The notes beneath the pieces were generated by a model. It saw only the letters and a list, made by a program, of their open reading frames with translations, was not told the DNA's origin and did no database searches. A stretch of 64,000 nt of DNA from contig NZ_CADFDB010000002.1 in NCBI RefSeq assembly GCF_902832845.1, positions 372,001-436,000 of the forward strand, in the 5' to 3' direction. Origin of the DNA: Burkholderia metallica (GTDB lineage: Bacteria; Pseudomonadota; Gammaproteobacteria; Burkholderiales; Burkholderiaceae). Positions 1 to 64,000 of the stretch are shown one piece after another. The translations under genes were made by a program, and so were the position numbers. Positions within the stretch are counted from its first letter, which is position 1. Every line of letters starts with the position of its first letter.

Positions 1-3000
1 CCCAGCCGCTCAGCGACGCACAGCCCTGCCACGCATGCGTGACGTTCAGCGACGGCCGCGGCGCGCTGCGCGCGAGCACGCTCGAACGGCGATTGGCGGC
101 CGGCGCATCCTGCTGCGCGGCCTTACGCGCGCGCCGCGTGGCCGGCGACGACAGCACCGAGCGGCCGACCGCATCGAGCAGGTTCGTCATCAGCACGTCA
201 CGCGCGAGCGTCGACTTGCCCGAGCCGCTCACGCCCGTCACCGCGACGAGCCGCGCGAGCGGAATGCCGACGGTGACGTCGCGCAGGTTGTGCAGCTTCG
301 CGCCATGCACGGTCAGCCACGCGTCCGGCACCGCCGGCTCGCCCTTCCTGCCCGGCAGGCTCACGCCGCGGCGCGGCTGCAGCGGGTGCGTCATCGGCTG
401 CGCGAGCAGCCGCCCGGTAACCGAATCGGACTGCGCGGCCAGATCGGCCACCGCGCCCTGCGCGACCAGCGTGCCGCCGCGCTTGCCGGCGCCCGGGCCG
501 ACGTCGATGATGTGATCGGCGCGGCGAATCGTGTCCTCGTCATGCTCGACGACGACGAGCGTATTGCCCTTGTCGCCGAGCTTGCGCAGCGCGTCGAGCA
601 GGATCTGGTTGTCGCGCGGATGCAGGCCGATCGTCGGCTCGTCGAGCACGTAGCACACGCCCTGCAGGTTGCTGCCGAGCTGCGCGGCGAGCCGGATGCG
701 CTGCGCTTCGCCGCCCGACAGGCTCGGCGCCGCGCGATCGAGGCTCAGGTAGCCGAGCCCGACTTCCTCGAGAAACGCGAGACGGCTGCCGATCTCGCTG
801 ACGATGTCGCGCGCGATCTGCGCGTCGCGCCCGGTGAGTGCCAGCCGGTCGATCCAGCGGCGCGTGTCGGACACCGTCCATTGCGCGACTTCGACGATCG
901 GATGCGCATCGAACGTAACCGCGCGCGCGGACGGGTTCAGCCGCGTGCCGTGGCAGTCCGGGCACGGCTCGTTGCCGACGCCTTCCGGTTCCTGCTCGTC
1001 CGACGGCAGCGTCTGCTCGCGGCCGCGATCGTCCCCGGCGAGCACGGTGTCGTCGTACGCGGCGCGCTGCTCGCGCGTGAGCGTGACGCCGGTGCCGACG
1101 CAGGTCGTGCACCAGCCGTGCTTGCTGTTGTACGAAAACATCCGCGGGTCCAGCTCCGGATAGCTCGTGCCGCACACCGGGCACGCACGCTTGACCGACA
1201 GCACCTTGACCGTGCCGACGCGCGCGGTGGAATGATCGTTGCGCATCGCATCGTGCAGCCCGTCGAGCGGTGCGAGCAGATGCATCACGCCCTTGCCGAG
1301 CTCGAGCGTGTCGTCGAGCATGCGCCGCAGCTCGGCCTCGTTGTCCGGCGACACGACGATATCGGCCACCGGCAACTCGATCGTGTGCTCGCGGAAGCGG
1401 TCGAGCTTCGGCCACGGATCGACCGGCACGAACTCGCCGTCCACGCGCAGATGCGTGCTGCCGCGCGCCTTCGCCCATTTCGCGAGATCGGTATACACGC
1501 CCTTGCGGTTCACGACGAGCGGCGCGAGCAGCCCGACGTGCTCGCCGCGATGATCGCGCAGCAACTGCGCGGCGATCGATTCGACCGATTGCGACGTGAC
1601 CGGCGTGCCGTCGTGGATGCAATGCTGCAGGCCGAGCTTCACGTACAGCAGCCGCAGGAAGTGCCAGACCTCGGACGTGGTCGCGACGGTGCTCTTGCGC
1701 CCGCCGCGCGACAGCCGCTGCTCGATCGCCACCGTCGGCGGGATGCCGTACACCGCGTCGACTTCGGGGCGGCCGGCCGGCTGCACGATCGAGCGCGCAT
1801 ACGCGTTCAGCGATTCGAGGTAGCGGCGCTGGCCTTCGTGGAACAGGATGTCGAACGCGAGCGTCGACTTGCCGGAACCCGACACGCCGGTGATCACGTT
1901 GAACTTGCCGTGCGGGATGTCGACGTCGAGGGATTTCAGGTTGTGCTCGCGCGCGTTGACGATCCGCACGACGTCCTCGCCTTCGATCGCACGCCGCTCG
2001 CGCGCCGCATTCAGCACGGCCTGCAGCGGCTTGCCTTCGTCGGCGAGCGCCGCTTCGGTATCCATGTCGCGGTCGTACTGCAGCAGCGCCACGCCCGTGT
2101 GCGATTCGGCGCAGCCCTTCACGTCGTCGGGCGTGCCCGCGCACAGCACGCGCCCGCCGCCGTCGCCGCCTTCCGGGCCGAGGTCGATCAGCCAGTCGGC
2201 CGCGCGGATCACGTCGAGGTTGTGCTCGATCACGATCAGCGAATGGCCGGCCGCGAGCAGCTTGCCGAACGCCTGCATCAGCTTCGCGATGTCATCGAAG
2301 TGCAGCCCGGTGGTCGGCTCGTCGAACATGAACAGCTTCGCGCGCGCGATGCGCGCCTCTTCCGTCGCGACCCGGCGCCCGTTGGCCGCCGCCGCCGATT
2401 CGGCGAGGAAACCGGCCAGTTTCAGCCGCTGCGCCTCGCCGCCCGACAGCGTCGGCACCGGCTGGCCGAGCTTCACGTATTCGAGGCCGACGTCGACGAT
2501 CGGCTGAAGCACGCGCAGCACCTCGGCGTCGGCCGCGAAGAACGCGGCCGCCTCGCTGACCGTGAGGTCGAGCACGTCGGCGATGTTCAGCGCGCGGCCG
2601 TCGCGCTCGATGCGCACTTCGAGAATCTCGGCGCGGTAGCGGCTGCCGTCGCAGTCCGGGCAGCGCAGGTAGACGTCGCTCAGGAACTGCATCTCGATGT
2701 GCTCGAAGCCCGAGCCGCCGCAGGTCGGGCACCGGCCGTCGCCCGAGTTGAAGCTGAACGTGCCCGCGCCGTAGCCGCGCTGCAGCGCGAGCGGCGCCTT
2801 CGCGAACAGCTTGCGGATTTCGTCGAACGCGCCGACGTAGCTCGCCGGGTTCGAGCGCGTGGTCTTGCCGATCGGCGACTGGTCGACGAACACGACGTCG
2901 CCCACCTGGTCGGCGCCCGTGAGGCTGCGGTAGGCGCCCGGCGACTCGGTCGCCTTGCCGTGGTGCCGCGCCATCGCCGGATACAGCACGTCCTGCAGCA

Positions 3001-5026
3001 GCGTGGACTTGCCGGAGCCCGACACGCCCGTCACGCAGACGAGCCGTTGCAGCGGAATCTCGACCGTCACGTCGCGCAGGTTGTGTTCGCTCGCGCCTTC
3101 GAGCACGATGCGCGGTGTGTTCGCGTCGACCACGCGGCGCGCCCAGTTCGACGCATGCGCGACCTGCTTGCGCCCGCCGAGATATTCGCCCGTCAGCGTG
3201 GGCGCGGAACGGATGTCGGCCGGCGTGCCGTCGTAGACGATCGTGCCGCCGCGCTCGCCGGGGCCGGGCCCCATGTCGATCAGCCGGTCGGCCGCGAGCA
3301 TCACCGACGGATCGTGTTCGACGACCACCAGCGTATTGCCCGCGTCGCGCAGCCGCTGCATCGCCTCGACGATCCGCGTGAGGTCGCGCGGATGCAGCCC
3401 GATGCTCGGCTCGTCGAGCACGAACAGGGTTTTCGTGAGCGACGTGCCGAGCGCCGTCGTCAGGTTGATCCGCTGCACTTCGCCGCCCGACAGCGTGCGG
3501 CTCTGCCGGTCGAGCGTCAGGTAGCCGAGCCCCACGTCGCACAAGTATTTCAGGCGCGTGCGCACCTCGGCGAGCAGCAGCTTCAGCGCATCGTCGAGCA
3601 GCGCGCTCGGCAGCGTGATGTCGTCGAAGAAGCGGCGGATGCGCTCGATCGACAGCAGCATCAGGTCGTGCACGGTCAGGCCCGGCAGCGCTTCGAGCTG
3701 CGCGCGGCTCCAGTCGACGCCGCGCGGCATGAAGCGATCGGCCGGCGCGAGCACGCGGTCGGCATTCTCCTTCGAGCCGAGCCGCCATTGCAGCGATTCC
3801 GTCTTCAGGCGCGCGCCGCCGCACACGTCGCACGGCGTGTAGCTGCGGTATTTCGACAGCAGCACGCGGATGTGCATCTTGTACGCCTTCGATTCGAGAT
3901 AGCCGAAGAAGCGTTTCACGCCGTACCACTGGCTCTGCCACTTGCCGTTCCAGTCGGGCGAACCGTTGACGACCCAGTCGCGCTCGGCGTCCGACAGGTC
4001 GGCCCACGGCGTGTCGCGCGGGATGCCGGCTTTCGCCGCGTAGCGCATCAGGTCGTCCTGGCACTCCTTCCATGCGGGCGTCTGCATCGGCTTGATCGCC
4101 CCGCCGCGCAACGTCTTGCGCGCGTCGGGAATCACGAGGCCGAGATCGACGCCGATCACGCGGCCGAAGCCGCGGCAGGTCTCGCACGCGCCGTACGCCG
4201 AGTTGAACGAGAACAGCGCCGCCTGCGGCTCCGCGTAGCGCAGGTCGCTGTCGGGATCGTGAAGGCCGGTGGAAAAACGCCACACCTGCGGCTCGGCGAC
4301 TACGTTTTCCGCCTCCGCCGCGAGCACGTAGACGTTCACGCGGCCGCCGCCGCGCTTCAGCGACGCCTCGATCGCCTCGACCACGCGCGCCTTGTCGGCG
4401 CCTTGCACGCGGAAGCGGTCGGCCACCACGTCGAGCACCTTGCGCGCGCCCGTGGGCGACGCCACTTCGCGCTGCGCCTGCACGCGCGTATAGCCGCTCG
4501 CCGACAGCCACTGCGCGATTTCCTCGTCGGACACCGCTTCCGGCAGCTCGACCGGGAACGTGACGACGACGCGCGGATCGTCCGCCTGCGTGCGCGCGAC
4601 GAGCTCCGCGTAGATCGTTTCCGGCGTGTCGTGCCGCACCTGCCGCGCGGTCTGGCGGTCGAACAGCTCGGCCGCGCGCGCGTACAGCAGCTTCAGGTGA
4701 TCGTTCAGCTCCGTCATCGTGCCGACCGTCGAGCGCGAACTGCGGACCGGGTTGGTCTGGTCGATCGCGATCGCGGGCGGCACGCCGTCGACGCGCTCGA
4801 CCTGCGGGCGGTCCATCCGGTCGAGGAACTGCCGCGCGTACGCGCTGAAGGTCTCGACGTAGCGCCGCTGGCCTTCCGCATACAGCGTGTCGAACACGAG
4901 GCTCGACTTGCCGGAGCCCGACGGGCCGGTGACGACCGTCATCTCGCCGGTGCGCAGGTCGAGATCGAGGTTCTTGAGGTTGTGCTGACGTGCTCCGCGA
5001 ATGCGGATCAGATTGCTGGATGACAA
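1..5026 (-). CDS. uvrA: Double-length UvrA excinuclease ATPase (3' end outside window)
   Basis: UvrA recognises DNA lesions and loads UvrB in nucleotide excision repair. Here about 1675 residues are visible and the gene continues off the left edge. The protein is a tandem fusion of two UvrA-like units; ordinary UvrA is about 940 residues. Walker A motifs (GPSGSGKSS, then GVSGSGKST three times), ABC signatures (LSGGE), and paired zinc-binding CxxC clusters (CETC/CDVC, CPTC/CPDC, CPVC/CTTC/CPDC) recur along the chain. The last visible P-loop (GVSGSGKSTLARD) opens the second ATPase domain of the second unit. The start is TTG (reverse complement of 5024-5026), because an in-frame stop lies 54 bases upstream and no ATG intervenes; it gives M-SSSNLIRIRGARQHNLKNL. 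A LexA box lies about 130 bp upstream. Double-length UvrA is known in Burkholderia, Xanthomonas and Pseudomonas; whether it replaces or supplements a normal UvrA cannot be told here. Confidence 0.93.
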   Translation of the reverse strand, partial: MSSSNLIRIRGARQHNLKNLDLDLRTGEMTVVTGPSGSGKSSLVFDTLYAEGQRRYVETFSAYARQFLDRMDRPQVERVDGVPPAIAIDQTNPVRSSRSTVGTMTELNDHLKLLYARAAELFDRQTARQVRHDTPETIYAELVARTQADDPRVVVTFPVELPEAVSDEEIAQWLSASGYTRVQAQREVASPTGARKVLDVVADRFRVQGADKARVVEAIEASLKRGGGRVNVYVLAAEAENVVAEPQVWRFSTGLHDPDSDLRYAEPQAALFSFNSAYGACETCRGFGRVIGVDLGLVIPDARKTLRGGAIKPMQTPAWKECQDDLMRYAAKAGIPRDTPWADLSDAERDWVVNGSPDWNGKWQSQWYGVKRFFGYLESKAYKMHIRVLLSKYRSYTPCDVCGGARLKTESLQWRLGSKENADRVLAPADRFMPRGVDWSRAQLEALPGLTVHDLMLLSIERIRRFFDDITLPSALLDDALKLLLAEVRTRLKYLCDVGLGYLTLDRQSRTLSGGEVQRINLTTALGTSLTKTLFVLDEPSIGLHPRDLTRIVEAMQRLRDAGNTLVVVEHDPSVMLAADRLIDMGPGPGERGGTIVYDGTPADIRSAPTLTGEYLGGRKQVAHASNWARRVVDANTPRIVLEGASEHNLRDVTVEIPLQRLVCVTGVSGSGKSTLLQDVLYPAMARHHGKATESPGAYRSLTGADQVGDVVFVDQSPIGKTTRSNPASYVGAFDEIRKLFAKAPLALQRGYGAGTFSFNSGDGRCPTCGGSGFEHIEMQFLSDVYLRCPDCDGSRYRAEILEVRIERDGRALNIADVLDLTVSEAAAFFAADAEVLRVLQPIVDVGLEYVKLGQPVPTLSGGEAQRLKLAGFLAESAAAANGRRVATEEARIARAKLFMFDEPTTGLHFDDIAKLMQAFGKLLAAGHSLIVIEHNLDVIRAADWLIDLGPEGGDGGGRVLCAGTPDDVKGCAESHTGVALLQYDRDMDTEAALADEGKPLQAVLNAARERRAIEGEDVVRIVNAREHNLKSLDVDIPHGKFNVITGVSGSGKSTLAFDILFHEGQRRYLESLNAYARSIVQPAGRPEVDAVYGIPPTVAIEQRLSRGGRKSTVATTSEVWHFLRLLYVKLGLQHCIHDGTPVTSQSVESIAAQLLRDHRGEHVGLLAPLVVNRKGVYTDLAKWAKARGSTHLRVDGEFVPVDPWPKLDRFREHTIELPVADIVVSPDNEAELRRMLDDTLELGKGVMHLLAPLDGLHDAMRNDHSTARVGTVKVLSVKRACPVCGTSYPELDPRMFSYNSKHGWCTTCVGTGVTLTREQRAAYDDTVLAGDDRGREQTLPSDEQEPEGVGNEPCPDCHGTRLNPSARAVTFDAHPIVEVAQWTVSDTRRWIDRLALTGRDAQIARDIVSEIGSRLAFLEEVGLGYLSLDRAAPSLSGGEAQRIRLAAQLGSNLQGVCYVLDEPTIGLHPRDNQILLDALRKLGDKGNTLVVVEHDEDTIRRADHIIDVGPGAGKRGGTLVAQGAVADLAAQSDSVTGRLLAQPMTHPLQPRRGVSLPGRKGEPAVPDAWLTVHGAKLHNLRDVTVGIPLARLVAVTGVSGSGKSTLARDVLMTNLLDAVGRSVLSSPATRRARKAAQQDAPAANRRSSVLARSAPRPSLNVTHAWQGCASLSGW

Positions 5027-5152
5027 TTTGCCTGCCCGTCTGAATGAGTTAGCCGGAATTCACGGTGCCGGAACGCTGTGGCGGATACGCGCAATGCGCG
5101 GCGACCGTGCCGCACGGGTCATGCCCGCGCCGCTCGAGTTCGACGGATACTA

Positions 5153-5172
5153 TACTGTATATTCATACAGTT
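5153..5172. promoter_or_regulatory. LexA (SOS) box upstream of uvrA
   Basis: tactgtatattcatacagtt matches the CTG-N10-CAG LexA consensus, with CTG at 5155-5157 and CAG at 5168-5170 and an A/T-rich centre. It sits between the divergent-facing side of the HiPIP stop and the uvrA start, about 130 bp from the TTG codon, so it should repress uvrA until DNA damage. Confidence 0.85.
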
Positions 5173-5328
5173 TTCCATGCGCGGCGCGTGTGCGGGAAAG
5201 CCGCCAGATTACGCCGGCTTCGCGTCGGCGGGCCCGGCCTTGCGTTCACGCGCCGGTGGGTTGGTCCGGCCCCGTCAATCGCTTGCGCGTCACGCGCGCC
5301 GGCAGCGCCGTCATGCCGCACCTGCGTG

Positions 5329-5640
5329 CTACGCCTTCTTCGAATAGGCGCTGCACCAGCCCTTGGCCGCCACCTGCTTGCCGCCGAAAATGGCGCACGG
5401 CGCGATCGCGGCGCCGGTCTTGCCCTGGAAGAACTGGCAATTCGCACAGGCCTGGCCCGCCTGAAACTTCGGAAATTTCGCGCGATCGACCCGGCCGGCA
5501 TCCGCCTTGTAACCGAGCGCCAGCGCGTTTGCATCGGATTCCTGCACCACCCCGGCATCCGCCGCCGCGCGACGTCCGACGGCCAGCGCGGACGCGAAAA
5601 CGGTGGTGGCTGCGATGAAACGTCGGCGTGAGAATGTCAT
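5329..5640 (-). CDS. hip: High-potential iron-sulfur protein (HiPIP)
   Basis: A small periplasmic [4Fe-4S] electron carrier of 103 residues. It starts with a Tat-type signal (SRRRFIAATTVFASA) and has the four cluster-binding cysteines in the usual HiPIP pattern: CANC, APC, then GWC near the C-terminus, with aromatic residues around the cluster (QFFQG, AYSKK). A strong ribosome binding site (AAAGGAGG) precedes ATG 5640. It follows the cytochrome c oxidase operon in the same direction, with about 170 bp between them. HiPIPs can donate electrons to terminal oxidases or photosynthetic reaction centres; a role as donor to the neighbouring oxidase is inferred from position only. Fold assignment is confident from the cysteine spacing, size and Tat signal. 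Confidence 0.9.
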   Translation of the reverse strand: MTFSRRRFIAATTVFASALAVGRRAAADAGVVQESDANALALGYKADAGRVDRAKFPKFQAGQACANCQFFQGKTGAAIAPCAIFGGKQVAAKGWCSAYSKKA

Positions 5641-5813
5641 GGGAGCCTCCTTTCAGGTGTGCGTGAACGCATGTCGGGAAAGCGAGATTCCGCGACGACA
5701 TGACGGCGTCCGGCGATCGCCCCGTATGGCGCCCACGCATCGCACCCGTCGCGATGCGCGGCGCCGGTCGACCGGCGCACGGTGATTGACGGGATGCACG
5801 GCTGTCGACGGGA

Positions 5814-6155
5814 TCAGTGGAAGAACAGCACCCGCATGCCGAACGTGTGATGCGCTTCGGCGGCCATCAGCACCAGCAGCACCAGCAGGCACAGCGGCGG
5901 GATCAGGATCGCGTACACCAGCGCCAGCCGCTCCCACATCATGTGCATGAAAATCGACACGATCAGCCCGGCCTTGGCGATCATCAGCACGACGATCAGC
6001 ACCCAGCGCAGCAGGCCCTGCACGTGGAAGTAGTCGACCAGGTACGACAGCGTGCTCAGCACGAACAGCAGGCCCCAGATCTTCAGGTAGATGCCGACCG
6101 GATGCTGCTGGCCGTGCGCGGCGTCGGGTCGATCGGCGGGATCGGTATGGTCCAT
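5814..6155 (-). CDS. Cytochrome c oxidase subunit IV-like membrane protein
   Basis: A 113-residue protein with three hydrophobic segments (about residues 21-41, 46-68 and 75-98), the layout of the small prokaryotic COX IV/CyoD family that stabilises heme-copper oxidases. It starts at ATG 6155 (MDHTDPADRPDAAHG), 8 bases after the stop of the subunit III gene, and is the last gene of the oxidase operon. The third segment is followed by a short tail ending HTFGMRVLFFH. Subfamily placement rests on size, topology and operon position rather than a diagnostic motif. Confidence 0.85.
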   Translation of the reverse strand: MDHTDPADRPDAAHGQQHPVGIYLKIWGLLFVLSTLSYLVDYFHVQGLLRWVLIVVLMIAKAGLIVSIFMHMMWERLALVYAILIPPLCLLVLLVLMAAEAHHTFGMRVLFFH

Positions 6156-6163
6156 ACCCGGCC

Positions 6164-6898
6164 TCACCACAAATAGAACAGCGCGAAGATGAACACCCAC
6201 ACGAGATCGACGAAGTGCCAGTACAGGCCGGCAATCTCGACGATCTGAAAGTTGCCGCGATCGGCGAACCCCGGTTGCAGGATCTTGCGTGCGACCAGCA
6301 GCAGGTAGATCACGCCGCAGCTCACGTGAAAGCCGTGGAACCCGGTGATCATGAAGAAGCACGCGCCGAACTGGGCGGCGCCCATCGGGTTGCCCCACGG
6401 CCGTATGCCTTCGCGGAAGATCAGATTGCTCCATTCGAAGGCCTGCAGCGACACGAAGGTCGCGCCCAGCAGCGCGGTCGCCAGCAACAGCGCGGCGGCG
6501 CGCCTGGCGTTGCGCCGGTAGCCGAAGTTCACGGCCATCGCCATCGTGCCGCTGCTGCTGATCAGGATGAACGTCATGATCGCGATCAGCAGCAACGGCA
6601 CCTCCACGCCGCCCACGGTGAGCCCGAACACCTTCGACGTATCGGGCCACGGCGCCGTGGTCGACATGCGCACCGTCATGTAGCCGATCAGGAAGCTGCT
6701 GAAGACGAAAGTGTCCGACAGCAGGAAGATCCACATCATCGCCTTGCCCCACGGCACCTTGAACGCTTCGCGGTCGGCCGACCAGTCGGTGACGATGCCG
6801 CGCCAGCCGTCGGGGCCGCCGCCGGGCGGCGCGAGGTCGACGGCCGGTTCGGCCGCGGATTCGCCGGCGGATTCGGGGTGGAGCGTGGGCGAGGTCAT
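6164..6898 (-). CDS. ctaE: Cytochrome c oxidase subunit III
   Basis: A 244-residue integral membrane subunit of the heme-copper oxidase. Typical subunit III stretches are visible: WIFLLSDTFVFSSFLIGY in the first helix, FFMITGFHGFHVSCGVIYL in the middle and GLYWHFVDLVWVFIFALFYLW at the C-terminus, including the conserved GFHGxHV and YWHFVDxVWxxxF motifs. The first 45 residues are a Pro/Ala-rich soluble extension. The start ATG 6898 overlaps the end of the preceding smaller subunit III-like gene by 4 bases, so the two are translationally coupled. The subunit is not catalytic; it is thought to stabilise the active site and proton uptake. Confidence 0.93.
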   Translation of the reverse strand: MTSPTLHPESAGESAAEPAVDLAPPGGGPDGWRGIVTDWSADREAFKVPWGKAMMWIFLLSDTFVFSSFLIGYMTVRMSTTAPWPDTSKVFGLTVGGVEVPLLLIAIMTFILISSSGTMAMAVNFGYRRNARRAAALLLATALLGATFVSLQAFEWSNLIFREGIRPWGNPMGAAQFGACFFMITGFHGFHVSCGVIYLLLVARKILQPGFADRGNFQIVEIAGLYWHFVDLVWVFIFALFYLW

Positions 6899-7506
6899 GG
6901 GGCGGCTCCATACAGCGGCCCGCAAACGGCGGCGACGATCGCGGGGGTGATCCACCACATCGCCGCGAGCAGCACGAGCCAGACCGCCAGCAGAAAATGC
7001 CAGTAGATCGCGCACAGTGAGATGGCGCGCTGCGCGCGGAACGGGTCCGCGCGCCGCACACGCACGATGGTCATCCCCCAGGCCGCGAGCCCGCCGAGCA
7101 CGTGCAGCCCGTGCAGGCCGGTGAGCAGGTAGAGGAAGCTGTCGGACGGATTGACGGCGATCGTCTGCCCGGCGGCGGACAGCATGCGCCACGCGGCCAG
7201 TTGCCCGATCACGAACAGCGCCGCCAGCCCCCCGCCGGCGACCAGCCACGCGGCGCGGTGCCAGGTGATCCGCCGGGCCTGCTGCATCGCCGCGCTTGCG
7301 AGCGCCAGCGCGCCGGTGTTCCACCAGAGCAGCGCCGGGTGCGGGATCGGCTGCCAGTCCGGCTCGCGCATGCGCATCCCATAGGCGAGCAGCAGCAGCG
7401 AAAACAACGCGGTGGCGACCGCCATGAAGACGATCAAACCCGTGCGGCCCGCGTTCGGCGCGCCGGATCGCGCATCGGGAACGAAGGGGCGCGGCAGCGT
7501 GGTCAT
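6895..7506 (-). CDS. Second, shorter subunit III-like protein of the oxidase
   Basis: A 203-residue membrane protein of the cytochrome c oxidase subunit III family. It has five predicted membrane segments and the family signature in reduced form: FLYLLTGLHGLHVLGGL and AIYWHFLLAVWLVLLAAMWWI. The usual YWHFVD is YWHFLL here, so the conserved acidic residue after the WHF motif is missing. ATG 7506 overlaps the stop of the subunit I gene (ATGA), and its own stop overlaps the start of the larger subunit III gene. Two subunit III homologues in a row suggest either a split-and-diverged pair or a structural paralogue; both probably sit in the same complex. Confidence 0.85.
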   Translation of the reverse strand: MTTLPRPFVPDARSGAPNAGRTGLIVFMAVATALFSLLLLAYGMRMREPDWQPIPHPALLWWNTGALALASAAMQQARRITWHRAAWLVAGGGLAALFVIGQLAAWRMLSAAGQTIAVNPSDSFLYLLTGLHGLHVLGGLAAWGMTIVRVRRADPFRAQRAISLCAIYWHFLLAVWLVLLAAMWWITPAIVAAVCGPLYGAAP

Positions 7507-9263
7507 TCGCGCGCCTCGCCGGGATGAAGCGCCGGCCGGGCCGGCTCGGGCCCGGATGGCGTCGCGGGCGGCTGGTTCTGCGGGACGAAGTCCTGCGCCT
7601 GCCCCGGTGGACTGTATTCGTATGCCCAGCGGTAAACGACCGGCGGCGCGGCGCCCCAGTTGCCGTGCGCCGGCGGCGTTTGCGGCGTCTGCCATTCGAG
7701 CGTGGTCGCGCGCCACGGGTTGCCGTCGGCGCGCTTGCCGCGCGCGAGGCTCCACGCGAGGTTGAACAGGAACAGCAGCTGCGCGGCCGCGACGATCAGC
7801 GCGACGACGGTAATGAACGCGTTGAGCGTCTGCGCCGAATGCGGAATGAAACTGTAGCCCTCGTACGCGTAATACCGTCGCGGCATGCCGAGGATGCCGA
7901 GATAGTGCATCGGGAAGTAGATCGCATAGGTCCCGACGAAGGTGATCCAGAAATGCACGCGCCCGAGCGTGTCGTCGAGCATGCGGCCCGTCACCTTCGG
8001 ATACCAGTGATAGAGGCCGCCGAACACCACCAGGATCGGCGACACGGCCATCACCATGTGGAAGTGCGCGACCACGAAGTACGTGTTCGACAGCGGAATG
8101 TCCACGCTCACGTTGCCGAGGTAGAGCCCGGTCAGCCCGCCCAGCACGAACGTGCTGATGAAGCCGATCGCGAACAGCATCGGCACGGTCAGATGGATGT
8201 CGCCGCGCCACAGCGTCAGCACCCAGTTGTAGACCTTGAGCGCGGTCGGCACGGCGATGACGAGCGTGGTCGTCGCAAAGAAGAAGCCGAAGTACGGGTT
8301 CATGCCGGCGATGAACATGTGGTGCGCCCAGACCACGAAGCTCAGCGCACCGATGACGACGATCGCCCACACCATCATCCGGTAGCCGAAGATGCTCTTG
8401 CGCGCGTGCGTGCTGATGAGGTCCGACGCGATGCCGAAGGCCGGCAGCGCGACGATGTAGACCTCCGGATGCCCGAAGAACCAGAACAGGTGCTGAAACA
8501 GCAGCGGGCTGCCGCCCGCGTGCTTGAGCGTCTGCCCCATCGACACCACGGCCGGCACGAAGAAGCTGGTGCCGAGCGTCCGGTCGAGCAGCATCATCGC
8601 CGCCGACACGAACAGCGCCGGAAACGCGAGCAGCGCCAGGATGGTCGCGGTGAAGATCCCCCACACGGTGAGCGGCATGCGCATCAGCGTCATCCCGCGC
8701 GTGCGCGCCTGCAGCGTGGTGGTGACGTAGTTCAGGCCGCCCATCGTCGCCGCGACGATGAAGATCGCCAGCGACACGAGCATCAGCACGATGCCCCATT
8801 GCACGCCCGGCGTGCCCGGCAGGATCGCCTGCGGCGGATACAGCGTCCAGCCCGCGCCGGTCGGCCCGCCCGGCACGAAGAAGCTCGCCATCAGCACCAG
8901 CACGGCCAGCAGGTAGACCCAGTAGCTGAGCATGTTGGGGAACGGGAACACCATGTCGCGCGCGCCGAGCATCAGCGGGATCAGGTAGTTGCCGAAGCCG
9001 CCCAGGAACAGCGCCGTCAGCAGGTAGATCACCATGATCATCCCGTGCATCGTGACGAACTGGTAGTAGTGGGTCGCGTCGATGAACGCGAACTTGCCCG
9101 GGAAGCCGAGCTGCAGCCGCATCAGATCCGACAGCACCATGCCGACCAGGCCGATGGCGATGGCCGTCAGCGCGTACTGCACGGCGATGACCTTGTGGTC
9201 CTGGCTCCACACGTAGCGGGTCCAGAAGCTGCGCGGGGCGTGGTCGGGGTGTGCGTACGTCAT
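7503..9263 (-). CDS. ctaD: Cytochrome c oxidase subunit I (aa3-type, A1 class)
   Basis: Catalytic subunit (586 residues, 12 membrane helices) that reduces O2 to water and pumps protons. Visible ligands: THxHG-type heme a histidine (TMHGMIMV), CuB/crosslink motif HPEVY with its Glu and Tyr, the histidine pair WAHHMF, and VVAHFHMV with the heme a3 and heme a histidines. The K-channel Thr and Lys are present (VPTALKV), as are the D-channel entrance Asp (GARDMVFP) and the Glu of HPEV, so it belongs to the A1 class of proton-pumping oxidases. A Pro-rich 60-residue tail follows the last helix. It begins 13 bases after the subunit II stop. Confidence 0.96.
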   Translation of the reverse strand: MTYAHPDHAPRSFWTRYVWSQDHKVIAVQYALTAIAIGLVGMVLSDLMRLQLGFPGKFAFIDATHYYQFVTMHGMIMVIYLLTALFLGGFGNYLIPLMLGARDMVFPFPNMLSYWVYLLAVLVLMASFFVPGGPTGAGWTLYPPQAILPGTPGVQWGIVLMLVSLAIFIVAATMGGLNYVTTTLQARTRGMTLMRMPLTVWGIFTATILALLAFPALFVSAAMMLLDRTLGTSFFVPAVVSMGQTLKHAGGSPLLFQHLFWFFGHPEVYIVALPAFGIASDLISTHARKSIFGYRMMVWAIVVIGALSFVVWAHHMFIAGMNPYFGFFFATTTLVIAVPTALKVYNWVLTLWRGDIHLTVPMLFAIGFISTFVLGGLTGLYLGNVSVDIPLSNTYFVVAHFHMVMAVSPILVVFGGLYHWYPKVTGRMLDDTLGRVHFWITFVGTYAIYFPMHYLGILGMPRRYYAYEGYSFIPHSAQTLNAFITVVALIVAAAQLLFLFNLAWSLARGKRADGNPWRATTLEWQTPQTPPAHGNWGAAPPVVYRWAYEYSPPGQAQDFVPQNQPPATPSGPEPARPALHPGEARE

Positions 9264-9276
9264 GGCCTCTGCTCCG

Positions 9277-10425
9277 CTAGCGCCGGGCCGCGTCGGCGGT
9301 GTCCGGCCCGCCCTGCGCCTCGATATAGGCGACCAGCGCGTTCAGTTCCTGGTCGCTCAGGTCGAAGCGCGGCATGATCGGCGAGAAACCCTTCACGACG
9401 CGGGCCGTCGGGTTGCGGATGAACGCGCGCAGATACGCGTCGTCCACCTTCGCGGTGCTGCCGTCGGCCATCGTTTCGGTCTTGCCGTACAGCCCCTTCC
9501 ACGTCGGGCCGACGCGCGGACTGCCGTCCACGGTATGGCACGCGACGCAGCCCTTGGCCGCCGCGAGCGTCCTGCCCAGCTCGGCGAGCGCCGGTGCGCC
9601 GCCGCCCGCGGCGGCGGATGCCGACTGCACGCCGGCCAGCTGCCGTTGCGCGAACGTCGGCTGCCGCGCGAGCCAGCGCGAGAACGATGCCTCGTCCTCC
9701 ACCACCACCACGCCGCGCATGCCGGAGTGCCCGATGCCGCAGAGCTGCGCGCACAGGATGTCGTAACGCCCCGCCTTGGTCGGCGTGAACCAGAAGGTGG
9801 TCACCATGCCCGGCACCATGTTCATGCGCGCGCGAAACGGCGGCACGTAGAAGTCGTGCAGCACGTCGCGCGACCGGGTCAGCACCTGGACCGGCCGGTT
9901 GAGCGGCAGGTGCACCTCGGGCGACTCGATCAGGTAGTTGTCGCGGCCGTTGGGGTCGGCGGGATTCAGGCCGAACGGGTTGTCGTTGCTGATGTAGCGC
10001 ACGTCCGTCGTGCCCAGCTTGCCGCCCGGTCCGGCGAAACGGAAGCGCCATTGCCATTGCTGGCCGAGCACTTCCATCTGCAACGCCTTCGGCGGCGGCC
10101 GGACGTAGTCCGCGTAGACGAAGAGCCCCGGCGCCAGCAACGCCGCCACGCCGACCGAGGTCAGCCCGATCAGCCACCATTCGAGCCGCCTGTCGTGCGG
10201 CGCGTAGGCGGCGCGATGGCCGTCGCGGTGACGGTAGCGCACCAGTGCGATCACGATGAACAGGTTGATCGCGATGAAGAATGCGCCGGTGATGACGAGC
10301 GTGATCGTCAGCATGTCGTCCATGCGCACCCAGTTCGACGCGATCGGCGTGATCCACCAAGGGCTGGCAAAGTGAAACCCCACCGCCAATACGATGATCA
10401 GGACCAGGGCAATCGCAAGGGCCAT
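9277..10425 (-). CDS. ctaC: Cytochrome c oxidase subunit II with fused cytochrome c domain
   Basis: A 382-residue electron-entry subunit. Two N-terminal membrane helices (about 1-20 and 40-65, with another hydrophobic stretch at 85-105) lead to a cupredoxin domain with QWQWRF and the CuA site: His in VLHDFYVPPF and CAQLCGIGHSGM (two Cys, His, Met). The Glu usual between the two Cys is Gln here. A class I cytochrome c domain is fused C-terminally (CVACH heme site near residue 293, distal Met in IMPRF). The fusion lets the oxidase accept electrons through its own heme c, as in caa3 enzymes. It is the first gene of the operon, with GAGGCGG about 5 bases before ATG 10425. Confidence 0.95.
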   Translation of the reverse strand: MALAIALVLIIVLAVGFHFASPWWITPIASNWVRMDDMLTITLVITGAFFIAINLFIVIALVRYRHRDGHRAAYAPHDRRLEWWLIGLTSVGVAALLAPGLFVYADYVRPPPKALQMEVLGQQWQWRFRFAGPGGKLGTTDVRYISNDNPFGLNPADPNGRDNYLIESPEVHLPLNRPVQVLTRSRDVLHDFYVPPFRARMNMVPGMVTTFWFTPTKAGRYDILCAQLCGIGHSGMRGVVVVEDEASFSRWLARQPTFAQRQLAGVQSASAAAGGGAPALAELGRTLAAAKGCVACHTVDGSPRVGPTWKGLYGKTETMADGSTAKVDDAYLRAFIRNPTARVVKGFSPIMPRFDLSDQELNALVAYIEAQGGPDTADAARR

Positions 10426-10460
10426 ACGCCGCCTCGCTGCATGTCACGCGCTCGAGCCGT

Positions 10461-10490
10461 CGGCACGACGCGGCCGGCGGCGTCGTGCCG
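10461..10490. promoter_or_regulatory. Inverted repeat upstream of the oxidase operon
   Basis: Arms cggcacgacgc (10461-10471) and gcgtcgtgccg (10480-10490) are perfect complements separated by 8 bases, 36 bp before the subunit II start codon. It could be an operator or a hairpin in the leader RNA. No regulator can be named. Confidence 0.4.
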
Positions 10491-10689
10491 CATCGCCGCG
10501 TTTCGCATTCTTCTTATCGTCGTATCGTCGGCGCTCGGCGCCGGCGACTCCGCCGGGATCGCTTCACGATGCGTCGCATACGACGGCTCTAAAGAAAAAG
10601 GTAGTCCGCTCCCGTGCATCGTGCAAGGCAGCGCGGCGGGGCGCGCACGCCGCGTATTTCAGGCCCGCGCGACGGGAGGGATCGATACG

Positions 10690-11199
10690 TCAGTGGCCGT
10701 GCCCGCGCCATCGCTCCAGCCTGCCGTAAGCGACGGCGGCGACCACGCCGAACAGCAGGTTGGCCAGCAACGGCCCGGCACCCCGTTCCGACACGAACCA
10801 CGGAAACACGGCCGTCATCACATGGAAGTTCCACGCATACGCGACGATACCGAAGGCCAGCCCGATCACCGCTTCCATCCCCACGCTCGAATCGAAGCGG
10901 AACGGCGCGATGATCGCGGCGAGCATCATCCCCATGATCGCGCCGAGCACGTAGTGCAGCAGCAATGCCATCGCGACGATTTCGAGCTTGAATTGCGAGA
11001 GCTGACCGAGCGCGCTGCGGCCCATCACCATCGCCGCGATCTTGTGGGTCGGCCGCCACGGGCTTTCACCGAGCACCAGCGTCGACCAGAAGAATTCCAG
11101 CACGATCACCAGCGCACCGCCCGCGAGGCCGGCCACCGCGGCGGCGACCCAGTCCGGCGTGCGCCGTTCCCAATGATGTGATTGAAGGTGCAGTTCCAT
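10690..11199 (-). CDS. Conserved-type inner membrane protein, function unknown
   Basis: A 169-residue protein with four hydrophobic helices (around residues 18-38, 70-95, 105-125 and 140-158), beginning MELHLQSHHWERRTPDW. The start at ATG 11199 is preferred over an upstream in-frame start at 11241, because AAGGAGG lies at the right distance. The gene lies upstream of the cytochrome oxidase operon on the same strand, separated by about 260 bp, so it may have its own promoter or be an early gene of the same respiratory block. It looks like an uncharacterised YagU-type or similar small membrane protein, but no diagnostic motif allows a family name. Confidence 0.75.
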   Translation of the reverse strand: MELHLQSHHWERRTPDWVAAAVAGLAGGALVIVLEFFWSTLVLGESPWRPTHKIAAMVMGRSALGQLSQFKLEIVAMALLLHYVLGAIMGMMLAAIIAPFRFDSSVGMEAVIGLAFGIVAYAWNFHVMTAVFPWFVSERGAGPLLANLLFGVVAAVAYGRLERWRGHGH

Positions 11200-11438
11200 A
11201 TGACCTCCTTGCTGAAGCTGCTGAAGATTCGACTTCAGCACTCGGGTTCCGAACGCGCGATTCGCGCCGACGGCCCGTGATCCTCAACGGCCGGATACGG
11301 GGCCGGCGCAACGCGCGAGAAGCCCGTGCGGCGCATCGGAACGCAACGGCATGCCGCCGAGGATCGCGGCCATGCGAACACGCGTTCGTCGGGGCACGTC
11401 GACGAGCGCCGGTGTCCGTATCTGCGAATGTTCGCGCG

Positions 11439-11948
11439 TCAGGGGAAGATCGGCGTCGTGGGTTCGGCGCCCTCCAGGTCCGCCGTCGGAAAATGCCGGG
11501 CGACCATCTCCTCGATTTCCTGCTCCCGCAGCGCTGGCACGTCGGCCATGATCAGGATCTGGCCGTCCCGGATGGCTTCGCGGAATCGCGCGAGTCGCCC
11601 GTTCGGCTCGGCGATGCCGATCATCGCGGCCGTCCACGCGCCGAAGCCCGCGCCCGCGAGCGTCAATGCGACGACGGCGCCGCCCGCGATCACGAGTTCC
11701 GCGGGAGGGAACACCAGCGCGACGAGGCCGATGAGCGCGCCGGTCGCACCGCCGAGCGCGACGCCGCGCTCGAGCGCATGCACGACGTCGCTGCTCTGAA
11801 GCAACGATGCTTCGGGCAACTCATCGAGTTGGACGCTGTGATTGGCGAGCACATGAATATGGCGCCAGATGATGCGAGCGCGCAGCAGGTCATCGACGAT
11901 CGCCTTCGCCATCTGCGTATCGGGGACGAGAAAATAAAGGCGTCTCAT
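11439..11948 (-). CDS. DUF1269-type membrane protein
   Basis: A 169-residue protein: a soluble N-terminal alpha/beta stretch (MRRLYFLVPDTQMAKAIVDDLL), a central Gly/Ala-rich double hydrophobic segment (about residues 70-115: GVALGGATGALIGLVALVF and GGAVVALTLAGAGFGAW), and a soluble C-terminus with a small-domain pattern (GQILIMADVPALREQEIEEMV). This is the arrangement of the DUF1269 family, found next to respiratory or stress genes in many proteobacteria; its function is unknown. ATG 11948 with an AGGGGGG ribosome binding site is chosen over the alternative start 21 bases upstream. Confidence 0.8.
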   Translation of the reverse strand: MRRLYFLVPDTQMAKAIVDDLLRARIIWRHIHVLANHSVQLDELPEASLLQSSDVVHALERGVALGGATGALIGLVALVFPPAELVIAGGAVVALTLAGAGFGAWTAAMIGIAEPNGRLARFREAIRDGQILIMADVPALREQEIEEMVARHFPTADLEGAEPTTPIFP

Positions 11949-12218
11949 GGCACCCCCCTCTTTTTCCATCGGCTCATCCGCAACGGAGCCTGTTTCATTC
12001 TAGGTCAGCGTCGGCCGCATGGTATCCGTGCGCACACGGGCATTCCGACGGTGACATCGCGTTCGGGGTTCGGGGTCGCATGCGGGTATCGTGCGCGGCT
12101 TTGCGCTTGCACACGCGCCGCGTCGGACCCACGGCCTCACGTCGACGACACGGCAGACTGCCGCATCCTCTCCTGCCTGCTAGACTGGAATTTCCCCCTG
12201 CAACCGATGGAGGGAATC

Positions 12219-12407
12219 ATGATGTCCGTCTACGTCGTGAAGACCGGCGAGCAATTCCTCTGCACTGCCGAGGACGGCGACATCGGCATGGCGCCAGCAA
12301 TCGAAGACGCAATGTCCTTCGGTTCGTATGACGAAGCGGAAAAAGCGGCGAATACGCATGCCGACCCCGGATACGAGATCGTGGCCGTCTGCGTGATCAG
12401 GCACTGA
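12219..12407 (+). CDS. Small hypothetical protein (62 aa)
   Basis: A short ORF, MMSVYVVKTGEQFLC..., with a good ribosome binding site (GGAGGG four bases before ATG 12219). Composition is ordinary and soluble (acidic, with YDEAEKAANTHADPGYEIV near the C-terminus), with no signal peptide or membrane helix. It lies alone between divergently and convergently placed neighbours. The ATG at 12222 is an alternative start. Function is not recognised. Confidence 0.65.
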   Translation: MMSVYVVKTGEQFLCTAEDGDIGMAPAIEDAMSFGSYDEAEKAANTHADPGYEIVAVCVIRH

Positions 12408-12621
12408 TCCGTTGCGCGGCGCGGATGACGGCTCGCGGATCGAACCTGCATCGCGCCGCTGCTGCAACGGCGTCCGTGCGACGACGGCGGCGACACCGCA
12501 CACGCGCCGCGTTCGCGTATCTGTCCTCGACGGCCCGCGTTGCCATCTAGCGCCGCTGCCGCAAGCGCGCCGTCCCGTCCGTGTCGACGATCACGCCTGC
12601 GGCAACCGCGGTCGCTACGCG

Positions 12622-13284
12622 TTACTTCTGCAGCGAAATTTCCACACGGCGATTGCGTGCACGGCCCTCGACGGTATCGTTCGATGCCGCCGGATTGGCT
12701 TCGCCGTGCCCCGTCGCGGCAAACGAATCCGCCTTCAGCCCGTGTTCGCGCAGATACGCGGCGACGGCATCGGCGCGGCGCTTCGACAGCGCCTGGTTGT
12801 GCGCGTCCGAGCCGGTCGCGTCGGTATAGCCGTCCACGTCCACGCGCGAGAAATGCTTGTCGCCCTGCTGGTCGAGCAGCTTGTCGAGCGCGGCGCTCGC
12901 CGCGGGCGTGAGCACCGCCGAGTCGGTCGCGAAGTACGCATCGCCGGTCAGGCTCACCTTCTCGACCGCGGCCGGTGCCGGCGCGGCGGCCGCCGCGACC
13001 GGCGCGGGGGCCGCACCGCACTGGAACACCATCGAGTGCGGATCGGCGCCGTCGCGGTACGGCGTCGTGGAGTCGATCCGGCGCACCGGCTCGTTGCCGC
13101 ACATGCGCGTCGCGACCTTCACGCAGGTCTGCGCGCTCGACAGGATGCCGTGACAGTCGACCCGGAAGGTCCGGATGCCGTCACGGGGCTGAAGTTCATA
13201 GGCGTTGTAAGTCGGCCCCGACGCGCTCGAACAGGCCGCGAGGGAAACGACGGACGCCAGCAGGGCAAGATGGATGTTTTTCAC
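12622..13284 (-). CDS. OmpA-family peptidoglycan-associated lipoprotein
   Basis: A 220-residue outer membrane lipoprotein. The signal peptide ends in the lipobox VSLAAC, giving a lipidated Cys. A middle region holds four further cysteines (VDCHG, QTCVK, RMCGN, FQCGA), then an Ala/Pro linker leads to a C-terminal OmpA domain with the peptidoglycan-binding pattern VDGYTDATGSDAHNQALSKRRADAVAAYL. The start is GTG 13284, chosen because it begins a proper signal sequence (MKNIHLALLASVV) behind GGAG; the longer frame upstream has no signal peptide. It sits 125 bp downstream of the trimeric autotransporter and could be co-transcribed with it. In related species OmpA-like proteins accompany adhesin genes, so a role in assembly or envelope stability at the adhesin is plausible but unproven. 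Confidence 0.9.
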   Translation of the reverse strand: MKNIHLALLASVVSLAACSSASGPTYNAYELQPRDGIRTFRVDCHGILSSAQTCVKVATRMCGNEPVRRIDSTTPYRDGADPHSMVFQCGAAPAPVAAAAAPAPAAVEKVSLTGDAYFATDSAVLTPAASAALDKLLDQQGDKHFSRVDVDGYTDATGSDAHNQALSKRRADAVAAYLREHGLKADSFAATGHGEANPAASNDTVEGRARNRRVEISLQK

Positions 13285-13409
13285 TTGTTGACTCCGAAAA
13301 TGCGAGGGGCGCGACGCGGGCGGCGCAACGATGCAGCCGCATCCGCGTGCGATTGCGTTCGGCGCGGTCCGCTCCGGCAACGCGTGCCGGAACGAACCGC
13401 TGCGCGCGA

Positions 13410-16400
13410 TCACTTCCACTGATACAGCATGCCCGCGCCGACGACGCGCTGGCTGCCGGCGAAACCGCCGTTCACCGTCGCCTTCAGGTTCTCCGTGATA
13501 CGCGCCTGCATGCCGACCGCCATGGCCTTCTGGCCCTGGAACGTCGCCGTGCCGACCCCCATCGCGAAGTTCGAATCGCGGTCCATGTGCGGAATCGACG
13601 CCATGGCGGCGGTGGCCGCGATCCCCTCACGTGCCATCGAATCGGTCTGCTGGATCTGCTGCTGCATCTGCGTGAGCTGGTTGTTGACCGTGTTCAGCGA
13701 CTGCGTGAATTGGTTCGACACCGCATTCAGCTGATTGACGTTCACCGCGTCGTTGCCTTGCGTGCCGGCCGCGACGTTGGCGACCTGCCGCGGCGAATCC
13801 GCCGAGCCGACCGCGACCACGTTCGACCGGCCGCCGTCGTTGCTGCCCGCGCCGAGCGCGGTCGAATTGTTGCCCGACGCTACCGCACCGACGCCGATCG
13901 CGGTCGAGCCGTTACCGGACGCCGTCGACGCGTTGCCGACCGCCGTGCTGTTCGAGCCCGATGCCACCGAGCCCGAGCCGCCCGCCGACGAGTTCGCGCC
14001 GGCCACCACCGGCGCAACGTTCGTGCCGGTCGGATGGGTCGAATACGAGCCGTTCGCGGTGCGCTGGTCGATCAGCGTCGTCAGTTGGTTCGCGACCGAG
14101 TCGAGCTGCGACACGTTCACCGCATCCGTGCCGCTCTTGCCTGCCGCGAGGCCGGTGATCTGCCGGTTGCCGACGTTCACTTCGCCCGCGGACGATTGCG
14201 GGCTGGTCAGGCCGTACGCGATGTAGTTCGTCAGTGCGCCGACCGTCGTCAGTGAACCCGCGCCGAGCGCGACGCTGTTCGCGAACGTCGACGACGCGCC
14301 GGCCCCGAGCGCGAGCGCATCGGTCGCGGTGCTGCGCGCGCCGGAACCGAGCGCGACGCTGCCCACGCTGACCGCCGCCGCGTTGGCGCCCTGTGCGACC
14401 GACTGCGCGCCGGTCGCCGTCGCGCCGCTGCCGAGCGCGATCGCGTCGGCCTGCGCGGAACTCGCCGCCTGACCGATCGCGATGCCGCCGGGCGCGGTCT
14501 GATCGACGATCGCGCCGTTGCCGATGCCCACGCCGTTGTCGCCGTTCACGACCGTCGTCGGCCCGACCGCGACCGATTCCGCGCCGACCGCGAGCGAATC
14601 CGCCGCCGTCGAGTTCGCATGAAAGTATTTCTCCGGCGTGACCGCGAACGACTGCAATGCGCCGGTCAGCTGCCGCACCGTCACCGCGTCGTGTTGCCCG
14701 GTGCCGTCCGCGAGATTGGTGATCTGACGGTAGGTCTTGCCCGTCGCATCGCCGAGCGACACCGCGCCGAGCAGTTTCTCGTCGGTCGTATCGAACGGAA
14801 TCGACGCGCTGCCGTTGCGCAGGAATCCGGACGACTGCACGATCGGCCGATCGGACACCGAACCCGAGCCGAGCGCGATGCTGCCGTCCACGCGCGCGAT
14901 CGCGTTCGGGCCGATCGCCACGCTGTCGACACCGAGCGCCTGGCTGTCCGGTGCGGTCGAGTTCGCGTGGAAATACTTGATGCCGTTCGCGTTGATGTTG
15001 TCGATCGCCGAACCGACGTTGTGGTTGACCGTCGTCGAGCCGTCGCTGTTGTACGTCACGTACGACGGCGCCGAAATCGCGCCGGTCGTCGGATCGTAGG
15101 TGGCCCCGCCGCCGATCGCGCCCGCCGTGCTGTTGCCGAGATTGGTGTTGTTGTTCGCGATCGAGCTGAGGCCCGTGGACAGCGAGCCGATGCCCGTCGA
15201 CGTCGCGGTGGACAGCGACGTCAGGCTGCTGTTCGTGCTCGACAGCCCGGTGGACAGCGAGCCGACGGTCGTCGAGGTCGACGTCGACAGCGACGAAATC
15301 GCGCTGGTCGTCGAGCTGAGGCCGGTGGACAGCGAACCGATGCTGGTCGACGTGGCGGTCGACAGCGACGTGACGTTGCTGTTCGTCGCGCTCAGGCCGG
15401 TGGACAGCGAGCCGATGCCCGTCGACGTGGACGTCGACAGCGACGTCACCATGCTGTTCGTCGAACTCAGGCCGGTGGACAGCGAGCTGATTCCGGTCGA
15501 CGTGGATGTCGACAGCGACGTCACCGTGCTGTTCGTCGAGCTCAGGCCGGTGGACAGCGAGCTGATGCCGGTCGACGTCGACGTGGACAGCGACGTCACC
15601 GTGCTGTTGGTCGAACTCAAGCCGGTGGACAACGAGCCGATTCCCGTCGATGTGGACGTGGACAACGACGTGATCGCGCTGTTGGCCGACGACAGACCGG
15701 TGGACGTGGACGTCGACAACGACGTCACCGCGCTGTTCGTCGAGCTCAAGCCGGTGGACAACGACCCGATCCCCGTCGACGTGGACGTGGACAACGACGT
15801 GATCGCGCTATTGGCCGACGACAGACCGGTCGACGTGGACGTCGACAGCGAGGTTACCGTGCTGTTCGTCGAACTCAGGCCCGTGGACAACGAGCTGATC
15901 CCCGTCGATGTGGACGTCGACAACGACGTGATCGCGCTATTGGCCGACGACAGACCGGTGGATGTCGACGTCGACAGCGACGTCACCGCGCTGTTGGTCG
16001 AACTGAGGCCCGTGGACAACGAGCCGATCCCCGTCGACGTCGATGTGGACAGCGACGTGATCGCGCTATTGGCCGACGACAGACCGGTGGATGTAGACGT
16101 CGACAACGACGTCACCGTGCTGTTGGTCGAACTCAGGCCCGTGGACAACGAGCTGATCCCCGTCGACGTCGACGTGGACAACGATGTGATCGCGCTATTG
16201 GCCGACGACAGACCGGTGGACGTGGACGTCGACAGCGAGGTGACGGCGCTATTGGTCGAACTCAGCCCCGTGGACAACGAGCCGATCCCCGTCGACGTCG
16301 ACGTGGACAACGACGTGATCGCGCTATTGGCCGACGACAGACCGGTGGACGTGGACGTCGACAGCGAGGTGACGGCGCTATTGGTCGAACTCAGCCCCGT

Positions 16401-18503
16401 GGACAACGAGCCGATCCCCGTCGACGTGGACGTCGACAACGACGTGATGCTGGACTGCGTCGACGTCGACAGCGACGTCACCGCCTGATTCGTCGCATCG
16501 AGCTGCGAGCCGTTGATCGCATCCGTGCTCGACGAACTGATCCGCCCCGCGGCGACGTTGGTGATCTGGCGCTCGTGGCCCGCCGCGCCGACGCTGACGA
16601 CGCTGGTCGGATTGACGCCGTTGAACGTGTACGTGACGCCGCCGATGGTGCCGGTCGAGGTCGGATTCGGCGCAGCCGTCACCGACCCGGAGCCGAGCGC
16701 GACGTCGCCGGCGCTGGTCGCCGCCGTCGCGCCGTCGCCCAACGCGATATTGCCGGCGATGCCCGCCGCGCCCGCCGTCGATCCGTTGCCCAGCGCGACG
16801 CTGCCCTGACCGATCGCCTTGTTGTTGTTGCCGATCGCCACCGCGCCATTGGCCTGATTGGAGACCGTCGCGGATGCTGTGCCGTCGCTGTTGGCGATGT
16901 TGTTCGCGCCGCCCGTGAACGCCCCCGTGCCGCTGGCGTAACTCGGATCGCCGATCGCCACCGCACCGTTGCCGACGGCGGTGTTGCCCGCGCCGATCGA
17001 CACCGCCGTGCCGCCCGTGGCGGTGGCGCCCGTGCCGATCGCCACGGCGTTGCCCGCATCGGCGACGGCGCTGCTGCCCATCGCGATCGCGTTGGCGGCC
17101 GACGCATTGGCGGCATCGCCGATCGCCACGGCGGCGTTGCCGGTCGCGGCCGCGGTCGCGCCGAATGCGGACGAGAACTGCCCGGTCGCCTGGCTGCCGG
17201 CACCGACCGCGGTCGCGCGATAGGTCGGCGTGCCGGTGTTGTTGCCCGCGTTCGACGAAGCGCCGATGGCGACACTGCCGTCGTCGGTCGCCGAAGCTGC
17301 CGCGCCCAGGGCAACCGTGTTCGTCGCGGCGGACGTGGCCTGCGCGCCCAGCGCGATCGCGTTGGCGCCGGTCGCCTTGCTCGAGGTGCCTGCCGCGAAC
17401 GCGTTGGTCTGCGATGCCGTCGCGCTGGCGCCCAGCGCGGTCCCCGCTGCGCCGGTGGCGAGCGCGAGATTGCCGAACGCAAGGCCGAACTGCTGCGTCG
17501 CGCTCGATTGCACGCCCATCGCGATCGAACTGACGCCCGATCCAACGGTGTTCACGCCGAACGCAATCGCATTGTTGGCGGTGGCCGTCGTATTCGAGCC
17601 CATCGCGATCGAACTGGAGCCGAGCGACTGCGTGCCCGAACCCGGCACGCCGGCGGTGCCGCCCCAGCCGATCGCGATCGACGAAGTACCCTTCGCGCCG
17701 CTGTTGACGCCCATCGCCACACCCGAATTTCCGGAGGCCAGCGCGCCGCTGCCCACCGCAACGCCGGCCGCGCCCGAACTCGTCGACTGGTTGCCGAGCG
17801 CAACCGAGCCCGTGTTGGTCGCATTCGACGCATAGCCGAGCGACACGCTTTGCGCCCCGACCGCGCTCGCCCCGAGACCGAGCGCGGCCGCATACTGGCC
17901 GGACGCCAGCGCGTTGTTGCCGAGCCCGACGGCCGAAACGCCGGTCGCGGCCGCGCCGCTGCCCATCGCCACCGCGCCGGTTTGGGTCGCGCTCGACAGA
18001 TTGCCGACGGCAACCGAGAAAGAGCCGCTGCTGATTGCCTGCACGCCCAGCGCCGCGCTGTTGAAGCCGGTCGCCTGCGAGTTGATGCCGATGGCCGTCC
18101 CGCCATCGGCCATCGCACGCGCGCCGGGGCCGATCGCCGTGGACGACTGGCCCGCCGCGGTCGACAGGTTGCCGTAGGAGGTCGCATTCACCTGCGACGC
18201 GACGGAACCGTTGCCGATCGCGGTCGAACTTGCGCCGCCGGTCGCGGAGCCGCCGCCCGCCGAATATTGCGCATGCGCGCCGGCCTGGAACAGCCCGAGA
18301 TACGCGGCCGCCATCATCACGACGAGCCGCCTGGGCGACAGCGCCGCCTGCGTTGAAAGGCCCGCGACGGCGCCCGCGTCCGCCGCATGCGCGGCCGCGC
18401 TTCTCGACGACGCGACCCGCTTGCCGCGCGCACGATCGAGCTCCGACGCCGCGACCCACGCGCCCAGTGCTTCGTTCCAGATCGACTTGAACGACTTGTT
18501 CAT
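13410..18503 (-). CDS. Trimeric autotransporter adhesin (YadA/Hia family)
   Basis: A 1697-residue surface adhesin. The N-terminus has the extended signal peptide region (MNKSFKSIWNEALGAWVAASE), typical of large type V proteins, then a hydrophobic signal (LVVMMAAAYLGLFQAGAHA). Residues about 80-620 are a YadA-head region of roughly 14-residue SxAxGxxxxA repeats. A neck-like GSQLDATNQAVTS leads into a long Ser/Thr-rich stalk of tandem repeats (positions 15160-16476). A second head and necks (NVSQLDSV, NVNQLNAV) follow, and a C-terminal membrane anchor of about 75 residues ends GGFAGSQRVVGAGMLYQWK. It should trimerise, with the 12-stranded barrel in the outer membrane, and mediate adhesion. It is upstream of an OmpA-like lipoprotein and near a two-component pair facing away. 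Confidence 0.96.
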   Translation of the reverse strand: MNKSFKSIWNEALGAWVAASELDRARGKRVASSRSAAAHAADAGAVAGLSTQAALSPRRLVVMMAAAYLGLFQAGAHAQYSAGGGSATGGASSTAIGNGSVASQVNATSYGNLSTAAGQSSTAIGPGARAMADGGTAIGINSQATGFNSAALGVQAISSGSFSVAVGNLSSATQTGAVAMGSGAAATGVSAVGLGNNALASGQYAAALGLGASAVGAQSVSLGYASNATNTGSVALGNQSTSSGAAGVAVGSGALASGNSGVAMGVNSGAKGTSSIAIGWGGTAGVPGSGTQSLGSSSIAMGSNTTATANNAIAFGVNTVGSGVSSIAMGVQSSATQQFGLAFGNLALATGAAGTALGASATASQTNAFAAGTSSKATGANAIALGAQATSAATNTVALGAAASATDDGSVAIGASSNAGNNTGTPTYRATAVGAGSQATGQFSSAFGATAAATGNAAVAIGDAANASAANAIAMGSSAVADAGNAVAIGTGATATGGTAVSIGAGNTAVGNGAVAIGDPSYASGTGAFTGGANNIANSDGTASATVSNQANGAVAIGNNNKAIGQGSVALGNGSTAGAAGIAGNIALGDGATAATSAGDVALGSGSVTAAPNPTSTGTIGGVTYTFNGVNPTSVVSVGAAGHERQITNVAAGRISSSSTDAINGSQLDATNQAVTSLSTSTQSSITSLSTSTSTGIGSLSTGLSSTNSAVTSLSTSTSTGLSSANSAITSLSTSTSTGIGSLSTGLSSTNSAVTSLSTSTSTGLSSANSAITSLSTSTSTGISSLSTGLSSTNSTVTSLSTSTSTGLSSANSAITSLSTSTSTGIGSLSTGLSSTNSAVTSLSTSTSTGLSSANSAITSLSTSTSTGISSLSTGLSSTNSTVTSLSTSTSTGLSSANSAITSLSTSTSTGIGSLSTGLSSTNSAVTSLSTSTSTGLSSANSAITSLSTSTSTGIGSLSTGLSSTNSTVTSLSTSTSTGISSLSTGLSSTNSTVTSLSTSTSTGISSLSTGLSSTNSMVTSLSTSTSTGIGSLSTGLSATNSNVTSLSTATSTSIGSLSTGLSSTTSAISSLSTSTSTTVGSLSTGLSSTNSSLTSLSTATSTGIGSLSTGLSSIANNNTNLGNSTAGAIGGGATYDPTTGAISAPSYVTYNSDGSTTVNHNVGSAIDNINANGIKYFHANSTAPDSQALGVDSVAIGPNAIARVDGSIALGSGSVSDRPIVQSSGFLRNGSASIPFDTTDEKLLGAVSLGDATGKTYRQITNLADGTGQHDAVTVRQLTGALQSFAVTPEKYFHANSTAADSLAVGAESVAVGPTTVVNGDNGVGIGNGAIVDQTAPGGIAIGQAASSAQADAIALGSGATATGAQSVAQGANAAAVSVGSVALGSGARSTATDALALGAGASSTFANSVALGAGSLTTVGALTNYIAYGLTSPQSSAGEVNVGNRQITGLAAGKSGTDAVNVSQLDSVANQLTTLIDQRTANGSYSTHPTGTNVAPVVAGANSSAGGSGSVASGSNSTAVGNASTASGNGSTAIGVGAVASGNNSTALGAGSNDGGRSNVVAVGSADSPRQVANVAAGTQGNDAVNVNQLNAVSNQFTQSLNTVNNQLTQMQQQIQQTDSMAREGIAATAAMASIPHMDRDSNFAMGVGTATFQGQKAMAVGMQARITENLKATVNGGFAGSQRVVGAGMLYQWK
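15160..16476 (-). repeat. In-frame tandem repeats coding the adhesin stalk
   Basis: Six near-identical 129-bp units (43 residues each: a 25-residue SLSTSTSTGIGSLSTG... block plus an 18-residue SLSTSTSTGLSSANSAIT block), then seven diverging 75-bp units of the 25-residue block. Unit lengths are multiples of 3, so copy number can change by recombination without a frameshift. 25 = 7+7+11 and 18 = 7+11, so the stalk mixes heptads and hendecads. Confidence 0.9.
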
Positions 18504-19946
18504 CTTGTTTTCCCTCGGTTCACATGTGCTGGATGACGCAACAGCGAACGCGACCGGGCAAAGACTGTCTCCGTCTCCGTTTTCACCCGCCTCGCGACGC
18601 TCCGCAACCTACTTCGGACTTCTAAATTGACTGCCGAGCAGTTCTGCACGGCGCACGCGACACACGTCGCAAGCACACGACCGCACGACGACGATCGCGG
18701 TTTATCGATTCATGGAAGCCGGGTGCCCGGATCGGGCGGCACGCTGCGCGCCGTTCCGGGAACGCGCGCGGACGCCCGCCCCGTCGCGCGTGACGCGCGG
18801 GCGACCTCGAATCTCATGAGATTGCGTCGTTCAGACGCCGGATGGACGGACGTCGCGCCGAACCGGCGCGCCGCCCGCGTAGTGTTATTCGGGGGGAGGA
18901 TGACGCCGCATGCCCCCCGGAGCCGACGCATGCGCCGCCGGATCGCGGCCGCTGACAGCCGACACCGGGTCGGGCGAACCGGTGCTTTGATCTGCCATGC
19001 TTTCGATATTCATGTTTTTCGTGCCCCGCCTGAATCGAGAGTGCATTTCGCAATCGCCGTCCGGAAAATCGTACCGCCCGGCAATCGACGCGAACCACTC
19101 ACCCTTTCCATCCTCGCGTACGCATTCCATTCCGGATTTCCGGAATGGAATGCGACTGCCGGACGACCCCTGCACTGAATTACCCTGCTGACTTTCTTTG
19201 ACTATTTCTTGTTGCCTGATGTGCCAGAATTGCATCGTCATCCATGCTTCGTCGGTCATTTTTCATATCAGATCATTCGACGAACGATGGAACCCGCATT
19301 ACCTCGTGCCAACCTGCATTGCATCGCTGCTTTCCAGAAGGTTTAGACTGCCAGCATCCAATGTCACATTGAATACCGCATTCTCGAAAAGACGGCGGCA
19401 ACAGAAAATTTCGCGCGGAACCGGCCGGTACCCAAGAACCGATTCCATCCGCGTCGCGCCAAGTGTGCCGGGCTTCTCCGGATCGAACCTTTTCCGAAGC
19501 GGACAAATTGTTTTCTGGAGCGGAAGTTATTTACATTCATACGATTCGCCGTCGTCCTCCTCGATAAATGTGAAAGTAGTTTTAACCGGATATAAATAAA
19601 ATCTTAATCTCCGGCAAAACGAATTGACGGAATCGATGAATTCCCGCACCGATCACATTTCTACAAAAAGAACGCCAATTCATCATCCGGGCCAATTTCA
19701 TGGCCGCGTCATTTAATCGGCAATAAAGGCCGGTATTTAATATCGAATCCGGAATTTTTTGCCGACTCCTTTTCCGCCGTCCGGGTGGGCGATCGCCACC
19801 GGATCTTCGCGCTGTCAAACATGTCCATACGCGCCGCACGGAATCCCACCGTCGGGGTCTTTGTCGACTTATAATTTTTTGCAACAATCGCGCACAACGA
19901 TGCAGCGAGTCCGCCCCCCCGGCCTACCCCCTAAGCCTTCGCAACC
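18504..19946. other. 1.4-kb AT-richer non-coding region between adhesin and response regulator
   Basis: No convincing gene on either strand; short ORFs lack codon bias and ribosome binding sites. Base composition falls well below the surrounding DNA, especially 19200-19900. It must hold the promoters of the adhesin (minus) and the response regulator (plus). A TATAAT lies at 19870-19875, 72 bp before the regulator start, without a good -35. It also contains the perfect palindrome at 19121-19154. Confidence 0.6.
19121..19154. promoter_or_regulatory. Perfect 15-bp inverted repeat with 4-base loop
   Basis: Left arm cgcattccattccgg (19121-19135), loop attt, right arm ccggaatggaatgcg (19140-19154). 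No T-run follows on either strand, so a simple intrinsic terminator is unlikely. An operator or a structured RNA element are alternatives. Confidence 0.6.
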
Positions 19947-20780
19947 ATGTCATCCCGCTCGTCCAGTTCGGCGTTGCCTCGCGCCACACCGGATCTCGCT
20001 GGCGCACACATTCTCGTCGTAGACGACCGCCCGAACGACCTGCGGCTCCTGACGGAAATCCTGCGTGTCGCGCAGTGCCGGATCAGCGTCGCATTCGACG
20101 GCCTGCAGGCCTATCACCGCGCGCAGGCCATCGCGCCCGACCTGATCCTGATGGATGTGAGGATGCCGCGCATGGACGGTTTCGCCGCGTGCCGGCTGCT
20201 GGCGTCCACGCCGTCGACGCAGAACATTCCCGTCATCATCCTGACGGCCGCGGGCGATCTCGAGGACCGGATCGCGGGGCTCGAAACGGGCGCGCTCGAC
20301 TACATCGTGAAGCCGTTCGAACCGGCCGAGGTGATCGCCCGCATCCGCAATCACCTGAAGCGCGCGCGGCGCAGCCCGCCGTTCGCGCACCTGCCCGAAC
20401 TGCCCGATCACCCCGACGCCGCACTGGTGCGCGCGGCCAGCGAGATCCTGCTGCGCGAGCTGCGCCATCCGCCGGCGCTCGACGAACTCGCGCGGCAGGT
20501 CGGCACGCACGAGAAGCGACTGTCCCGCGTGTTCCGCGATCACCTGGGCCAGTCCGTGTTCGAATATCTGCGCGATACGCGGCTGCGGGCGGCGAAGCAC
20601 TTTCTCGCGGAAACGTCGATGGGCATCGGCGACATCGCCGAGGAGATCGGCTTTTCGACGCCGGGCAATTTCGCGACCGCGTTTCGCGAACGCTTCGGCA
20701 TCACGCCGTCCGACTGGCGGCGGCAGCGCCCGACGCCCGACGCGCCGCCGCCGTCGCATGAACACCCGCGCAATGCATAG
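19947..20780 (+). CDS. Response regulator with AraC-type DNA-binding domain
   Basis: A 277-residue regulator. The N-terminal receiver domain (about residues 20-140) has the acidic pair VVDD, the phospho-acceptor Asp in DLILMDVRMPRMDG, the Thr in ILTA and the Lys in VKPF. The C-terminal half is an AraC/XylS double helix-turn-helix (LDELARQVGTHEKRLSRVFRDHLG and MGIGDIAEEIGFSTPGNFATAFRERFGITPSDWRR). It overlaps the following sensor kinase gene by 23 bases, so the two form a two-component operon. Its placement beyond the long regulatory region of the autotransporter suggests the adhesin as a target; that is inference from position. Confidence 0.92.
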   Translation: MSSRSSSSALPRATPDLAGAHILVVDDRPNDLRLLTEILRVAQCRISVAFDGLQAYHRAQAIAPDLILMDVRMPRMDGFAACRLLASTPSTQNIPVIILTAAGDLEDRIAGLETGALDYIVKPFEPAEVIARIRNHLKRARRSPPFAHLPELPDHPDAALVRAASEILLRELRHPPALDELARQVGTHEKRLSRVFRDHLGQSVFEYLRDTRLRAAKHFLAETSMGIGDIAEEIGFSTPGNFATAFRERFGITPSDWRRQRPTPDAPPPSHEHPRNA

Positions 20781-23115
20781 GCGTCGCGCATCCGGCTGGC
20801 TCGCCATCCTGCCGCTGCTGGTGGCACTGGTGGCCGCGCGCGCGGCGCCCCGCGTCGACGCGACGGCACCCACCGCGCAAACCGCGCGCGTGGAAGCGAT
20901 GTCGATCGTCGAGGATCCGGGCGCGGCGATGTCCGTCGGCGACGTGGCCGCGCGGCTCGAACGCTCGCGCCGCGACGCCCCCGCGGCAGCGGAACCGGCG
21001 TTCAACGTCGAGTTTTCCCGCTCGGCGTGGTGGGTGGGCGCGACGCTCGCCAATCTCGACACCGTCGAGCGCGCGCTGGTGCTCGCGATTCGCGACGCAC
21101 GCGTCGACCGCGCGGACTTCTATGTCGATCGCGGCGGCGCGTGGACGCTCGCCGGCCGATTCCCGGCGGAGGGCGGCAACGCGAATCCGCCGGTCTCCCG
21201 CTATCCGGTGCTCGACGCGACGCTACGAGCGGGCGAACGGCTGCCCGTGCTGATCCGCATCACGTCGCGCAAGGAAATGCGGCTCGAACCGGCCGCGTTC
21301 ACCCGCGATGCGTGGAACGCACACGAACTGCGCGCCGCGATGTGGAACTTCGGCTTCTTCGGCGGCCTGCTCGCGCTCGTGTGGTGCGCGCTGCTGATCG
21401 GGTTCTTTTCGCGCAGCCGCCTGTTCGTCGTGCTCGCGGCGCTGGCCCTGAGCACGACGCTGTTCGAGGCGACTTACCGCGGCTATACCGTGATGTATCT
21501 GTGGCCCGGCGCCTACGCGTGGTCGGCGCGCGGCGAAGTGATCTTCGCGTATCTGGCGATCGCGTGCTTCATCGTCTTCATCCTGATGATCGCGCGCCGC
21601 GAGAAGGCCGGCATGCCGATGCGCACGGTCTACGTCGCGTTCCTCGCGCTCGAATGCGTCGGCATGGCCGGCGCGGCATTCGGCGACCTGCTGACGTTCA
21701 CGTGGTTCTGCCTGCGGCTGAACATGGCGCTGGGGTTCGTGAACATCGGCCTCGCGCTGATGCTCGTGATCCGCCGCACGCCGACGAGCCGCGTGATGCT
21801 GCTCGCCGTCACGTTCGCGAGCTTCAACATCCTGCTGCGGATGCTCGACGGCATGAGCGCGACGCCGGCGTGGCTGCTCTGGCTGAAATCCGATTTCTAT
21901 CCGAACCCCGTCATCGCCATCGTCGGCCTCGCGACGCACCTGCTGGTGCTGGCCGCATGGATCGACCACGTGGGCCGCCAGCGCACCGAGGCGCGCAAGC
22001 GGCTCGAACACTGGCAGCTCACCGAGCAGGATCGCCTGCGCGACGAAGTCGCGCGGCGCACGGTGGCGCTCAACGACGCGTTGCAGCAGTCGAAGACGCA
22101 CATGCTGCAGAAGATCGAGACGCTCGGCTATGTCAGCCACGACCTGCGCGCGCCGCTGTCGACGATCAACGGCTACGCGAAGCTGCTGCTGCAAGGCGCG
22201 ACGCGCAGCCAGGCGCGGCTGATCCGGTCGATCGACCGCAGCATCCGCTACCAGCTCACGCTGATCGACGAATTGCTCGCGTTCACGAAGGCCGAACTCC
22301 AGCCGCTCGGCATCGCGCCCGACCGCACCGACCTGCCCGCGCTGCTGGACGACATCGGCCACTACGCGGTCGCGCTGTGCGCGCAGCAGGACAACCGGTT
22401 CGTCTACCGGCCCCTCACGGCGCTGCCGCGTACGGTGCTGATCGACGGCATCCGGTTGCAGCAGGTGCTGCTGAACCTGCTGTCCAATGCATCGAAATTC
22501 ACGCGCGACGGCACGGTCACGCTGTCGGTGCATGCATCGCGCGACAGCGACGACACGTGGCGCCTGCTGTTCGAGGTCGCCGATACGGGCATCGGCATCG
22601 ACATCACCGCGACCACCGACATCTTCCGCGCGTACCAGCAGGTACAGGCCGTCAACGGCGGCACCGGGCTCGGCCTGTTCATCGCGCAGCGCATCGTCGC
22701 CGCGATGGGCGGCGAGCTGGCCGTCACCAGCCAGCCGGGCGTCGGCACGTCGTTCTCGTTCCCGGTCGTCGCGCCCGCCCTCGGCCATGCGCTCGCGCCG
22801 GCGTCGGGACTTATCAGGCGGTTTCAGCCCGACGGCGACGTACCGGAGATCGTCGTGCCCGCGATGCGCTGCCCGAGCGCCGACGCGCTCGCCGAGCTGA
22901 TCGTGCTCGCCGGCGAAGGCCGGCTAACCGATATCGAGGAATGGCTCGGCCGGTATGCGGACGAGCCGGACCATGCGCCGTTCGTGCGGACGATGCGCGA
23001 GCACCTCGATGCGCTGGACCTGCCCGCGATCGAAAAACTGGCCGGTTCGCTCAAGCGGACGCGCGTGCCGGACGGATTGTTCGACACCGAGGCGGACGCG
23101 GCCGGGCGGGCCTGA
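20758..23115 (+). CDS. 7TMR-DISM sensor histidine kinase
   Basis: A 785-residue membrane kinase, partner of the preceding regulator. A signal/anchor segment (about 12-30) is followed by a periplasmic 7TMR-DISM extracellular-type domain (to about 190), seven hydrophobic helices (about 200-405), a short coiled coil (RTEARKRLEHWQLTEQDRLRDEVARR broken by Q and R residues), the phospho-acceptor helix YVSHDLRAPLST and a HATPase domain with NLLSNASKF, DTGIGID and GTGLGLF. A C-terminal tail of about 100 residues after the kinase domain has no recognised motif and may be a degenerate Hpt- or receiver-like extension. DISM domains often bind carbohydrate or other small ligands; the ligand here is unknown. 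Confidence 0.92.
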   Translation: MNTRAMHRRRASGWLAILPLLVALVAARAAPRVDATAPTAQTARVEAMSIVEDPGAAMSVGDVAARLERSRRDAPAAAEPAFNVEFSRSAWWVGATLANLDTVERALVLAIRDARVDRADFYVDRGGAWTLAGRFPAEGGNANPPVSRYPVLDATLRAGERLPVLIRITSRKEMRLEPAAFTRDAWNAHELRAAMWNFGFFGGLLALVWCALLIGFFSRSRLFVVLAALALSTTLFEATYRGYTVMYLWPGAYAWSARGEVIFAYLAIACFIVFILMIARREKAGMPMRTVYVAFLALECVGMAGAAFGDLLTFTWFCLRLNMALGFVNIGLALMLVIRRTPTSRVMLLAVTFASFNILLRMLDGMSATPAWLLWLKSDFYPNPVIAIVGLATHLLVLAAWIDHVGRQRTEARKRLEHWQLTEQDRLRDEVARRTVALNDALQQSKTHMLQKIETLGYVSHDLRAPLSTINGYAKLLLQGATRSQARLIRSIDRSIRYQLTLIDELLAFTKAELQPLGIAPDRTDLPALLDDIGHYAVALCAQQDNRFVYRPLTALPRTVLIDGIRLQQVLLNLLSNASKFTRDGTVTLSVHASRDSDDTWRLLFEVADTGIGIDITATTDIFRAYQQVQAVNGGTGLGLFIAQRIVAAMGGELAVTSQPGVGTSFSFPVVAPALGHALAPASGLIRRFQPDGDVPEIVVPAMRCPSADALAELIVLAGEGRLTDIEEWLGRYADEPDHAPFVRTMREHLDALDLPAIEKLAGSLKRTRVPDGLFDTEADAAGRA

Positions 23116-23163
23116 CGGCACGGGAACGGGCACACGCACACACCGGCGTGCGCGCGCTGTCGA

Positions 23164-23451
23164 TCACGCCACCTCGTCTCGCGCGCGATGCCGCTCGGCC
23201 CGCTCGACGACGCGGGCCAAGCGCATGATGTCGGTCAACCCGAATTCGCCGGCATCCTGGCGCGGGCGGCCCTGCTCGTCGGCCACGCGAATCGCGAACG
23301 CCAGCGCTTCCGAGCGTTCGCGCAGCAGCGCCCGCAATGCATCGGCCACGATCCGGCGATCGCGCGCGTCGCCCAGATCGAGCAGCGGCCGCCGGCCGGG
23401 CTCGGCGGCGGACACGTGGGCCGCGGCCGCCGTCACGTTCTCGCGTGTCAT
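23164..23451 (-). CDS. Small hypothetical protein at the end of the sugar importer operon
   Basis: A 95-residue soluble protein (MTRENVTAAAAHVSAAEPG...), rich in Ala, Arg and Glu, with amphipathic helices such as DARDRRIVADALRALLRERSEAL. Codon use has the strong G/C third-position bias of real genes in this window. It begins 30 bases after the yjfF-like stop on the same strand, so it is probably the last gene of the operon, and it ends convergently with the kinase gene. No family is recognised; it could be a helical accessory protein, or less likely a spurious ORF. Confidence 0.5.
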   Translation of the reverse strand: MTRENVTAAAAHVSAAEPGRRPLLDLGDARDRRIVADALRALLRERSEALAFAIRVADEQGRPRQDAGEFGLTDIMRLARVVERAERHRARDEVA

Positions 23452-23480
23452 CCCGCTCTCGTCGCGCCAGCCGGTTGGTG

Positions 23481-24572
23481 TCACGACGACCGCCGCATCG
23501 ACGAGACCAGTGCGACGTCTTCCTCGGGCGGTGCCGGCCGCACGGGTGCGGCATCGCGTGCCGGCCGCCGCGCGCCGAGCCCCGTGCCGCCGGTGCGGCG
23601 CCGCGTCGCGTGCCGCTCGATGACCCGTTGCAGCACGCAGAACACGCACAGCAGCGCGCCGATCACAATCCGCGTCCACCACGAACTCAGCGTGCCGTCG
23701 AACGTGATCAGCACCTGGATCGTGCCGAGGATGCCGACGCCGAACACCGAACCGATCACGTAGCCCACGCCGCCCGTCAGCAGCGTGCCGCCGATCACGG
23801 TCGCGGCGATCGCGTCGAGCTCCATGCCCTGTGCCTGCAGCCCGTAACCCGACAGCACGTACAGCGTGAACACCACGCCGCCGAGCGCCGAACAGAAGCC
23901 GCTCAGCGCATAGACGCCGATTTTCGTGCGCGCGACCGGCAGCCCCATCAGCAGCGCCGAGCGTTCGTTGCCGCCGACCGCATACACGTTGCGGCCGAAG
24001 CGCGTGAAATGGGCGACGTAGATCGCGACGGCCAGCGTCGCGAGCGCGATCAGCGCGCCCGCGCTCAGCATGCCGCCGCCGACCGGCACGCTGATGCCGG
24101 CAATCGCATGGAACGCCGGCTCGTTGATCGTGATCGACTGCGTCGTGATCAGGAAGCAGGCGCCGCGCGCGAGAAACATCCCGGCGAGCGTGACGATGAA
24201 CGGCTGCAGCCGGAAGTAGTGGATCAGCGCGCCCATCGCCGCGCCGTACAGCGCGCCGAACGCGAGCACCAGCGGCACGATCACCCACACGGGCCAGTGC
24301 AGCCGCTCGGCGCCGACCGCGCAGAAGATCGTCGTCAGCGCGACGACCGAGCCCACCGACAGGTCGATGCCGCCCGATACGATCACGAACGTCATCCCGA
24401 TCGCGACGATCAGCAGGAACGCGTTGTCGACGAGCAGCCCGGTCAGCACCTGCATCGAGAAAAAGCCCGTGTACATCACGGACCCGAAGCCGAACAGCGC
24501 GGCGAACAGCACGATCGTCACGACGATCGGCAGCGTGCGCGGGTCGGCAAGGCGGCCAAGGAAACGGGTCAT
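23481..24572 (-). CDS. yjfF: Sugar ABC transporter permease (YjfF type)
   Basis: A 363-residue inner membrane permease of the ribose/galactofuranose (RbsC) family with 8-10 helices. Family signatures are visible: GMTFVIVSGGIDLSVGSVVALT and IGGTLLTGGVGYVIGSVFGVG (the EAA-like coupling loop). The C-terminal 35 residues are a Pro/Arg-rich cytoplasmic tail. ATG 24572 overlaps the stop of the preceding permease by 4 bases. With YtfT it should form the heterodimeric pore; pairing of two permeases with a YtfQ-like binding protein is the galactofuranose importer arrangement of E. coli. Confidence 0.9.
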   Translation of the reverse strand: MTRFLGRLADPRTLPIVVTIVLFAALFGFGSVMYTGFFSMQVLTGLLVDNAFLLIVAIGMTFVIVSGGIDLSVGSVVALTTIFCAVGAERLHWPVWVIVPLVLAFGALYGAAMGALIHYFRLQPFIVTLAGMFLARGACFLITTQSITINEPAFHAIAGISVPVGGGMLSAGALIALATLAVAIYVAHFTRFGRNVYAVGGNERSALLMGLPVARTKIGVYALSGFCSALGGVVFTLYVLSGYGLQAQGMELDAIAATVIGGTLLTGGVGYVIGSVFGVGILGTIQVLITFDGTLSSWWTRIVIGALLCVFCVLQRVIERHATRRRTGGTGLGARRPARDAAPVRPAPPEEDVALVSSMRRSS

Positions 24573-25609
24573 CTCGGCGTCGCTCCGGTAGTGGCGCGCG
24601 AACGCGCGGAAGGCAGCAGCCGCGACGCGTGCCGGACCAGCAGCGCGCGCGCCGCGTCCGACTGGATCAGCGTCACGACGATCACGACGACCGCCTTGAC
24701 GACGAGCGTCGCCTCCGGCGGCACGCCGATCGAATAGGTCGTGTAGGTGAGCGTCTGGATGATCAGCGCGCCGAGCACCGAGCCCGCGAGGCTGAAGCGG
24801 CCGCCGAGCAGCGACGTGCCGCCGAGCGTCACCGCGAGGATTGCGTCGAGTTCGAGCAGCAGCCCCGCGTTGTTGCCGTCCGCGCTGCGCACGTTCGAGC
24901 TCGCGAGGATGCCCGCGAGCGCCGACATCACGCCGCAACACAGATACACGCCGAACACGACCGCGCCCGAGCGCAGCCCGACGAGCCGCGTCGCAACCGG
25001 ATTCACGCCGATCGCGCGAATGAACAGCCCGAGCGCCGTGCGGTTCACCAGCAGCGCGGTCGCTGCGATCGTCGCGAGCGCGATCCACACCGCGCAGGGC
25101 ACGGTCGCGACATAACCGCCGCCGAGCATCAGGTAGCCCGGCGCGCCGATCGGGATGATCTGGCCGCCCGTCAGCAATTGCGCGATGCCGCGCCCGGCCA
25201 CCATCAGGATCAGCGTCGCGATGATCGGCTGCATCCCGACGAACGCGACGAGCAGCCCGTTCCACGCGCCGGCCAGCAGCCCGACGCCGAGCGCGGCGGC
25301 CAGCGCGGCGCCGACCCGCGACGGGTCCGCATCGAGCACGATCGCGGCCGCCGCGCCGGCGATCGCGACGATCGCGCCGACCGAGATGTCGATTCCGCGC
25401 GTCGCGATCACGAGCGTCATGCCGAGCGACACGATCACGAGCGGCGCCGCGCGATTGAGGATGTCGATCGGCGCGCCGAACAGGTGGCCGTCGAGCAGCG
25501 CGATCGACAGGAAGCCCGGGCGATGCGCGACGTCCAACGCAAACAGCAGCGCGAGCGTCAGCAGTGGCCACGCGAGCGAATGACGAAACAGCATGCGCAA
25601 CCGCATCAT
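24569..25609 (-). CDS. ytfT: Sugar ABC transporter permease (YtfT type)
   Basis: A 346-residue permease of the RbsC family. Typical motifs are GMTLVIATRGIDISVGAIVAIAGA and LGGTSLLGGRFSLAGSVLGALII. The start is one of two adjacent ATGs (25609 or 25606); 25609 gives a 4-base ATGA overlap with the ATPase stop, and translational coupling favours it. The protein has about nine hydrophobic segments and a short cytoplasmic tail. It is the first of two permeases in the operon, consistent with a heterodimeric translocation pore. Confidence 0.9.
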   Translation of the reverse strand: MMRLRMLFRHSLAWPLLTLALLFALDVAHRPGFLSIALLDGHLFGAPIDILNRAAPLVIVSLGMTLVIATRGIDISVGAIVAIAGAAAAIVLDADPSRVGAALAAALGVGLLAGAWNGLLVAFVGMQPIIATLILMVAGRGIAQLLTGGQIIPIGAPGYLMLGGGYVATVPCAVWIALATIAATALLVNRTALGLFIRAIGVNPVATRLVGLRSGAVVFGVYLCCGVMSALAGILASSNVRSADGNNAGLLLELDAILAVTLGGTSLLGGRFSLAGSVLGALIIQTLTYTTYSIGVPPEATLVVKAVVVIVVTLIQSDAARALLVRHASRLLPSARSRATTGATPR

Positions 25610-27120
25610 GGCCGGCCTCCCGCGATCAATTGGTAAACCTGCTCCTCGGACGTATCGGCGCCCGACAATTCGGCGACCTTGCGGCGGTCGCGCAGCACCG
25701 CGATCCGGTGGCTCACGCGCACCACCTCGCTGATCTCGGACGAGATGAACAGGATCGCGAGCCCCTGCGCACAGAGCGCGAGCACGCGCTCCATGATGTC
25801 GAATTTCGCGGCGACGTCGATGCCGCGCGTCGGCTCGTCGAGGATCAGCAGCTTCGGTTCCGTCGCGAGCCAGCGCGCGAGCAGCACCTTCTGCTGGTTG
25901 CCGCCGGACAGCAGCCCGATCGGCTGCTCCGCGTCGCGCGCCTTGATGCCGAGCCGCGCGATGTAGTCGTCGGCGAGCGCACGCTGGCGCGCGCGGCCGA
26001 TCAGCCGCCACCAGCCGCGCCGGGCCTGTAGCGCGAGCACGATGTTCTCGCGGATCGACAGCGCGGCGACGATGCCCTCCTTCTTGCGATCCTCCGGGCA
26101 GTACGCGATGCCGTTGCGGACCGCGTCGTGCGGCGACGCGAGCCGCGCGCGGGCGCCGTCGATCTCGATCGCACCGGTGTCGCCCCGCTCGGCCGCGAAG
26201 GCCAGCCGCGCGGTCTCCGTGCGCCCCGAGCCGAGCAGCCCGGCCAGCCCGACGATCTCGCCGGGCCGCACGTCGAGGTCGAGCGGGCTGATCATCCCGC
26301 GCCGGCCGACCTGCTGCATCGACAGGAACGGCGCGGCCGCACCGACGTCGCGCCGCACGGCCGCCGCGCCGGCCTGCAGCGTGCCGGACATCGGCTCGCG
26401 GCCGGTCATCTTCGCGACCAGCGCATCGACCGGCAAATCGCGCGCGAGGTACTCGCCTTCGCGCTCGCCGTTGCGCATCACGGTGATCCGGTCGGACACC
26501 GCATAGGTCTGTTCGAGAAAGTGCGTGACGAACAGGATCGCGATGCCCGACGCCTTCAGCCGCCGCAGCACGTCGAACAGCCGCGCGACTTCACCGTCGT
26601 CGAGGCTCGACGTCGGTTCGTCGAGGATCAGCACGCGCGCATCGACCGACACCGCGCGCGCAATCGCGACCATCTGCTGCACGGCGATCGGATACGCGTC
26701 GAGCGAGCGCGTGACGTCGAGCGACAGGTCGAGTTCGGCGAGCGCCGCGCGTGCGCGCGCATGGATCGCCTTCCAGTCGATCGCGCCGCGCCGCATCGGC
26801 TGCCGGCCCGCGAAGATGTTCTCGGCGACCGACAGGTTCGCGCACAGGTTCACTTCCTGATAGAGCGTCTGGATCCCCGCCGCCTCGGCCTCGCGCGGCG
26901 CGGCGAAGCGCACCGGCCGGCCGCCGACGCGAATCTCGCCCGCATCGTGCGCATGCACGCCGGTGAGCACGTTGATCAGCGTCGACTTGCCGGCGCCGTT
27001 CTGGCCCATCAGCGCGTGGATCTCGCCCGGAAACAGCCGGAAGTCCACGCGTTGCAGCGCGTTGACGCCCGGAAACGCCTTGTCGATACCGATCATCTCG
27101 ACCACCGGCGAACTCTCCAT
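25606..27120 (-). CDS. ytfR: Sugar ABC transporter ATPase, duplicated (YtfR type)
   Basis: A 504-residue ATPase with two ABC domains, as in RbsA, AraG and YtfR. The first domain has GQNGAGKST, QQMVAIARAVS and ILDEPTSSLD. The second has GLLGSGRTE in place of a canonical Walker A and GGNQQKVLLARWL with LILDEPTRGID. The degenerate second P-loop is usual for this family, so only one site should be fully active. A strong GGAGGAGG precedes ATG 27120. It energises import by the two downstream permeases and follows the binding protein gene by 60 bp. Confidence 0.94.
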   Translation of the reverse strand: MESSPVVEMIGIDKAFPGVNALQRVDFRLFPGEIHALMGQNGAGKSTLINVLTGVHAHDAGEIRVGGRPVRFAAPREAEAAGIQTLYQEVNLCANLSVAENIFAGRQPMRRGAIDWKAIHARARAALAELDLSLDVTRSLDAYPIAVQQMVAIARAVSVDARVLILDEPTSSLDDGEVARLFDVLRRLKASGIAILFVTHFLEQTYAVSDRITVMRNGEREGEYLARDLPVDALVAKMTGREPMSGTLQAGAAAVRRDVGAAAPFLSMQQVGRRGMISPLDLDVRPGEIVGLAGLLGSGRTETARLAFAAERGDTGAIEIDGARARLASPHDAVRNGIAYCPEDRKKEGIVAALSIRENIVLALQARRGWWRLIGRARQRALADDYIARLGIKARDAEQPIGLLSGGNQQKVLLARWLATEPKLLILDEPTRGIDVAAKFDIMERVLALCAQGLAILFISSEISEVVRVSHRIAVLRDRRKVAELSGADTSEEQVYQLIAGGRP

Positions 27121-27180
27121 GCCTCCTCCGTCGAAGCGTCGCCTGGCAGCGGCTGCCGCGCCGCCGTCCAGGCGAACAGG

Positions 27181-28143
27181 TCAGTACTTCCGGGTCGGCA
27201 GCACCTGCGCCGCGACGTTCATCGGGAACACGGTCTCGTTCGTCACGATGCGCTTGGGCAGCGGCTTGCCCGCGACGACGTCCTTCACCGCGCTCATCAG
27301 CTGCGGGCCGAGCAGCGGGCTGCATTCGACGTCGACGTTGATCTTGCCGGCGACCATCGCCTGGAAGCCGCCCTTCGTCGCGTCGAACGACACGACGCTC
27401 ACGTCCTTGCCGGGCTTGATCCCCGCTTCCTCCATCGCCTGGATCGCGCCGAGCGCCATGTCGTCGTTGTGTGCATAGACGACGTTGATCTGCTTGCCGT
27501 AGGTCTTCGCGAACGCTTCCATCACCTGCTTGCCGCCGGCCAGCGTGAAGTCGCCGCTCTGCGACGCGATCACCTTGAATTTAGGATTGCTCTTGATCAC
27601 TTCGAGCAGGCCCGCGCGGCGATCGTTGGCCGGCGCGGAACCGACCGTGCCCTGCAGCTCGACGATGTTGATCGGGCCCGGGTCGTTCTTGTAACGCTCT
27701 TCCATCCAGTGGCCCGCGCGCCGCCCTTCCTCGAGGAAGTCGGAGCCGATCATCGTCACGTACAGCGACGGGTCCTTCACGTCGACCGCGCGGTCGGTCA
27801 GGATCACCGGGATGTGCGCGGCCTTCGCTTCGGTCAGCACCGGCTCCCAGCCCGATTCGACGACCGGCGAGAACGCGATCACGTCGACCTTCTGCGCAAT
27901 GAACGAGCGGATCGCGCGGATCTGGTTTTCCTGCTTCTGCTGCGCATCCGAGAATTTCAGGTTGATGCCGGCGTCCTTGGCCGCGCTTTTCACCGACACG
28001 GTGTTCGCGGTGCGCCACGCGCTTTCCGCGCCGACCTGCGAGAACCCGAGCGTGATCGGCTTCTGCTGCGCGTGCGCGCCGCCTGCCAGCACCGTCGCCG
28101 CGGCGACGAGCGTGCCGGCCGCGAGCTTCCTGATGAATGTCAT
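27181..28143 (-). CDS. ytfQ: Periplasmic galactofuranose-type binding protein (YtfQ)
   Basis: A 320-residue type I periplasmic binding protein. An N-terminal signal peptide (MTFIRKLAAGTLVAAATVLAGGAHA) is followed by KPITLGFSQVGAESAWRTANTVSVK, which strongly resembles E. coli YtfQ, then PVILTDRAVDV, GSDFLEEGRRA, VYAHNDDMALGAIQAMEEAG and VECSPLLGPQLM. It is the first gene of the importer operon. E. coli YtfQ binds galactofuranose; substrate identity here is inferred from overall similarity and from the complete YtfQ-YtfR-YtfT-YjfF gene order, and galactose or another furanose is possible. Confidence 0.92.
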   Translation of the reverse strand: MTFIRKLAAGTLVAAATVLAGGAHAQQKPITLGFSQVGAESAWRTANTVSVKSAAKDAGINLKFSDAQQKQENQIRAIRSFIAQKVDVIAFSPVVESGWEPVLTEAKAAHIPVILTDRAVDVKDPSLYVTMIGSDFLEEGRRAGHWMEERYKNDPGPINIVELQGTVGSAPANDRRAGLLEVIKSNPKFKVIASQSGDFTLAGGKQVMEAFAKTYGKQINVVYAHNDDMALGAIQAMEEAGIKPGKDVSVVSFDATKGGFQAMVAGKINVDVECSPLLGPQLMSAVKDVVAGKPLPKRIVTNETVFPMNVAAQVLPTRKY

Positions 28144-28485
28144 GGTCCGTCTCCGATGATGTCGTTGTCTGCCGCGGCGCTGTTGTGTTTCTGCGTGGCG
28201 CGGACGCGGGTCGGGGCTGTGCACCGGCCGCGGGCTTCGCGCCGGACCGGTCTGTAGACCCCGCATCAGTCTAGAAACAAGTCCGATAACCTTCTAATGA
28301 AATATTGGATTGAGGCGATATCGGATTCGGCATACGTATAAACACCTAAACACTGGGGGAAGCCCGTGGGGCGGGGGGTTGCGGCGTCGGGCAACCGCTT
28401 ATGTCGCCGGCGCACGAATCTTGCTCGCGCACGACACAACCGCTCGCGAATCGAAGCGGCCCGCCCGCAAAAAAGGAGAACGACG
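28144..28485. other. Intergenic promoter region between ytfQ and the topoisomerase leader ORF
   Basis: 342 bp between divergent genes. It is AT-richer near 28270-28350 and holds G-runs (ctgggggaagcccgtggggc from 28358). It should contain the ytfQ promoter (minus) and the topoisomerase promoter (plus). No clear operator palindrome was found by eye. Confidence 0.5.
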
Positions 28486-28554
28486 ATGCCCGCCGCACGC
28501 GAGCGCAGATCGCTGCGCACATCCCCCTTGGCCGAACGTCGCACTGCAGCATGA
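28486..28554 (+). CDS. 22-residue upstream ORF coupled to topoisomerase IB
   Basis: ATG 28486 has an excellent ribosome binding site (AAAAGGAGAACGACG just upstream). The ORF reads MPAARERRSLRTSPLAERRTAA and stops at TGA 28552-28554, which overlaps the topoisomerase ATG (28551-28553) as ATGA. The topoisomerase start itself has no good ribosome binding site, so ribosomes probably reach it by re-initiation after this basic peptide. It may be a regulatory leader, or a non-functional artefact of a recent start change. Confidence 0.55.
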   Translation: MPAARERRSLRTSPLAERRTAA

Positions 28555-29618
28555 AAAAACACGCGTCTACCGCCGCGCCGCCCCGGACCCGGGCGGGCCA
28601 GCCCGGCCCGCAGGCGGCTGCGGCGCTGCGCCACGTCGACGATAGCCGCCCCGGCTACACGCGCCGCCGCCTGCGCAACGGCTTCGCGTACTACCGGCAG
28701 GACGGTTCACGGATCCGCGACGCCGACGAAATCGCCCGGATCAACGCGCTCGCGATCCCGCCCGCCTATACCGACGTGTGGATCTGCATGGATCCGCTCG
28801 GCCACCTGCAGGCGACGGGCCGCGACGCGCGCGGGCGCAAGCAGTACCGCTACCACCCGCAGTGGCGGGCGACGCGCGACGCGAACAAGTACGCGCGGAT
28901 GGCGGCCTTCGCACGCGCGCTGCCGCGTATCCGCGCCCGCGTCGCGCGCGATCTCGCGTTGCCGGGCATGCCGCGCGACAAGATCGTCGCGACGATCGTC
29001 CGCCTGCTCGACACGACGCTCGCCCGGATCGGCAATGCGGAATACGCGCGCGACAACGCGTCGTACGGATTGACCACGCTGCGCAAGCGTCACCTGAAGC
29101 TCCGAGCCGGCCAGGTGCGCCTGCGCTTCACCGGCAAGAGCGGCATCGAGCACGACGTGACGGTCGACGACGCCCGGGTCGCGCGGATCGTACGGCGCTG
29201 CGCCGAGCTGCCCGGCCACGAGCTGTTCCAGTATGTCGACGACGGCGCGCGCCACGCAGTCGGCTCGTCCGACGTGAACGACTACCTGCGCGCGGCAAGC
29301 GGCACCGATTTCACCGCGAAGGATTACCGGACGTGGGCCGGCAGCGTGCATGCGCTCGCGTTGCTGCGGCGCGCGCCGCATCGCGGCGTCACGCACGCGC
29401 GCAAGCAGATCGTCGAGACCGTGCGCGCGGTGGCCGACCTGCTGCGCAACACGCCGGCCGTGTGCCGGCGCTGCTACATTCATCCGGCGGTGCTCGACGC
29501 GTTCGAAGCGGGCATGCTGGCGTCGCTCGCGGTGATGCGCACGCCGCGCGGGCTGCGCGTGGACGAAGCGGCGTTCGTGGCGTTGCTCGCGTCGGCGAGC
29601 CGCCGCAAGGCTGGGTGA
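28551..29618 (+). CDS. DNA topoisomerase IB (poxvirus/bacterial type)
   Basis: A 355-residue type IB topoisomerase that relaxes supercoils through a 3'-phosphotyrosyl intermediate. Catalytic elements are visible: Arg in NASYGLTTLRKRH, Lys in FTGKSGIEHDV, Arg in KDYRTWAGS and the nucleophilic Tyr in TPAVCRRCYIHPAVLDAF. The N-terminal domain has the YRQDGSRIRDADEIARINALAIPPAYTDVWIC pattern (read in two parts, IPPAY and DVWIC). ATG 28551 is chosen because similarity begins just after it; longer in-frame starts to 28401 give an unlikely Arg/Pro-rich extension. Bacterial topoisomerase IB is patchily distributed and accessory to the usual gyrase and topoisomerase I. Confidence 0.93.
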   Translation: MKKHASTAAPPRTRAGQPGPQAAAALRHVDDSRPGYTRRRLRNGFAYYRQDGSRIRDADEIARINALAIPPAYTDVWICMDPLGHLQATGRDARGRKQYRYHPQWRATRDANKYARMAAFARALPRIRARVARDLALPGMPRDKIVATIVRLLDTTLARIGNAEYARDNASYGLTTLRKRHLKLRAGQVRLRFTGKSGIEHDVTVDDARVARIVRRCAELPGHELFQYVDDGARHAVGSSDVNDYLRAASGTDFTAKDYRTWAGSVHALALLRRAPHRGVTHARKQIVETVRAVADLLRNTPAVCRRCYIHPAVLDAFEAGMLASLAVMRTPRGLRVDEAAFVALLASASRRKAG

Positions 29619-29745
29619 GCGAGCGAACAGCGTCGGCGTCGGCGCAACCGGTATCGCTCGCCACCCGCCCGTTGACCGTCGGCTTGCGTGCGCGCGACCG
29701 TCCCGAACCGCGGCAGTATGCCCAGTCCGCGATACCCGGCGACGC

Positions 29746-29973
29746 TCACTTTCGGCACGCCATCGCGTGCCTGTCGGTGTCGACGCCCCGATTCGAAACG
29801 ACGCCGGCGGCGCGCGTGCGCGCATCGCCGTCCACCCGTGTCGGGTTCAATTCGCGCAGCACGCTGGCTCGCCCGCCGTCGTCATCGGGCAGTTGCGGCA
29901 TGCCGCGCGCAAATGCCGGCGCGACCGCCGCCGCGAGCAGCGCGGCGATCGCCAGTCGGGAAAGGAGCTTCAT
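29746..29973 (-). CDS. Small secreted hypothetical protein (75 aa)
   Basis: MKLLSRLAIAALLAAAVAPAFA is a clear Sec signal peptide, leaving a mature peptide of about 50 residues (RGMPQLPDDDGGRASVLREL...). GGGAG lies about 7 bases before ATG 29973. It starts 15 bases after the stop of the DUF4148 gene, so the two are probably co-transcribed. The single Cys near the C-terminus (MACRK) could allow dimerisation. No family is recognised. Confidence 0.6.
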   Translation of the reverse strand: MKLLSRLAIAALLAAAVAPAFARGMPQLPDDDGGRASVLRELNPTRVDGDARTRAAGVVSNRGVDTDRHAMACRK

Positions 29974-29988
29974 CGCCCGGCTCCCGCG

Positions 29989-30273
29989 TCAATGCGCGTT
30001 GACGGCCGACACCGGCGTCGACGCGCTCGCGGTCGCGGTGGCCGGCTCGCCGTGCGCGATCGCATAAAGCTCGCGATTGCGCGCGATCGTCTGCGTGCTC
30101 GGCGGATAGTCCCAGTTCGACGTGGGCACGGTGCCGTCGCGCTGCGCCTGGACCAGTTCGGCGATCACGTCGGCGCGCGTCAGGCCCGACGACGACGTCT
30201 GTGCGAAAGCGGCGACCGGCGTGCCGATGACGAGTGCGAGCAGCGCGGCGGCTGCGATCAGTCTGCGATTCAT
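29989..30273 (-). CDS. DUF4148 family secreted protein (copy 1)
   Basis: A 94-residue exported protein. The signal peptide MNRRLIAAAALLALVIGTPVAAFA is followed by the compact DUF4148 core: LTRADVIAELVQAQRDGTVPTSNWDYPPSTQTIARNRELYAIAHG. The family is abundant in Burkholderia and its function is unknown. GGGAG precedes ATG 30273. The gene is divergent from the RND efflux gene; the 270 bp between them carries a site shared with the second DUF4148 gene at 39100, so both are likely under the same response regulator. Confidence 0.85.
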   Translation of the reverse strand: MNRRLIAAAALLALVIGTPVAAFAQTSSSGLTRADVIAELVQAQRDGTVPTSNWDYPPSTQTIARNRELYAIAHGEPATATASASTPVSAVNAH

Positions 30274-30434
30274 GATGAAACTCCCGAAAACGGTTCGATG
30301 AGGACGCATCGTCGATGCGTCGCCGGCGGGACCTCGGATACGGTTTCGCCGCCTGACGCATTCATTCTGGCGATCGCGGCCGGCGCGACGCTGACTGCCG
30401 GATGACAATTTCGAAATCCGCGGCGCGGCGCGCG

Positions 30435-30465
30435 GATAACAGCTTCGTAATCTTCGGGTCAGGGT
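30435..30465. promoter_or_regulatory. Putative response-regulator operator (copy 1)
   Basis: GATAAC-N6-GTAATC (30435-30452), three bases, then GGGTCAGGGT (30456-30465). The same layout with identical spacing and an identical GGGTCAGGGT occurs at 38990-39020. It lies between the divergent DUF4148 (minus) and RND (plus) genes. The most likely ligand is the OmpR-type regulator encoded at 38223-38900. Confidence 0.7.
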
Positions 30466-30543
30466 CGGGTCAACGCGGCATCGTCAGACTGCACGCTCGT
30501 CGCATCGAATGCGGCGCCCGTGCCCTGCTTCGAGGAAAACATC

Positions 30544-33500
30544 ATGTGGATCGTCCGGCTGGCGTTGCGCCGGCCCTATACGTTCGTCGTGCTCGCGCTG
30601 CTGATCTTCATCGCGGGGCCGCTCGCGCTGCTGCGCACGCCGACCGACATCTTTCCGAACATCGACATCCCGGTCGTCAGCATCGTCTGGTCGTACAACG
30701 GCTTCTCCGCCGAGGACATGGCCAAGCGCATCACGTCGAACTACGAACGCGCGCTCACGTCCGACGTCGACGACATTGAGCACATCGAATCGCAGTCGCT
30801 GAACGGCGTGTCGGTCGTGAAGATCTTCTTCCACCCCGGCGCGGACATCAACCGCGCGATCGCGGAAGCCGCGAGCAACTCCACGTCGATCCTGCGGATC
30901 CTGCCGCCCGGCACGCTGCCGCCGAACATCATCACGTACAACGCGTCGACGGTGCCGATCCTGCAGCTCGGGCTGTCGAGCGACACGCTCGCCGAGCAGC
31001 AGCTCTACGACCTCGGCAACAGCTTCATCCGCACACAGCTCGCGACCGTGCAGGGCGCGGCCGTGCCGCTGCCGTTCGGCGGCAAGATCCGCCAGATCGT
31101 CGTCGACCTCGATACGCGCGCGCTGCAGGCGAAGGGGCTCGCGCCGATCGACGTCGTGAACGCGATCAACGCGCAGAACCTGATCCTGCCCGGCGGCACT
31201 GCAAAGATCGGCACGCGCGAGTACGACGTGCAGATGAACGGCAGCACGCGAACGGTCGCCGCGCTGAACGACCTGCCGGTGAAGACGATCGGCGGCAGCG
31301 TCGTCTATGTGCGCGACGTCGCGCACGTTCGCGACGGCTACGCGCCGCAGACCAACATCGTGCGCGCCGACGGCAAGCGCGCGGCGCTGCTGACCGTCGA
31401 GAAGACCGGCAGCGCATCGACGTTGGCGATCATCGACCAGGTCAAGGCGATGCTGCCGAAGATCGCGGCCGGGCTGCCGAAGGCGCTGCACATCTCGGCG
31501 CTCGGCGATCAGTCGGTGTTCGTGAAGGCGGCGATCCAGGGCGTCGTGCGCGAGGCGCTGATCGCCGCGTGCCTCACCGCGCTGATGATCCTGCTGTTCC
31601 TCGGCAGCTGGCGCGCGACGCTGATCATCGCGGTGTCGATTCCGCTCGCGGTGCTCACGTCGCTGCTCGCGCTGGCCGCGCTCGGCCAGACGATCAACAT
31701 CATGACGCTCGGCGGCCTCGCGCTCGCGGTCGGGATTCTCGTCGACGACGCCACCGTCGCGATCGAGAACATCACGCATCACCTCGAACGCGGCGCGCCG
31801 CTCGAAGACGCGATCCTGACCGGCGCGGGCGAGATCGCGGTGCCGACCTTCGTGTCGACGCTGTCGATCTGCATCGTGTTCGTGCCGATGTTCCTGCTGA
31901 CGGGCGTCGCACGCTACCTGTTCGTGCCGATGGCCGAGGCGGTGATCTTCGCGATGGTCGCGTCGTATTTCTTCTCGCGCACGCTGGTGCCGACGCTCGC
32001 GATGGTGCTGATGCGCGCGAAGGGGCACGGCCGGCCGCCGCGCGGCGTGTTCGCCCGGATCGCGCGTTTACAGGCCGGCTTCGAACATCGCTTCGAGGCG
32101 GTCCGGCTGCGCTATCGCGCGCTACTCGCGGCGGCAATCGCGCGCCGCCGCCGTTTCGCGGCCGCCTTCCTGCTCGCGTGCGCTGCATCGACCGCACTGT
32201 TCGCGTTCGCCGGCCAGGACTTCTTCCCGTCGGTCGACACGGGCGAGATCCGCCTGCATCTGCGCGCGCCGACCGGCACGCGGATCGAGGAAACCGCGCG
32301 CCTGACCGACGAAGTGGAAGCGCGCATTCATGACGTGATTCCCGCGCACGACATCGCGAGCGTGCTCGACAACATCGGCGTGCCGGTGAGCGGGATCAAC
32401 CTCACGTACGACTCGTCCGACCCGATCGGCACCGAGGACGCCGACGTGATGATCACGCTGAAGCCGAACCATGCACCGACCGCCGCCTACGTCGCGAAGC
32501 TGCGCAACCTGCTCGCGCAGTCGTTTCCCGGCGTGACGTTCGCGTTCCTGCCGGCCGACATCGTCAGCCAGATCCTCAATTTCGGGCTGCCGGCGCCGAT
32601 CGACATCCAGATCGTCGGCAACAAGCTCGACCAGAACCGCGCCGTCGCGAACGCGCTGCTCGCGAAGCTGCGCGGCGTGCGCGGCCTCGTCGACGCGCGC
32701 ATCCAGCAGCCCGGCGACGAACCGGCGATCAATGTGAACGTGGACCGCACGAAGGCGATCCAGGCCGGCCTCGCGCAGCGCGACGTCGCGCAGAACCTGC
32801 TGATCGCGCTGTCCGGCAGCTCGCAGACGACGCCGAACTTCTGGCTCGATCCGCGCAACGGTGTCAGCTATCCGCTGGTGGTGCAGGCGCCGCAGTACAC
32901 GGTCGATTCGCTGCAGGCGCTCGCGAACGTACCGCTGCCGACCGGCGCCGCGCGTTCGCCGCAAACGCCGGCCGGCGGCCCGGCCGCCGGCGCGCCCGTG
33001 CAGAACCTGCTCGGCACGCTCGGCAGCTTCTCGCGCGCGACGCAGCAGGCGGTCGTCTCGCACTACAACGTGCAGCCGGTGCTGGACATCTTCGCGTCGG
33101 TGCAGGGGCGCGATCTCGGCGGCGTCACGGTCGACGTGACGAAGCTCGTCGACGATGCGCGCGCGCAGTTGCCGCCCGGTTCGTCGATCGTGCTGCGCGG
33201 CCAGGTGCAGGCGATGCACGAGTCGTTTGCCGGGCTGCTCGGCGGCCTCGCGCTCGCGATCGCCCTCGTCTACCTGCTGATGGTCGTCAACTTCCAGTCG
33301 TGGCTCGATCCGCTCGTGATCGTCGGCGGCCTGCCCGCGTCGCTCGCCGGCATCGCGTGGATGCTGTTCGTCACGCGCACGACGCTGTCGGTGCCCGCGC
33401 TGACCGGCACGATCCTGTGCATCGGCATCGCGACCGCGAACAGCATCCTGGTCGTCAACGCGGCGCGCGAGCTGATCGCGGGCGGCGCGCCGCCGTGGCA

Positions 33501-33774
33501 GGCCGCGCTCGACGCGGGGTTCGGCCGCTTCCGCCCGGTCGTGATGACCGCGCTCGCGATGCTGATCGGCATGCTGCCGATGGCGCTCGGCCTCGGCGAC
33601 GGCGGCGAACAGAACGCGCCGCTCGGCCGCGCGGTGATCGGCGGGCTGGCGTTCGGCACGCTGTCGACGCTGCTGTTCGTGCCCGTCGTGTTCGGCTTCG
33701 TCCATGCGTGGCTCGACCGGCGCCGCGACGCGGCCACCGCGCGCCGCGCGCAGGACGCACCGGCGTTGCGCTGA
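30544..33774 (+). CDS. RND efflux transporter, HAE-1 (drug) type
   Basis: A 1076-residue inner membrane proton/substrate antiporter with the 12-helix, two-loop RND plan. TM4 carries the double aspartate GILVDDATVAIENI, typical of drug-exporting HAE-1 pumps, rather than the DGA pattern of metal pumps such as CusA. Other family stretches are LLRTPTDIFPNIDIPVVS at the N-terminus and LRGQVQAMHESFAGLLGGLALAIALVYLLM in the second half. ATG 30544 has GAGG upstream and begins MWIVRLALRRPY. It is the first gene of a three-gene efflux operon; RND before the membrane fusion gene is less usual than the reverse. Substrates are unknown. Confidence 0.93.
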   Translation: MWIVRLALRRPYTFVVLALLIFIAGPLALLRTPTDIFPNIDIPVVSIVWSYNGFSAEDMAKRITSNYERALTSDVDDIEHIESQSLNGVSVVKIFFHPGADINRAIAEAASNSTSILRILPPGTLPPNIITYNASTVPILQLGLSSDTLAEQQLYDLGNSFIRTQLATVQGAAVPLPFGGKIRQIVVDLDTRALQAKGLAPIDVVNAINAQNLILPGGTAKIGTREYDVQMNGSTRTVAALNDLPVKTIGGSVVYVRDVAHVRDGYAPQTNIVRADGKRAALLTVEKTGSASTLAIIDQVKAMLPKIAAGLPKALHISALGDQSVFVKAAIQGVVREALIAACLTALMILLFLGSWRATLIIAVSIPLAVLTSLLALAALGQTINIMTLGGLALAVGILVDDATVAIENITHHLERGAPLEDAILTGAGEIAVPTFVSTLSICIVFVPMFLLTGVARYLFVPMAEAVIFAMVASYFFSRTLVPTLAMVLMRAKGHGRPPRGVFARIARLQAGFEHRFEAVRLRYRALLAAAIARRRRFAAAFLLACAASTALFAFAGQDFFPSVDTGEIRLHLRAPTGTRIEETARLTDEVEARIHDVIPAHDIASVLDNIGVPVSGINLTYDSSDPIGTEDADVMITLKPNHAPTAAYVAKLRNLLAQSFPGVTFAFLPADIVSQILNFGLPAPIDIQIVGNKLDQNRAVANALLAKLRGVRGLVDARIQQPGDEPAINVNVDRTKAIQAGLAQRDVAQNLLIALSGSSQTTPNFWLDPRNGVSYPLVVQAPQYTVDSLQALANVPLPTGAARSPQTPAGGPAAGAPVQNLLGTLGSFSRATQQAVVSHYNVQPVLDIFASVQGRDLGGVTVDVTKLVDDARAQLPPGSSIVLRGQVQAMHESFAGLLGGLALAIALVYLLMVVNFQSWLDPLVIVGGLPASLAGIAWMLFVTRTTLSVPALTGTILCIGIATANSILVVNAARELIAGGAPPWQAALDAGFGRFRPVVMTALAMLIGMLPMALGLGDGGEQNAPLGRAVIGGLAFGTLSTLLFVPVVFGFVHAWLDRRRDAATARRAQDAPALR

Positions 33775-33823
33775 GCGCGGCTACCCCTGGACTTCCTTCG
33801 ACTCGCCCGACCCCGAATCCATC

Positions 33824-35167
33824 ATGAACGACACGACCGACCCTCTCGCCCCGCCGCCGGCCGCCGAAGCGCACACGGCAACGCCCACCGCGCGCGCCAC
33901 GGCGCCCGAACCTTCGCCGTCCCGGCGCGGGCGCACACTGAACGTTGCACTCGTCGCGATCGCGGCGGCCGCCGCGCTGCTGGCCGCCGGCATCGTGCCG
34001 CGCATCGACGCGCGCGCCGCGCAACGCGTACAGGTGGCCGCGCAGCAGGCGCTGCCGGTCTCGGTGATCCTGCCGGGCGCGGCGCCCACCGACCAGACGC
34101 TGACGCTGCCGGGCGCGGTGATGCCCTATGCCGAGGCGTCGATCTATGCGCGCACGAGCGGCTATATCGCGCACTGGAGCGCCGACATCGGCGCGCACGT
34201 GAAGGCCGGACAGACGCTCGCGCGGATCACCGCGCCCGACCTCGACGCGCAGTTGCGGCAGGCGCGCGCCGACGCCGCGACCGCGCAGGCGAACTACGAC
34301 TACGCAAAATCGACCGCGCAGCGCTGGCAGGACATGCTGAAGACGCAATCGGTGTCGCAGCAGGACACCGACACGAAGGTCGCGGACATGAACGCGAAGC
34401 GCGCGATGCTGGCCTCCGCGCAGGCGAACGTCGCGCACCTGACCGAGCTGGTGTCGTACGAAGCGGTCGCGGCGCCGTTCGACGGCGTGATCACCGCGCG
34501 CAACGTCGACGTCGGCACGCTCGTCACCGCGGGCGGCACGCCGGGCAGCCCGGGCCTGTCCGGCGAGCTGTTCCATCTCGAACAGACTGGGACGCTGCGC
34601 GTGTTCGTCGACGTGCCGCAGGACAGCGCGGCCGGCGTGACGACGGGCACGTCGGTCTACCTGACCACGCAGCAGTATCCGGGGCGGCGCTTCGCCGCGC
34701 GCGTCGCGCGCAGCGCGGGCGCGATCGATCCGGTCACGCGCACGCTGCGCGTCGAGATCGACGTCGACAACGGCGACGGCGCGCTGATGCCCGGCGCGTA
34801 TGCGCGGGCGCACCTGCTCGTGCCGAGCGCGGCCCCGGCGTTCGAGCTGCCGGTCAGCGCGCTGCTGTTCCGGCCGAACGGCGTGACGGTCGCGACCGTC
34901 GCCGCGAACGGCACTACCGCGCTGAAGACCGTGCAGATCGGGCGCGATTTCGGCACGCGCGTCGAGATCGTGTCGGGGCTCGCCGCGAGCGATCGCGTGA
35001 TCGACAACCCGGGCGACTCGATTGCCGCCGGCGAGATCGTGAAGATCGTGTCGATCGCGCCGGCGGTCCGCACGGGCCCGGCACCCGGTGCGGCAGCGTC
35101 GACGCCCGCCGCGGTCGCCGCGCCGGCTTCGATGCCGACGACGGCTTCCACGCACGCCCGAGGCTGA
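33824..35167 (+). CDS. Membrane fusion (periplasmic adaptor) protein of the RND pump
   Basis: A 447-residue adaptor. A 40-residue cytoplasmic Pro/Thr-rich segment is followed by a single anchor helix (TLNVALVAIAAAAALLAAGI), then the barrel/lipoyl halves (SIYARTSGYIAHWSADIGAHVKAG and VSYEAVAAPFDGVITARNVDVGT) flanking a helical hairpin (LRQARADAATAQANYDYAKS), and a beta-barrel with GALMPGAYARAHL. This order is that of HlyD/AcrA-type proteins. It bridges the RND pump at 30544 and the outer membrane channel at 35199. The C-terminal 30 residues are Ala/Pro-rich and probably disordered. Confidence 0.93.
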   Translation: MNDTTDPLAPPPAAEAHTATPTARATAPEPSPSRRGRTLNVALVAIAAAAALLAAGIVPRIDARAAQRVQVAAQQALPVSVILPGAAPTDQTLTLPGAVMPYAEASIYARTSGYIAHWSADIGAHVKAGQTLARITAPDLDAQLRQARADAATAQANYDYAKSTAQRWQDMLKTQSVSQQDTDTKVADMNAKRAMLASAQANVAHLTELVSYEAVAAPFDGVITARNVDVGTLVTAGGTPGSPGLSGELFHLEQTGTLRVFVDVPQDSAAGVTTGTSVYLTTQQYPGRRFAARVARSAGAIDPVTRTLRVEIDVDNGDGALMPGAYARAHLLVPSAAPAFELPVSALLFRPNGVTVATVAANGTTALKTVQIGRDFGTRVEIVSGLAASDRVIDNPGDSIAAGEIVKIVSIAPAVRTGPAPGAAASTPAAVAAPASMPTTASTHARG

Positions 35168-35198
35168 TGTGCCCATGAAAACCCGCGAGATATCCACC

Positions 35199-36764
35199 AT
35201 GCGCTTCCTTCGTCCGCTTCCGTTCACCCGCCGCGTCGTCGTGCTCGGCGTCGCCGCCGCCGTGGCCGCGTTGTCCGCGTGCTCGACGCTGCCGCCTTAT
35301 TCGCCGCCCACCGTCGCGGTGCCTGCGCACTATGCGGGTGTGCCGGCATCGGGCGTACCGGCATCGGGCGTACCGGCATCGGGCGTACCGGCATCGGGCA
35401 TACCGGCGGCTGGCTCCGCCGCCCAACCCGGCTGGAACGTCGCGGCGCCGGCCGATGCCGCGCCGCGCGGCCCATGGTGGACCGTCTTCGGCGATGTCGG
35501 CCTGAACGCGCTCGAAGCCCGCGTCGACATCTCGAACCAGACCGTGAAGAAGGCCGTCGCCGATCTCCAGCAGGCGCGCGCGATGGTCGACTACCAGCAT
35601 GCGGGGTTCCTGCCGACCGTCACGGCCGGCGTCGCGCAGAGCCGCGCGCGCCTGTCGCAGAACAAGCTCGGCTCGTCGCTCGCCGGCAAGACGACCCCCG
35701 ACTATCAGGCCGGCGTGGCCGCGAGCTGGGAACCCGACGTGTTCGGCCGCGTGCGCGACGCGGTGGCGGGCGCGCAGGCGAACGCCGACGCGAGCGCCGC
35801 CGACCTGCAGGCCGTGAAGCTGTCGGTCACGGCCGAACTCGCGACCGATTATTTCGCGCTGCGCTCGCTCGATACGCAAAAGCAGTTGCTCGACGATACG
35901 GTGCGTGCATACGCGGACGCGCTGACGCTGCTGAAACGGCAGCTCGCCGCCGGCGCGATCGACGCGTCGGCCGTCGCGCAGGCCGAGACGCAACTCGAAT
36001 CCACGCGCACGCAGGACACCGACATCGACGCGTCGCGCGCGCAGCTCCAGCACGCGATCGCGACACTGGTCGGCGAAAGCGCGTCGACGTTCGCGCTGCC
36101 GCCGCGCGTGCAATCGTTCGAGGTGCCGACGATTCCGGCCGGCGTGCCGTCGCAACTGCTCGAACGGCGGCCCGACATCGCGGCGGCCGAGCGCCGCGTC
36201 GCGGCCGCGAACGCGCAGATCGGCGAGGCGCGCGCCGCGTTCTTTCCGGACCTCGTGCTGTCGGCGAGCGCCGGGCTCGAAAGCGGGTTCTTCGCGCCGT
36301 GGCTCACCGCGCCGAGCCTGTTCTGGTCGCTCGGTTCGCAGCTCGCCGGCACGCTGTTCGACGGCGGCCGCCGCAGCGCGTCGCTGCGCGGCGCGCATGC
36401 GCAATACGACGGCGTGGTCGCCGACTATCGGCAAACGGTGCTCGTCGCGTTCCAGCAGGTCGAGGACCGGCTGTCCGCGCTCGATGCGCTCGCGTCGGAA
36501 GCCCGCAGCCAGCAGCGCGCGACCGACGCGGCCGACCTGTCGCTGCGGCTGACGACCAACCGCTTCAACGCGGGCGCGGTCAGCTATCTCGATGTCGTGA
36601 CCGCGCAGACGATCGCGCTGACGAACCGGCGCCTGGCCGACCAGATCGCCGCACGCCGGATGGAGGCCGCGGTCGGGTTGCTGACGGCATTGGGCGGCGG
36701 CTGGCACACAGGCGCCGACATCGCCGCCGTCGGGCACACGGCCGCTACGCCGTCGGCGTCTTGA
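35199..36764 (+). CDS. Outer membrane efflux lipoprotein (NodT/OprM family)
   Basis: A TolC-like outer membrane channel of about 521 residues. The signal peptide MRFLRPLPFTRRVVVLGVAA ends in lipobox VAALSAC. Two repeated halves with helical-barrel motifs follow (LNALEARVDISNQTVKKAV and FFPDLVLSASAGL; also LLERRPDIAAAERRV, the family signature). Start 35199 gives a normal-length lipoprotein signal; an in-frame ATG at 35175 would add eight residues (MKTREIST). Just after the Cys is a five-copy GVPAS/GIPAA repeat. The 3' end overlaps the convergent sensor kinase gene by 20 bp. Confidence 0.92.
   Translation: MRFLRPLPFTRRVVVLGVAAAVAALSACSTLPPYSPPTVAVPAHYAGVPASGVPASGVPASGVPASGIPAAGSAAQPGWNVAAPADAAPRGPWWTVFGDVGLNALEARVDISNQTVKKAVADLQQARAMVDYQHAGFLPTVTAGVAQSRARLSQNKLGSSLAGKTTPDYQAGVAASWEPDVFGRVRDAVAGAQANADASAADLQAVKLSVTAELATDYFALRSLDTQKQLLDDTVRAYADALTLLKRQLAAGAIDASAVAQAETQLESTRTQDTDIDASRAQLQHAIATLVGESASTFALPPRVQSFEVPTIPAGVPSQLLERRPDIAAAERRVAAANAQIGEARAAFFPDLVLSASAGLESGFFAPWLTAPSLFWSLGSQLAGTLFDGGRRSASLRGAHAQYDGVVADYRQTVLVAFQQVEDRLSALDALASEARSQQRATDAADLSLRLTTNRFNAGAVSYLDVVTAQTIALTNRRLADQIAARRMEAAVGLLTALGGGWHTGADIAAVGHTAATPSAS
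35337..35411 (+). repeat. 15-bp tandem repeat (GVPAS x4 + GIPAA) in the efflux lipoprotein
   Basis: Five successive 15-bp units (ggtgtgccggcatcg and variants) code for GVPAS four times, then GIPAA. They lie in the flexible segment between the lipid anchor and the channel domain. Units after the first are almost identical, which makes slippage or recombination likely. Confidence 0.9.
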
Positions 36765-38226
36765 CGAAGGTCAGGATGAATCGCGTGCCGCCCGCATCGC
36801 TTTCGACGCGCGCGGTGCCGCCGTGCAGTTCCATCACCGAACGCACGATCGCGAGGCCCAGCCCGGCCGTGCCGCCCGGCACACCGCCGCTGCGCGCGGG
36901 GTCGCCGCGCACGAAGCGGTCGAAGATGCGCGGCAGCAGCGCGGGATCGATCGGTTCGCCCGGGTTCGATACGACCACGCACACCGCGTCCGCCGTTTCG
37001 TCGACCCGCAGCGCAATGACGCCGCCCGCCGGCGTGTAGCGCAGCGCGTTCGCGAGCAGGTTGCTGACCGCGCGGCGAAACAGTTCGAGATCGGCGGTCA
37101 GCCGGCCGTGCCCGTCGACGCACACCGTCGAACCGGCTTCGTCGGCCAGCCCTTCGAAATAGCCGGCGATGCGTTCCAGTTCGACGTGCACGTCGAATGC
37201 GCGCTGCCGCGTGACAAAACCGGGATGCTCGGCGCGGGCGAGAAACAGCACGTTCTCGATCATTCGCGCGAGGCGGTCGTATTCCTCGAGGTTCGATTCG
37301 AGCAGCGCCTGATATTCGTCGGCCGAACGCGGCCGCGCCAACGCGACCTCGGTCGCGCCGCGCATGTTGTTCAGCGGCGTGCGCAGGTCGTGCGCGAGAT
37401 CCGCGCTGAATTGCGACAGGTGCCCGAACGCCTGCTGCAGGCGGCCGAGCATCGCGTTCTGCGCATCGACCAGCGCCGTCAGCTCGCGCGGCGCGCGCGA
37501 TGCGTCGAGCCGCGTATCGAGCTTGTCGACGGTGATCCGGCCCGTGTTCGCGACGATCTCCCGCAGCGGCGCGAGCGACTTTCGGATCAGCCAGTAGCTG
37601 AGCAGCATCGCGAACAGCGCGCCCAGGCCGCCGGCGATCTTCAGCTTGTCGCGGTAGCCGTCGAGCAGTTCGGCGCGATCGCTCATGTTGCGCGCGATCG
37701 CGATCCGGATCGTCGTGCGGTCGCGCAATGCGGCATCGGCGACGACGCCGCGCACGGGCGTGCCGCCGTCGGCGGTCCACGTCGCGATCCGGTCGGCGGT
37801 AATCCGCTGGTTCGCGGGCACCGGCGTCGCGTGCGGCGGGAACAGTTCGGCATCGGGTAACGTGCGCGGCGCGGGCGACGACGCACCGGCGGCCGTGTCC
37901 GGCGGATCGTCGAACTCGGTGCGCTCGACGTTGTGGCGCGCGAGCACGTTGCCCTGCGCATCGACCACCGCCAGCGACAGCGCCTCGTTGCCGAGCACCT
38001 GGCTCGTGAGCCGGTCCGCGTGCGCACGCACGGCATCGAGCGAGTCGAGTTCTCCGGCGAGCCGGCGCGTATGCCGCGCGGCGAGCACGATGTCGAGGTC
38101 GTCCTGCGTGCTCACCTGCCGTTCGAGGCCCGTGTACACGTAGGCGCCGACCAGCGCGAACACGGCGAGCGTGATCGCGCCGAACGCGAGCGCGAGCGTC
38201 GCGCCGAGCGAGCGGCCGAGCGTCAT
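36745..38226 (-). CDS. Heavy-metal-type sensor histidine kinase (CusS/CzcS-like)
   Basis: A 493-residue sensor. Two membrane helices (about 8-30 and 195-212) frame a periplasmic domain of about 160 residues, followed by a HAMP linker, the dimerisation helix [24 protein letters not shown] with the phospho-His, N-box [14 protein letters not shown] and a G-box [10 protein letters not shown]. The architecture matches the heavy metal sensor kinase family. Its start overlaps the stop of the response regulator gene (ATGA). Although the kinase family is metal-linked, the neighbouring pump looks drug-type, so the inducing signal is uncertain. Its 3' end overlaps the convergent efflux lipoprotein gene. 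Confidence 0.93.
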
Positions 38227-38900
38227 GCGTCGCCTTTCGGTTCGAGCACGTAGCCGACGCCGCGCACCGTATGGATCAGCTTGACGGGGTATGCGTCGTC
38301 GATCTTCGCGCGCAGCCGGCGAATCGCGACCTCGACGACGTTGGTATCGCTGTCGAAATTCATGTCCCACACGTACGACGCGATCTGCGTGCGGCTCAGC
38401 ACCTCGCCCTGCCGGCGCGCGAGCAACTGCAGCAGCGAGAATTCGCGCGGCGTCAGGTCGATCCGCACCGTGCCGCGCTTCACGCGGCGGCGCACGACAT
38501 CGATCTCCAGGTCGCCCACCGCGATGCGCTCGGTCTCGCGCGGCGGCCCGCGGCGCGCGAGCGTGCGGATGCGCGCGAGCAGTTCGACGAACGCGAACGG
38601 TTTCACGAGGTAGTCGTCGGCGCCGAGTTCGAGCCCGTGCACGCGATCCTGCACGTCGTCGCGCGCGGTCAGGAACAGCACGGGCGTCTCGCGCGTGTCG
38701 CGCAACCGCTTGAGCACGCTCCAGCCGTCGAGCACGGGCAGCATCACGTCGAGCACGATCACGTCGTAGCTTTCTTCCTGCGCGAGCGTCAGCCCCTCGC
38801 CGCCGTCCTTCGCGAGATCGACGCTGAAGCCGGACTCCTCCAGCCCTTTCTTCAGGTAAGCGCCGGTCTTCGGTTCGTCTTCGACTATCAGGATGCGCAT
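38223..38900 (-). CDS. OmpR-family response regulator of the efflux locus
   Basis: A 225-residue regulator beginning [25 protein letters not shown]. The receiver domain has the acidic pair EDE, phospho-acceptor Asp in [15 protein letters not shown], Thr in FLTAR and Lys in VKPF. The winged-helix output domain has [22 protein letters not shown] (read as two parts) and [17 protein letters not shown]...[10 protein letters not shown]. It is closest in pattern to CusR/CopR/IrlR. ATG 38900 is used; a longer frame upstream adds unrelated residues. It is divergent from a DUF4148 gene, and a dyad operator lies between them. Confidence 0.94.
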
Positions 38901-38989
38901 GATCGACTCCGTCGCATTCGGTGGTGACATGGGCCGATGTTACCGGCAAACCGCGCGGCCGAACCGCCCGCGCGGGCGCGGCGCGGCCC

Positions 38990-39020
38990 GATTACGAAAC
39001 TGTAATCGGCGGGTCAGGGT
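38990..39020. promoter_or_regulatory. Putative response-regulator operator (copy 2)
   Basis: A perfect dyad CGATTAC-N6-GTAATCG spans 38989-39008, and GGGTCAGGGT follows at 39011-39020. Spacing matches copy 1 at 30435-30465 exactly. It lies 90 bp from the regulator start (minus) and 80 bp from the DUF4148 start (plus), so it may serve autoregulation and control of both genes. Confidence 0.75.
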
Positions 39021-39099
39021 GGCGACTGCCGCGGCGGCCAGAATTCGAAGCGTGGGCCTGCTCTCGCTCGCCCATTCGTTCAACCGCCAAGGAGTCGCC

Positions 39100-39357
39100 A
39101 TGAAACTCGTCGCTGCTTTCGTTCTTGCCGCTTTGAGCCTGCCGTTCGGCACGCAGGCGTTTGCCCAGTCCACGCAGGCGCCGCTCACGCGCGCCGAAGT
39201 CCGCCAGCAACTGATCGATGCCGAAGCCGACGGCCTGCTGCCGTGGAACCGGAACGACTATCCGCCGTCGGCGTCGCAGATCGCGCGCAATCGCCAGCTC
39301 TATGCGATCGCCCATCGCGACGCGGCGCCCGCCACGACGGCATCGGCCGACCATTGA
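39100..39357 (+). CDS. DUF4148 family secreted protein (copy 2)
   Basis: An 85-residue exported protein. The signal peptide MKLVAAFVLAALSLPFGTQAFA is followed by LTRAEVRQQLIDAEADGLLPWNRNDYPPSASQIARNRQLYAIAHRD. It shares with copy 1 (29989-30273) the LTRA(D/E)V opening, DYPPS, IARNRxLYAIAH and the overall spacing. AAGGAG lies 6 bases before ATG 39100. It is transcribed divergently from the response regulator gene over the shared operator. Function unknown; the pairing with an efflux regulon suggests an envelope-stress or periplasmic role. Confidence 0.85.
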   Translation: MKLVAAFVLAALSLPFGTQAFAQSTQAPLTRAEVRQQLIDAEADGLLPWNRNDYPPSASQIARNRQLYAIAHRDAAPATTASADH

Positions 39358-39791
39358 TCCCGGCATGTTACCGACAATCGGCTGACGGTCGGATGTCTCG
39401 GCTGCCCGGCAGATTTCGGCGGATTCCGCGGCGCGCGCCGGCGCGTTCGCGGATTTCCTTTTCGATCAAGCCGGCTTTCGTATTGCCGGACGGTCGAATC
39501 ACCACCGGTTGCCGATGACGCAGGCGCGCGGCAAATTGACCGTCGACGGCGCGCAATCGGCGCCGCTCCCGCGCGTGTCGTTTACCACCGGGTTCCAGGC
39601 GCATGACCGATAGCCGCTCGTCCCCGATTCTCTAAACTGGTTCGCACCACATACCTGACCGGTGTCGTCCGCCGCGCGCGTCACGCCACCGGCATCGACG
39701 CATCCGAGACATCCGCCTTCGCCGCCCCCGGCGCGACCGCCCTTTCGCATTCGCGCCCGGCCGGCTGCCCAGGCCATTCCAGGAGAGTTCA
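39358..39791. other. Intergenic region upstream of the MHS transporter
   Basis: 434 bp without a convincing gene; ORFs on both strands lack codon bias and ribosome binding sites. It must contain the promoter of the transporter at 39792. No palindrome or operator was recognised. Confidence 0.5.
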
Positions 39792-41261
39792 TTGAGCCCG
39801 TCGCAAGCGCACCCCGCGAAAGCCCGGTCTTCGCGCCAGTCCGTCAAGCTGGACGACATCACGATCGTCGACCCCGCCGTCCTCAAGCGCGCGGTCGGCG
39901 CAATGGCGTTCGGCAACGCGATGGAATGGTTCGACTTCGGCGTGTACAGCTATATCGCCGTCACGCTCGGCAAGGTGTTCTTCCCGTCCAGCAGCCCGTC
40001 CGCGCAGCTGCTCGCCACCTTCGGCACGTTCGCGGCCGCGTTCCTCGTGCGCCCGCTCGGCGGCATGGTGTTCGGCCCGCTCGGCGACCGCATCGGCCGC
40101 CAGCGCGTGCTCGCCGCCACGATGATCATGATGGCCGCCGGCACGTTCGCGATCGGCCTGATCCCGAGCTACGCGTCGATCGGCATCATGGCGCCGGTAC
40201 TGCTGCTCGTCGCGCGGCTCGTGCAGGGCTTCTCGACCGGCGGCGAATACGGCGGCGCAGCCACCTTCATCGCCGAATTCGCAACCGACAGGCGCCGCGG
40301 CTTCATGGGCAGCTTCCTCGAGTTCGGCACGCTGATCGGCTATACGCTCGGCGCGGCCACGGTCGCGCTGTTGACGGCCACGCTGTCGCAGGAAGCGCTG
40401 CTGTCGTGGGGCTGGCGCGTACCGTTCTTCATCGCCGGCCCGCTCGGTCTCGTCGGCCTCTACGTGCGGCTCAAACTGGAGGAAACGCCAGCCTTCAAGA
40501 AGGAAGCCGAAGCACGCGAAGCGGACGAACGCACGCGGCCGAAGCAGCGCTTCGCGACGCTGCTCGCCGAACAGTGGAAGCCGCTGCTGCAATGCGTCGG
40601 CCTCGTGCTGATCTTCAACGTGACCGACTACATGGCGCTGTCGTATCTGCCGAGCTACCTGTCGGCGACGCTGCACTTTCGCGAATCGCACGGCCTGTTC
40701 CTCGTGCTGCTCGTGATGGTGCTGATGATGCCGATGACGCTCTATGCCGGGCACCTGTCGGACCAGGTCGGCCGCAAGCCTGTGATGATGGCCGGCTGCG
40801 TGGGCCTGCTCGTGCTCGCGGTGCCGGCGCTGATGCTGATCCGCACCGGCGGCATGCTGCCGGTGTTCGGCGGGATGCTGATCTACGGCGTCCTGCTGTC
40901 GACGTTCACCGGCGTGATGCCGTCGGCGCTGCCCGCGCTGTTCCCCACGCGAATCCGCTACGGCGCGCTCGCGATCGGCTTCAACGTGTCGGTGTCGCTG
41001 TTCGGCGGCACGACGCCGCTCGTCACCGCATGGCTCGTCGATCGCACCGGCGACCTGATGATGCCCGCGTACTACCTGATGGGCGCATCGTTCATCGGCA
41101 TCGTGTCGGTGCTCGCGCTGCGCGAGACCGCACGCCAGCCGCTGCCCGGCTCCGCGCCGTGCGTGGCGAGCCGCGCGGAAGCGCTGAGCCTCGTTCGCGG
41201 CAGCGCCGACGACGCACGCGGGCGGAACCGCAAGTTCACGCCGGTCAGCGAACGGGTGTGA
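39792..41261 (+). CDS. MHS-family MFS transporter (ProP-like)
   Basis: A 489-residue 12-helix secondary transporter of the metabolite:H+ symporter family. The opening FGNAMEWFDFGVYSY and GRPLGG-type segment FLVRPLGGMVFGPLGDRIGRQRVL are characteristic, with RLVQGFSTGGEYGGAATFIAEF in helix 5 and GHLSDQVGRKPVMM in the mid loop. The start is TTG 39792, with AGGAGAGT 5 bases upstream; no closer ATG fits. E. coli ProP imports proline and glycine betaine, but MHS members also move citrate, ketoglutarate and shikimate, so the substrate is open. It ends convergently 52 bp from the LysR gene. Confidence 0.9.
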   Translation: MSPSQAHPAKARSSRQSVKLDDITIVDPAVLKRAVGAMAFGNAMEWFDFGVYSYIAVTLGKVFFPSSSPSAQLLATFGTFAAAFLVRPLGGMVFGPLGDRIGRQRVLAATMIMMAAGTFAIGLIPSYASIGIMAPVLLLVARLVQGFSTGGEYGGAATFIAEFATDRRRGFMGSFLEFGTLIGYTLGAATVALLTATLSQEALLSWGWRVPFFIAGPLGLVGLYVRLKLEETPAFKKEAEAREADERTRPKQRFATLLAEQWKPLLQCVGLVLIFNVTDYMALSYLPSYLSATLHFRESHGLFLVLLVMVLMMPMTLYAGHLSDQVGRKPVMMAGCVGLLVLAVPALMLIRTGGMLPVFGGMLIYGVLLSTFTGVMPSALPALFPTRIRYGALAIGFNVSVSLFGGTTPLVTAWLVDRTGDLMMPAYYLMGASFIGIVSVLALRETARQPLPGSAPCVASRAEALSLVRGSADDARGRNRKFTPVSERV

Positions 41262-41313
41262 TGCCGGTACTCATCGGCGGGCGCGACACCTTCGCCGCGA
41301 CGGCGCGCCCGTG

Positions 41314-42306
41314 CTACCCGACGCGCAACATCGGCAGCACGTTGCTGCCCGCCGCTTCCTGGCCCGACGCGAGCGGATGATCCGCCTGTTCGAGCAGCCA
41401 GTTGGTCAGCACCGCGATATCGAACTCGTTGCACGCATCCGGGTTCTGCACGAGCACGTAGCTGCCCGATGCGACCGTGCAGTGCGGGAACAGCTCGACG
41501 AGCCGGCCCTGCTTCAGCAGCCCGTCGACCAGCGGCCGCCGCCCGATCGCGATGCCGTGGCCGTCGACCGCCGCCTGCACCAGCTGGTCGTACTGGCTGA
41601 AATGCAGCGCGCCGGCGGGCCGCAGGCGCGGCACGCCGAGTTCCTTCAGCAGATGGCTCCAGCCGTGCCACGGCCACTCGCCGCGCGGATCGTCGAGATG
41701 CAGCAGCACGTGCTTGTCGAGATCCGCCGGCTTCATCGACGCGGCGTCGCCCGTCGCCGCCAGCAGGCTCGGGCTGCACACCGCCACGACACGTTCGCGA
41801 AACAATACGTCGGTATCGTCCGTCGACGTATACGGCCCTGCATATCGCACGGCCAGGTGCAAACGTTTGCGTTTAAGATCTTCAATTTCGCTGGTGGCCG
41901 ACACGCGCACGTCGATGTCGGGATAGCTCGCGCGGAACGAGCCGAGGCGCGGAATCAGCCACAGCGCCGCGAACGAGACCGTGGTCGACAACGAGATCGA
42001 ACGCTGGCCCACGCTCGACGACAGCTTGCCGATCACCGATTCCAGGTCGGACAGCGCGAACGAGATCGCGTCGTACAGCTCACGCCCCTTGTCGGTCAGC
42101 GTCAGCGAACGAATGTGCCGATGAAAGAGCTCGATCCGGAGCTGCTCCTCGAGCGCCTTGACTTGCCGACTCACGGCGGATTGCGTGACGTTCAGTTCCT
42201 GCCCGGCACGCGTAAAGCTCAAATGACGCGCCGCGCATTCGAAGCCTCTCAGGAAATCCAGCGAAGGCATACTTCTCAATCGCTTTGCCAATCTCACATT
42301 AGCCAT
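41314..42306 (-). CDS. LysR-type regulator (GcvA-like), candidate controller of the adjacent cluster
   Basis: A 330-residue LTTR. The N-terminal winged helix reads LDFLRGFECAARHLSFTRAGQELNVTQSAVSRQVKALEEQL (read as consecutive parts), the rest is a periplasmic-binding-protein-like effector domain (SLSTTVSFAALWLIPRLGSF). The helix and GcvA-like early pattern are sure. It lies next to the large biosynthetic cluster, separated by about 600 bp of AT-rich DNA. In B. cepacia-complex strains I recall a LysR regulator (ShvR) beside an antifungal (afc) cluster; this gene is a candidate for it, but I cannot align the sequences. A possible operator is at 42378-42400. Confidence 0.9.
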   Translation of the reverse strand: MANVRLAKRLRSMPSLDFLRGFECAARHLSFTRAGQELNVTQSAVSRQVKALEEQLRIELFHRHIRSLTLTDKGRELYDAISFALSDLESVIGKLSSSVGQRSISLSTTVSFAALWLIPRLGSFRASYPDIDVRVSATSEIEDLKRKRLHLAVRYAGPYTSTDDTDVLFRERVVAVCSPSLLAATGDAASMKPADLDKHVLLHLDDPRGEWPWHGWSHLLKELGVPRLRPAGALHFSQYDQLVQAAVDGHGIAIGRRPLVDGLLKQGRLVELFPHCTVASGSYVLVQNPDACNEFDIAVLTNWLLEQADHPLASGQEAAGSNVLPMLRVG

Positions 42307-42904
42307 ACCGCCGCCTCAAAGTTGCACCCACCAGGCAAATCGCCGCTCGTCTCCCTGAATCGTCTCTCCTATTTGGATTCGGAAACGATTTTATATTGAA
42401 GCATGGATGCGGATCATTCTTATTTTCAATCGTGACACTTGTATTTATCTATCGATTTTCATCGGCACGATATGCTTACATTGGCATTATGAAGTTGTGA
42501 TTTTGTAAATAAATGCGTGGCGTGAATGATCGCGACGATGATCGACAACGGCGCGTTAAAACAGAGGATTTCGGGCGCAAATCGACGCTGCGACGGCTGT
42601 TTCGACGTTGTAACGGCGCTATTCGACGATACCTACAATACAATTTCAATTCCCCGACAAATATTTTAACTTCCCGGATTGCGAAAAGAAACCACGCGCC
42701 AACGCACTCGCGCATTGCAATTCAAATCCGTAAACTCATGTTTATGAAAATATACTAAACGCATGAAATTGAATTGCATCGTGCAATTCCCGTAAATTGA
42801 CGAATCAATTGTTTCCGGCAATGCTTATTCGGTCGACCGTATCGGCGACCTGAATGCATGCATCTGGAATCGGTTCCTTCATTGCTGGACAGCACGCATA
42901 TCAA
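42307..42904. other. AT-rich intergenic region between the LysR gene and the diiron protein gene
   Basis: 598 bp with much lower GC than its surroundings and no credible gene. It contains the LysR gene's promoter (minus). An inverted pair tgcaattcaa (42716-42725) and ttgaattgca (42769-42778) is followed by another gcaatt at 42783. Regulatory or nucleoid-protein binding is likely; nothing specific can be assigned. Confidence 0.6.
42378..42400. promoter_or_regulatory. Possible LysR binding site upstream of the LysR gene
   Basis: TTCGGA at 42378 followed by AACGATTTT resembles the dyad at 44894-44916 (TTCGGACAAACGAATTTTCCGAA), although here the right arm is degenerate. It is about 72 bp upstream of the LysR start, a suitable place for autoregulation. 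The match is by eye. Confidence 0.35.
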
Positions 42905-43768
42905 CTATGCGCTGTCCATTACGCCGTCCGCCACGCACTGGGATCGCGCGGTCACCTCGCGGCGGTAGCGATTCAATTCCTGCGCGGTCGCGAACGTGCG
43001 CTCGAACAGGATCGACAGGTTGTGCAGGATGCGTTCGACGACCTTCTTTTCCCACTCGCCGTCGAAGCGGATCTGCTCGTCGAGCCAGCGCTCGAGCCAC
43101 TCCGGATCGGGCAGGCGCGACTGCACGGTGTCGCGCGGGAACAGCGCCTGGTTCACGTGCAGGTTGGTCGGGTGCAGCGGCTTCTCGGTGCGGCGCGCCG
43201 ACGCCATCAGCACGCCGATCTTCGCGAACGCCGCACGCGCGACGTCGCCGCAGTCGTTCAATGCCTTCTTCATATAGCGCAGGTATGCGCCGCCATGGCG
43301 CGCTTCATCGCGCGAGATCGTTTCGTAGATCTGCTTGATGACCGGCTCGGTGTGCCAGTCGGCCGCGCAGCGGTACCAGTGGTTCAGGCGGATTTCGCCG
43401 CAGAAGTGCAGCATCAGCGTTTCGAGCGGCGGCGCCGGGTCGAACTCGAAGCGCACCGCGTGCAGTTCCGCTTCGGTCGGCACCATTTCCGGCTTGAAGC
43501 GGCGCAGGTATTCCATCAGCACGAGCGAATGCTTCTGCTCTTCGAAGAACCACACGCTCATGAACGCGGAGAAATCGCTGTCGTGCCGGTTGTCGCGCAG
43601 GAACATCTCCGTCGCGGGCAACGCCGACCACTCGGTGATCGCGTTCATCCTGATCGTCTCGGCCTGCTCGTCGGTGAGCCGCGCGGCGTCGAACCTGTCC
43701 CACGGAATGTCCTTCTCCATGTCCCAGCGCACCGCTTCCAGCGATCTGAATAATTCCGGATAGAGCAT
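42905..43768 (-). CDS. Ferritin-like diiron protein (acyl-ACP desaturase-like)
   Basis: A soluble protein of about 287 residues with the two four-helix-bundle iron motifs: FFEEQKHS (EExxH) and SRDEARHGG (DExRH), plus further helix glutamates in HFCGEIRLNHWY. This resembles soluble acyl-ACP desaturases and related diiron oxidases. It is the second gene of the leftward arm, 40 bp after the membrane desaturase. ATG 43768 is used; a GTG at 43777 is an alternative and adds three residues (MTT). The most likely role is an O2-dependent oxidation or desaturation of a fatty acyl chain held on a carrier protein; hydroxylation is equally possible. Confidence 0.85.
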   Translation of the reverse strand: MLYPELFRSLEAVRWDMEKDIPWDRFDAARLTDEQAETIRMNAITEWSALPATEMFLRDNRHDSDFSAFMSVWFFEEQKHSLVLMEYLRRFKPEMVPTEAELHAVRFEFDPAPPLETLMLHFCGEIRLNHWYRCAADWHTEPVIKQIYETISRDEARHGGAYLRYMKKALNDCGDVARAAFAKIGVLMASARRTEKPLHPTNLHVNQALFPRDTVQSRLPDPEWLERWLDEQIRFDGEWEKKVVERILHNLSILFERTFATAQELNRYRREVTARSQCVADGVMDSA

Positions 43769-43808
43769 CGTCGTCACCGTCGTTCAAGGGCGTTCGCGCA
43801 CGTCGCGG

Positions 43809-44804
43809 TCATGCCGATTGCGTAGACGCCGGCGCCGCCGCTTCGGCGTCGGGCACACGGTCGTCCGCGTCGTCGTCCACCGTGCGCGGCGACAGCCGGC
43901 CGCGCAGCAGCGCGGAATAGAACTGCCGGTACGTGCGGTGGTAATAGCGGATGCGCGGCGCGATCGCGCCGTGCAGGTCGTGCAGCCGCTCGATCGGCAG
44001 GTTCGGCATCATGTGATGCTCGACGTGATAGTTGTTGCCGTTCGTGAACCACGTCATGAATGCGTTGCTCTCGATCGTCCGCGTGTTACGGAACGGGTCG
44101 GTGCTCGTCAGGTCGCAGCGGTAGTGCTCGGGCATCTCGACCAGCGCATGCACGGGCGCGGCCACGAACACGAGCGGCACGACCCACACCCACACGGCGA
44201 ACCACGTGTGCAGCGCGACCGACACGCCGGCCAGCAGCGCGATCGCCGCGACCATCAGCAGGTGATCGCGGCGGATCGCACGCGACACGAGCGGGTTGTC
44301 GCCGAAGCGCGCCCCCGGCACGACGAGTTTCGCGACGTTCTTCGCGAACTGGAGATAGTGCGCGGCCATCGACAGCCGCCACGCCCACAGGCCGAGATTG
44401 ACGACCGGGCTCGCGCCGTACTGGTCGCCGTAGTCGAAGAACTCCTTGTTCTCGGGCGTGCCGAGCAGCCGGTGATGGCGCAGGTGGCTGTCCTGGTATG
44501 CATGGAACGACACGAGCATCGGCATGCCGAGCAGCACGCCGAACACGATGTTCAGCCGCTTGCTCCGGAACCCCTGGTAGTGCAGCGCCTGATGCTGCAG
44601 CTCGACGCCGTGCGCATACATCGCATCGATCAGCAGGATACCGAAGATCTTCAGGATCACATACGTCGACAGCGCGAACAGCATCCCGTGCGCGATGAGC
44701 GCGACGTAGACCGCCAGCTTCAGCGAGAAGACGACGCCGCTCGGACGGCTCTTCATGTCTGCAACCGGTTTCTGGCGGGCGACAAGCGATGAGGTGACGG
44801 ACAA
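43809..44804 (-). CDS. Membrane fatty acid desaturase
   Basis: A 331-residue integral membrane desaturase/hydroxylase. Three histidine clusters are visible: HGVELQHQALHYQ, SFHAYQDSHLRHHRLLG and NGNNYHVEHHMMPNLP, which bind the non-heme diiron centre. Four hydrophobic helices flank them. The start is TTG 44804: AAGGAG lies 6 bases upstream, whereas the internal ATG at 44756 has no ribosome binding site. It is the first gene of the leftward arm, divergent from the fatty acyl-AMP ligase across 333 bp. It probably desaturates the acyl chain used by the cluster. A fatty acid desaturase-like gene was, as I recall, part of the afc antifungal locus. Confidence 0.93.
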   Translation of the reverse strand: MSVTSSLVARQKPVADMKSRPSGVVFSLKLAVYVALIAHGMLFALSTYVILKIFGILLIDAMYAHGVELQHQALHYQGFRSKRLNIVFGVLLGMPMLVSFHAYQDSHLRHHRLLGTPENKEFFDYGDQYGASPVVNLGLWAWRLSMAAHYLQFAKNVAKLVVPGARFGDNPLVSRAIRRDHLLMVAAIALLAGVSVALHTWFAVWVWVVPLVFVAAPVHALVEMPEHYRCDLTSTDPFRNTRTIESNAFMTWFTNGNNYHVEHHMMPNLPIERLHDLHGAIAPRIRYYHRTYRQFYSALLRGRLSPRTVDDDADDRVPDAEAAAPASTQSA

Positions 44805-45137
44805 AACGCTCTCCTTGGGCCGGACCCTGCCCGGCACGATGACGCGGCGACGCTGGCGCGCTGCCGGGTTGCAATTCTTCTGTGAGTCGATGCTTCGGAC
44901 AAACGAATTTTCCGAACGCATTGCATGACGCCCGCGCATGAGCGCACCACATCGTGAACTAGACGACTGGTCGAATGCGACCGACCGGTCACCTCGTGGA
45001 TGCGTTCCGCTCATGCATAGCGTGCGTAGATTCCGTTTGTCGCGTCGCATCGATCCGGCAAGAATCCTCCTCACTCGACGAACGGCGCCGCCGGCACCGT
45101 GGCCCGAGCGTCCGTGTTCCTCAAGGGGAGAATCCTC
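44805..45137. promoter_or_regulatory. Divergent promoter region of the biosynthetic cluster
   Basis: 333 bp between the desaturase (minus) and the acyl-AMP ligase (plus) starts. It must drive both arms. It contains the dyad at 44894-44916. No sigma-54 type -24/-12 element with correct spacing was found. Confidence 0.6.
44894..44916. promoter_or_regulatory. Dyad TTCGGA-N11-TCCGAA, possible LysR operator
   Basis: Perfect 6-bp arms with an 11-bp spacer, about 90 bp before the desaturase start and about 220 bp before the ligase start. Size and symmetry suit a LysR-type operator. The sequence TTCGGA..AACGA.TTTT recurs upstream of the nearby LysR gene (42378-42400). Confidence 0.45.
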
Positions 45138-46904
45138 GTGACGAAGTGCGCATCCACCATTCATCGCCTGATCGAATCGCTCGAGGACGTCGCGGGCGCG
45201 CTGCACCGCATGACGTTCGTCGACGAGGCCGGCAACGAGGCGGGCATCACGTACCGGCGCTTCGCGGAAGAAGTGTTTCGCCAGGCCGGCGCGCTGCGCG
45301 AACTCGGCGTGCGCGAGAACGACCTGGTGATGCTCGCATTGCCCGCGTCGGTCGAGCATGCGGCCGCGATGATGGCCTGCGTGATGACGGGCGCGCTGCC
45401 CTGCACCGTGCCCGTTCCCGCGCGCCGCGCCGCCGCCGGGCGGCAGGTGATCGACGTCGCCTGCGAGCTGTACCGGCCGCGCGTCGTCATCGCCGCGGAT
45501 GCGCAGGCCGCCGCGTGGCGCGACGCTGCATTCCCCGCGTCCTCCACCCGCGTCGTCGATCTCGAGATGCTGTCGAGCGCCGCGGATGCCGGCGGGCGCG
45601 CGCTGATCAGCGCGAAGCACGGCCGCGACCCGCATCACGTACAGCTCACGTCGGGTTCGACGTCGCACCCGAAGGCCGCGGTGCTCAGCCACGAGAACGT
45701 GATCGCGAACGTGCTCGGCATCGGCGGATCGGTGCGTTTCGACATCGCGGCCGGCGACGGCACTGCATCGTGGCTGCCGCTCTATCACGACATGGGGCTG
45801 CTCACGCTGCTGTCGAACATGCACTACCGCGCCCCGCTGCTGATGATGCAGCCGAACAGCTTCATCCGGAATCCGCTCGGCTGGCTGAAGCGCATCGCGT
45901 CGGCGCGCGCGACGACTACATCGGTGCCGACCTTCGCGCTGCGCTACTGCGTGCGCCGCTTCAATGCCGCCGCGATGGTAGGCGTCGACCTGTCCGCGTG
46001 CCGCAACATCTTCATCGGCGGCGAACGCGTGGACGACGCGACGCTGCGCGACTTCGCGGCGACGTTCGCGCCGTACGGTCTCGCCGCATCGGCGCTGCAG
46101 CCGTGCTACGGAATGGCCGAATCGACGCTCGCGGTATCGATGCATCGTGCGTGGCACGACGGCGCGATCGACGGCGCGCCGTACGTGATCGCCGACACGC
46201 TCGACCGGCGCGCGCTGATCGAGCGCCGCGACGCGCAGCCGGCCGCCGCGAATGACGGCGCCGCCGCCGCCAACACCGAAACCGTGCTCGCGATGGGCAC
46301 GCCGATCGACGGCATGGCGTTCCGGATTCTCGACGACGGCGACCATGCGCTGGCGAACCGCGCGGTGGGCGAAGTCGCGATCCGCGGCACGTCGGTGATG
46401 CTCGGCTACCTGAACCCCGACGACGGCTCGATCGCCGCGCCGCTGACGGCCGACGGCTGGTTCCGCACCGGCGACATCGGCTACGTCGCGGACGGCCAGC
46501 TTCATATCCTCGGGCGCAAGAAGGAAGTCATCATCATTCGCGGCAGTAACTACTTCCCGCACGAAATCGAGGAAGCGCTTGCGTCGCATCGCACGCTGCG
46601 CAAGAGCACCTGCATCGCGTTCGGGCTGCCCGACCCGGAGACCGGCACCGAGCGGCTGGTCGTCGCGATCGAAGCGCGGCCCGTCGATGCGACGCCGCAG
46701 ACGCGCGCCGAGTGCCAGCAACTGCTCGCGTCGCGCATCGGCTTCGCCGCGCAGGATCTGTGCTTCGTCGAACCCGGCTCGCTGCCGCGCACGACGAGCG
46801 GCAAGCTGCAGCGCGTGAAGTGCCGCGACCTGTATGCGAACGGCGCGCTGCCCGTGATCCACGCGCCGGCGGCCGCCGAAGCCGGCCACGGAGCGTACGC
46901 ATGA
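45138..46904 (+). CDS. Fatty acyl-AMP ligase (FAAL-like)
   Basis: A 588-residue adenylate-forming enzyme. Core motifs: VQLTSGSTSHPKAAVLSHEN, YGMAESTLAVS, TGDIGYVADGQLHILGRKKEVIIIRG and RTTSGKLQR with the catalytic Lys. The LTSGSTSHPK form and the AESTLAVS motif are typical of FAAL enzymes, which activate fatty acids and pass them to acyl carrier proteins rather than CoA. GTG 45138 follows GGGGAG. The stop overlaps the ATPase start (ATGA). It probably loads the carrier protein at 52026. Related acyl-ligase genes are, from memory, part of the afc locus. Confidence 0.92.
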   Translation: MTKCASTIHRLIESLEDVAGALHRMTFVDEAGNEAGITYRRFAEEVFRQAGALRELGVRENDLVMLALPASVEHAAAMMACVMTGALPCTVPVPARRAAAGRQVIDVACELYRPRVVIAADAQAAAWRDAAFPASSTRVVDLEMLSSAADAGGRALISAKHGRDPHHVQLTSGSTSHPKAAVLSHENVIANVLGIGGSVRFDIAAGDGTASWLPLYHDMGLLTLLSNMHYRAPLLMMQPNSFIRNPLGWLKRIASARATTTSVPTFALRYCVRRFNAAAMVGVDLSACRNIFIGGERVDDATLRDFAATFAPYGLAASALQPCYGMAESTLAVSMHRAWHDGAIDGAPYVIADTLDRRALIERRDAQPAAANDGAAAANTETVLAMGTPIDGMAFRILDDGDHALANRAVGEVAIRGTSVMLGYLNPDDGSIAAPLTADGWFRTGDIGYVADGQLHILGRKKEVIIIRGSNYFPHEIEEALASHRTLRKSTCIAFGLPDPETGTERLVVAIEARPVDATPQTRAECQQLLASRIGFAAQDLCFVEPGSLPRTTSGKLQRVKCRDLYANGALPVIHAPAAAEAGHGAYA

Positions 46905-47611
46905 CGGCCGCCCCGCTCACGCCGGTGCTCGAACTGCGCGACGTCTCACGCGTGTACGAGGGCGCGGGCCGCGTCGTCGCGGTGCGCGGCGCGACGATCT
47001 CGATCGGCCGGCGCGACGTCGTCGCGCTCGTCGGCCCCTCGGGCAGCGGCAAGAGCACGCTGCTCAACCTCGCCGGCTTTCTCGACGTGCCGAGCACCGG
47101 CGAGCGCTGGCTCGAAGGCCGCCGGATCGACGATGCGCCGGATACGCTCGAGCGGATCCGCCGCGAGCGCATCGGCTTCGTGTTCCAGCAGTTCAACCTG
47201 ATACCGGTGATGTCCGCGCTCGAGAACGTCGAGCTCGGCTGCTTCGCATGGGGCACGCCGCGCACGCGCCGCGAGCGCGCCCGCGCGATGCTCGACGCGG
47301 TGGGGCTCGCCGCGCGCGAACGCCACCGCCCCGGCGAGCTGTCCGGCGGCGAGCAGCAACGGGTCGCGCTGGCCCGCGCGCTCGCCAAGGAGCCGGCGAT
47401 CGTGATCGCGGACGAGCCGACCGCCAGCCTCGACAGCACCAACGCGCGGGCGGTGGCCGAGCTGATCCTCGACACCAACCGCACGCTGGGCACCGCCTTT
47501 CTGATTGCGTCGCACGACGATCGTCTGTGCGCGCACCTGCCGCGCCGCATCGAGATGCGCGACGGCGTACCGGGAGTGAATCGTGAACTGGTCGACGTTT
47601 GCGTGGCGTAA
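46901..47611 (+). CDS. ABC transporter ATPase (LolD/MacB type)
   Basis: A 236-residue ATPase with GPSGSGKST, the Q-loop VFQQFNLIPVMSALENVELG, signature LSGGEQQRVALARAL and Walker B VIADEPTASLD followed by SHDD. The pattern is that of LolD/MacB-type ATPases, which power mechanotransmission by FtsX-like permeases rather than substrate import. The gene is coupled to its neighbours by a 4-base overlap upstream and a 29-base overlap downstream with the permease. Inferred role: drives export of the cluster's lipid-like product. Confidence 0.93.
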   Translation: MTAAPLTPVLELRDVSRVYEGAGRVVAVRGATISIGRRDVVALVGPSGSGKSTLLNLAGFLDVPSTGERWLEGRRIDDAPDTLERIRRERIGFVFQQFNLIPVMSALENVELGCFAWGTPRTRRERARAMLDAVGLAARERHRPGELSGGEQQRVALARALAKEPAIVIADEPTASLDSTNARAVAELILDTNRTLGTAFLIASHDDRLCAHLPRRIEMRDGVPGVNRELVDVCVA

Positions 47612-48800
47612 CCTCTGGCGCAACAAGCGCCGTACCGTGCTCACGATGGCGATGATCGGCGTTGCCGCGTTCGCGTCGAGCCTCGCGCTCGGCTATGTGA
47701 TCGCGACCTTCGACGCGGTGCGCGAAGGGTCGATCGACAGCGGCGTCGGCCACGTGCAGGTGCTGCACCGCGGCTATCTCGACCTGATCGGCGAGCGGCC
47801 GCTGCAGTACGGGTTGAGCGCCGACGAGCAGGCCGCCGCAGCGCACGCGATCGCGGCGCTGCCCGGCGTCGCGACCACCGCGCGCGGCATCGACTTCGAC
47901 GGGCTGATCTCGAACGGCGACCTGAGCGACGGCTTCGTCGGCGAAGGCATCGAGCCGAACCGCGAGCCGCCCGGCTTCTTCGACTATCACACGGTGCTGT
48001 CGGGCCGCTACCTGTCGCCGACGAATGCCGGCACCGAAGTCGTCGTCGGCGCCGAACTCGCGCGCAAGCTCGGCGTGCACGTCGGCTCGGTCGTGCAGCT
48101 GATGGCGTCGACCGCGCACGGCGGCATCAACGCGACCGACGCGCAGATCGTCGGCGTGATGAGCACGGGCAACAAGGACGTCGACGAGCGGATCGTCGAC
48201 GTGACGTTCACGGCCGCGCAGGCGCTGCTGCGCACCGACCGCGCGTCGCGTATCGCGGTGTTCCTGTCGGACACGGCGCACACGCCGGCCGCCGCCGCGA
48301 CGCTGCGCGCCGCGCTGCCGACGCTCGACGTGAAGACCTGGGACCAGCTCGTGTCGCTCTATCACCAGGTCGTCGCGCTGTACAAGAACCAGTTCTCGGT
48401 GTTCGGCGCGATTCTCTGCCTGACCATCCTGCTGTCGATGAGCAACTGGATCCTGATGAGCATCGTCGAGCGCCGTCGCGAGATCTCGACCCTGCGTGCG
48501 CTCGGCGTGCCGGCTGCAACGGTGCGCGGTGTGCTGATCCAGGAGACCGCCTTTCTAGGCCTGCTGGGCGCCGCCGCGGGCATCGCGGCGGCGCTGCTGA
48601 CGATGGTCGCGCTCAACCACGCGCAGATCCATCTGCCCGCGCCGCCGGGCCGCGTGAAGCCGATCCTGCTCGAATTCGCGGTGTCGCCGGCCGCCGTGGC
48701 CGCCGTCGAAGGCGCGTTCGTCGCGCTCGGAGTGGCCGCCGCGCTGCTCGCGACGCTCGGGCTCGCCAAACGCAACATCCTCGAAGGACTCGCCCCATGA
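47583..48800 (+). CDS. FtsX-like ABC permease (LolE/MacB type)
   Basis: A 405-residue permease. One N-terminal helix (TVLTMAMIGVAAFASSLALGYVIA) leads to a large periplasmic domain of about 220 residues, followed by three C-terminal helices (FGAILCLTILLSMSNWILMSIVERRREISTLRALGVPA and two more), as in LolC/LolE. The conserved ERRREIxxLRALG motif couples to the ATPase. It starts at GTG 47583 within the ATPase gene and ends overlapping the LolA-like gene. With the ATPase it should extract a lipidic molecule from the inner membrane. Confidence 0.92.
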   Translation: MNWSTFAWRNLWRNKRRTVLTMAMIGVAAFASSLALGYVIATFDAVREGSIDSGVGHVQVLHRGYLDLIGERPLQYGLSADEQAAAAHAIAALPGVATTARGIDFDGLISNGDLSDGFVGEGIEPNREPPGFFDYHTVLSGRYLSPTNAGTEVVVGAELARKLGVHVGSVVQLMASTAHGGINATDAQIVGVMSTGNKDVDERIVDVTFTAAQALLRTDRASRIAVFLSDTAHTPAAAATLRAALPTLDVKTWDQLVSLYHQVVALYKNQFSVFGAILCLTILLSMSNWILMSIVERRREISTLRALGVPAATVRGVLIQETAFLGLLGAAAGIAAALLTMVALNHAQIHLPAPPGRVKPILLEFAVSPAAVAAVEGAFVALGVAAALLATLGLAKRNILEGLAP

Positions 48801-49537
48801 TTCGCATTCGCTCCCTGGCCGCCGCGCTCGTCGCGTGCGCGCCGCTCGTGCAGGCCGCCGACGCGCCGACGGCCCAGACCATGCTCGCCCGCGCCGACGC
48901 ATATCGCAGCACGGCCGCCGATACGCAGACGACCATCCAGATCACGAACGAAGTCGGCGGGCAGGCCGGCGACGCGACCCGCTACCTCGTCTACACGCGC
49001 GGCAACGGCGACACGCTCGCGCTCACGCGCAGCGGCGAGAACGACGGCCAGAAGTATCTCGCGACGACGCGCGGCCACTGGTTCTACGTGCCAAACACGC
49101 GCAGCGCGGTCCGCATCAACGGGATGCAACGGCTGCAGGGCGAGGTCGTGATCAGCGACATCACGCGCACGCACTGGGCGGACAGCTATCGCGCGTCGGC
49201 CGCGGCGGGCGCGACGACGATCGCCGGCAAGCCGGCCACCGAGCTCGACCTGACCGCGACCGACCCCGACAACGTGTACCCGACGATCAAGCTGTGGGTC
49301 ACGCCCGATACCGACGTGCCGGTGCGCGCGCAGTTCTTCCTCGCGAGCGGCCTGCTGTTTCGCAGCGCCGACTTCGCCGCGCCGGTCGATGCGAACGGGC
49401 GCAAGGTGATCCGCAAGATCACGTATCGCAACGAGATCGAGAAGCAGCGCGCGAGCGTCGTCGATATCCTCGACGGCCAGCCGCACCGGATTCCGTCGGG
49501 CTGGTTCAACCCCGACACGCTTGCCGATGGCCAGTGA
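48797..49537 (+). CDS. LolA-like outer membrane lipoprotein-sorting protein
   Basis: A 246-residue periplasmic protein. The signal peptide MIRIRSLAAALVACAPLVQAAD is followed by a LolA/LppX-type beta half-barrel: ADAYRSTAADTQTTIQI, NGDTLALTRSGENDGQKYLATT, FYVPNTRSAVRINGMQRLQGE and LWVTPDTDVPVRAQFFLASGLLFRS. Proteins of this group carry lipids or lipoproteins across the periplasm. It lies between the FtsX-like permease and the outer membrane barrel, so it probably shuttles the product between them. Its stop overlaps the start of the barrel gene. Confidence 0.87.
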   Translation: MIRIRSLAAALVACAPLVQAADAPTAQTMLARADAYRSTAADTQTTIQITNEVGGQAGDATRYLVYTRGNGDTLALTRSGENDGQKYLATTRGHWFYVPNTRSAVRINGMQRLQGEVVISDITRTHWADSYRASAAAGATTIAGKPATELDLTATDPDNVYPTIKLWVTPDTDVPVRAQFFLASGLLFRSADFAAPVDANGRKVIRKITYRNEIEKQRASVVDILDGQPHRIPSGWFNPDTLADGQ

Positions 49538-50846
49538 CCGCGACGCCCATGCCGACGCCCATCGTGACCGCCCTCGCCCGTCAACCAGCCGCAGCTGGCC
49601 GCGTGTCGCGCTCGCCGTTCCGCTGGCGCTCGGCTGCACGCTCGCGCACGGAGAATCGCTGATGGAACAGTTGAGCACGCTGAACGGCATCGCGTACGCC
49701 CGCTCGGTCGACAGCATGGACGGCCACGCGTTGCTCGGCCACCTGATCGGCGACGAGCCGCGCAACCTGCAGGAAGCGGGCGTGCTCGCGCGCATCGACG
49801 GCGAAAACCTGTTCCTGAACGCCCGCGCGGTGGCCGCCAACCACTCGCTCGGCGCGCAGGCCACCCGCTTCAACGAGGCCGGCGTGCGCTACGCGTTTGA
49901 CAACGGCATCACGCTCACGGCCGGCAAGCGGATCGATCCGCTCGACACGTCGCAGGCGTTCTTTCCGCTCGGCTTCTTCCAGAAGCGCGCGGCGACGGCC
50001 GACATCTACGACCGCTACGGCGACGTCGAAGGCACGCCGCTCGTCGAAGCGAAATGGGCCGGCGAGCAGACCACGGTGCAATTCATCGCCGGCGAAAACC
50101 GCACGCTGCGCAACGACGTCGACAACCGCGACGTGCAGGGCGCGACGCAGCTCGTGCGCGGGGCGTACAACTGGTCGGGCGGCTCGGCCGCGCTGCTCGC
50201 CGGCCGTCACGCGGGGCGCGGCGGCGCCGGCGCGACGCTGTCGTTCGACGTCGCGCGCTCGAACACCGTCTATGCGAGCGCGTGGCTCGAACGCGGCACG
50301 ACGCGGCCGCTGCCGGCGTTCATCGCGAACGGCACGCCGCTCGATTCCCCGAACGCATACGACGCCGTCGATCGCCGCAACGATCGCCAGGTCATGTGGC
50401 GCAGCGCGGTCGGCATGCAGAGCGCGCTGCCCGGCAACGTCTCGCTGATCGTCGAGTGGTCGCACGACGAAGCGCGTTACGACGCGAGCCAGTGGCGCCG
50501 GATGGTCGGCGCGGTGCGCGCGAACAACGCACTGCTGCCCGCCGCACCCGGCGCCGCGCTGGCCGGCCTCGGCGGCACGGCCGATTTCGTGAGCGTCGAC
50601 GGCAACCTGCGCGACTACCTGTTCGCACGTCTCGGCAAGAAGATCGGCCGCGTCGAGTATTCGCTGCGCGGCGTCTACTCGCCGCAAGACAAGGGCCTGC
50701 TCGCGATAGCGCAGGCCGTCGCCGACGTAAGCAAGCGCGTGAGCGTCGATGTCGCGGTCACCCGCGCGTTCTCCGACAGCAGTTCCGAGTACCGGATGGT
50801 CGGTCTCGGCACCCGTATCGACGCCGCCGTGCGCGTGCGCTTCTGA
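49527..50846 (+). CDS. Outer membrane beta-barrel protein, function unknown
   Basis: A 439-residue protein. The N-terminal 20 residues are Arg/His/Asp-rich, then a signal-like segment (VALAVPLALGCTLAHG) and a long series of alternating amphipathic strands with many aromatic and acidic residues, ending in ...TRIDAAVRVRF with the terminal Phe typical of outer membrane barrels. ATG 49527 overlaps the stop of the LolA-like gene. It resembles large porin-type outer membrane proteins seen beside Lol-like ABC systems, but no exact family is recognised. Likely role: receive or export the cluster product at the outer membrane. Confidence 0.8.
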   Translation: MASDRDAHADAHRDRPRPSTSRSWPRVALAVPLALGCTLAHGESLMEQLSTLNGIAYARSVDSMDGHALLGHLIGDEPRNLQEAGVLARIDGENLFLNARAVAANHSLGAQATRFNEAGVRYAFDNGITLTAGKRIDPLDTSQAFFPLGFFQKRAATADIYDRYGDVEGTPLVEAKWAGEQTTVQFIAGENRTLRNDVDNRDVQGATQLVRGAYNWSGGSAALLAGRHAGRGGAGATLSFDVARSNTVYASAWLERGTTRPLPAFIANGTPLDSPNAYDAVDRRNDRQVMWRSAVGMQSALPGNVSLIVEWSHDEARYDASQWRRMVGAVRANNALLPAAPGAALAGLGGTADFVSVDGNLRDYLFARLGKKIGRVEYSLRGVYSPQDKGLLAIAQAVADVSKRVSVDVAVTRAFSDSSSEYRMVGLGTRIDAAVRVRF

Positions 50847-50860
50847 CAGGAATCCTGCCC

Positions 50861-51967
50861 ATGTCCACGCTTTCCGTTCCCGCTTCGTCCGCCGCCCCGC
50901 TCGCGACCCCGCTGCTGCTGCGCGTGGCCGACCAGGCCGCGTATCCGGTGCTGCGCCACTTCGACACGATCGCATCGCTCGGCACGCCGCCGCGCGCGGC
51001 CGCCCGGCTCGTCGAAGCGGCCGCCGTGCGGCTGCTCGACAGCGAGATGGTGATCGCGCTGCATCCCGCCACGCCGGACGTGCTGCCCGATTCGTCCGCG
51101 TCGACGCCGCTGCAACACGACGAGGCGCCGCTCACCGAGGCGCTGCTCGAACAGATCGGCCGCGAAGGGTTTCATCATCTGTTCAAGCCGTTCATGCGCG
51201 CGTTCATCCGCATCATGTTCGGGCTGTTCTTTTCGGAAGACCAGAACCGCCGCGCGTGCGACTGCATCGACAGCGGCCACAACTTCGCATTCCTGATGAG
51301 CGACGGCGGCGGCCCGACGCTCGCCGCGTGGCGCACGGTCGTGCGCAGCGACGACCACGGGCTCGCGCTCACCGTCGACAAGGTCTGGGGCATCGAAGCG
51401 CATCGCGACTGCATGGCGGTCGTGGCCGCGCGGCTGCCGGGCGTGATGTTCCCCGCCGCGTACCTCGTGTGGCCCGACGAGTACCGCAAGCTGAAGCGCA
51501 CGACCTGCGGCGCGCCGTTCCTCGCGGGCAATCTGCAGCTCGCGAACGTCGGCGGCCAGGTGCGCGCGAGCGCCGACGATCGGCTGCGGATCGGCGGCCC
51601 GACCGTGTTCAACAAGTACCTGACCGTCGTGCGGCCGTACTTCGTCCGCGCGCTGATGGCGCACGTCGGCTGGCTCGAACGCACCGGCCGCGTCGAACTC
51701 GACGCCGACGCGCGCGCCGTGCACCGCTTCATCGAGGACGCCGCGCGCAGCCAGACCGACGACGCGCACTACAGCTTCGGCAAGGTGCAGCGCGTGCTCG
51801 CGATCAAGCTGCTGTCGAACGAGTTCCTGACGGCGCTCGTGCGCGACGGCCGGGTCGCGACCTTCGACGATCAGCGCGACCTGCTGGCGTTCTCGAAGAT
51901 GGAAGGCAGTTCGTACCGTTGTTATCACGAGCTTCGCAAGAGCCTGCGCTGCGAAGCCGGCAGTTGA
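50861..51967 (+). CDS. Acyl-CoA dehydrogenase-like protein, degenerate
   Basis: A 368-residue protein. A helical N-terminal part is followed by FAFLMSDGGGPTLAAWRTVVRSDDHGLALTVDKVWGIEAHRDCMAVVAAR, whose rhythm resembles the acyl-CoA dehydrogenase middle beta-domain, and a helical C-terminus. The WEGTN catalytic-Glu motif of the true dehydrogenase at 59636 is absent, so it may bind an acyl substrate without the standard reaction. ATG 50861 is 14 bases after the barrel stop, with AGGA upstream. Other readings (an entirely new family) are possible; the resemblance is by eye. Confidence 0.6.
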   Translation: MSTLSVPASSAAPLATPLLLRVADQAAYPVLRHFDTIASLGTPPRAAARLVEAAAVRLLDSEMVIALHPATPDVLPDSSASTPLQHDEAPLTEALLEQIGREGFHHLFKPFMRAFIRIMFGLFFSEDQNRRACDCIDSGHNFAFLMSDGGGPTLAAWRTVVRSDDHGLALTVDKVWGIEAHRDCMAVVAARLPGVMFPAAYLVWPDEYRKLKRTTCGAPFLAGNLQLANVGGQVRASADDRLRIGGPTVFNKYLTVVRPYFVRALMAHVGWLERTGRVELDADARAVHRFIEDAARSQTDDAHYSFGKVQRVLAIKLLSNEFLTALVRDGRVATFDDQRDLLAFSKMEGSSYRCYHELRKSLRCEAGS

Positions 51968-52025
51968 CCCACGCGACAGGCCGATCGATCCCGATCAACC
52001 CACTTCATTACCAGGAGCTCCTCTC

Positions 52026-52280
52026 ATGACGACCCAGACCGTTCCGGCCGACGCGCTCGACATCCTGTCCCGCGAAGTCGCGAAGATCCTCAACGTCGAG
52101 ACCGTCGACACCGACGCCGGCATCGGCGAACTCGGCATCGATTCGCTGAACATCGTCGAGCTGATCGTGTTCTGCGAACAGCTCTACGGCTCGATCGATC
52201 CGGAGGCGCTGAACATCACGCAGTACACGACGCTGCAGCAGCTCGACGCGCAACTGCGCCGCCAGCAGCACGCCGCCTGA
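52026..52280 (+). CDS. Acyl carrier protein
   Basis: An 84-residue carrier protein. The phosphopantetheine attachment Ser lies in GELGIDSLNIVELI, followed by the helix III/IV pattern FCEQLYGSIDPEAL. GGAGCTCCTCTC lies just before ATG 52026. It stands alone rather than in an NRPS or PKS module, so the cluster uses discrete enzymes with a free carrier. It is the probable acceptor for the acyl-AMP ligases and the substrate carrier for the diiron, KAS-like and decarboxylase enzymes. Confidence 0.93.
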   Translation: MTTQTVPADALDILSREVAKILNVETVDTDAGIGELGIDSLNIVELIVFCEQLYGSIDPEALNITQYTTLQQLDAQLRRQQHAA

Positions 52281-52287
52281 CACGACG

Positions 52288-53172
52288 ATGCTCGCGCCCC
52301 TTGCGACCGCGGCGGCTCCCGCCGCCCAGCCGGCACCGGCGACCGCACTGACCGTGCAGGCGCTCGCGTACCGGCGCGTCGCGCCGTCGCGCGACGGCGC
52401 GGCCGTGCCGCTCGACGACACGGCGCACGCGATCGGCACGCTCGCGTGCGCCGAACGCGAGCGCCTGTGCGGCGCGGTCGGCGCGGACGACTACGTGGTC
52501 AGCTCGACGATCCTGTCGATGCTGCTGATGAACGATTCGCCGCAGCATCGCGTGTTCGCGCACGCGCTCGCCGGCGCGAACGACTACACGCCCGACTGGA
52601 TGACCTGCTCGTACGAGTGCGCGGGCTGGGGCTACGTGCTGCGCCGCGCGCTCGCGACCGCGGCGGAAACCGGGCCGCGCACGCTGCTGCTGCAGATCGT
52701 CGACATCGACGTGCACGGCTACACGTACTGGCACGGCAACCCCGCGTGGGGGCGCTCGGGCTTCGGCGTGTGCACGCTGCTCGTCGACGTCGGCCGCGAA
52801 GCGTCGCCGTCCGCGCGCTCGGTGCTCGCGGACGCCGCGCCGCCGGCCAGCGCGGTCGTGCGGCTGGGCCGCGACATCCGCACGTTCTGCGCGGCGCGCC
52901 CCGGCTTGCACGCGGCGCTGCCGTTCTTTCCAGCCACGTCGCGCCGCGCGCTGCTCGCGTCGGTCGGCAAGACGCCGCTGCTGCCCGACGGTCACGGGCT
53001 GTTCGGTCACGCATTCGGCAGCGATCCGTGGCTGTCGGTGCTGCTCGCGCACCGCGACGGCGACACGCCGCGCCGCGCGGCCGTCTGCTCGCTCGCGCTG
53101 AACGGCTATTACGCGGTCGCGGACGTCGCGTTCGCGCCGGATGCGACCTTCTCACTCGACGGCGAGGCGTGA
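52288..53172 (+). CDS. KAS III-fold protein A: Cys present, other catalytic residues altered
   Basis: A 294-residue thiolase-fold protein. CSYECAGWGYVLRRALATA places Cys111 at the KAS III nucleophile elbow (compare AACSGFxYAL), LLLQIVDIDVH and WGRSGFGVCTLLVDV match the next core strands, and FGHAFGSDPWLSVLLA corresponds to the GNTSAASIPLAL segment, with His241 where FabH has Asn. The HQAN histidine region reads PFFPATSRR, so that His is missing. It may catalyse acyl transfer or a modified condensation. The N-terminal 30 residues are Ala/Pro-rich. It starts 8 bases after the carrier protein gene. Confidence 0.7.
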   Translation: MLAPLATAAAPAAQPAPATALTVQALAYRRVAPSRDGAAVPLDDTAHAIGTLACAERERLCGAVGADDYVVSSTILSMLLMNDSPQHRVFAHALAGANDYTPDWMTCSYECAGWGYVLRRALATAAETGPRTLLLQIVDIDVHGYTYWHGNPAWGRSGFGVCTLLVDVGREASPSARSVLADAAPPASAVVRLGRDIRTFCAARPGLHAALPFFPATSRRALLASVGKTPLLPDGHGLFGHAFGSDPWLSVLLAHRDGDTPRRAAVCSLALNGYYAVADVAFAPDATFSLDGEA

Positions 53173-53173
53173 C

Positions 53174-53806
53174 ATGGTGCGACCCGTTCACTTCACCTAC
53201 CGGATCGAGCGCGATGCGCGGCAGCCGGTCGCGGTCGCCGCGAGCGCGTACCGGATGCCGCTCGACACGCCGGCCGACTATGCGCGCGCCGCGCTCGCGG
53301 AAAGCGCGGGCGACGTATACGACGCTGGCGACGCGGGCGACACGCTCGGCGGCGAACGCCGCGTGCTGCTCGACCACGTCCAGTATTTCGCGTTCCTCGC
53401 GGAAATCGCGGTGCGCATCCGCGACGCCGTGCATCCGGACGCGCGCGTGTTCATCGAAGTCTGCGCGCCGTACTTCGGTGCGCTGCCGGCCGAACTGCTC
53501 GCGCCGCACGTGCTGCTCGGCGTGCACCTGTACGACGAAGCGCTGCGCGATGCCGCACGCGGCGCCCCGGTCGTGTGGATCGGCGACCGCATCCTGCGCG
53601 ATGCGGAGTTCGCCGGCGACAACCGCGTGTGCTGCGCGATCTGGCCCGCGCGGCTCGCCGACGCGTTCGACGCGCAGTTGCGCGGCCCATGGCCGTCGTA
53701 TGCGATCCGTCTCGAACCGCACCCGGCGACGCCACGCGCCGCCGCCCCGCTGCTTACCGATTCCGCCCATCATTCCGGCGCCGCCGCGCGGCCGGGGAGA
53801 CCTTGA
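53174..53806 (+). CDS. Hypothetical protein of the biosynthetic cluster (210 aa)
   Basis: A 210-residue soluble protein. It has hydrophobic strands (FIEVCAPYF, LLAPHVLLGVHLY, APVVWIGDRIL) and an Ala/Pro-rich disordered tail. It lies between KAS-fold protein A and the second diiron protein, starting 2 bases after the previous stop. Strand-loop patterns hint at an alpha/beta fold, and it may partner one of the KAS-like proteins. No family was recognised. Confidence 0.75.
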   Translation: MVRPVHFTYRIERDARQPVAVAASAYRMPLDTPADYARAALAESAGDVYDAGDAGDTLGGERRVLLDHVQYFAFLAEIAVRIRDAVHPDARVFIEVCAPYFGALPAELLAPHVLLGVHLYDEALRDAARGAPVVWIGDRILRDAEFAGDNRVCCAIWPARLADAFDAQLRGPWPSYAIRLEPHPATPRAAAPLLTDSAHHSGAAARPGRP

Positions 53807-53807
53807 C

Positions 53808-54791
53808 ATGACTGACACGCTTACCGTGATGCAGGATACGGCCGACATCCGCTGGTCGATGCCCGTCGACGCGCTGATGTCGAACGACTACGCGCTGCGC
53901 GAAGAGGCGCTGAACCGGCTGTACGAGAAGGCGAAGGCCGCGCAGTGGGACGTCGCGACCGACGTCGACTGGAGTCACGACCTCGATCCGGCGAATCCGC
54001 TGGGCATGCCCGACCCGACGCTGCTGATCTACGGCACGGAACTGTGGGGCAAGCTGTCCGACGCCGACAAGCGCGAGGTGCGCCATCACGCGCAGGGCTG
54101 GCTGCTGTCGCAGATCCTGCATGGCGAGCAGGCCGCGCTGATCTGCGCGTCGAAGCTCGCGTCGGCCGAGAACGGCCTGAGCGCGCGGCTGTGCGCCGCC
54201 GCGCAGATGATGGACGAAGCGCGCCACGTCGAGGCGTACGCGAAGCTCGTCAACGAGAAGCTCGACGTCAGCTACCCGATGAGCCGCTCGCTGAAGGGGC
54301 TGCTGCACGACACGATCACGAGCAGTGCGCTCGACATGACGAACCTCGGCATGCAGGTGCTCGTCGAGGGCATCGCGCTGTCGATCTTCCAGAGCGTCGT
54401 CGCGTACAGCACCGATCCGTTCATCAAGGACCTGTTCGTGCGCATCCAGCGCGACGAGTCGCGCCACTTCGCGGTCGGGCGGATCACGCTGTGCCGCGTG
54501 TATGCGGAGATGAGCGCGGTCGAGCTGCGCGAGCGCGAGGAGTTCGTCTGCGAAGGCGCGGCCGTGCTGTACGAGCACCTGTGTGCGGACGACATCTGGG
54601 AGCCGATGGGGCTGTCGAAACGCGAATGCAGCGCGATGGTGCGCGAGTCGCCCGTGTCCAGCTCGATCCGCCGCTCGATCTTCCGGCGCCTGGTGCCGAC
54701 GATCCGCGAGATGGGCCTGCTCACGCCGACCGTGCAGGCGACCTTCGAAAAACTCGACGTCCTCGACTACGCGGCGATGCCGCTCAACTGA
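53808..54791 (+). CDS. Ferritin-like diiron oxygenase (AurF/desaturase superfamily)
   Basis: A 327-residue helical protein with a complete carboxylate-bridged diiron set: Glu107 in QILHGEQAAL, E137-x-x-H140 in MMDEARHVEA, Glu187 in VLVEGIAL and E217-x-x-H220 in QRDESRHFAV. The two DE(A/S)RH motifs are symmetric, as in diiron N-oxygenases, ribonucleotide-reductase-like proteins and desaturases. A GGGGAG site precedes ATG 53808. It is the second soluble diiron enzyme of the cluster. It may hydroxylate, desaturate or N-oxygenate a carrier-bound intermediate; which cannot be told from sequence. Confidence 0.87.
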   Translation: MTDTLTVMQDTADIRWSMPVDALMSNDYALREEALNRLYEKAKAAQWDVATDVDWSHDLDPANPLGMPDPTLLIYGTELWGKLSDADKREVRHHAQGWLLSQILHGEQAALICASKLASAENGLSARLCAAAQMMDEARHVEAYAKLVNEKLDVSYPMSRSLKGLLHDTITSSALDMTNLGMQVLVEGIALSIFQSVVAYSTDPFIKDLFVRIQRDESRHFAVGRITLCRVYAEMSAVELREREEFVCEGAAVLYEHLCADDIWEPMGLSKRECSAMVRESPVSSSIRRSIFRRLVPTIREMGLLTPTVQATFEKLDVLDYAAMPLN

Positions 54792-54794
54792 ACC

Positions 54795-55784
54795 ATGACG
54801 ACGAACGCCTCCCCAGCCTCACGCAGCGCCGGCTTCTGGATCGGCATCGACGCGGTGGCCTACGAGCTGCCGGGCCTGCCGGTCGACATCGAAGCATGGG
54901 CCGCCGAGCGCGACTACCCCGCGCAGCGGGCCGCGGCGATCGCGCAGTCGGGCAGCCGTTATTTCCACATGGCGCTCGACACGAGCGAGACCGATCTCGC
55001 GATCGCGGCGGTCGGCCGGCTGCTCGACACGGCGCGCGTCGCGCCGTCCGACATCGGCGCGATCGTCCACGTGCACACGCAGCAGTTCAGCGTGCCGCCC
55101 GCGCCTCGCAGCCTGCCGCATGAAGTAGCCGCGCGGTTCGGCATCGAGCCGCTGTGGCTCGGCTCGGTCGCGCAGCTCAATTGCGTGTCGGTCGCGGCCG
55201 GCATCGAGGCGGTGCGCGCGCTGATGCGCCGCCATCCGCAGCTCGACGCGGCGCTCGTCGTGTCGTCCGACCGCGTGTACGGCGAGGATTACCGGATGCG
55301 GCAGATGACGGGCGTGCAGTGCGACGGCGCGGCCGCGATGCTGATCGCGCGCAACAGCACGAAGAACCGCCTCGGCGGCATCGCGATCGAGACGCATGCG
55401 AAATGGCATCGCGGCTCGGACACCGTCGCCGCGAACGAGGCCGACCTGATCATGATGGAGTGGCCGTACACGCGCAAGGCGATCGACGCGGCCGTCGCAC
55501 TGGAACCGCACGCGCTCGACGCATACGAACTCGTGCTGCCGCACAACGCCGACCTGCCCGGCTGGAATGCGCTGTGCCGCGCGATGCGCGTGCCGGCCGA
55601 GCGGCTCTATGCGGAGAACATCCATGCGCGCGGCCATGCGTGCTGTTCGGATTTCCCGATCAACCTGGCCGACGTCGGGCTCGACGCGGTCGCGCGCGGG
55701 CAGCGCGTGCTGGGCGTCATGCAGTCGAACTGCGGCGCGTACGCGGCCGCCACGCTCCATCCGGTGGGCCGCCATGACGCCTGA
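54795..55784 (+). CDS. KAS III-fold protein B: 3-oxoacyl-ACP synthase III homologue
   Basis: A 329-residue FabH-like enzyme, the most canonical of the three. Cys130 lies in AQLNCVSVAAGIEAV, His250 in LVLPHNADLPGW (HQAN position), and GHACCSDFPINLADV takes the place of the GNTSAAS segment, with His281 where Asn is expected. The C-terminal VMQSNCGAYAAATLH matches the final Gly-rich strand. FabH uses Cys-His-Asn to condense acyl-CoA with malonyl-ACP. The Asn-to-His change suggests altered chemistry, for example acyl transfer or condensation with a non-malonyl partner. It overlaps the decarboxylase gene by 11 bases. Confidence 0.88.
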   Translation: MTTNASPASRSAGFWIGIDAVAYELPGLPVDIEAWAAERDYPAQRAAAIAQSGSRYFHMALDTSETDLAIAAVGRLLDTARVAPSDIGAIVHVHTQQFSVPPAPRSLPHEVAARFGIEPLWLGSVAQLNCVSVAAGIEAVRALMRRHPQLDAALVVSSDRVYGEDYRMRQMTGVQCDGAAAMLIARNSTKNRLGGIAIETHAKWHRGSDTVAANEADLIMMEWPYTRKAIDAAVALEPHALDAYELVLPHNADLPGWNALCRAMRVPAERLYAENIHARGHACCSDFPINLADVGLDAVARGQRVLGVMQSNCGAYAAATLHPVGRHDA

Positions 55785-56949
55785 GCGCCCGCTTCCGCCC
55801 ACCGGCGACCACGCGTGGATCGCCGATCTGCGCACGCCGTGCTACGTGTACGAGCCGGAAGTCGCGATCGCGCGCTACCGGTCGCTGAAGGCGCGGCTCG
55901 GCACGCGGCTGATCGTGTCGCTGAAGGCGAACCCGAACCAGGACCTGCTCGCCCGCTGCGCGCACGCGTACGAGGACGGCGTCGAGCTCGCGAGCCGCGG
56001 CGAACTCGACGCGGTGATCGGCCGGATCAAGGCGCCGCGCTACCTGAACAACCCGGCGATGGACGAGATGTTCATGCGTGCGGGGCTCGCGTCGCGCTGC
56101 CACTTCGTGCTCGACAACCCGGACGCAGTCGCGCGCTTCGTGCCGCTCGCGCGCGAGGCGGCGGCCGGCGGCAGCACGCCGGGTTCGGTGCTGCTGCGCG
56201 TGAATGCCGGCGCGCTGGCCGGCGACGATGCGCGCCCGCTGTGGCACGACCACTTCGGGATGACGCCGAATGAAGCGCACGACGCGGTGCGCACGCTCGC
56301 CGCCGCCGGCTTGCCGGTGGCCGGGCTGCACGTATTCTCCGGCCCGCACTCGTTCATCCGGCAGGACGCGACGCAGCCCGACACGCTCGTGCTGCCCGAA
56401 CGGCTCGCGGCACTGGCCCGCGATCTCGCGCCCGCCAACGGCGCGCCGCTCGCCTCGCTGAGCCTCGGCGGCGGCTTCGCCGACGATCATCCGGGCGACG
56501 CCGCATTCGAGCGCTATGCGAGCGCGCTCGCGCCGCTGGCCGGCCGGTATTCGCTCGCGCACGAATCCGGCCGCGCGATCTTCGCCGACGCGGGCGTGTT
56601 CGCGACGCGCGTCGTCGCGGTCAAGACGTGGCAGGACCGCACGATCGCCGTCTGCGACGGCGGACTGTCGCATGCGTTCCTGCTCGCGCAGACCGAATCG
56701 GTGATGCGCCGGCTGGCCGCGCCGTCGCTGGTGCGCCGCGCCCCCGCGCCGCCGTCGCGCGGCGTGCCGACGCTGTACGTCGGCAGCACCTGCAGCCGCG
56801 CGGACGTGATCGGCCGCGACGACGCGGGCGCGCCGCCGCAGGTCGGCGACATCGCGGTGTTCGCGCGCTGCGGCGCGTATCACCGCACGTACTCGATGGC
56901 GCATTTCCTGTCCCACGAAGCCGCGCACGTGTACGTGCGGCCCGCCTAG
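55774..56949 (+). CDS. PLP-dependent decarboxylase (LysA/ornithine decarboxylase fold)
   Basis: A 391-residue fold-type III PLP enzyme. SLKANPN carries the PLP-binding Lys51, GVELASRGELDAV and GLHVFSGPHSF resemble the DAP/ornithine decarboxylase core, LSLGGGFADD is the phosphate-binding glycine loop, and GSTCSRADVI supplies the catalytic Cys of the partner subunit. ATG 55774 lies inside the end of the KAS-like gene. In biosynthetic clusters such enzymes can decarboxylate carrier-bound amino acids (as BtrK does with glutamyl-ACP in butirosin synthesis). Free amino acid decarboxylation is the simpler alternative. Confidence 0.9.
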   Translation: MTPERPLPPTGDHAWIADLRTPCYVYEPEVAIARYRSLKARLGTRLIVSLKANPNQDLLARCAHAYEDGVELASRGELDAVIGRIKAPRYLNNPAMDEMFMRAGLASRCHFVLDNPDAVARFVPLAREAAAGGSTPGSVLLRVNAGALAGDDARPLWHDHFGMTPNEAHDAVRTLAAAGLPVAGLHVFSGPHSFIRQDATQPDTLVLPERLAALARDLAPANGAPLASLSLGGGFADDHPGDAAFERYASALAPLAGRYSLAHESGRAIFADAGVFATRVVAVKTWQDRTIAVCDGGLSHAFLLAQTESVMRRLAAPSLVRRAPAPPSRGVPTLYVGSTCSRADVIGRDDAGAPPQVGDIAVFARCGAYHRTYSMAHFLSHEAAHVYVRPA

Positions 56950-56973
56950 ACCCATCCAACAGAGGAGCCGATC

Positions 56974-58548
56974 ATGAACGCCCTGATCAGCGTCGCCGAC
57001 CTGCTCGAACACGGCGCGCAGCGTTGGCCGCAGCATCCCGCCTATGCCGACGGCGGCGGCACGATGACCTACGAACAGCTCGCGCGCGCAGTCCGCCGCG
57101 CGGCCGCCGCGCTCGCGTCGCGCGGCGTGCGGCCCGGCGAGCGTGTCGCGATCTACGCGCCGAAGCGCGTCGAAACCGTGGTCGCGATGCTCGCGGCCAA
57201 CGCGCTCGGCGCGATCTTCGTGCCGGTCAATCCGCAGTTGAAGGAAGCGCAGATCGAACACATCGTCACCGACAGCGGCGCGGCGCTGTTCATCACGGGC
57301 GCGCAGCGGATCAAGCGCTTGCCGGCGCTCGCCGCGCTCGTCGGTGAACGCGCGATGCTGATCGAGGAGCTGGCCGACGCGATCGGCGCGTCCGGCGCCG
57401 ACACTTCAGCATCGTTCGCCGCCGGCCGCTCGGTCGACGACGATCCCGCCGCGCTGCTCTACACGTCCGGCTCGACCGGCAAGCCGAAAGGCGTGGTCGT
57501 GTCGCATCGCAACCTGGTGTCGGGCGCGTTCAGCGTCGCCGCTTACCAGGCGCTGGCCGACGACGACGTCGTGCTCGGCGTGCTGCCGCTCAGTTTCGAT
57601 GCGGGCCTGAGCCAGCTCACGACCGCGCTCGCCGTCGGCGCGTGCTACGCGCCGCTCGATTTCCTGCAGCCGGCCGAGGTGCCGCGCCATTGCGACGCAT
57701 TCGGCGTGACGTCGATCACCGGCGTGCCGCCGTTGTGGATGCAGCTCGCGTCCACCGGCTGGAGCGATACCGCCCGCACGCGGATCCGCCGCTTCGCGAA
57801 CACGGGCGGCCATCTCGCGACCCCGCTGCTGCACCGGCTGCAGGCGCTGTTCACGAACGCCGCGCCGTACCTGATGTACGGACTGACCGAAGCGTTCCGC
57901 TCGACGTACCTGCCGCCGGCCGACGCCGCCCTGCGGCCGACGTCGATCGGCAAGGCCGTGCCGAACGCCGAAATCCTCGTGCTGCGCGCGGACGGCAGCG
58001 AATGCGCGGCCGACGAGCCCGGCGAACTCGTGCATCGCGGCGCGTTCGTCACGCTCGGCTACTGGAACCGGCCCGAGCTGACCGCGCAGCGCTTTCGCGC
58101 GCTGCCGCGCCGGCACGGCGAGATTCCGCGCGCCGACGTCGCGGTGTGGTCCGGCGACATCGTGCGCCGCGACGCGGACGGCTACCTGTACTTCGTCGCG
58201 CGCGGCGACGACATGATCAAGACGTCCGGCTATCGCGTGAGCCCGACCGAGGTCGAGGACGTGCTGTTCGCGCTGCCCCACATCCGCGAGGCCGCGGTGT
58301 TCGGCGTGCCGCACGCGTCGCTCGGCGAGGCGATCGCCGCATGCGTCGTGTCGACGCTCGACGCCGACGCATGCCGCGCCGACATCGCGCGCGCGTGCCG
58401 CGACGCATTGCCCACCTACATGAACCCGCTCGTCGTCGAATCGCTGCCCGCGTTGCCGCGCAACCCGAACGGCAAGATCGACCGCCCCGCGCTGAAAAAC
58501 CAGTACCGCGACGCGTTCGCGCACACGAACGAGGAGACCGCCGCATGA
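56974..58548 (+). CDS. AMP-forming acyl-CoA/acyl-ACP ligase
   Basis: A 524-residue adenylate-forming ligase. Core motifs: LLYTSGSTGKPKGVVVSH, YGLTEAF, RGDDMIKTSGYRVSPTEVED and NPNGKIDR with the catalytic Lys. Unlike the ligase at 45138, it has a classic acyl-CoA ligase pattern. A ribosome binding site (GAGGAG) precedes ATG 56974, and its stop overlaps the next start (ATGA). It may activate a second acid building block, perhaps the amino acid or hydroxy acid handled by the neighbouring decarboxylase, or a short acyl chain. Confidence 0.9.
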   Translation: MNALISVADLLEHGAQRWPQHPAYADGGGTMTYEQLARAVRRAAAALASRGVRPGERVAIYAPKRVETVVAMLAANALGAIFVPVNPQLKEAQIEHIVTDSGAALFITGAQRIKRLPALAALVGERAMLIEELADAIGASGADTSASFAAGRSVDDDPAALLYTSGSTGKPKGVVVSHRNLVSGAFSVAAYQALADDDVVLGVLPLSFDAGLSQLTTALAVGACYAPLDFLQPAEVPRHCDAFGVTSITGVPPLWMQLASTGWSDTARTRIRRFANTGGHLATPLLHRLQALFTNAAPYLMYGLTEAFRSTYLPPADAALRPTSIGKAVPNAEILVLRADGSECAADEPGELVHRGAFVTLGYWNRPELTAQRFRALPRRHGEIPRADVAVWSGDIVRRDADGYLYFVARGDDMIKTSGYRVSPTEVEDVLFALPHIREAAVFGVPHASLGEAIAACVVSTLDADACRADIARACRDALPTYMNPLVVESLPALPRNPNGKIDRPALKNQYRDAFAHTNEETAA

Positions 58549-59636
58549 CCTTGTCGACGCTCGATGAAACCTGCCTCGGCGCGCGCCGCGTCGCCGCGCC
58601 CGGCACGCTCGCGCTGTCGGGCGGCGTCGTGGTGCTGCCGCCGTCGGTCGTGTTCAGCGCGATCCAGGCGCAGGAACGCCATCCCGGCTACCGCCACCTG
58701 CTGCTGCCGCAGGCCCGCTTCGCGCGGCCGCGCGGGATGGGCGCGCTGACGCCCGACGAAGGCACGCGCCTCGCGCCGGGCGGCCGGCCCACGCTGCGGG
58801 TCGCGCCGCCCGGGCGCAGCCTCGCCGACCTCGCCGCCGACGCGGCGCTCGACCTGCGCGACCAGCTCGGCTCCGCGCAACTGGCCCGCACGACCCACGT
58901 GATCGTCGCGAGCTGCGCGCTCAACGAAGGCATCGGCGATTCGGTCGTCGGGCGCATGCAGTACGAACTCGGGCTGCAGCGCGTGACGCCGTTCGCGCTC
59001 GGCCAGAACGGCACGCTCGGCTGGTATTCCGCGTTGATGCTGCTCGACGGGCTGCTCGACGAAGGCGACCAGGCGCTCGTGATCCTCAGCGACAAGTGGC
59101 TCTACCCGTTCTTCCGCCAGTTCGGCGACCTGGTCGGCTACGGCGACGCGGCCGCCGCGCTGCTCGTGTCGCGTGCGGGCCCGACGCCCGAGCCGGCCGA
59201 CTGGGGCGGCGTGCGATCCGTCGCGGTCGAATTCGGGCCGTCGATCGCCGATCCGTGGGCCGACGCGCCGGTCACGCTGCGCGACACGCTCGCGCCGGTC
59301 GCCGCACGGGCGATCCGCCGCGCGCTCGACCACGCGAACCTGCGCGCGAACCAGATCGACTGGTGCGTGCCGCCCGGTTTCGATCCGGGCTTCGCCGCGC
59401 GCGTGGCCGACGCCGCGTCGATCCCGGTCGCCGCGCGCATCCAGCATGAAGCCGCGGGCCACCTGTCGTCGGCCGAATCGGCGGCCGCACTGATCCGGCT
59501 CGCCGGCGCGCTCGACGAAGGCGAACGCCGCACGGTGCTCGTGTGGGATGCGGCGCTGCACGGCGCGGCGGCGGCGGCCGTCGTCGACCTCGCCGGCGGC
59601 CTCGACGCCGCGCTCGATATCGAAGGAGACGCGTGA
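58545..59636 (+). CDS. KAS III-fold protein C: active-site Cys and His missing
   Basis: A 363-residue thiolase-fold protein. FALGQNGTLGWYSALMLLDGLL aligns with the KAS III nucleophile elbow, but the Cys is replaced (Gln154-Asn155). The HQAN position reads VPPGFDPG, so the His is also missing. GHLSSAESAAAL retains the Gly-His pair (His305) seen in proteins A and B. Core strands such as LVILSDKWLYPF and GYGDAAAALLVS match the fold. It is therefore probably a non-catalytic partner of one of the other KAS-like proteins, similar in concept to a chain-length factor. Its stop overlaps the start of the dehydrogenase gene. Confidence 0.75.
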   Translation: MTLSTLDETCLGARRVAAPGTLALSGGVVVLPPSVVFSAIQAQERHPGYRHLLLPQARFARPRGMGALTPDEGTRLAPGGRPTLRVAPPGRSLADLAADAALDLRDQLGSAQLARTTHVIVASCALNEGIGDSVVGRMQYELGLQRVTPFALGQNGTLGWYSALMLLDGLLDEGDQALVILSDKWLYPFFRQFGDLVGYGDAAAALLVSRAGPTPEPADWGGVRSVAVEFGPSIADPWADAPVTLRDTLAPVAARAIRRALDHANLRANQIDWCVPPGFDPGFAARVADAASIPVAARIQHEAAGHLSSAESAAALIRLAGALDEGERRTVLVWDAALHGAAAAAVVDLAGGLDAALDIEGDA

Positions 59637-61486
59637 TGAGCGCCTACAAGGTGAGCCTGCGCGAACTGCGCTTCTTTCTGTGGGAACTGTTCGAAGCCGA
59701 CCGGCGCTTCCTGACCGAGCCCAACCCGTACGGCACGCACGACCGCGCATCGATCGACGCGCTGCTCGAACGCGCGCGCGACTTCGCGCTCGACCTCGGC
59801 CGCAGCTATCAGCAGGCGGACGTCGAGGGCTGCACGCTGCTCGACGACGGCCAGGTGCGCATTCCGTCGCATTTCCACGCGCTGTGGGCGCGCTTTCGCG
59901 ACGAATGGTCGAACACGCTGTTCGGCACCGCGCACGGGCTGCCGCCGATCGTCACGCAGATGATCTACGAGATGTTCATGGGCGCGAACCCGTCGTTCAT
60001 GACGTACGGCGGCTTCACGCGCCCCGCGATCAAGCTGCTGCAGATGCACGGCACGCCGCACCAGAAGGCGTTGATCGCGCCGCTCGAAGCGTACCGCTGG
60101 GACGCATGCTTCTGCGCGACCGAACCGCAGGCCGGCACCGACCTCACCGCGGTCGCACTGCGCGCGACGCCGCTCGAACGCGACATCTACGCGATCGACG
60201 GCGAGAAGGTCTACATCTCCGCCGGCATGCACGAGCTGACCGAGAACACGCTGTACTTCGTGCTCGGCCGCATCGACACCGCGTCGCCCGACTCGTTCTC
60301 GCTGTCGTGCCTCGTCGTGCCGCGCTTCTGGCCGGACGAGGAGACGGGCGAACTGCAGCCGAACCACGTCGACTGCATCGGCCTGCCGCGCAAGATGGGG
60401 CTCAAGGGCTGCGCGAACACGCATCTCGTGTTCGGCGCGAACGGCACGACCCGAGGCTGGCTGCTCGGCGGCCGGCGCAACGTCGGCCTGCTGCAGTTGA
60501 TGCCGCTGATGAACCAGGCGCGGATGAGCACGGGCATGTTCGGCGTCGGCGTCGCGTCGAGCGCGTACCTGCACGCAGTCGAATACGCGGGGCGCCGGCT
60601 GCAGGGCCGGCCTATCGAGCGCGCATCGAACACCAACGCCGCACGTGTCGCGATCGTCGAGCACGCGGACGTGCAGCGCATGCTCGTCGACATGAAAAGC
60701 CGTGTCGACGGCTGCCGCGGCCTGCTCGGCAAGCTCGCGGCGACCGCGACGCGCGCGGCGATGCTCGAAGCGACGCCCGATGCCGACCCGGCCGAGATCG
60801 AGCGCCATCGCAAGCTCCAGTTGCTGCTGACGCCGATCTGCAAGGCGTTCATCTCCGACCAGGCATGGCGGATCTGCGAAACCGCGATCCAGGTGCACGG
60901 CGGGCTCGGCTATACCGACGCGAGCCCCGTCGAGCAGAACGCGCGCGACGTGAAGATCCTGTCGATCTGGGAAGGCACGAACTACATCCAGGCGCAGGAC
61001 CTCGTGCGCGACAAGCTCGGCTTCGGCCGCCATTCGCGGCTGATCCAGTACTACCGCGACGAGCTCGACGTGTTTCTCGCACGCCAGCATCACGCGGGCA
61101 CGCACGCGGAACTGCGCCCGCTGTTCGACGCGCTGCGCGCGGGCGCCGACCGGATCGCCGCCGCGCTCGACGACATCGCGCGCGACGTGCAGGACGGCCA
61201 CACGCACCGCAGCAGCCAGTTCTACACGCGCTTTCTCGAGATGTTCGGCATCGTCACGTCGGCGTGGGTGCTGCTCGAATCGGCGACGATCGCCGCGCGC
61301 CGGCTCGACGCGCCGGAAACGGCCGACACGCCTGCCGAACTCGCGTTCTATCGCGGCAAGCTGAAAAGCGCGCGCTACTACTTCGCGAACGTGCTGCCCG
61401 TCGTCGACCAGCACGCGGCCGTGATCGCCACGATGGCGCAGGCGGCGATCAGCGTCAGCAGCGAAGAACTCGCGCAGGTGGAATGA
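59636..61486 (+). CDS. Acyl-CoA dehydrogenase (long form)
   Basis: A 616-residue flavoenzyme with the N-terminal helical domain, a middle domain (CFCATEPQAGTDLTAV, IDGEKVYISAGMHEL) and a C-terminal domain with ETAIQVHGGLGYTDASPVEQNARDVKILSIWEGTNYIQ (read in parts), including the catalytic Glu of WEGTN. The extra C-terminal helices make it a long-form member like those with AidB- or very-long-chain-type architecture. AAGGAG precedes ATG 59636. It probably introduces an alpha,beta double bond into an acyl thioester, possibly carrier-bound. Confidence 0.92.
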   Translation: MSAYKVSLRELRFFLWELFEADRRFLTEPNPYGTHDRASIDALLERARDFALDLGRSYQQADVEGCTLLDDGQVRIPSHFHALWARFRDEWSNTLFGTAHGLPPIVTQMIYEMFMGANPSFMTYGGFTRPAIKLLQMHGTPHQKALIAPLEAYRWDACFCATEPQAGTDLTAVALRATPLERDIYAIDGEKVYISAGMHELTENTLYFVLGRIDTASPDSFSLSCLVVPRFWPDEETGELQPNHVDCIGLPRKMGLKGCANTHLVFGANGTTRGWLLGGRRNVGLLQLMPLMNQARMSTGMFGVGVASSAYLHAVEYAGRRLQGRPIERASNTNAARVAIVEHADVQRMLVDMKSRVDGCRGLLGKLAATATRAAMLEATPDADPAEIERHRKLQLLLTPICKAFISDQAWRICETAIQVHGGLGYTDASPVEQNARDVKILSIWEGTNYIQAQDLVRDKLGFGRHSRLIQYYRDELDVFLARQHHAGTHAELRPLFDALRAGADRIAAALDDIARDVQDGHTHRSSQFYTRFLEMFGIVTSAWVLLESATIAARRLDAPETADTPAELAFYRGKLKSARYYFANVLPVVDQHAAVIATMAQAAISVSSEELAQVE

Positions 61487-61487
61487 C

Positions 61488-62747
61488 ATGGACACGACAC
61501 TTAATCACGGCACTACCGTCACGCCTGCCACGAATGCGTCGTCCGGCGACGCACCGCGCAACCTGCTCGGCCGCCCCGCCACCCGCCACCGCGGCACCGA
61601 CATCGACGGCGCGACGCTCGAACCCGAAGCGCTGCGCGTGCGCGATCTCGACCTGAACGCGCTGATCGGCGCGACGACGTTCGAAGGCGCACTCGCGCAT
61701 CTGTGGTTCGACGTCGCGCCGGGCAGCGCCGCGCATCGCACGCACGAAGCGGCGATCGGCGCGCGGCTCGCGACGTTCGCCGATGCGCTGGCGCCCGGCT
61801 CGGCCGCGCAGTCCTTCGCAGCAGATCTCGGCGCGGCCGGCGTCGCGCCGGTGTTCGCGGCCGCGTCCGGCCTGCTGCGCGGCTTCGACGACGTGACCGC
61901 GCGCGTGCGCGGCGACGCCGCGCCGGACGACGCCGATCTCGACACGATGCTGCTGTGCGCGGCCGCCGCGCCGTTCCTGCTGCGTGCGGCGATCGAAGGC
62001 CGCCCGTTCGCCGCGCGCGACGATGCGGCCGGCGCGTCGCTCGACGGCGCCGCGACGCAAGCCCGTCGCATGCTCGTGCTGACCGGCGCGACGCGCACCG
62101 ACGCACCGGCGCAGGCGGCGATGGACATGCTGCTCGTCGCGTGGCACGCCGGCTTCGGCTACATCACGCCGACCGTGCTCGCGCCGCGCGTCGCGATCGG
62201 CACCGGCGTGACGCTCACGCAGGCGATCGCGTCCGGTTTCCTCGCGAGCGGACCGTCGCACGTCGGCGCGGCGCTCGAAGCGATGCAGTGGCTCGCCGCG
62301 CTCGTGCGCGCGATCCCCGGCGGCACCGATGCACCGGCCGCCGCGCTCGATGCGGCCGGGCGCGCGGCGATCGATGCGACGCTCGACGCGAAACGCACGC
62401 TGTACGGCTTCGGCCATCCGCTGTTCGTCGCCGACCCGCGGCCGCCGCACATGCGCGGCCGGTTCGCCACATGCGGCTTCGACGGCGCGTACGTGACGCT
62501 GTTCGACGCGTGCTGCGCGCAGGCCGACGCGCGCCGCGCGTTGCGGCCGAACATCGATTTCCTGACCGCCGCGACGCTGCTCGAACTCGGTGTCGCCGCG
62601 CCGTCGTGGGGTGTCGGCGTCGGACTCGGCGCGCGCATCGCGGCGATGGCCGCGCATGCGGTCGAGCGCCGGCGCCGCCCGGCTTTCGGCGTCAACAGCG
62701 CGACCGCGCGACGGCTGCTGGCCGCCGTGCCGGTCGGCTGGTTGTGA
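61488..62747 (+). CDS. Citrate synthase/methylcitrate synthase homologue
   Basis: A 419-residue protein of the citrate synthase fold. All three catalytic positions can be read: His258 in SGPSHVGAALEAM, His310 in YGFGHPLFVADPRPP and Asp357 in RPNIDFLTAATL. The N-terminal 35 residues are low-complexity. The family normally condenses acetyl- or propionyl-CoA with a 2-oxo acid. In a secondary cluster it suggests C-C bond formation between an acyl thioester and a keto acid. The motif FGHPLF in place of FGHRVY is a change near the oxaloacetate-binding Arg, which may mean a different acceptor. Confidence 0.85.
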   Translation: MDTTLNHGTTVTPATNASSGDAPRNLLGRPATRHRGTDIDGATLEPEALRVRDLDLNALIGATTFEGALAHLWFDVAPGSAAHRTHEAAIGARLATFADALAPGSAAQSFAADLGAAGVAPVFAAASGLLRGFDDVTARVRGDAAPDDADLDTMLLCAAAAPFLLRAAIEGRPFAARDDAAGASLDGAATQARRMLVLTGATRTDAPAQAAMDMLLVAWHAGFGYITPTVLAPRVAIGTGVTLTQAIASGFLASGPSHVGAALEAMQWLAALVRAIPGGTDAPAAALDAAGRAAIDATLDAKRTLYGFGHPLFVADPRPPHMRGRFATCGFDGAYVTLFDACCAQADARRALRPNIDFLTAATLLELGVAAPSWGVGVGLGARIAAMAAHAVERRRRPAFGVNSATARRLLAAVPVGWL

Positions 62748-62782
62748 ACCCTTCTCCCTCCGCACTCAGCCAAAGGAACGTC

Positions 62783-63445
62783 ATGCTGCTCAAGAACCTG
62801 CGCCCGGCGAACGACTACGATCGCTTCGCCACCGAAACGCTCGAACCGTGGGACCTGCTGTTCATCAGCCGCATCCGCCAGCTCGCGCGCGCGATGACGC
62901 CCGGCACGATCGCCGACATCGGCACGGCCACCGGCGTCGTGCCGGTGCGGCTCGCGACCGATCCGGCGATGCGCGGCTGGCGCTACGTCGGCATCGATCT
63001 CGATCCGGCGATGCTCGACGAAGGCCGCCCGCGCATCCACGACCTCGGTCTCGACGACACGATCGAGATGCGCGTGGGCGACGCGCTCGCGCTGCCGTTC
63101 GACGACGGCACGCTGACGATGGCCGTCGGCCGCGCGACGCTGCACCATCTGCCCGACAAGGCGCTGAGCCTCACCGAGATGTATCGCGTACTGGAGCCGG
63201 GCGGGATCGCGCTCGTGCACGACATGCGCCGCGACGCGCCGCAGCACCTGCTCGACCGCTTCACCGAGATGCGCGCCGCCGCCGACTATCCGCCGACCCA
63301 CGTCGAGGAGAAGATCACGCTCGACGAAGCGCACGCGCTCGTCGCCGAAGCCGGTCTCGCCGACGTCGCGTCGATCTACAGCCCGAGCGCGGGGCTCGGC
63401 GCGCTCGGCTTCGAGATCCTGCTGAAGAAACCGGCGCTGGCCTGA
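62783..63445 (+). CDS. Class I SAM-dependent methyltransferase
   Basis: A 220-residue methyltransferase. Motif I IADIGTATGVVPVRLA, the acidic GIDLDPAMLDE, GDALALPFDDG and HHLPDKALSLTEMYRVLEPGG are all visible (UbiE/methyltransf_11 pattern). A GGAAC site precedes ATG 62783. It is probably an O-, N- or C-methyltransferase acting on the cluster product; the acceptor is not deducible. Confidence 0.9.
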   Translation: MLLKNLRPANDYDRFATETLEPWDLLFISRIRQLARAMTPGTIADIGTATGVVPVRLATDPAMRGWRYVGIDLDPAMLDEGRPRIHDLGLDDTIEMRVGDALALPFDDGTLTMAVGRATLHHLPDKALSLTEMYRVLEPGGIALVHDMRRDAPQHLLDRFTEMRAAADYPPTHVEEKITLDEAHALVAEAGLADVASIYSPSAGLGALGFEILLKKPALA

Positions 63446-63448
63446 GCG

Positions 63449-64000
63449 ATGACCGACCTCGCCTTCCTCGCCGCGCATGCCGCCGCACGGCTCGGCGCCG
63501 ACGACGTGCACTGCGCGGCGGTCGCGCCCGGCGCGACGCTGCCGTTGTGCGTGACGCCGCGCAGCGCCGAACTCGCGACGTCGCCGGAGATGTTCGTCGC
63601 GTGGTACCGCTCGCGGCTCGACACGATCGACACGCTGCTCGACGCGTGCGGCGCGCTGCTGTGGCGCGGCTTCGCGGTGCCCGACACCGCTGCGTTCGGC
63701 CGCCTCGGCGCGCTGTATCCGGCGCACGCGAACGGCTACACGGCGGGCGCCGCGCCGCGCAGGCAGATCGACGGCCGGGTGTACGAGTCGACCCGCATGC
63801 CGCCGCCGTTCAAGATCGGGCTGCACCAGGAGATGGCCTACATGCCCGCATTTCCGCGCCTCGTCGCGTTCTACTGCCGGCAGCCGGCCGACGCGGGCGG
63901 CGAGACGCCGATCTGCGACATGCGGCGCGTGACGGCGCGCGTGCCGGCCGCGCTGCGCGAACGGTTCGCCGAGCGCGGCGTGATGTACCTGCGCAATTTC
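63449..64000 (+). CDS. TauD-like Fe(II)/2-oxoglutarate dioxygenase (3' end outside window)
   Basis: The first 184 residues are present and the gene runs off the right edge. ALLWRGFAVPDTAAF and LHQEMAYMPAFPRLVAFYC match the TauD/SyrP/clavaminate synthase family, with an H-x-E iron motif (His and Glu of LHQEM), as in clavaminate synthase, instead of the commoner H-x-D. The distal His and the 2-oxoglutarate-binding Arg lie outside the window. It begins 3 bases after the methyltransferase stop. It is likely a hydroxylase or other oxidative tailoring enzyme. Confidence 0.88.
   Translation, partial: MTDLAFLAAHAAARLGADDVHCAAVAPGATLPLCVTPRSAELATSPEMFVAWYRSRLDTIDTLLDACGALLWRGFAVPDTAAFGRLGALYPAHANGYTAGAAPRRQIDGRVYESTRMPPPFKIGLHQEMAYMPAFPRLVAFYCRQPADAGGETPICDMRRVTARVPAALRERFAERGVMYLRNF

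Follow-up and report, generated by a model that had tools for sequence, protein, structure and literature searches.

An afc cluster in Burkholderia metallica that very probably directs synthesis of AFC-BC11 or a close congener, and a possible kinship of its aspartate ligase with exosortase A loci

Genes and limits of the locus

The window (the whole stretch of 64,000 nucleotides that was analysed, from contig NZ_CADFDB010000002.1 of Burkholderia metallica) closes with two divergent arms of stand-alone enzymes, which fill positions 42905-64000 based on gene calling and family scans. Extension of the right flank placed the end of the cluster at 68682, with the ends of five cluster genes lying beyond 64000 by gene calling. 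The genes are listed below.

41314..42306, minus: ShvR orthologue, LysR regulator (BCAS0225 position); LysR domains
42905..43777, minus: AfcD, diiron acyl-ACP-desaturase-like; FA_desaturase_2 31.6 bits (cut-off 22.7), AurF just below cut-off
43809..44756, minus: AfcC, membrane FA_desaturase; PF00487 E 5e-38, histidine boxes
45114..46904, plus: AfcA, fatty acyl-AMP ligase; AMP-binding; FAAL families, all below cut-offs
46901..47611, plus: ABC exporter ATPase, LolD/MacB type, one of AfcB/G/H/I; family scans, letter by elimination
47583..48800, plus: MacB/FtsX-type permease, one of AfcB/G/H/I; family scans
48797..49537, plus: LolA-like outer-membrane lipoprotein-sorting protein, one of AfcB/G/H/I; PF17131 E 1.4e-23
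49662..50846, plus: probably AfcI, outer-membrane channel judging by position; no Pfam match
50861..51967, plus: AfcJ, dehydrogenase-type; marginal acyl-CoA dehydrogenase match (E 0.06), PMC12186527
52026..52280, plus: AfcK, sole carrier protein; PP-binding E 6.5e-7, GIDSL with Ser40
52288..53172, plus: AfcL, KAS III-fold acyltransferase; invariant Cys111, low-confidence model matching the FabH fold
53174..53806, plus: AfcM, no family found; Pfam and fold searches without match
53808..54791, plus: AfcN, AurF-like diiron protein; AurF E 2e-16
54795..55784, plus: AfcO, KAS III-like; family matches under cut-off
55774..56949, plus: AfcP, PLP decarboxylase for AfcK-bound Asp; family scans, BtrK PDB match, PMC12186527
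56974..58548, plus: AfcQ, ligase adenylating the L-Asp side-chain carboxylate; TIGR03098 637 bits (cut-off 592), Arg309, Lys501
58545..59636, plus: AfcR, KAS III-like; profile against KAS III structures, E 1.5e-7
59636..61486, plus: AfcE, acyl-CoA dehydrogenase-like (BCAS0208 position); clear family match
61488..62747, plus: AfcS, citrate synthase homologue (BCAS0207 position); E 7e-20
62783..63445, plus: AfcT, SAM O-methyltransferase; family scan
63449..64000, plus: AfcU, TauD-type dioxygenase, ending at 64522 past the window; family scan
64536-65549, 65542-66621, 66683-67225 and 67252-68682, after AfcU and all past the window: AfcV, AfcW, AfcX and AfcF

An earlier, sequence-only reading had proposed an afc-like, ShvR-regulated locus, and the full gene set with its adjacent LysR/ShvR orthologue agrees with this. 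Gene calling and family scans bear out the two divergent arms of free-standing enzymes it described, with one membrane desaturase (AfcC), two diiron proteins (AfcD, AfcN), two AMP ligases (AfcA, AfcQ), a single carrier protein (AfcK), a PLP decarboxylase (AfcP), a citrate synthase homologue (AfcS), a methyltransferase (AfcT), a dioxygenase cut by the window end (AfcU), a dedicated export system (ABC and LolA-like genes at 46901-49537) and a cluster running past the window. The three KAS III-fold proteins it had counted were recovered by a profile (AfcR), by sub-cut-off family matches (AfcO) and by a low-confidence model fold match (AfcL). Of its two acyl-CoA dehydrogenase-like proteins, AfcE is clear, and AfcJ is marginal and leans on the published assignment. 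Its start at 42905 omits the adjoining LysR gene. Pfam scans of all 24 proteins identified no condensation or ketosynthase family, as expected from its claim that the cluster lacks any PKS or NRPS module.

AfcL gave no family match in sequence searches, and its model (pLDDT 54, low confidence) matches FabH with a Foldseek E of 7.7e-7. For AfcM, no Pfam family was identified in any of the 10 members examined; a PDB sequence search returned nothing better than E 0.04, and a fold search with its model (pLDDT 65) nothing better than E 0.39. In the accessible text of PMC12186527, AfcM is listed as "UDP-glycosyltransferase type" and essential, and AfcJ is likewise essential in the published mutants; the searches above speak neither for nor against this label of AfcM. 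The best PDB match of AfcP is BtrK, an ACP-linked glutamyl decarboxylase.

Relation to the published AFC-BC11 pathway

The 24 afc genes and shvR occur in conserved order in two divergent arms (the published count is 25), and the locus anchors are concordant: BCAS0208 corresponds to afcE, BCAS0207 to the citrate synthase, BCAS0204 to the ABC transporter and BCAS0225 to shvR. A C4-dicarboxylate transporter (DctM and DctP, 69067-71976) flanks the cluster, as in J2315. Residues reported for the published proteins are kept, namely AfcK Ser40, AfcL Cys111, and AfcQ Arg311 and Lys503 (here Arg309 and Lys501, both offset by 2).

The expectation that gene order is conserved in Burkholderia held: 15 further Burkholderia genomes gave matches to all 24 genes, and ShvR was present in 14 of the 15 stretches compared. 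It was not seen in the fifteenth, G328, where a contig end cuts the cluster. ShvR is 89-97% identical in 15 of 20 AfcQ-carrying relatives. Compared with G328, taken as B. puraquae, an AFC-BC11 producer species, 23 of the 24 proteins are 90-99% identical over their best segments; in this comparison AfcE is split by a stretch boundary, and AfcD, cut by the contig end, aligns with 93% identity over 58%. Two apparent differences among relatives were discarded. A flanking MFS gene had seemed variable, but the compared stretches ended before it, and B. cenocepacia CMCC(B)23006 carries it (96%). Robbsia had seemed to lack AfcC when locus L104 was considered alone, but a 65% match lies just beyond ShvR; contig C2 of G363 was taken as the record of that locus because the coordinates fit.

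Because the gene set, its order and the reported residues are kept, this copy would be expected to work as the published one does. On sequence grounds, the region is almost certainly a complete copy of the afc cluster, with AFC-BC11 or a very close congener as its product. A diverged afc-type cluster making another congener, with a different acyl length or terminal amino acid, is very unlikely: variability among the afc genes is highest in AfcM, AfcS and AfcF, and the diverged relatives G333 and G312 hold only part of the set, but this copy has the complete set of 24, with sequences close to standard copies, including that of the producer species. We give practically no weight to a bolagladin-type lipodepsipeptide cluster. 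The two clusters have in common homologues of the enzymes for the methoxy acyl head and for dehydro-beta-alanine (BolQ, BolR, BolS, BolE); however, bolH encodes a tetramodular NRPS, and since Pfam scans of the 24 proteins picked up no NRPS condensation family, gene content already rules this identity out.

The cluster itself is already known, its product and core assembly having been published in 2025. The sequence-only reading had called the chemistry unknown and the product unsettled, which no longer applies, since the structure of this antifungal lipopeptide (solved in June 2025) and its assembly are in print (PMC12186527); the question of the cluster product is thus closed by published work. 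That reading also anticipated no close characterised cluster. The whole set matches the published AFC-BC11 pathway, a finding that the reading itself had named as contrary to its proposal. Its "lipid-type" label fails as well, as AFC-BC11 is a lipopeptide, assembled by a non-canonical NRPS logic, rather than a simple lipid (PMC12186527).

According to the accessible text of PMC12186527, which gives mutant profiles alongside the structure and in vitro reconstitution for afc clusters of B. orbicola Mc0-3, B. puraquae and B. pyrrocinia DSM 10685, AFC-BC11 consists of an O-methyl-malic fatty acyl chain, three dehydro-beta-alanines and a dehydro-lysine, and its core was rebuilt without condensation domains. 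There, orthologous AfcQ adenylates L-Asp, by homology on the side-chain carboxylate, and loads AfcK; AfcP converts this Asp to beta-Ala by decarboxylation while it is bound to AfcK; and the free amine then receives a further Asp, again from AfcQ, which thereby elongates the chain without a condensation domain. AfcA adds a C14 acyl group to tri-beta-Ala-AfcK, and AfcL (KAS III fold, probably through Cys111) transfers a tri-beta-Ala model chain to Lys-CoA. Published mutants implicate AfcC in dehydrogenation of the C-terminal Lys, AfcS and AfcF in the citrate-derived head on the acyl tail, and AfcT in O-methylation of this head/tail unit; desaturation of the beta-Ala residues by AfcE is a proposal (PMC12186527). 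In this strain, AfcQ would load Asp on AfcK, AfcP would decarboxylate it and AfcQ would iterate to a tri-beta-Ala chain, which AfcA would acylate and AfcL pass to Lys-CoA. AfcC would then be predicted to desaturate the Lys, AfcS and AfcF to add the citrate-derived head, AfcT to O-methylate it and AfcE to desaturate the beta-Ala residues.

The three published clusters share with this copy the gene set, order, divergent arms, ShvR and checked residues, and species-level divergence was the only difference seen. The VinN/VinO/VinL system of vicenistatin supplies one beta-amino acid unit to a PKS pathway. As described, it resembles afc in its ACP-bound decarboxylation and in a free-standing ligase that acts on the side-chain carboxylate of an amino acid of the aspartate type; unlike this single-unit supply, AfcQ iterates. 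The bol cluster of B. gladioli, in the accessible text of PMC7756342, resembles afc in its Asp-loading ligase, ACP-bound decarboxylation, dehydro-beta-alanine dehydrogenase and citrate-derived methoxy acyl head, whereas its tetramodular NRPS is absent from afc, where AfcQ iterates instead.

AfcD and its chromosomal paralogue

AfcD, with motifs EQKH at 80 and DEARH at 157, has a chromosomal paralogue in its own genome (266 of 290 aa identical). Two copies occur in all 17 genomes with a standard afc cluster; in a set of 44 genomes that gave no AfcQ match, no second copy exceeded 73% identity. In the accessible text of PMC12186527, the afcD mutant has a wild-type profile and AfcD is reported as dispensable; "paralog" and "redundan" are absent from its main text. 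Given the near-identical paralogue and the two copies in 17 of 17 genomes, the knock-out leaves the role of AfcD unsettled, and we infer that the paralogue may mask a need for AfcD.

That AfcD is truly not needed, a passenger whose paralogue is irrelevant, is a serious alternative that we rate somewhat below even. The mutant profile is consistent with it, as are the lack of a linked afcD in Robbsia andropogonis and of any afcD within the G333 cluster stretch, and one stop codon within the matched part of the G329 cluster copy. However, Robbsia and G333 each carry one afcD copy elsewhere (86% and 92%), the bol-like G312 has a copy <4 kb from AfcQ (89%), and an earlier study, as cited in the accessible text of PMC6301696, found afcD important for antifungal activity. 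The published AfcD knock-out merits a second look.

AfcQ and the exosortase A-associated ligases

AfcQ exceeds the cut-off of TIGR03098, "exosortase A-associated acyl-CoA ligase" (637 against 592 bits), and its aspartate-reading Arg and Asp are kept in the 30 best-scoring TIGR03098 ligases, which leads to the prediction that the exosortase ligase/decarboxylase/carrier set makes a beta-alanyl-carrier protein. A decarboxylase gene adjoins the TIGR03098 ligase in 43 of 55 rows. Whereas the ligases are alike in scoring and in Arg and Asp, the carrier proteins are only weakly alike, AfcP falls far below the TIGR03099 decarboxylase cut-off (95 against 478 bits), and no exosortase A (XrtA) match was identified in the afc-bearing genome studied here. 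Neither a strict motif search of the ligase neighbourhoods nor AfcK as query identified an exosortase carrier protein; a profile built from 11 exosortase carrier proteins matched 13 of 20 neighbourhoods, those 11 included.

We lean slightly towards the view that the exosortase A (PEP-CTERM) "acyl-CoA ligase" is an L-Asp side-chain-carboxylate:carrier ligase, that its neighbour decarboxylates the bound Asp, and that beta-alanine, or possibly oligo-beta-alanine, sits on the small carrier protein near them for attachment to an exopolysaccharide, a lipid or a sorted protein. We infer that the AfcQ/AfcP/carrier logic is common to exosortase A loci. In the literature searched, which lay mostly outside subscription papers, no statement of an Asp-ligase function for this set was found, and the examined text of the 2006 PEP-CTERM system paper does not contain "ligase", "decarboxylase" or "acyl carrier". 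NCBIfam release 20.0 names the ligase/decarboxylase pair solely by its association with exosortase A; if true, the proposal would give this orphan pair a concrete biochemical function. Craig et al. 2011 reportedly dealt with N-acyl amino acid synthases encoded close to exosortase genes.

Gene content and identity of the cluster

Genes were called by codon usage on the window and its own right flank, and domains were assigned by Pfam and NCBIfam scans; this analysis identified a cluster of 24 genes, 2 in the minus arm and 22 in the plus arm. The window holds 19 of them whole; its end cuts one more, and four lie beyond it (source assembly: 7.55 Mb, 37 contigs).

41314-42306: LysR gene (gene calling, Pfam)
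43809-44756 and 42905-43777, minus strand: minus-arm genes (gene calling)
45114 to 68682, plus strand: plus-arm genes, n=22 (gene calling)
68715-68957 (L004:10715-10957): 80-codon frame 3' of AfcF, followed by C4-dicarboxylate transporter genes

The published afc cluster is described as 24 genes in two divergent operons, with a C4-dicarboxylate transporter at the far side; shvR is BCAS0225, afcE is BCAS0208, the citrate synthase is BCAS0207, and the ABC transporter is BCAS0204 (PMC6301696). When numbered from the right with BCAS0201 first, the ABC ATPase, citrate synthase homologue, acyl-CoA dehydrogenase and LysR genes land exactly on the published numbers. The window's cluster part aligned over its full length with B. 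cenocepacia and B. arboris replicons at 92% DNA identity, and the B. cenocepacia record gave matches to 25 of 25 genes, in some cases through partial best segments. The published residues that were checked are kept in the window's copy; therefore, the best reading is that this cluster yields the same product as published afc, AFC-BC11, and we claim no new chemistry. The cluster of stand-alone enzymes proposed by the sequence-only reading is real and was well described there; its suggestion of unknown chemistry was not borne out, as both the system and the structure of its product have been published (PMC12186527). The remaining interest is in two side results, a paralogue of AfcD and a link between AfcQ and exosortase systems.

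In the published work, B. orbicola Mc0-3 and B. puraquae DSM 103137 stood in for the lost original producer, and the structure of AFC-BC11 (C36H55N5O11) was obtained by NMR and MS (PMC12186527). Its core was reconstituted in vitro: L-Asp loading and iteration by AfcQ/AfcK and decarboxylation by AfcP were shown, tri-beta-Ala-AfcK was acylated by AfcA, and a tri-beta-Ala model was loaded on AfcL and then transferred to Lys-CoA (PMC12186527). Mutant profiles were published for afcC, D, F, I, J, L, M, N, O, P, S, T and shvR; the paper leaves open how Lys-CoA forms, how final release occurs, how the citrate unit is joined to the acyl tail, and what exactly J, M, N, O and R do (PMC12186527). AfcM (53174-53806), essential in the published mutants (PMC12186527), gave neither a family nor a fold match at the depth used.

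At the cluster's edges, the 80-codon frame at 68715-68957 may be an unannotated BCAS0200. It had the lowest conservation among the frames compared beside the cluster (37-84% identity in the 17 relatives with a match), and no match in the variant genomes G333 or G312. The gap between the MFS gene and ShvR (41261-41314) is 52 bases here and about 1 kb in B. cenocepacia CMCC(B)23006; a hydrolase gene located on this side of the cluster in J2315 (PMC6301696) may be absent here.

Distribution and variants

Of 65 genomes from the genus, 21 (own genome counted) had an AfcQ match at E <= 1e-150. In 15 other genomes with the standard set, all 24 genes were matched with best segments 81-100% identical; in this comparison AfcE was split by the boundary of fetched pieces, and the G328 set is cut at a contig end, leaving AfcD partial and ShvR undetected. 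G337 also has the standard set; its AfcQ match is confined to residues 1-361, and the gene (L092) looks interrupted in an otherwise full cluster. G340 and G336 carry the set at 61-93%, the left end being hidden by contig edges.

Two further genomes differ in gene content. In G312, the genes retained near AfcQ are D, O (partial), P, Q, R, E, S, T and U; an AfcF homologue lies about 20 kb off and an AfcC homologue 0.7 Mb off, an arrangement that fits a bol-type (bolagladin) cluster. G333 (L094, L095) has a shorter afc-type variant that keeps A, J-R, E and S-X; close counterparts of C, D, F, the first ABC/LolA genes, AfcI and ShvR were not identified in this stretch, and a 24% match to AfcC comes after AfcX.

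AfcM also led to Robbsia andropogonis, which lies outside the B. cepacia complex yet carries an afc-type cluster (L104, a locus that ends within AfcU). The cluster is collinear from A to U at 49-90% identity, with ShvR at 66%; C and F were matched too, probably on the same contig, and afcC probably sits on the far side of shvR. No linked afcD was found in this species.

AfcQ and the exosortase A ligase family

AfcQ (56974-58548) passed the 592-bit cut-off of TIGR03098 with a score of 637 bits; the family's name is "acyl-CoA ligase (AMP-forming), exosortase A system-associated." Among 300 genomes of the order, 299 had some TIGR03098 match and 54, own genome counted, exceeded the cut-off; among 14 control genomes, 12 had a match and none exceeded it. 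Within the 54, the decarboxylase family TIGR03099 was over cut-off in 48 and exosortase A in 45; neither was over cut-off in the window's genome. Ligase and decarboxylase genes lay <=500 bases apart on one strand for 43 of 55 ligase rows, which were paired against 52 decarboxylase rows (own pair and one contig-end fragment included). The decarboxylase is upstream of the ligase in our genome and downstream in the other 42 pairs. A small carrier protein occurred in 13 of 20 ligase neighbourhoods.

The best 30 of the 55 ligase rows are 43-48% identical to AfcQ. AfcQ's Arg has been equated with Arg331 of the vicenistatin-pathway ligase VinN (PMC12186527); by our own mapping, VinN Asp230 corresponds to AfcQ 209 and Ser299 to 277. 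A motif search independent of the Arg located this aspartate-recognition residue in all 30 best-scoring ligases. The residue alignments, which chose frames by a motif containing the Arg and are informative only for other positions, placed Asp209 in 30/30 of the same ligases and, at position 277, Ser in 20 and Thr (as in AfcQ) in 10. As a control, 19 AMP-ligases from 22 other rows of our genome were aligned together with AfcA: three were gapped at that site, and Arg was present in neither the remaining 16 nor AfcA. AfcQ, by score a member of the family, and the exosortase A-associated ligases have aspartate-recognition residues in common. Against the exosortase link, AfcP fell far short of the TIGR03099 cut-off (95 of 478 bits), a score hardly higher than its own for LysA (86), and AfcK hardly resembles exosortase carrier proteins. 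Furthermore, the three residues do not read side-chain length; therefore, Glu or methylated Asp instead of Asp is possible as the exosortase-ligase substrate.

The AfcD paralogue

For AfcD (42905-43777), the same genome encodes an intact second copy on a different contig (G000:C4:12744-13622, L128). The two share 266/290 residues and 805/872 bases, the EQKH and DEARH motifs are unchanged, and the neighbours of the second copy resemble housekeeping genes as judged by eye. A scan of 65 genomes at E <= 1e-100 found exactly two AfcD matches in 17 of 17 standard-cluster genomes (our own, the 15 others and G337), although both copies in G328 are partial, at contig ends; the cluster copy in G329 has one stop codon in its matched stretch. 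The 44 genomes without an AfcQ match at E <= 1e-150 had one AfcD match in 38 cases, none in 2 and two in 4, the second copy in these four being 59-73% identical. Among the remaining four AfcQ carriers, G312 had three matches, G333 one, and G336 and G340 fragments only.

The afcD mutant had a wild-type profile (PMC12186527), which could be explained by paralogue redundancy because second AfcD copies accompany standard clusters. Any involvement of AfcD in forming the acyl double bond is speculative, and the Robbsia and G333 clusters, having no linked afcD, argue against it. By megablast, Cupriavidus and Methylibium plasmids match the query in AfcD only, where DNA at 43015-43752 is about 82% identical to their genes.
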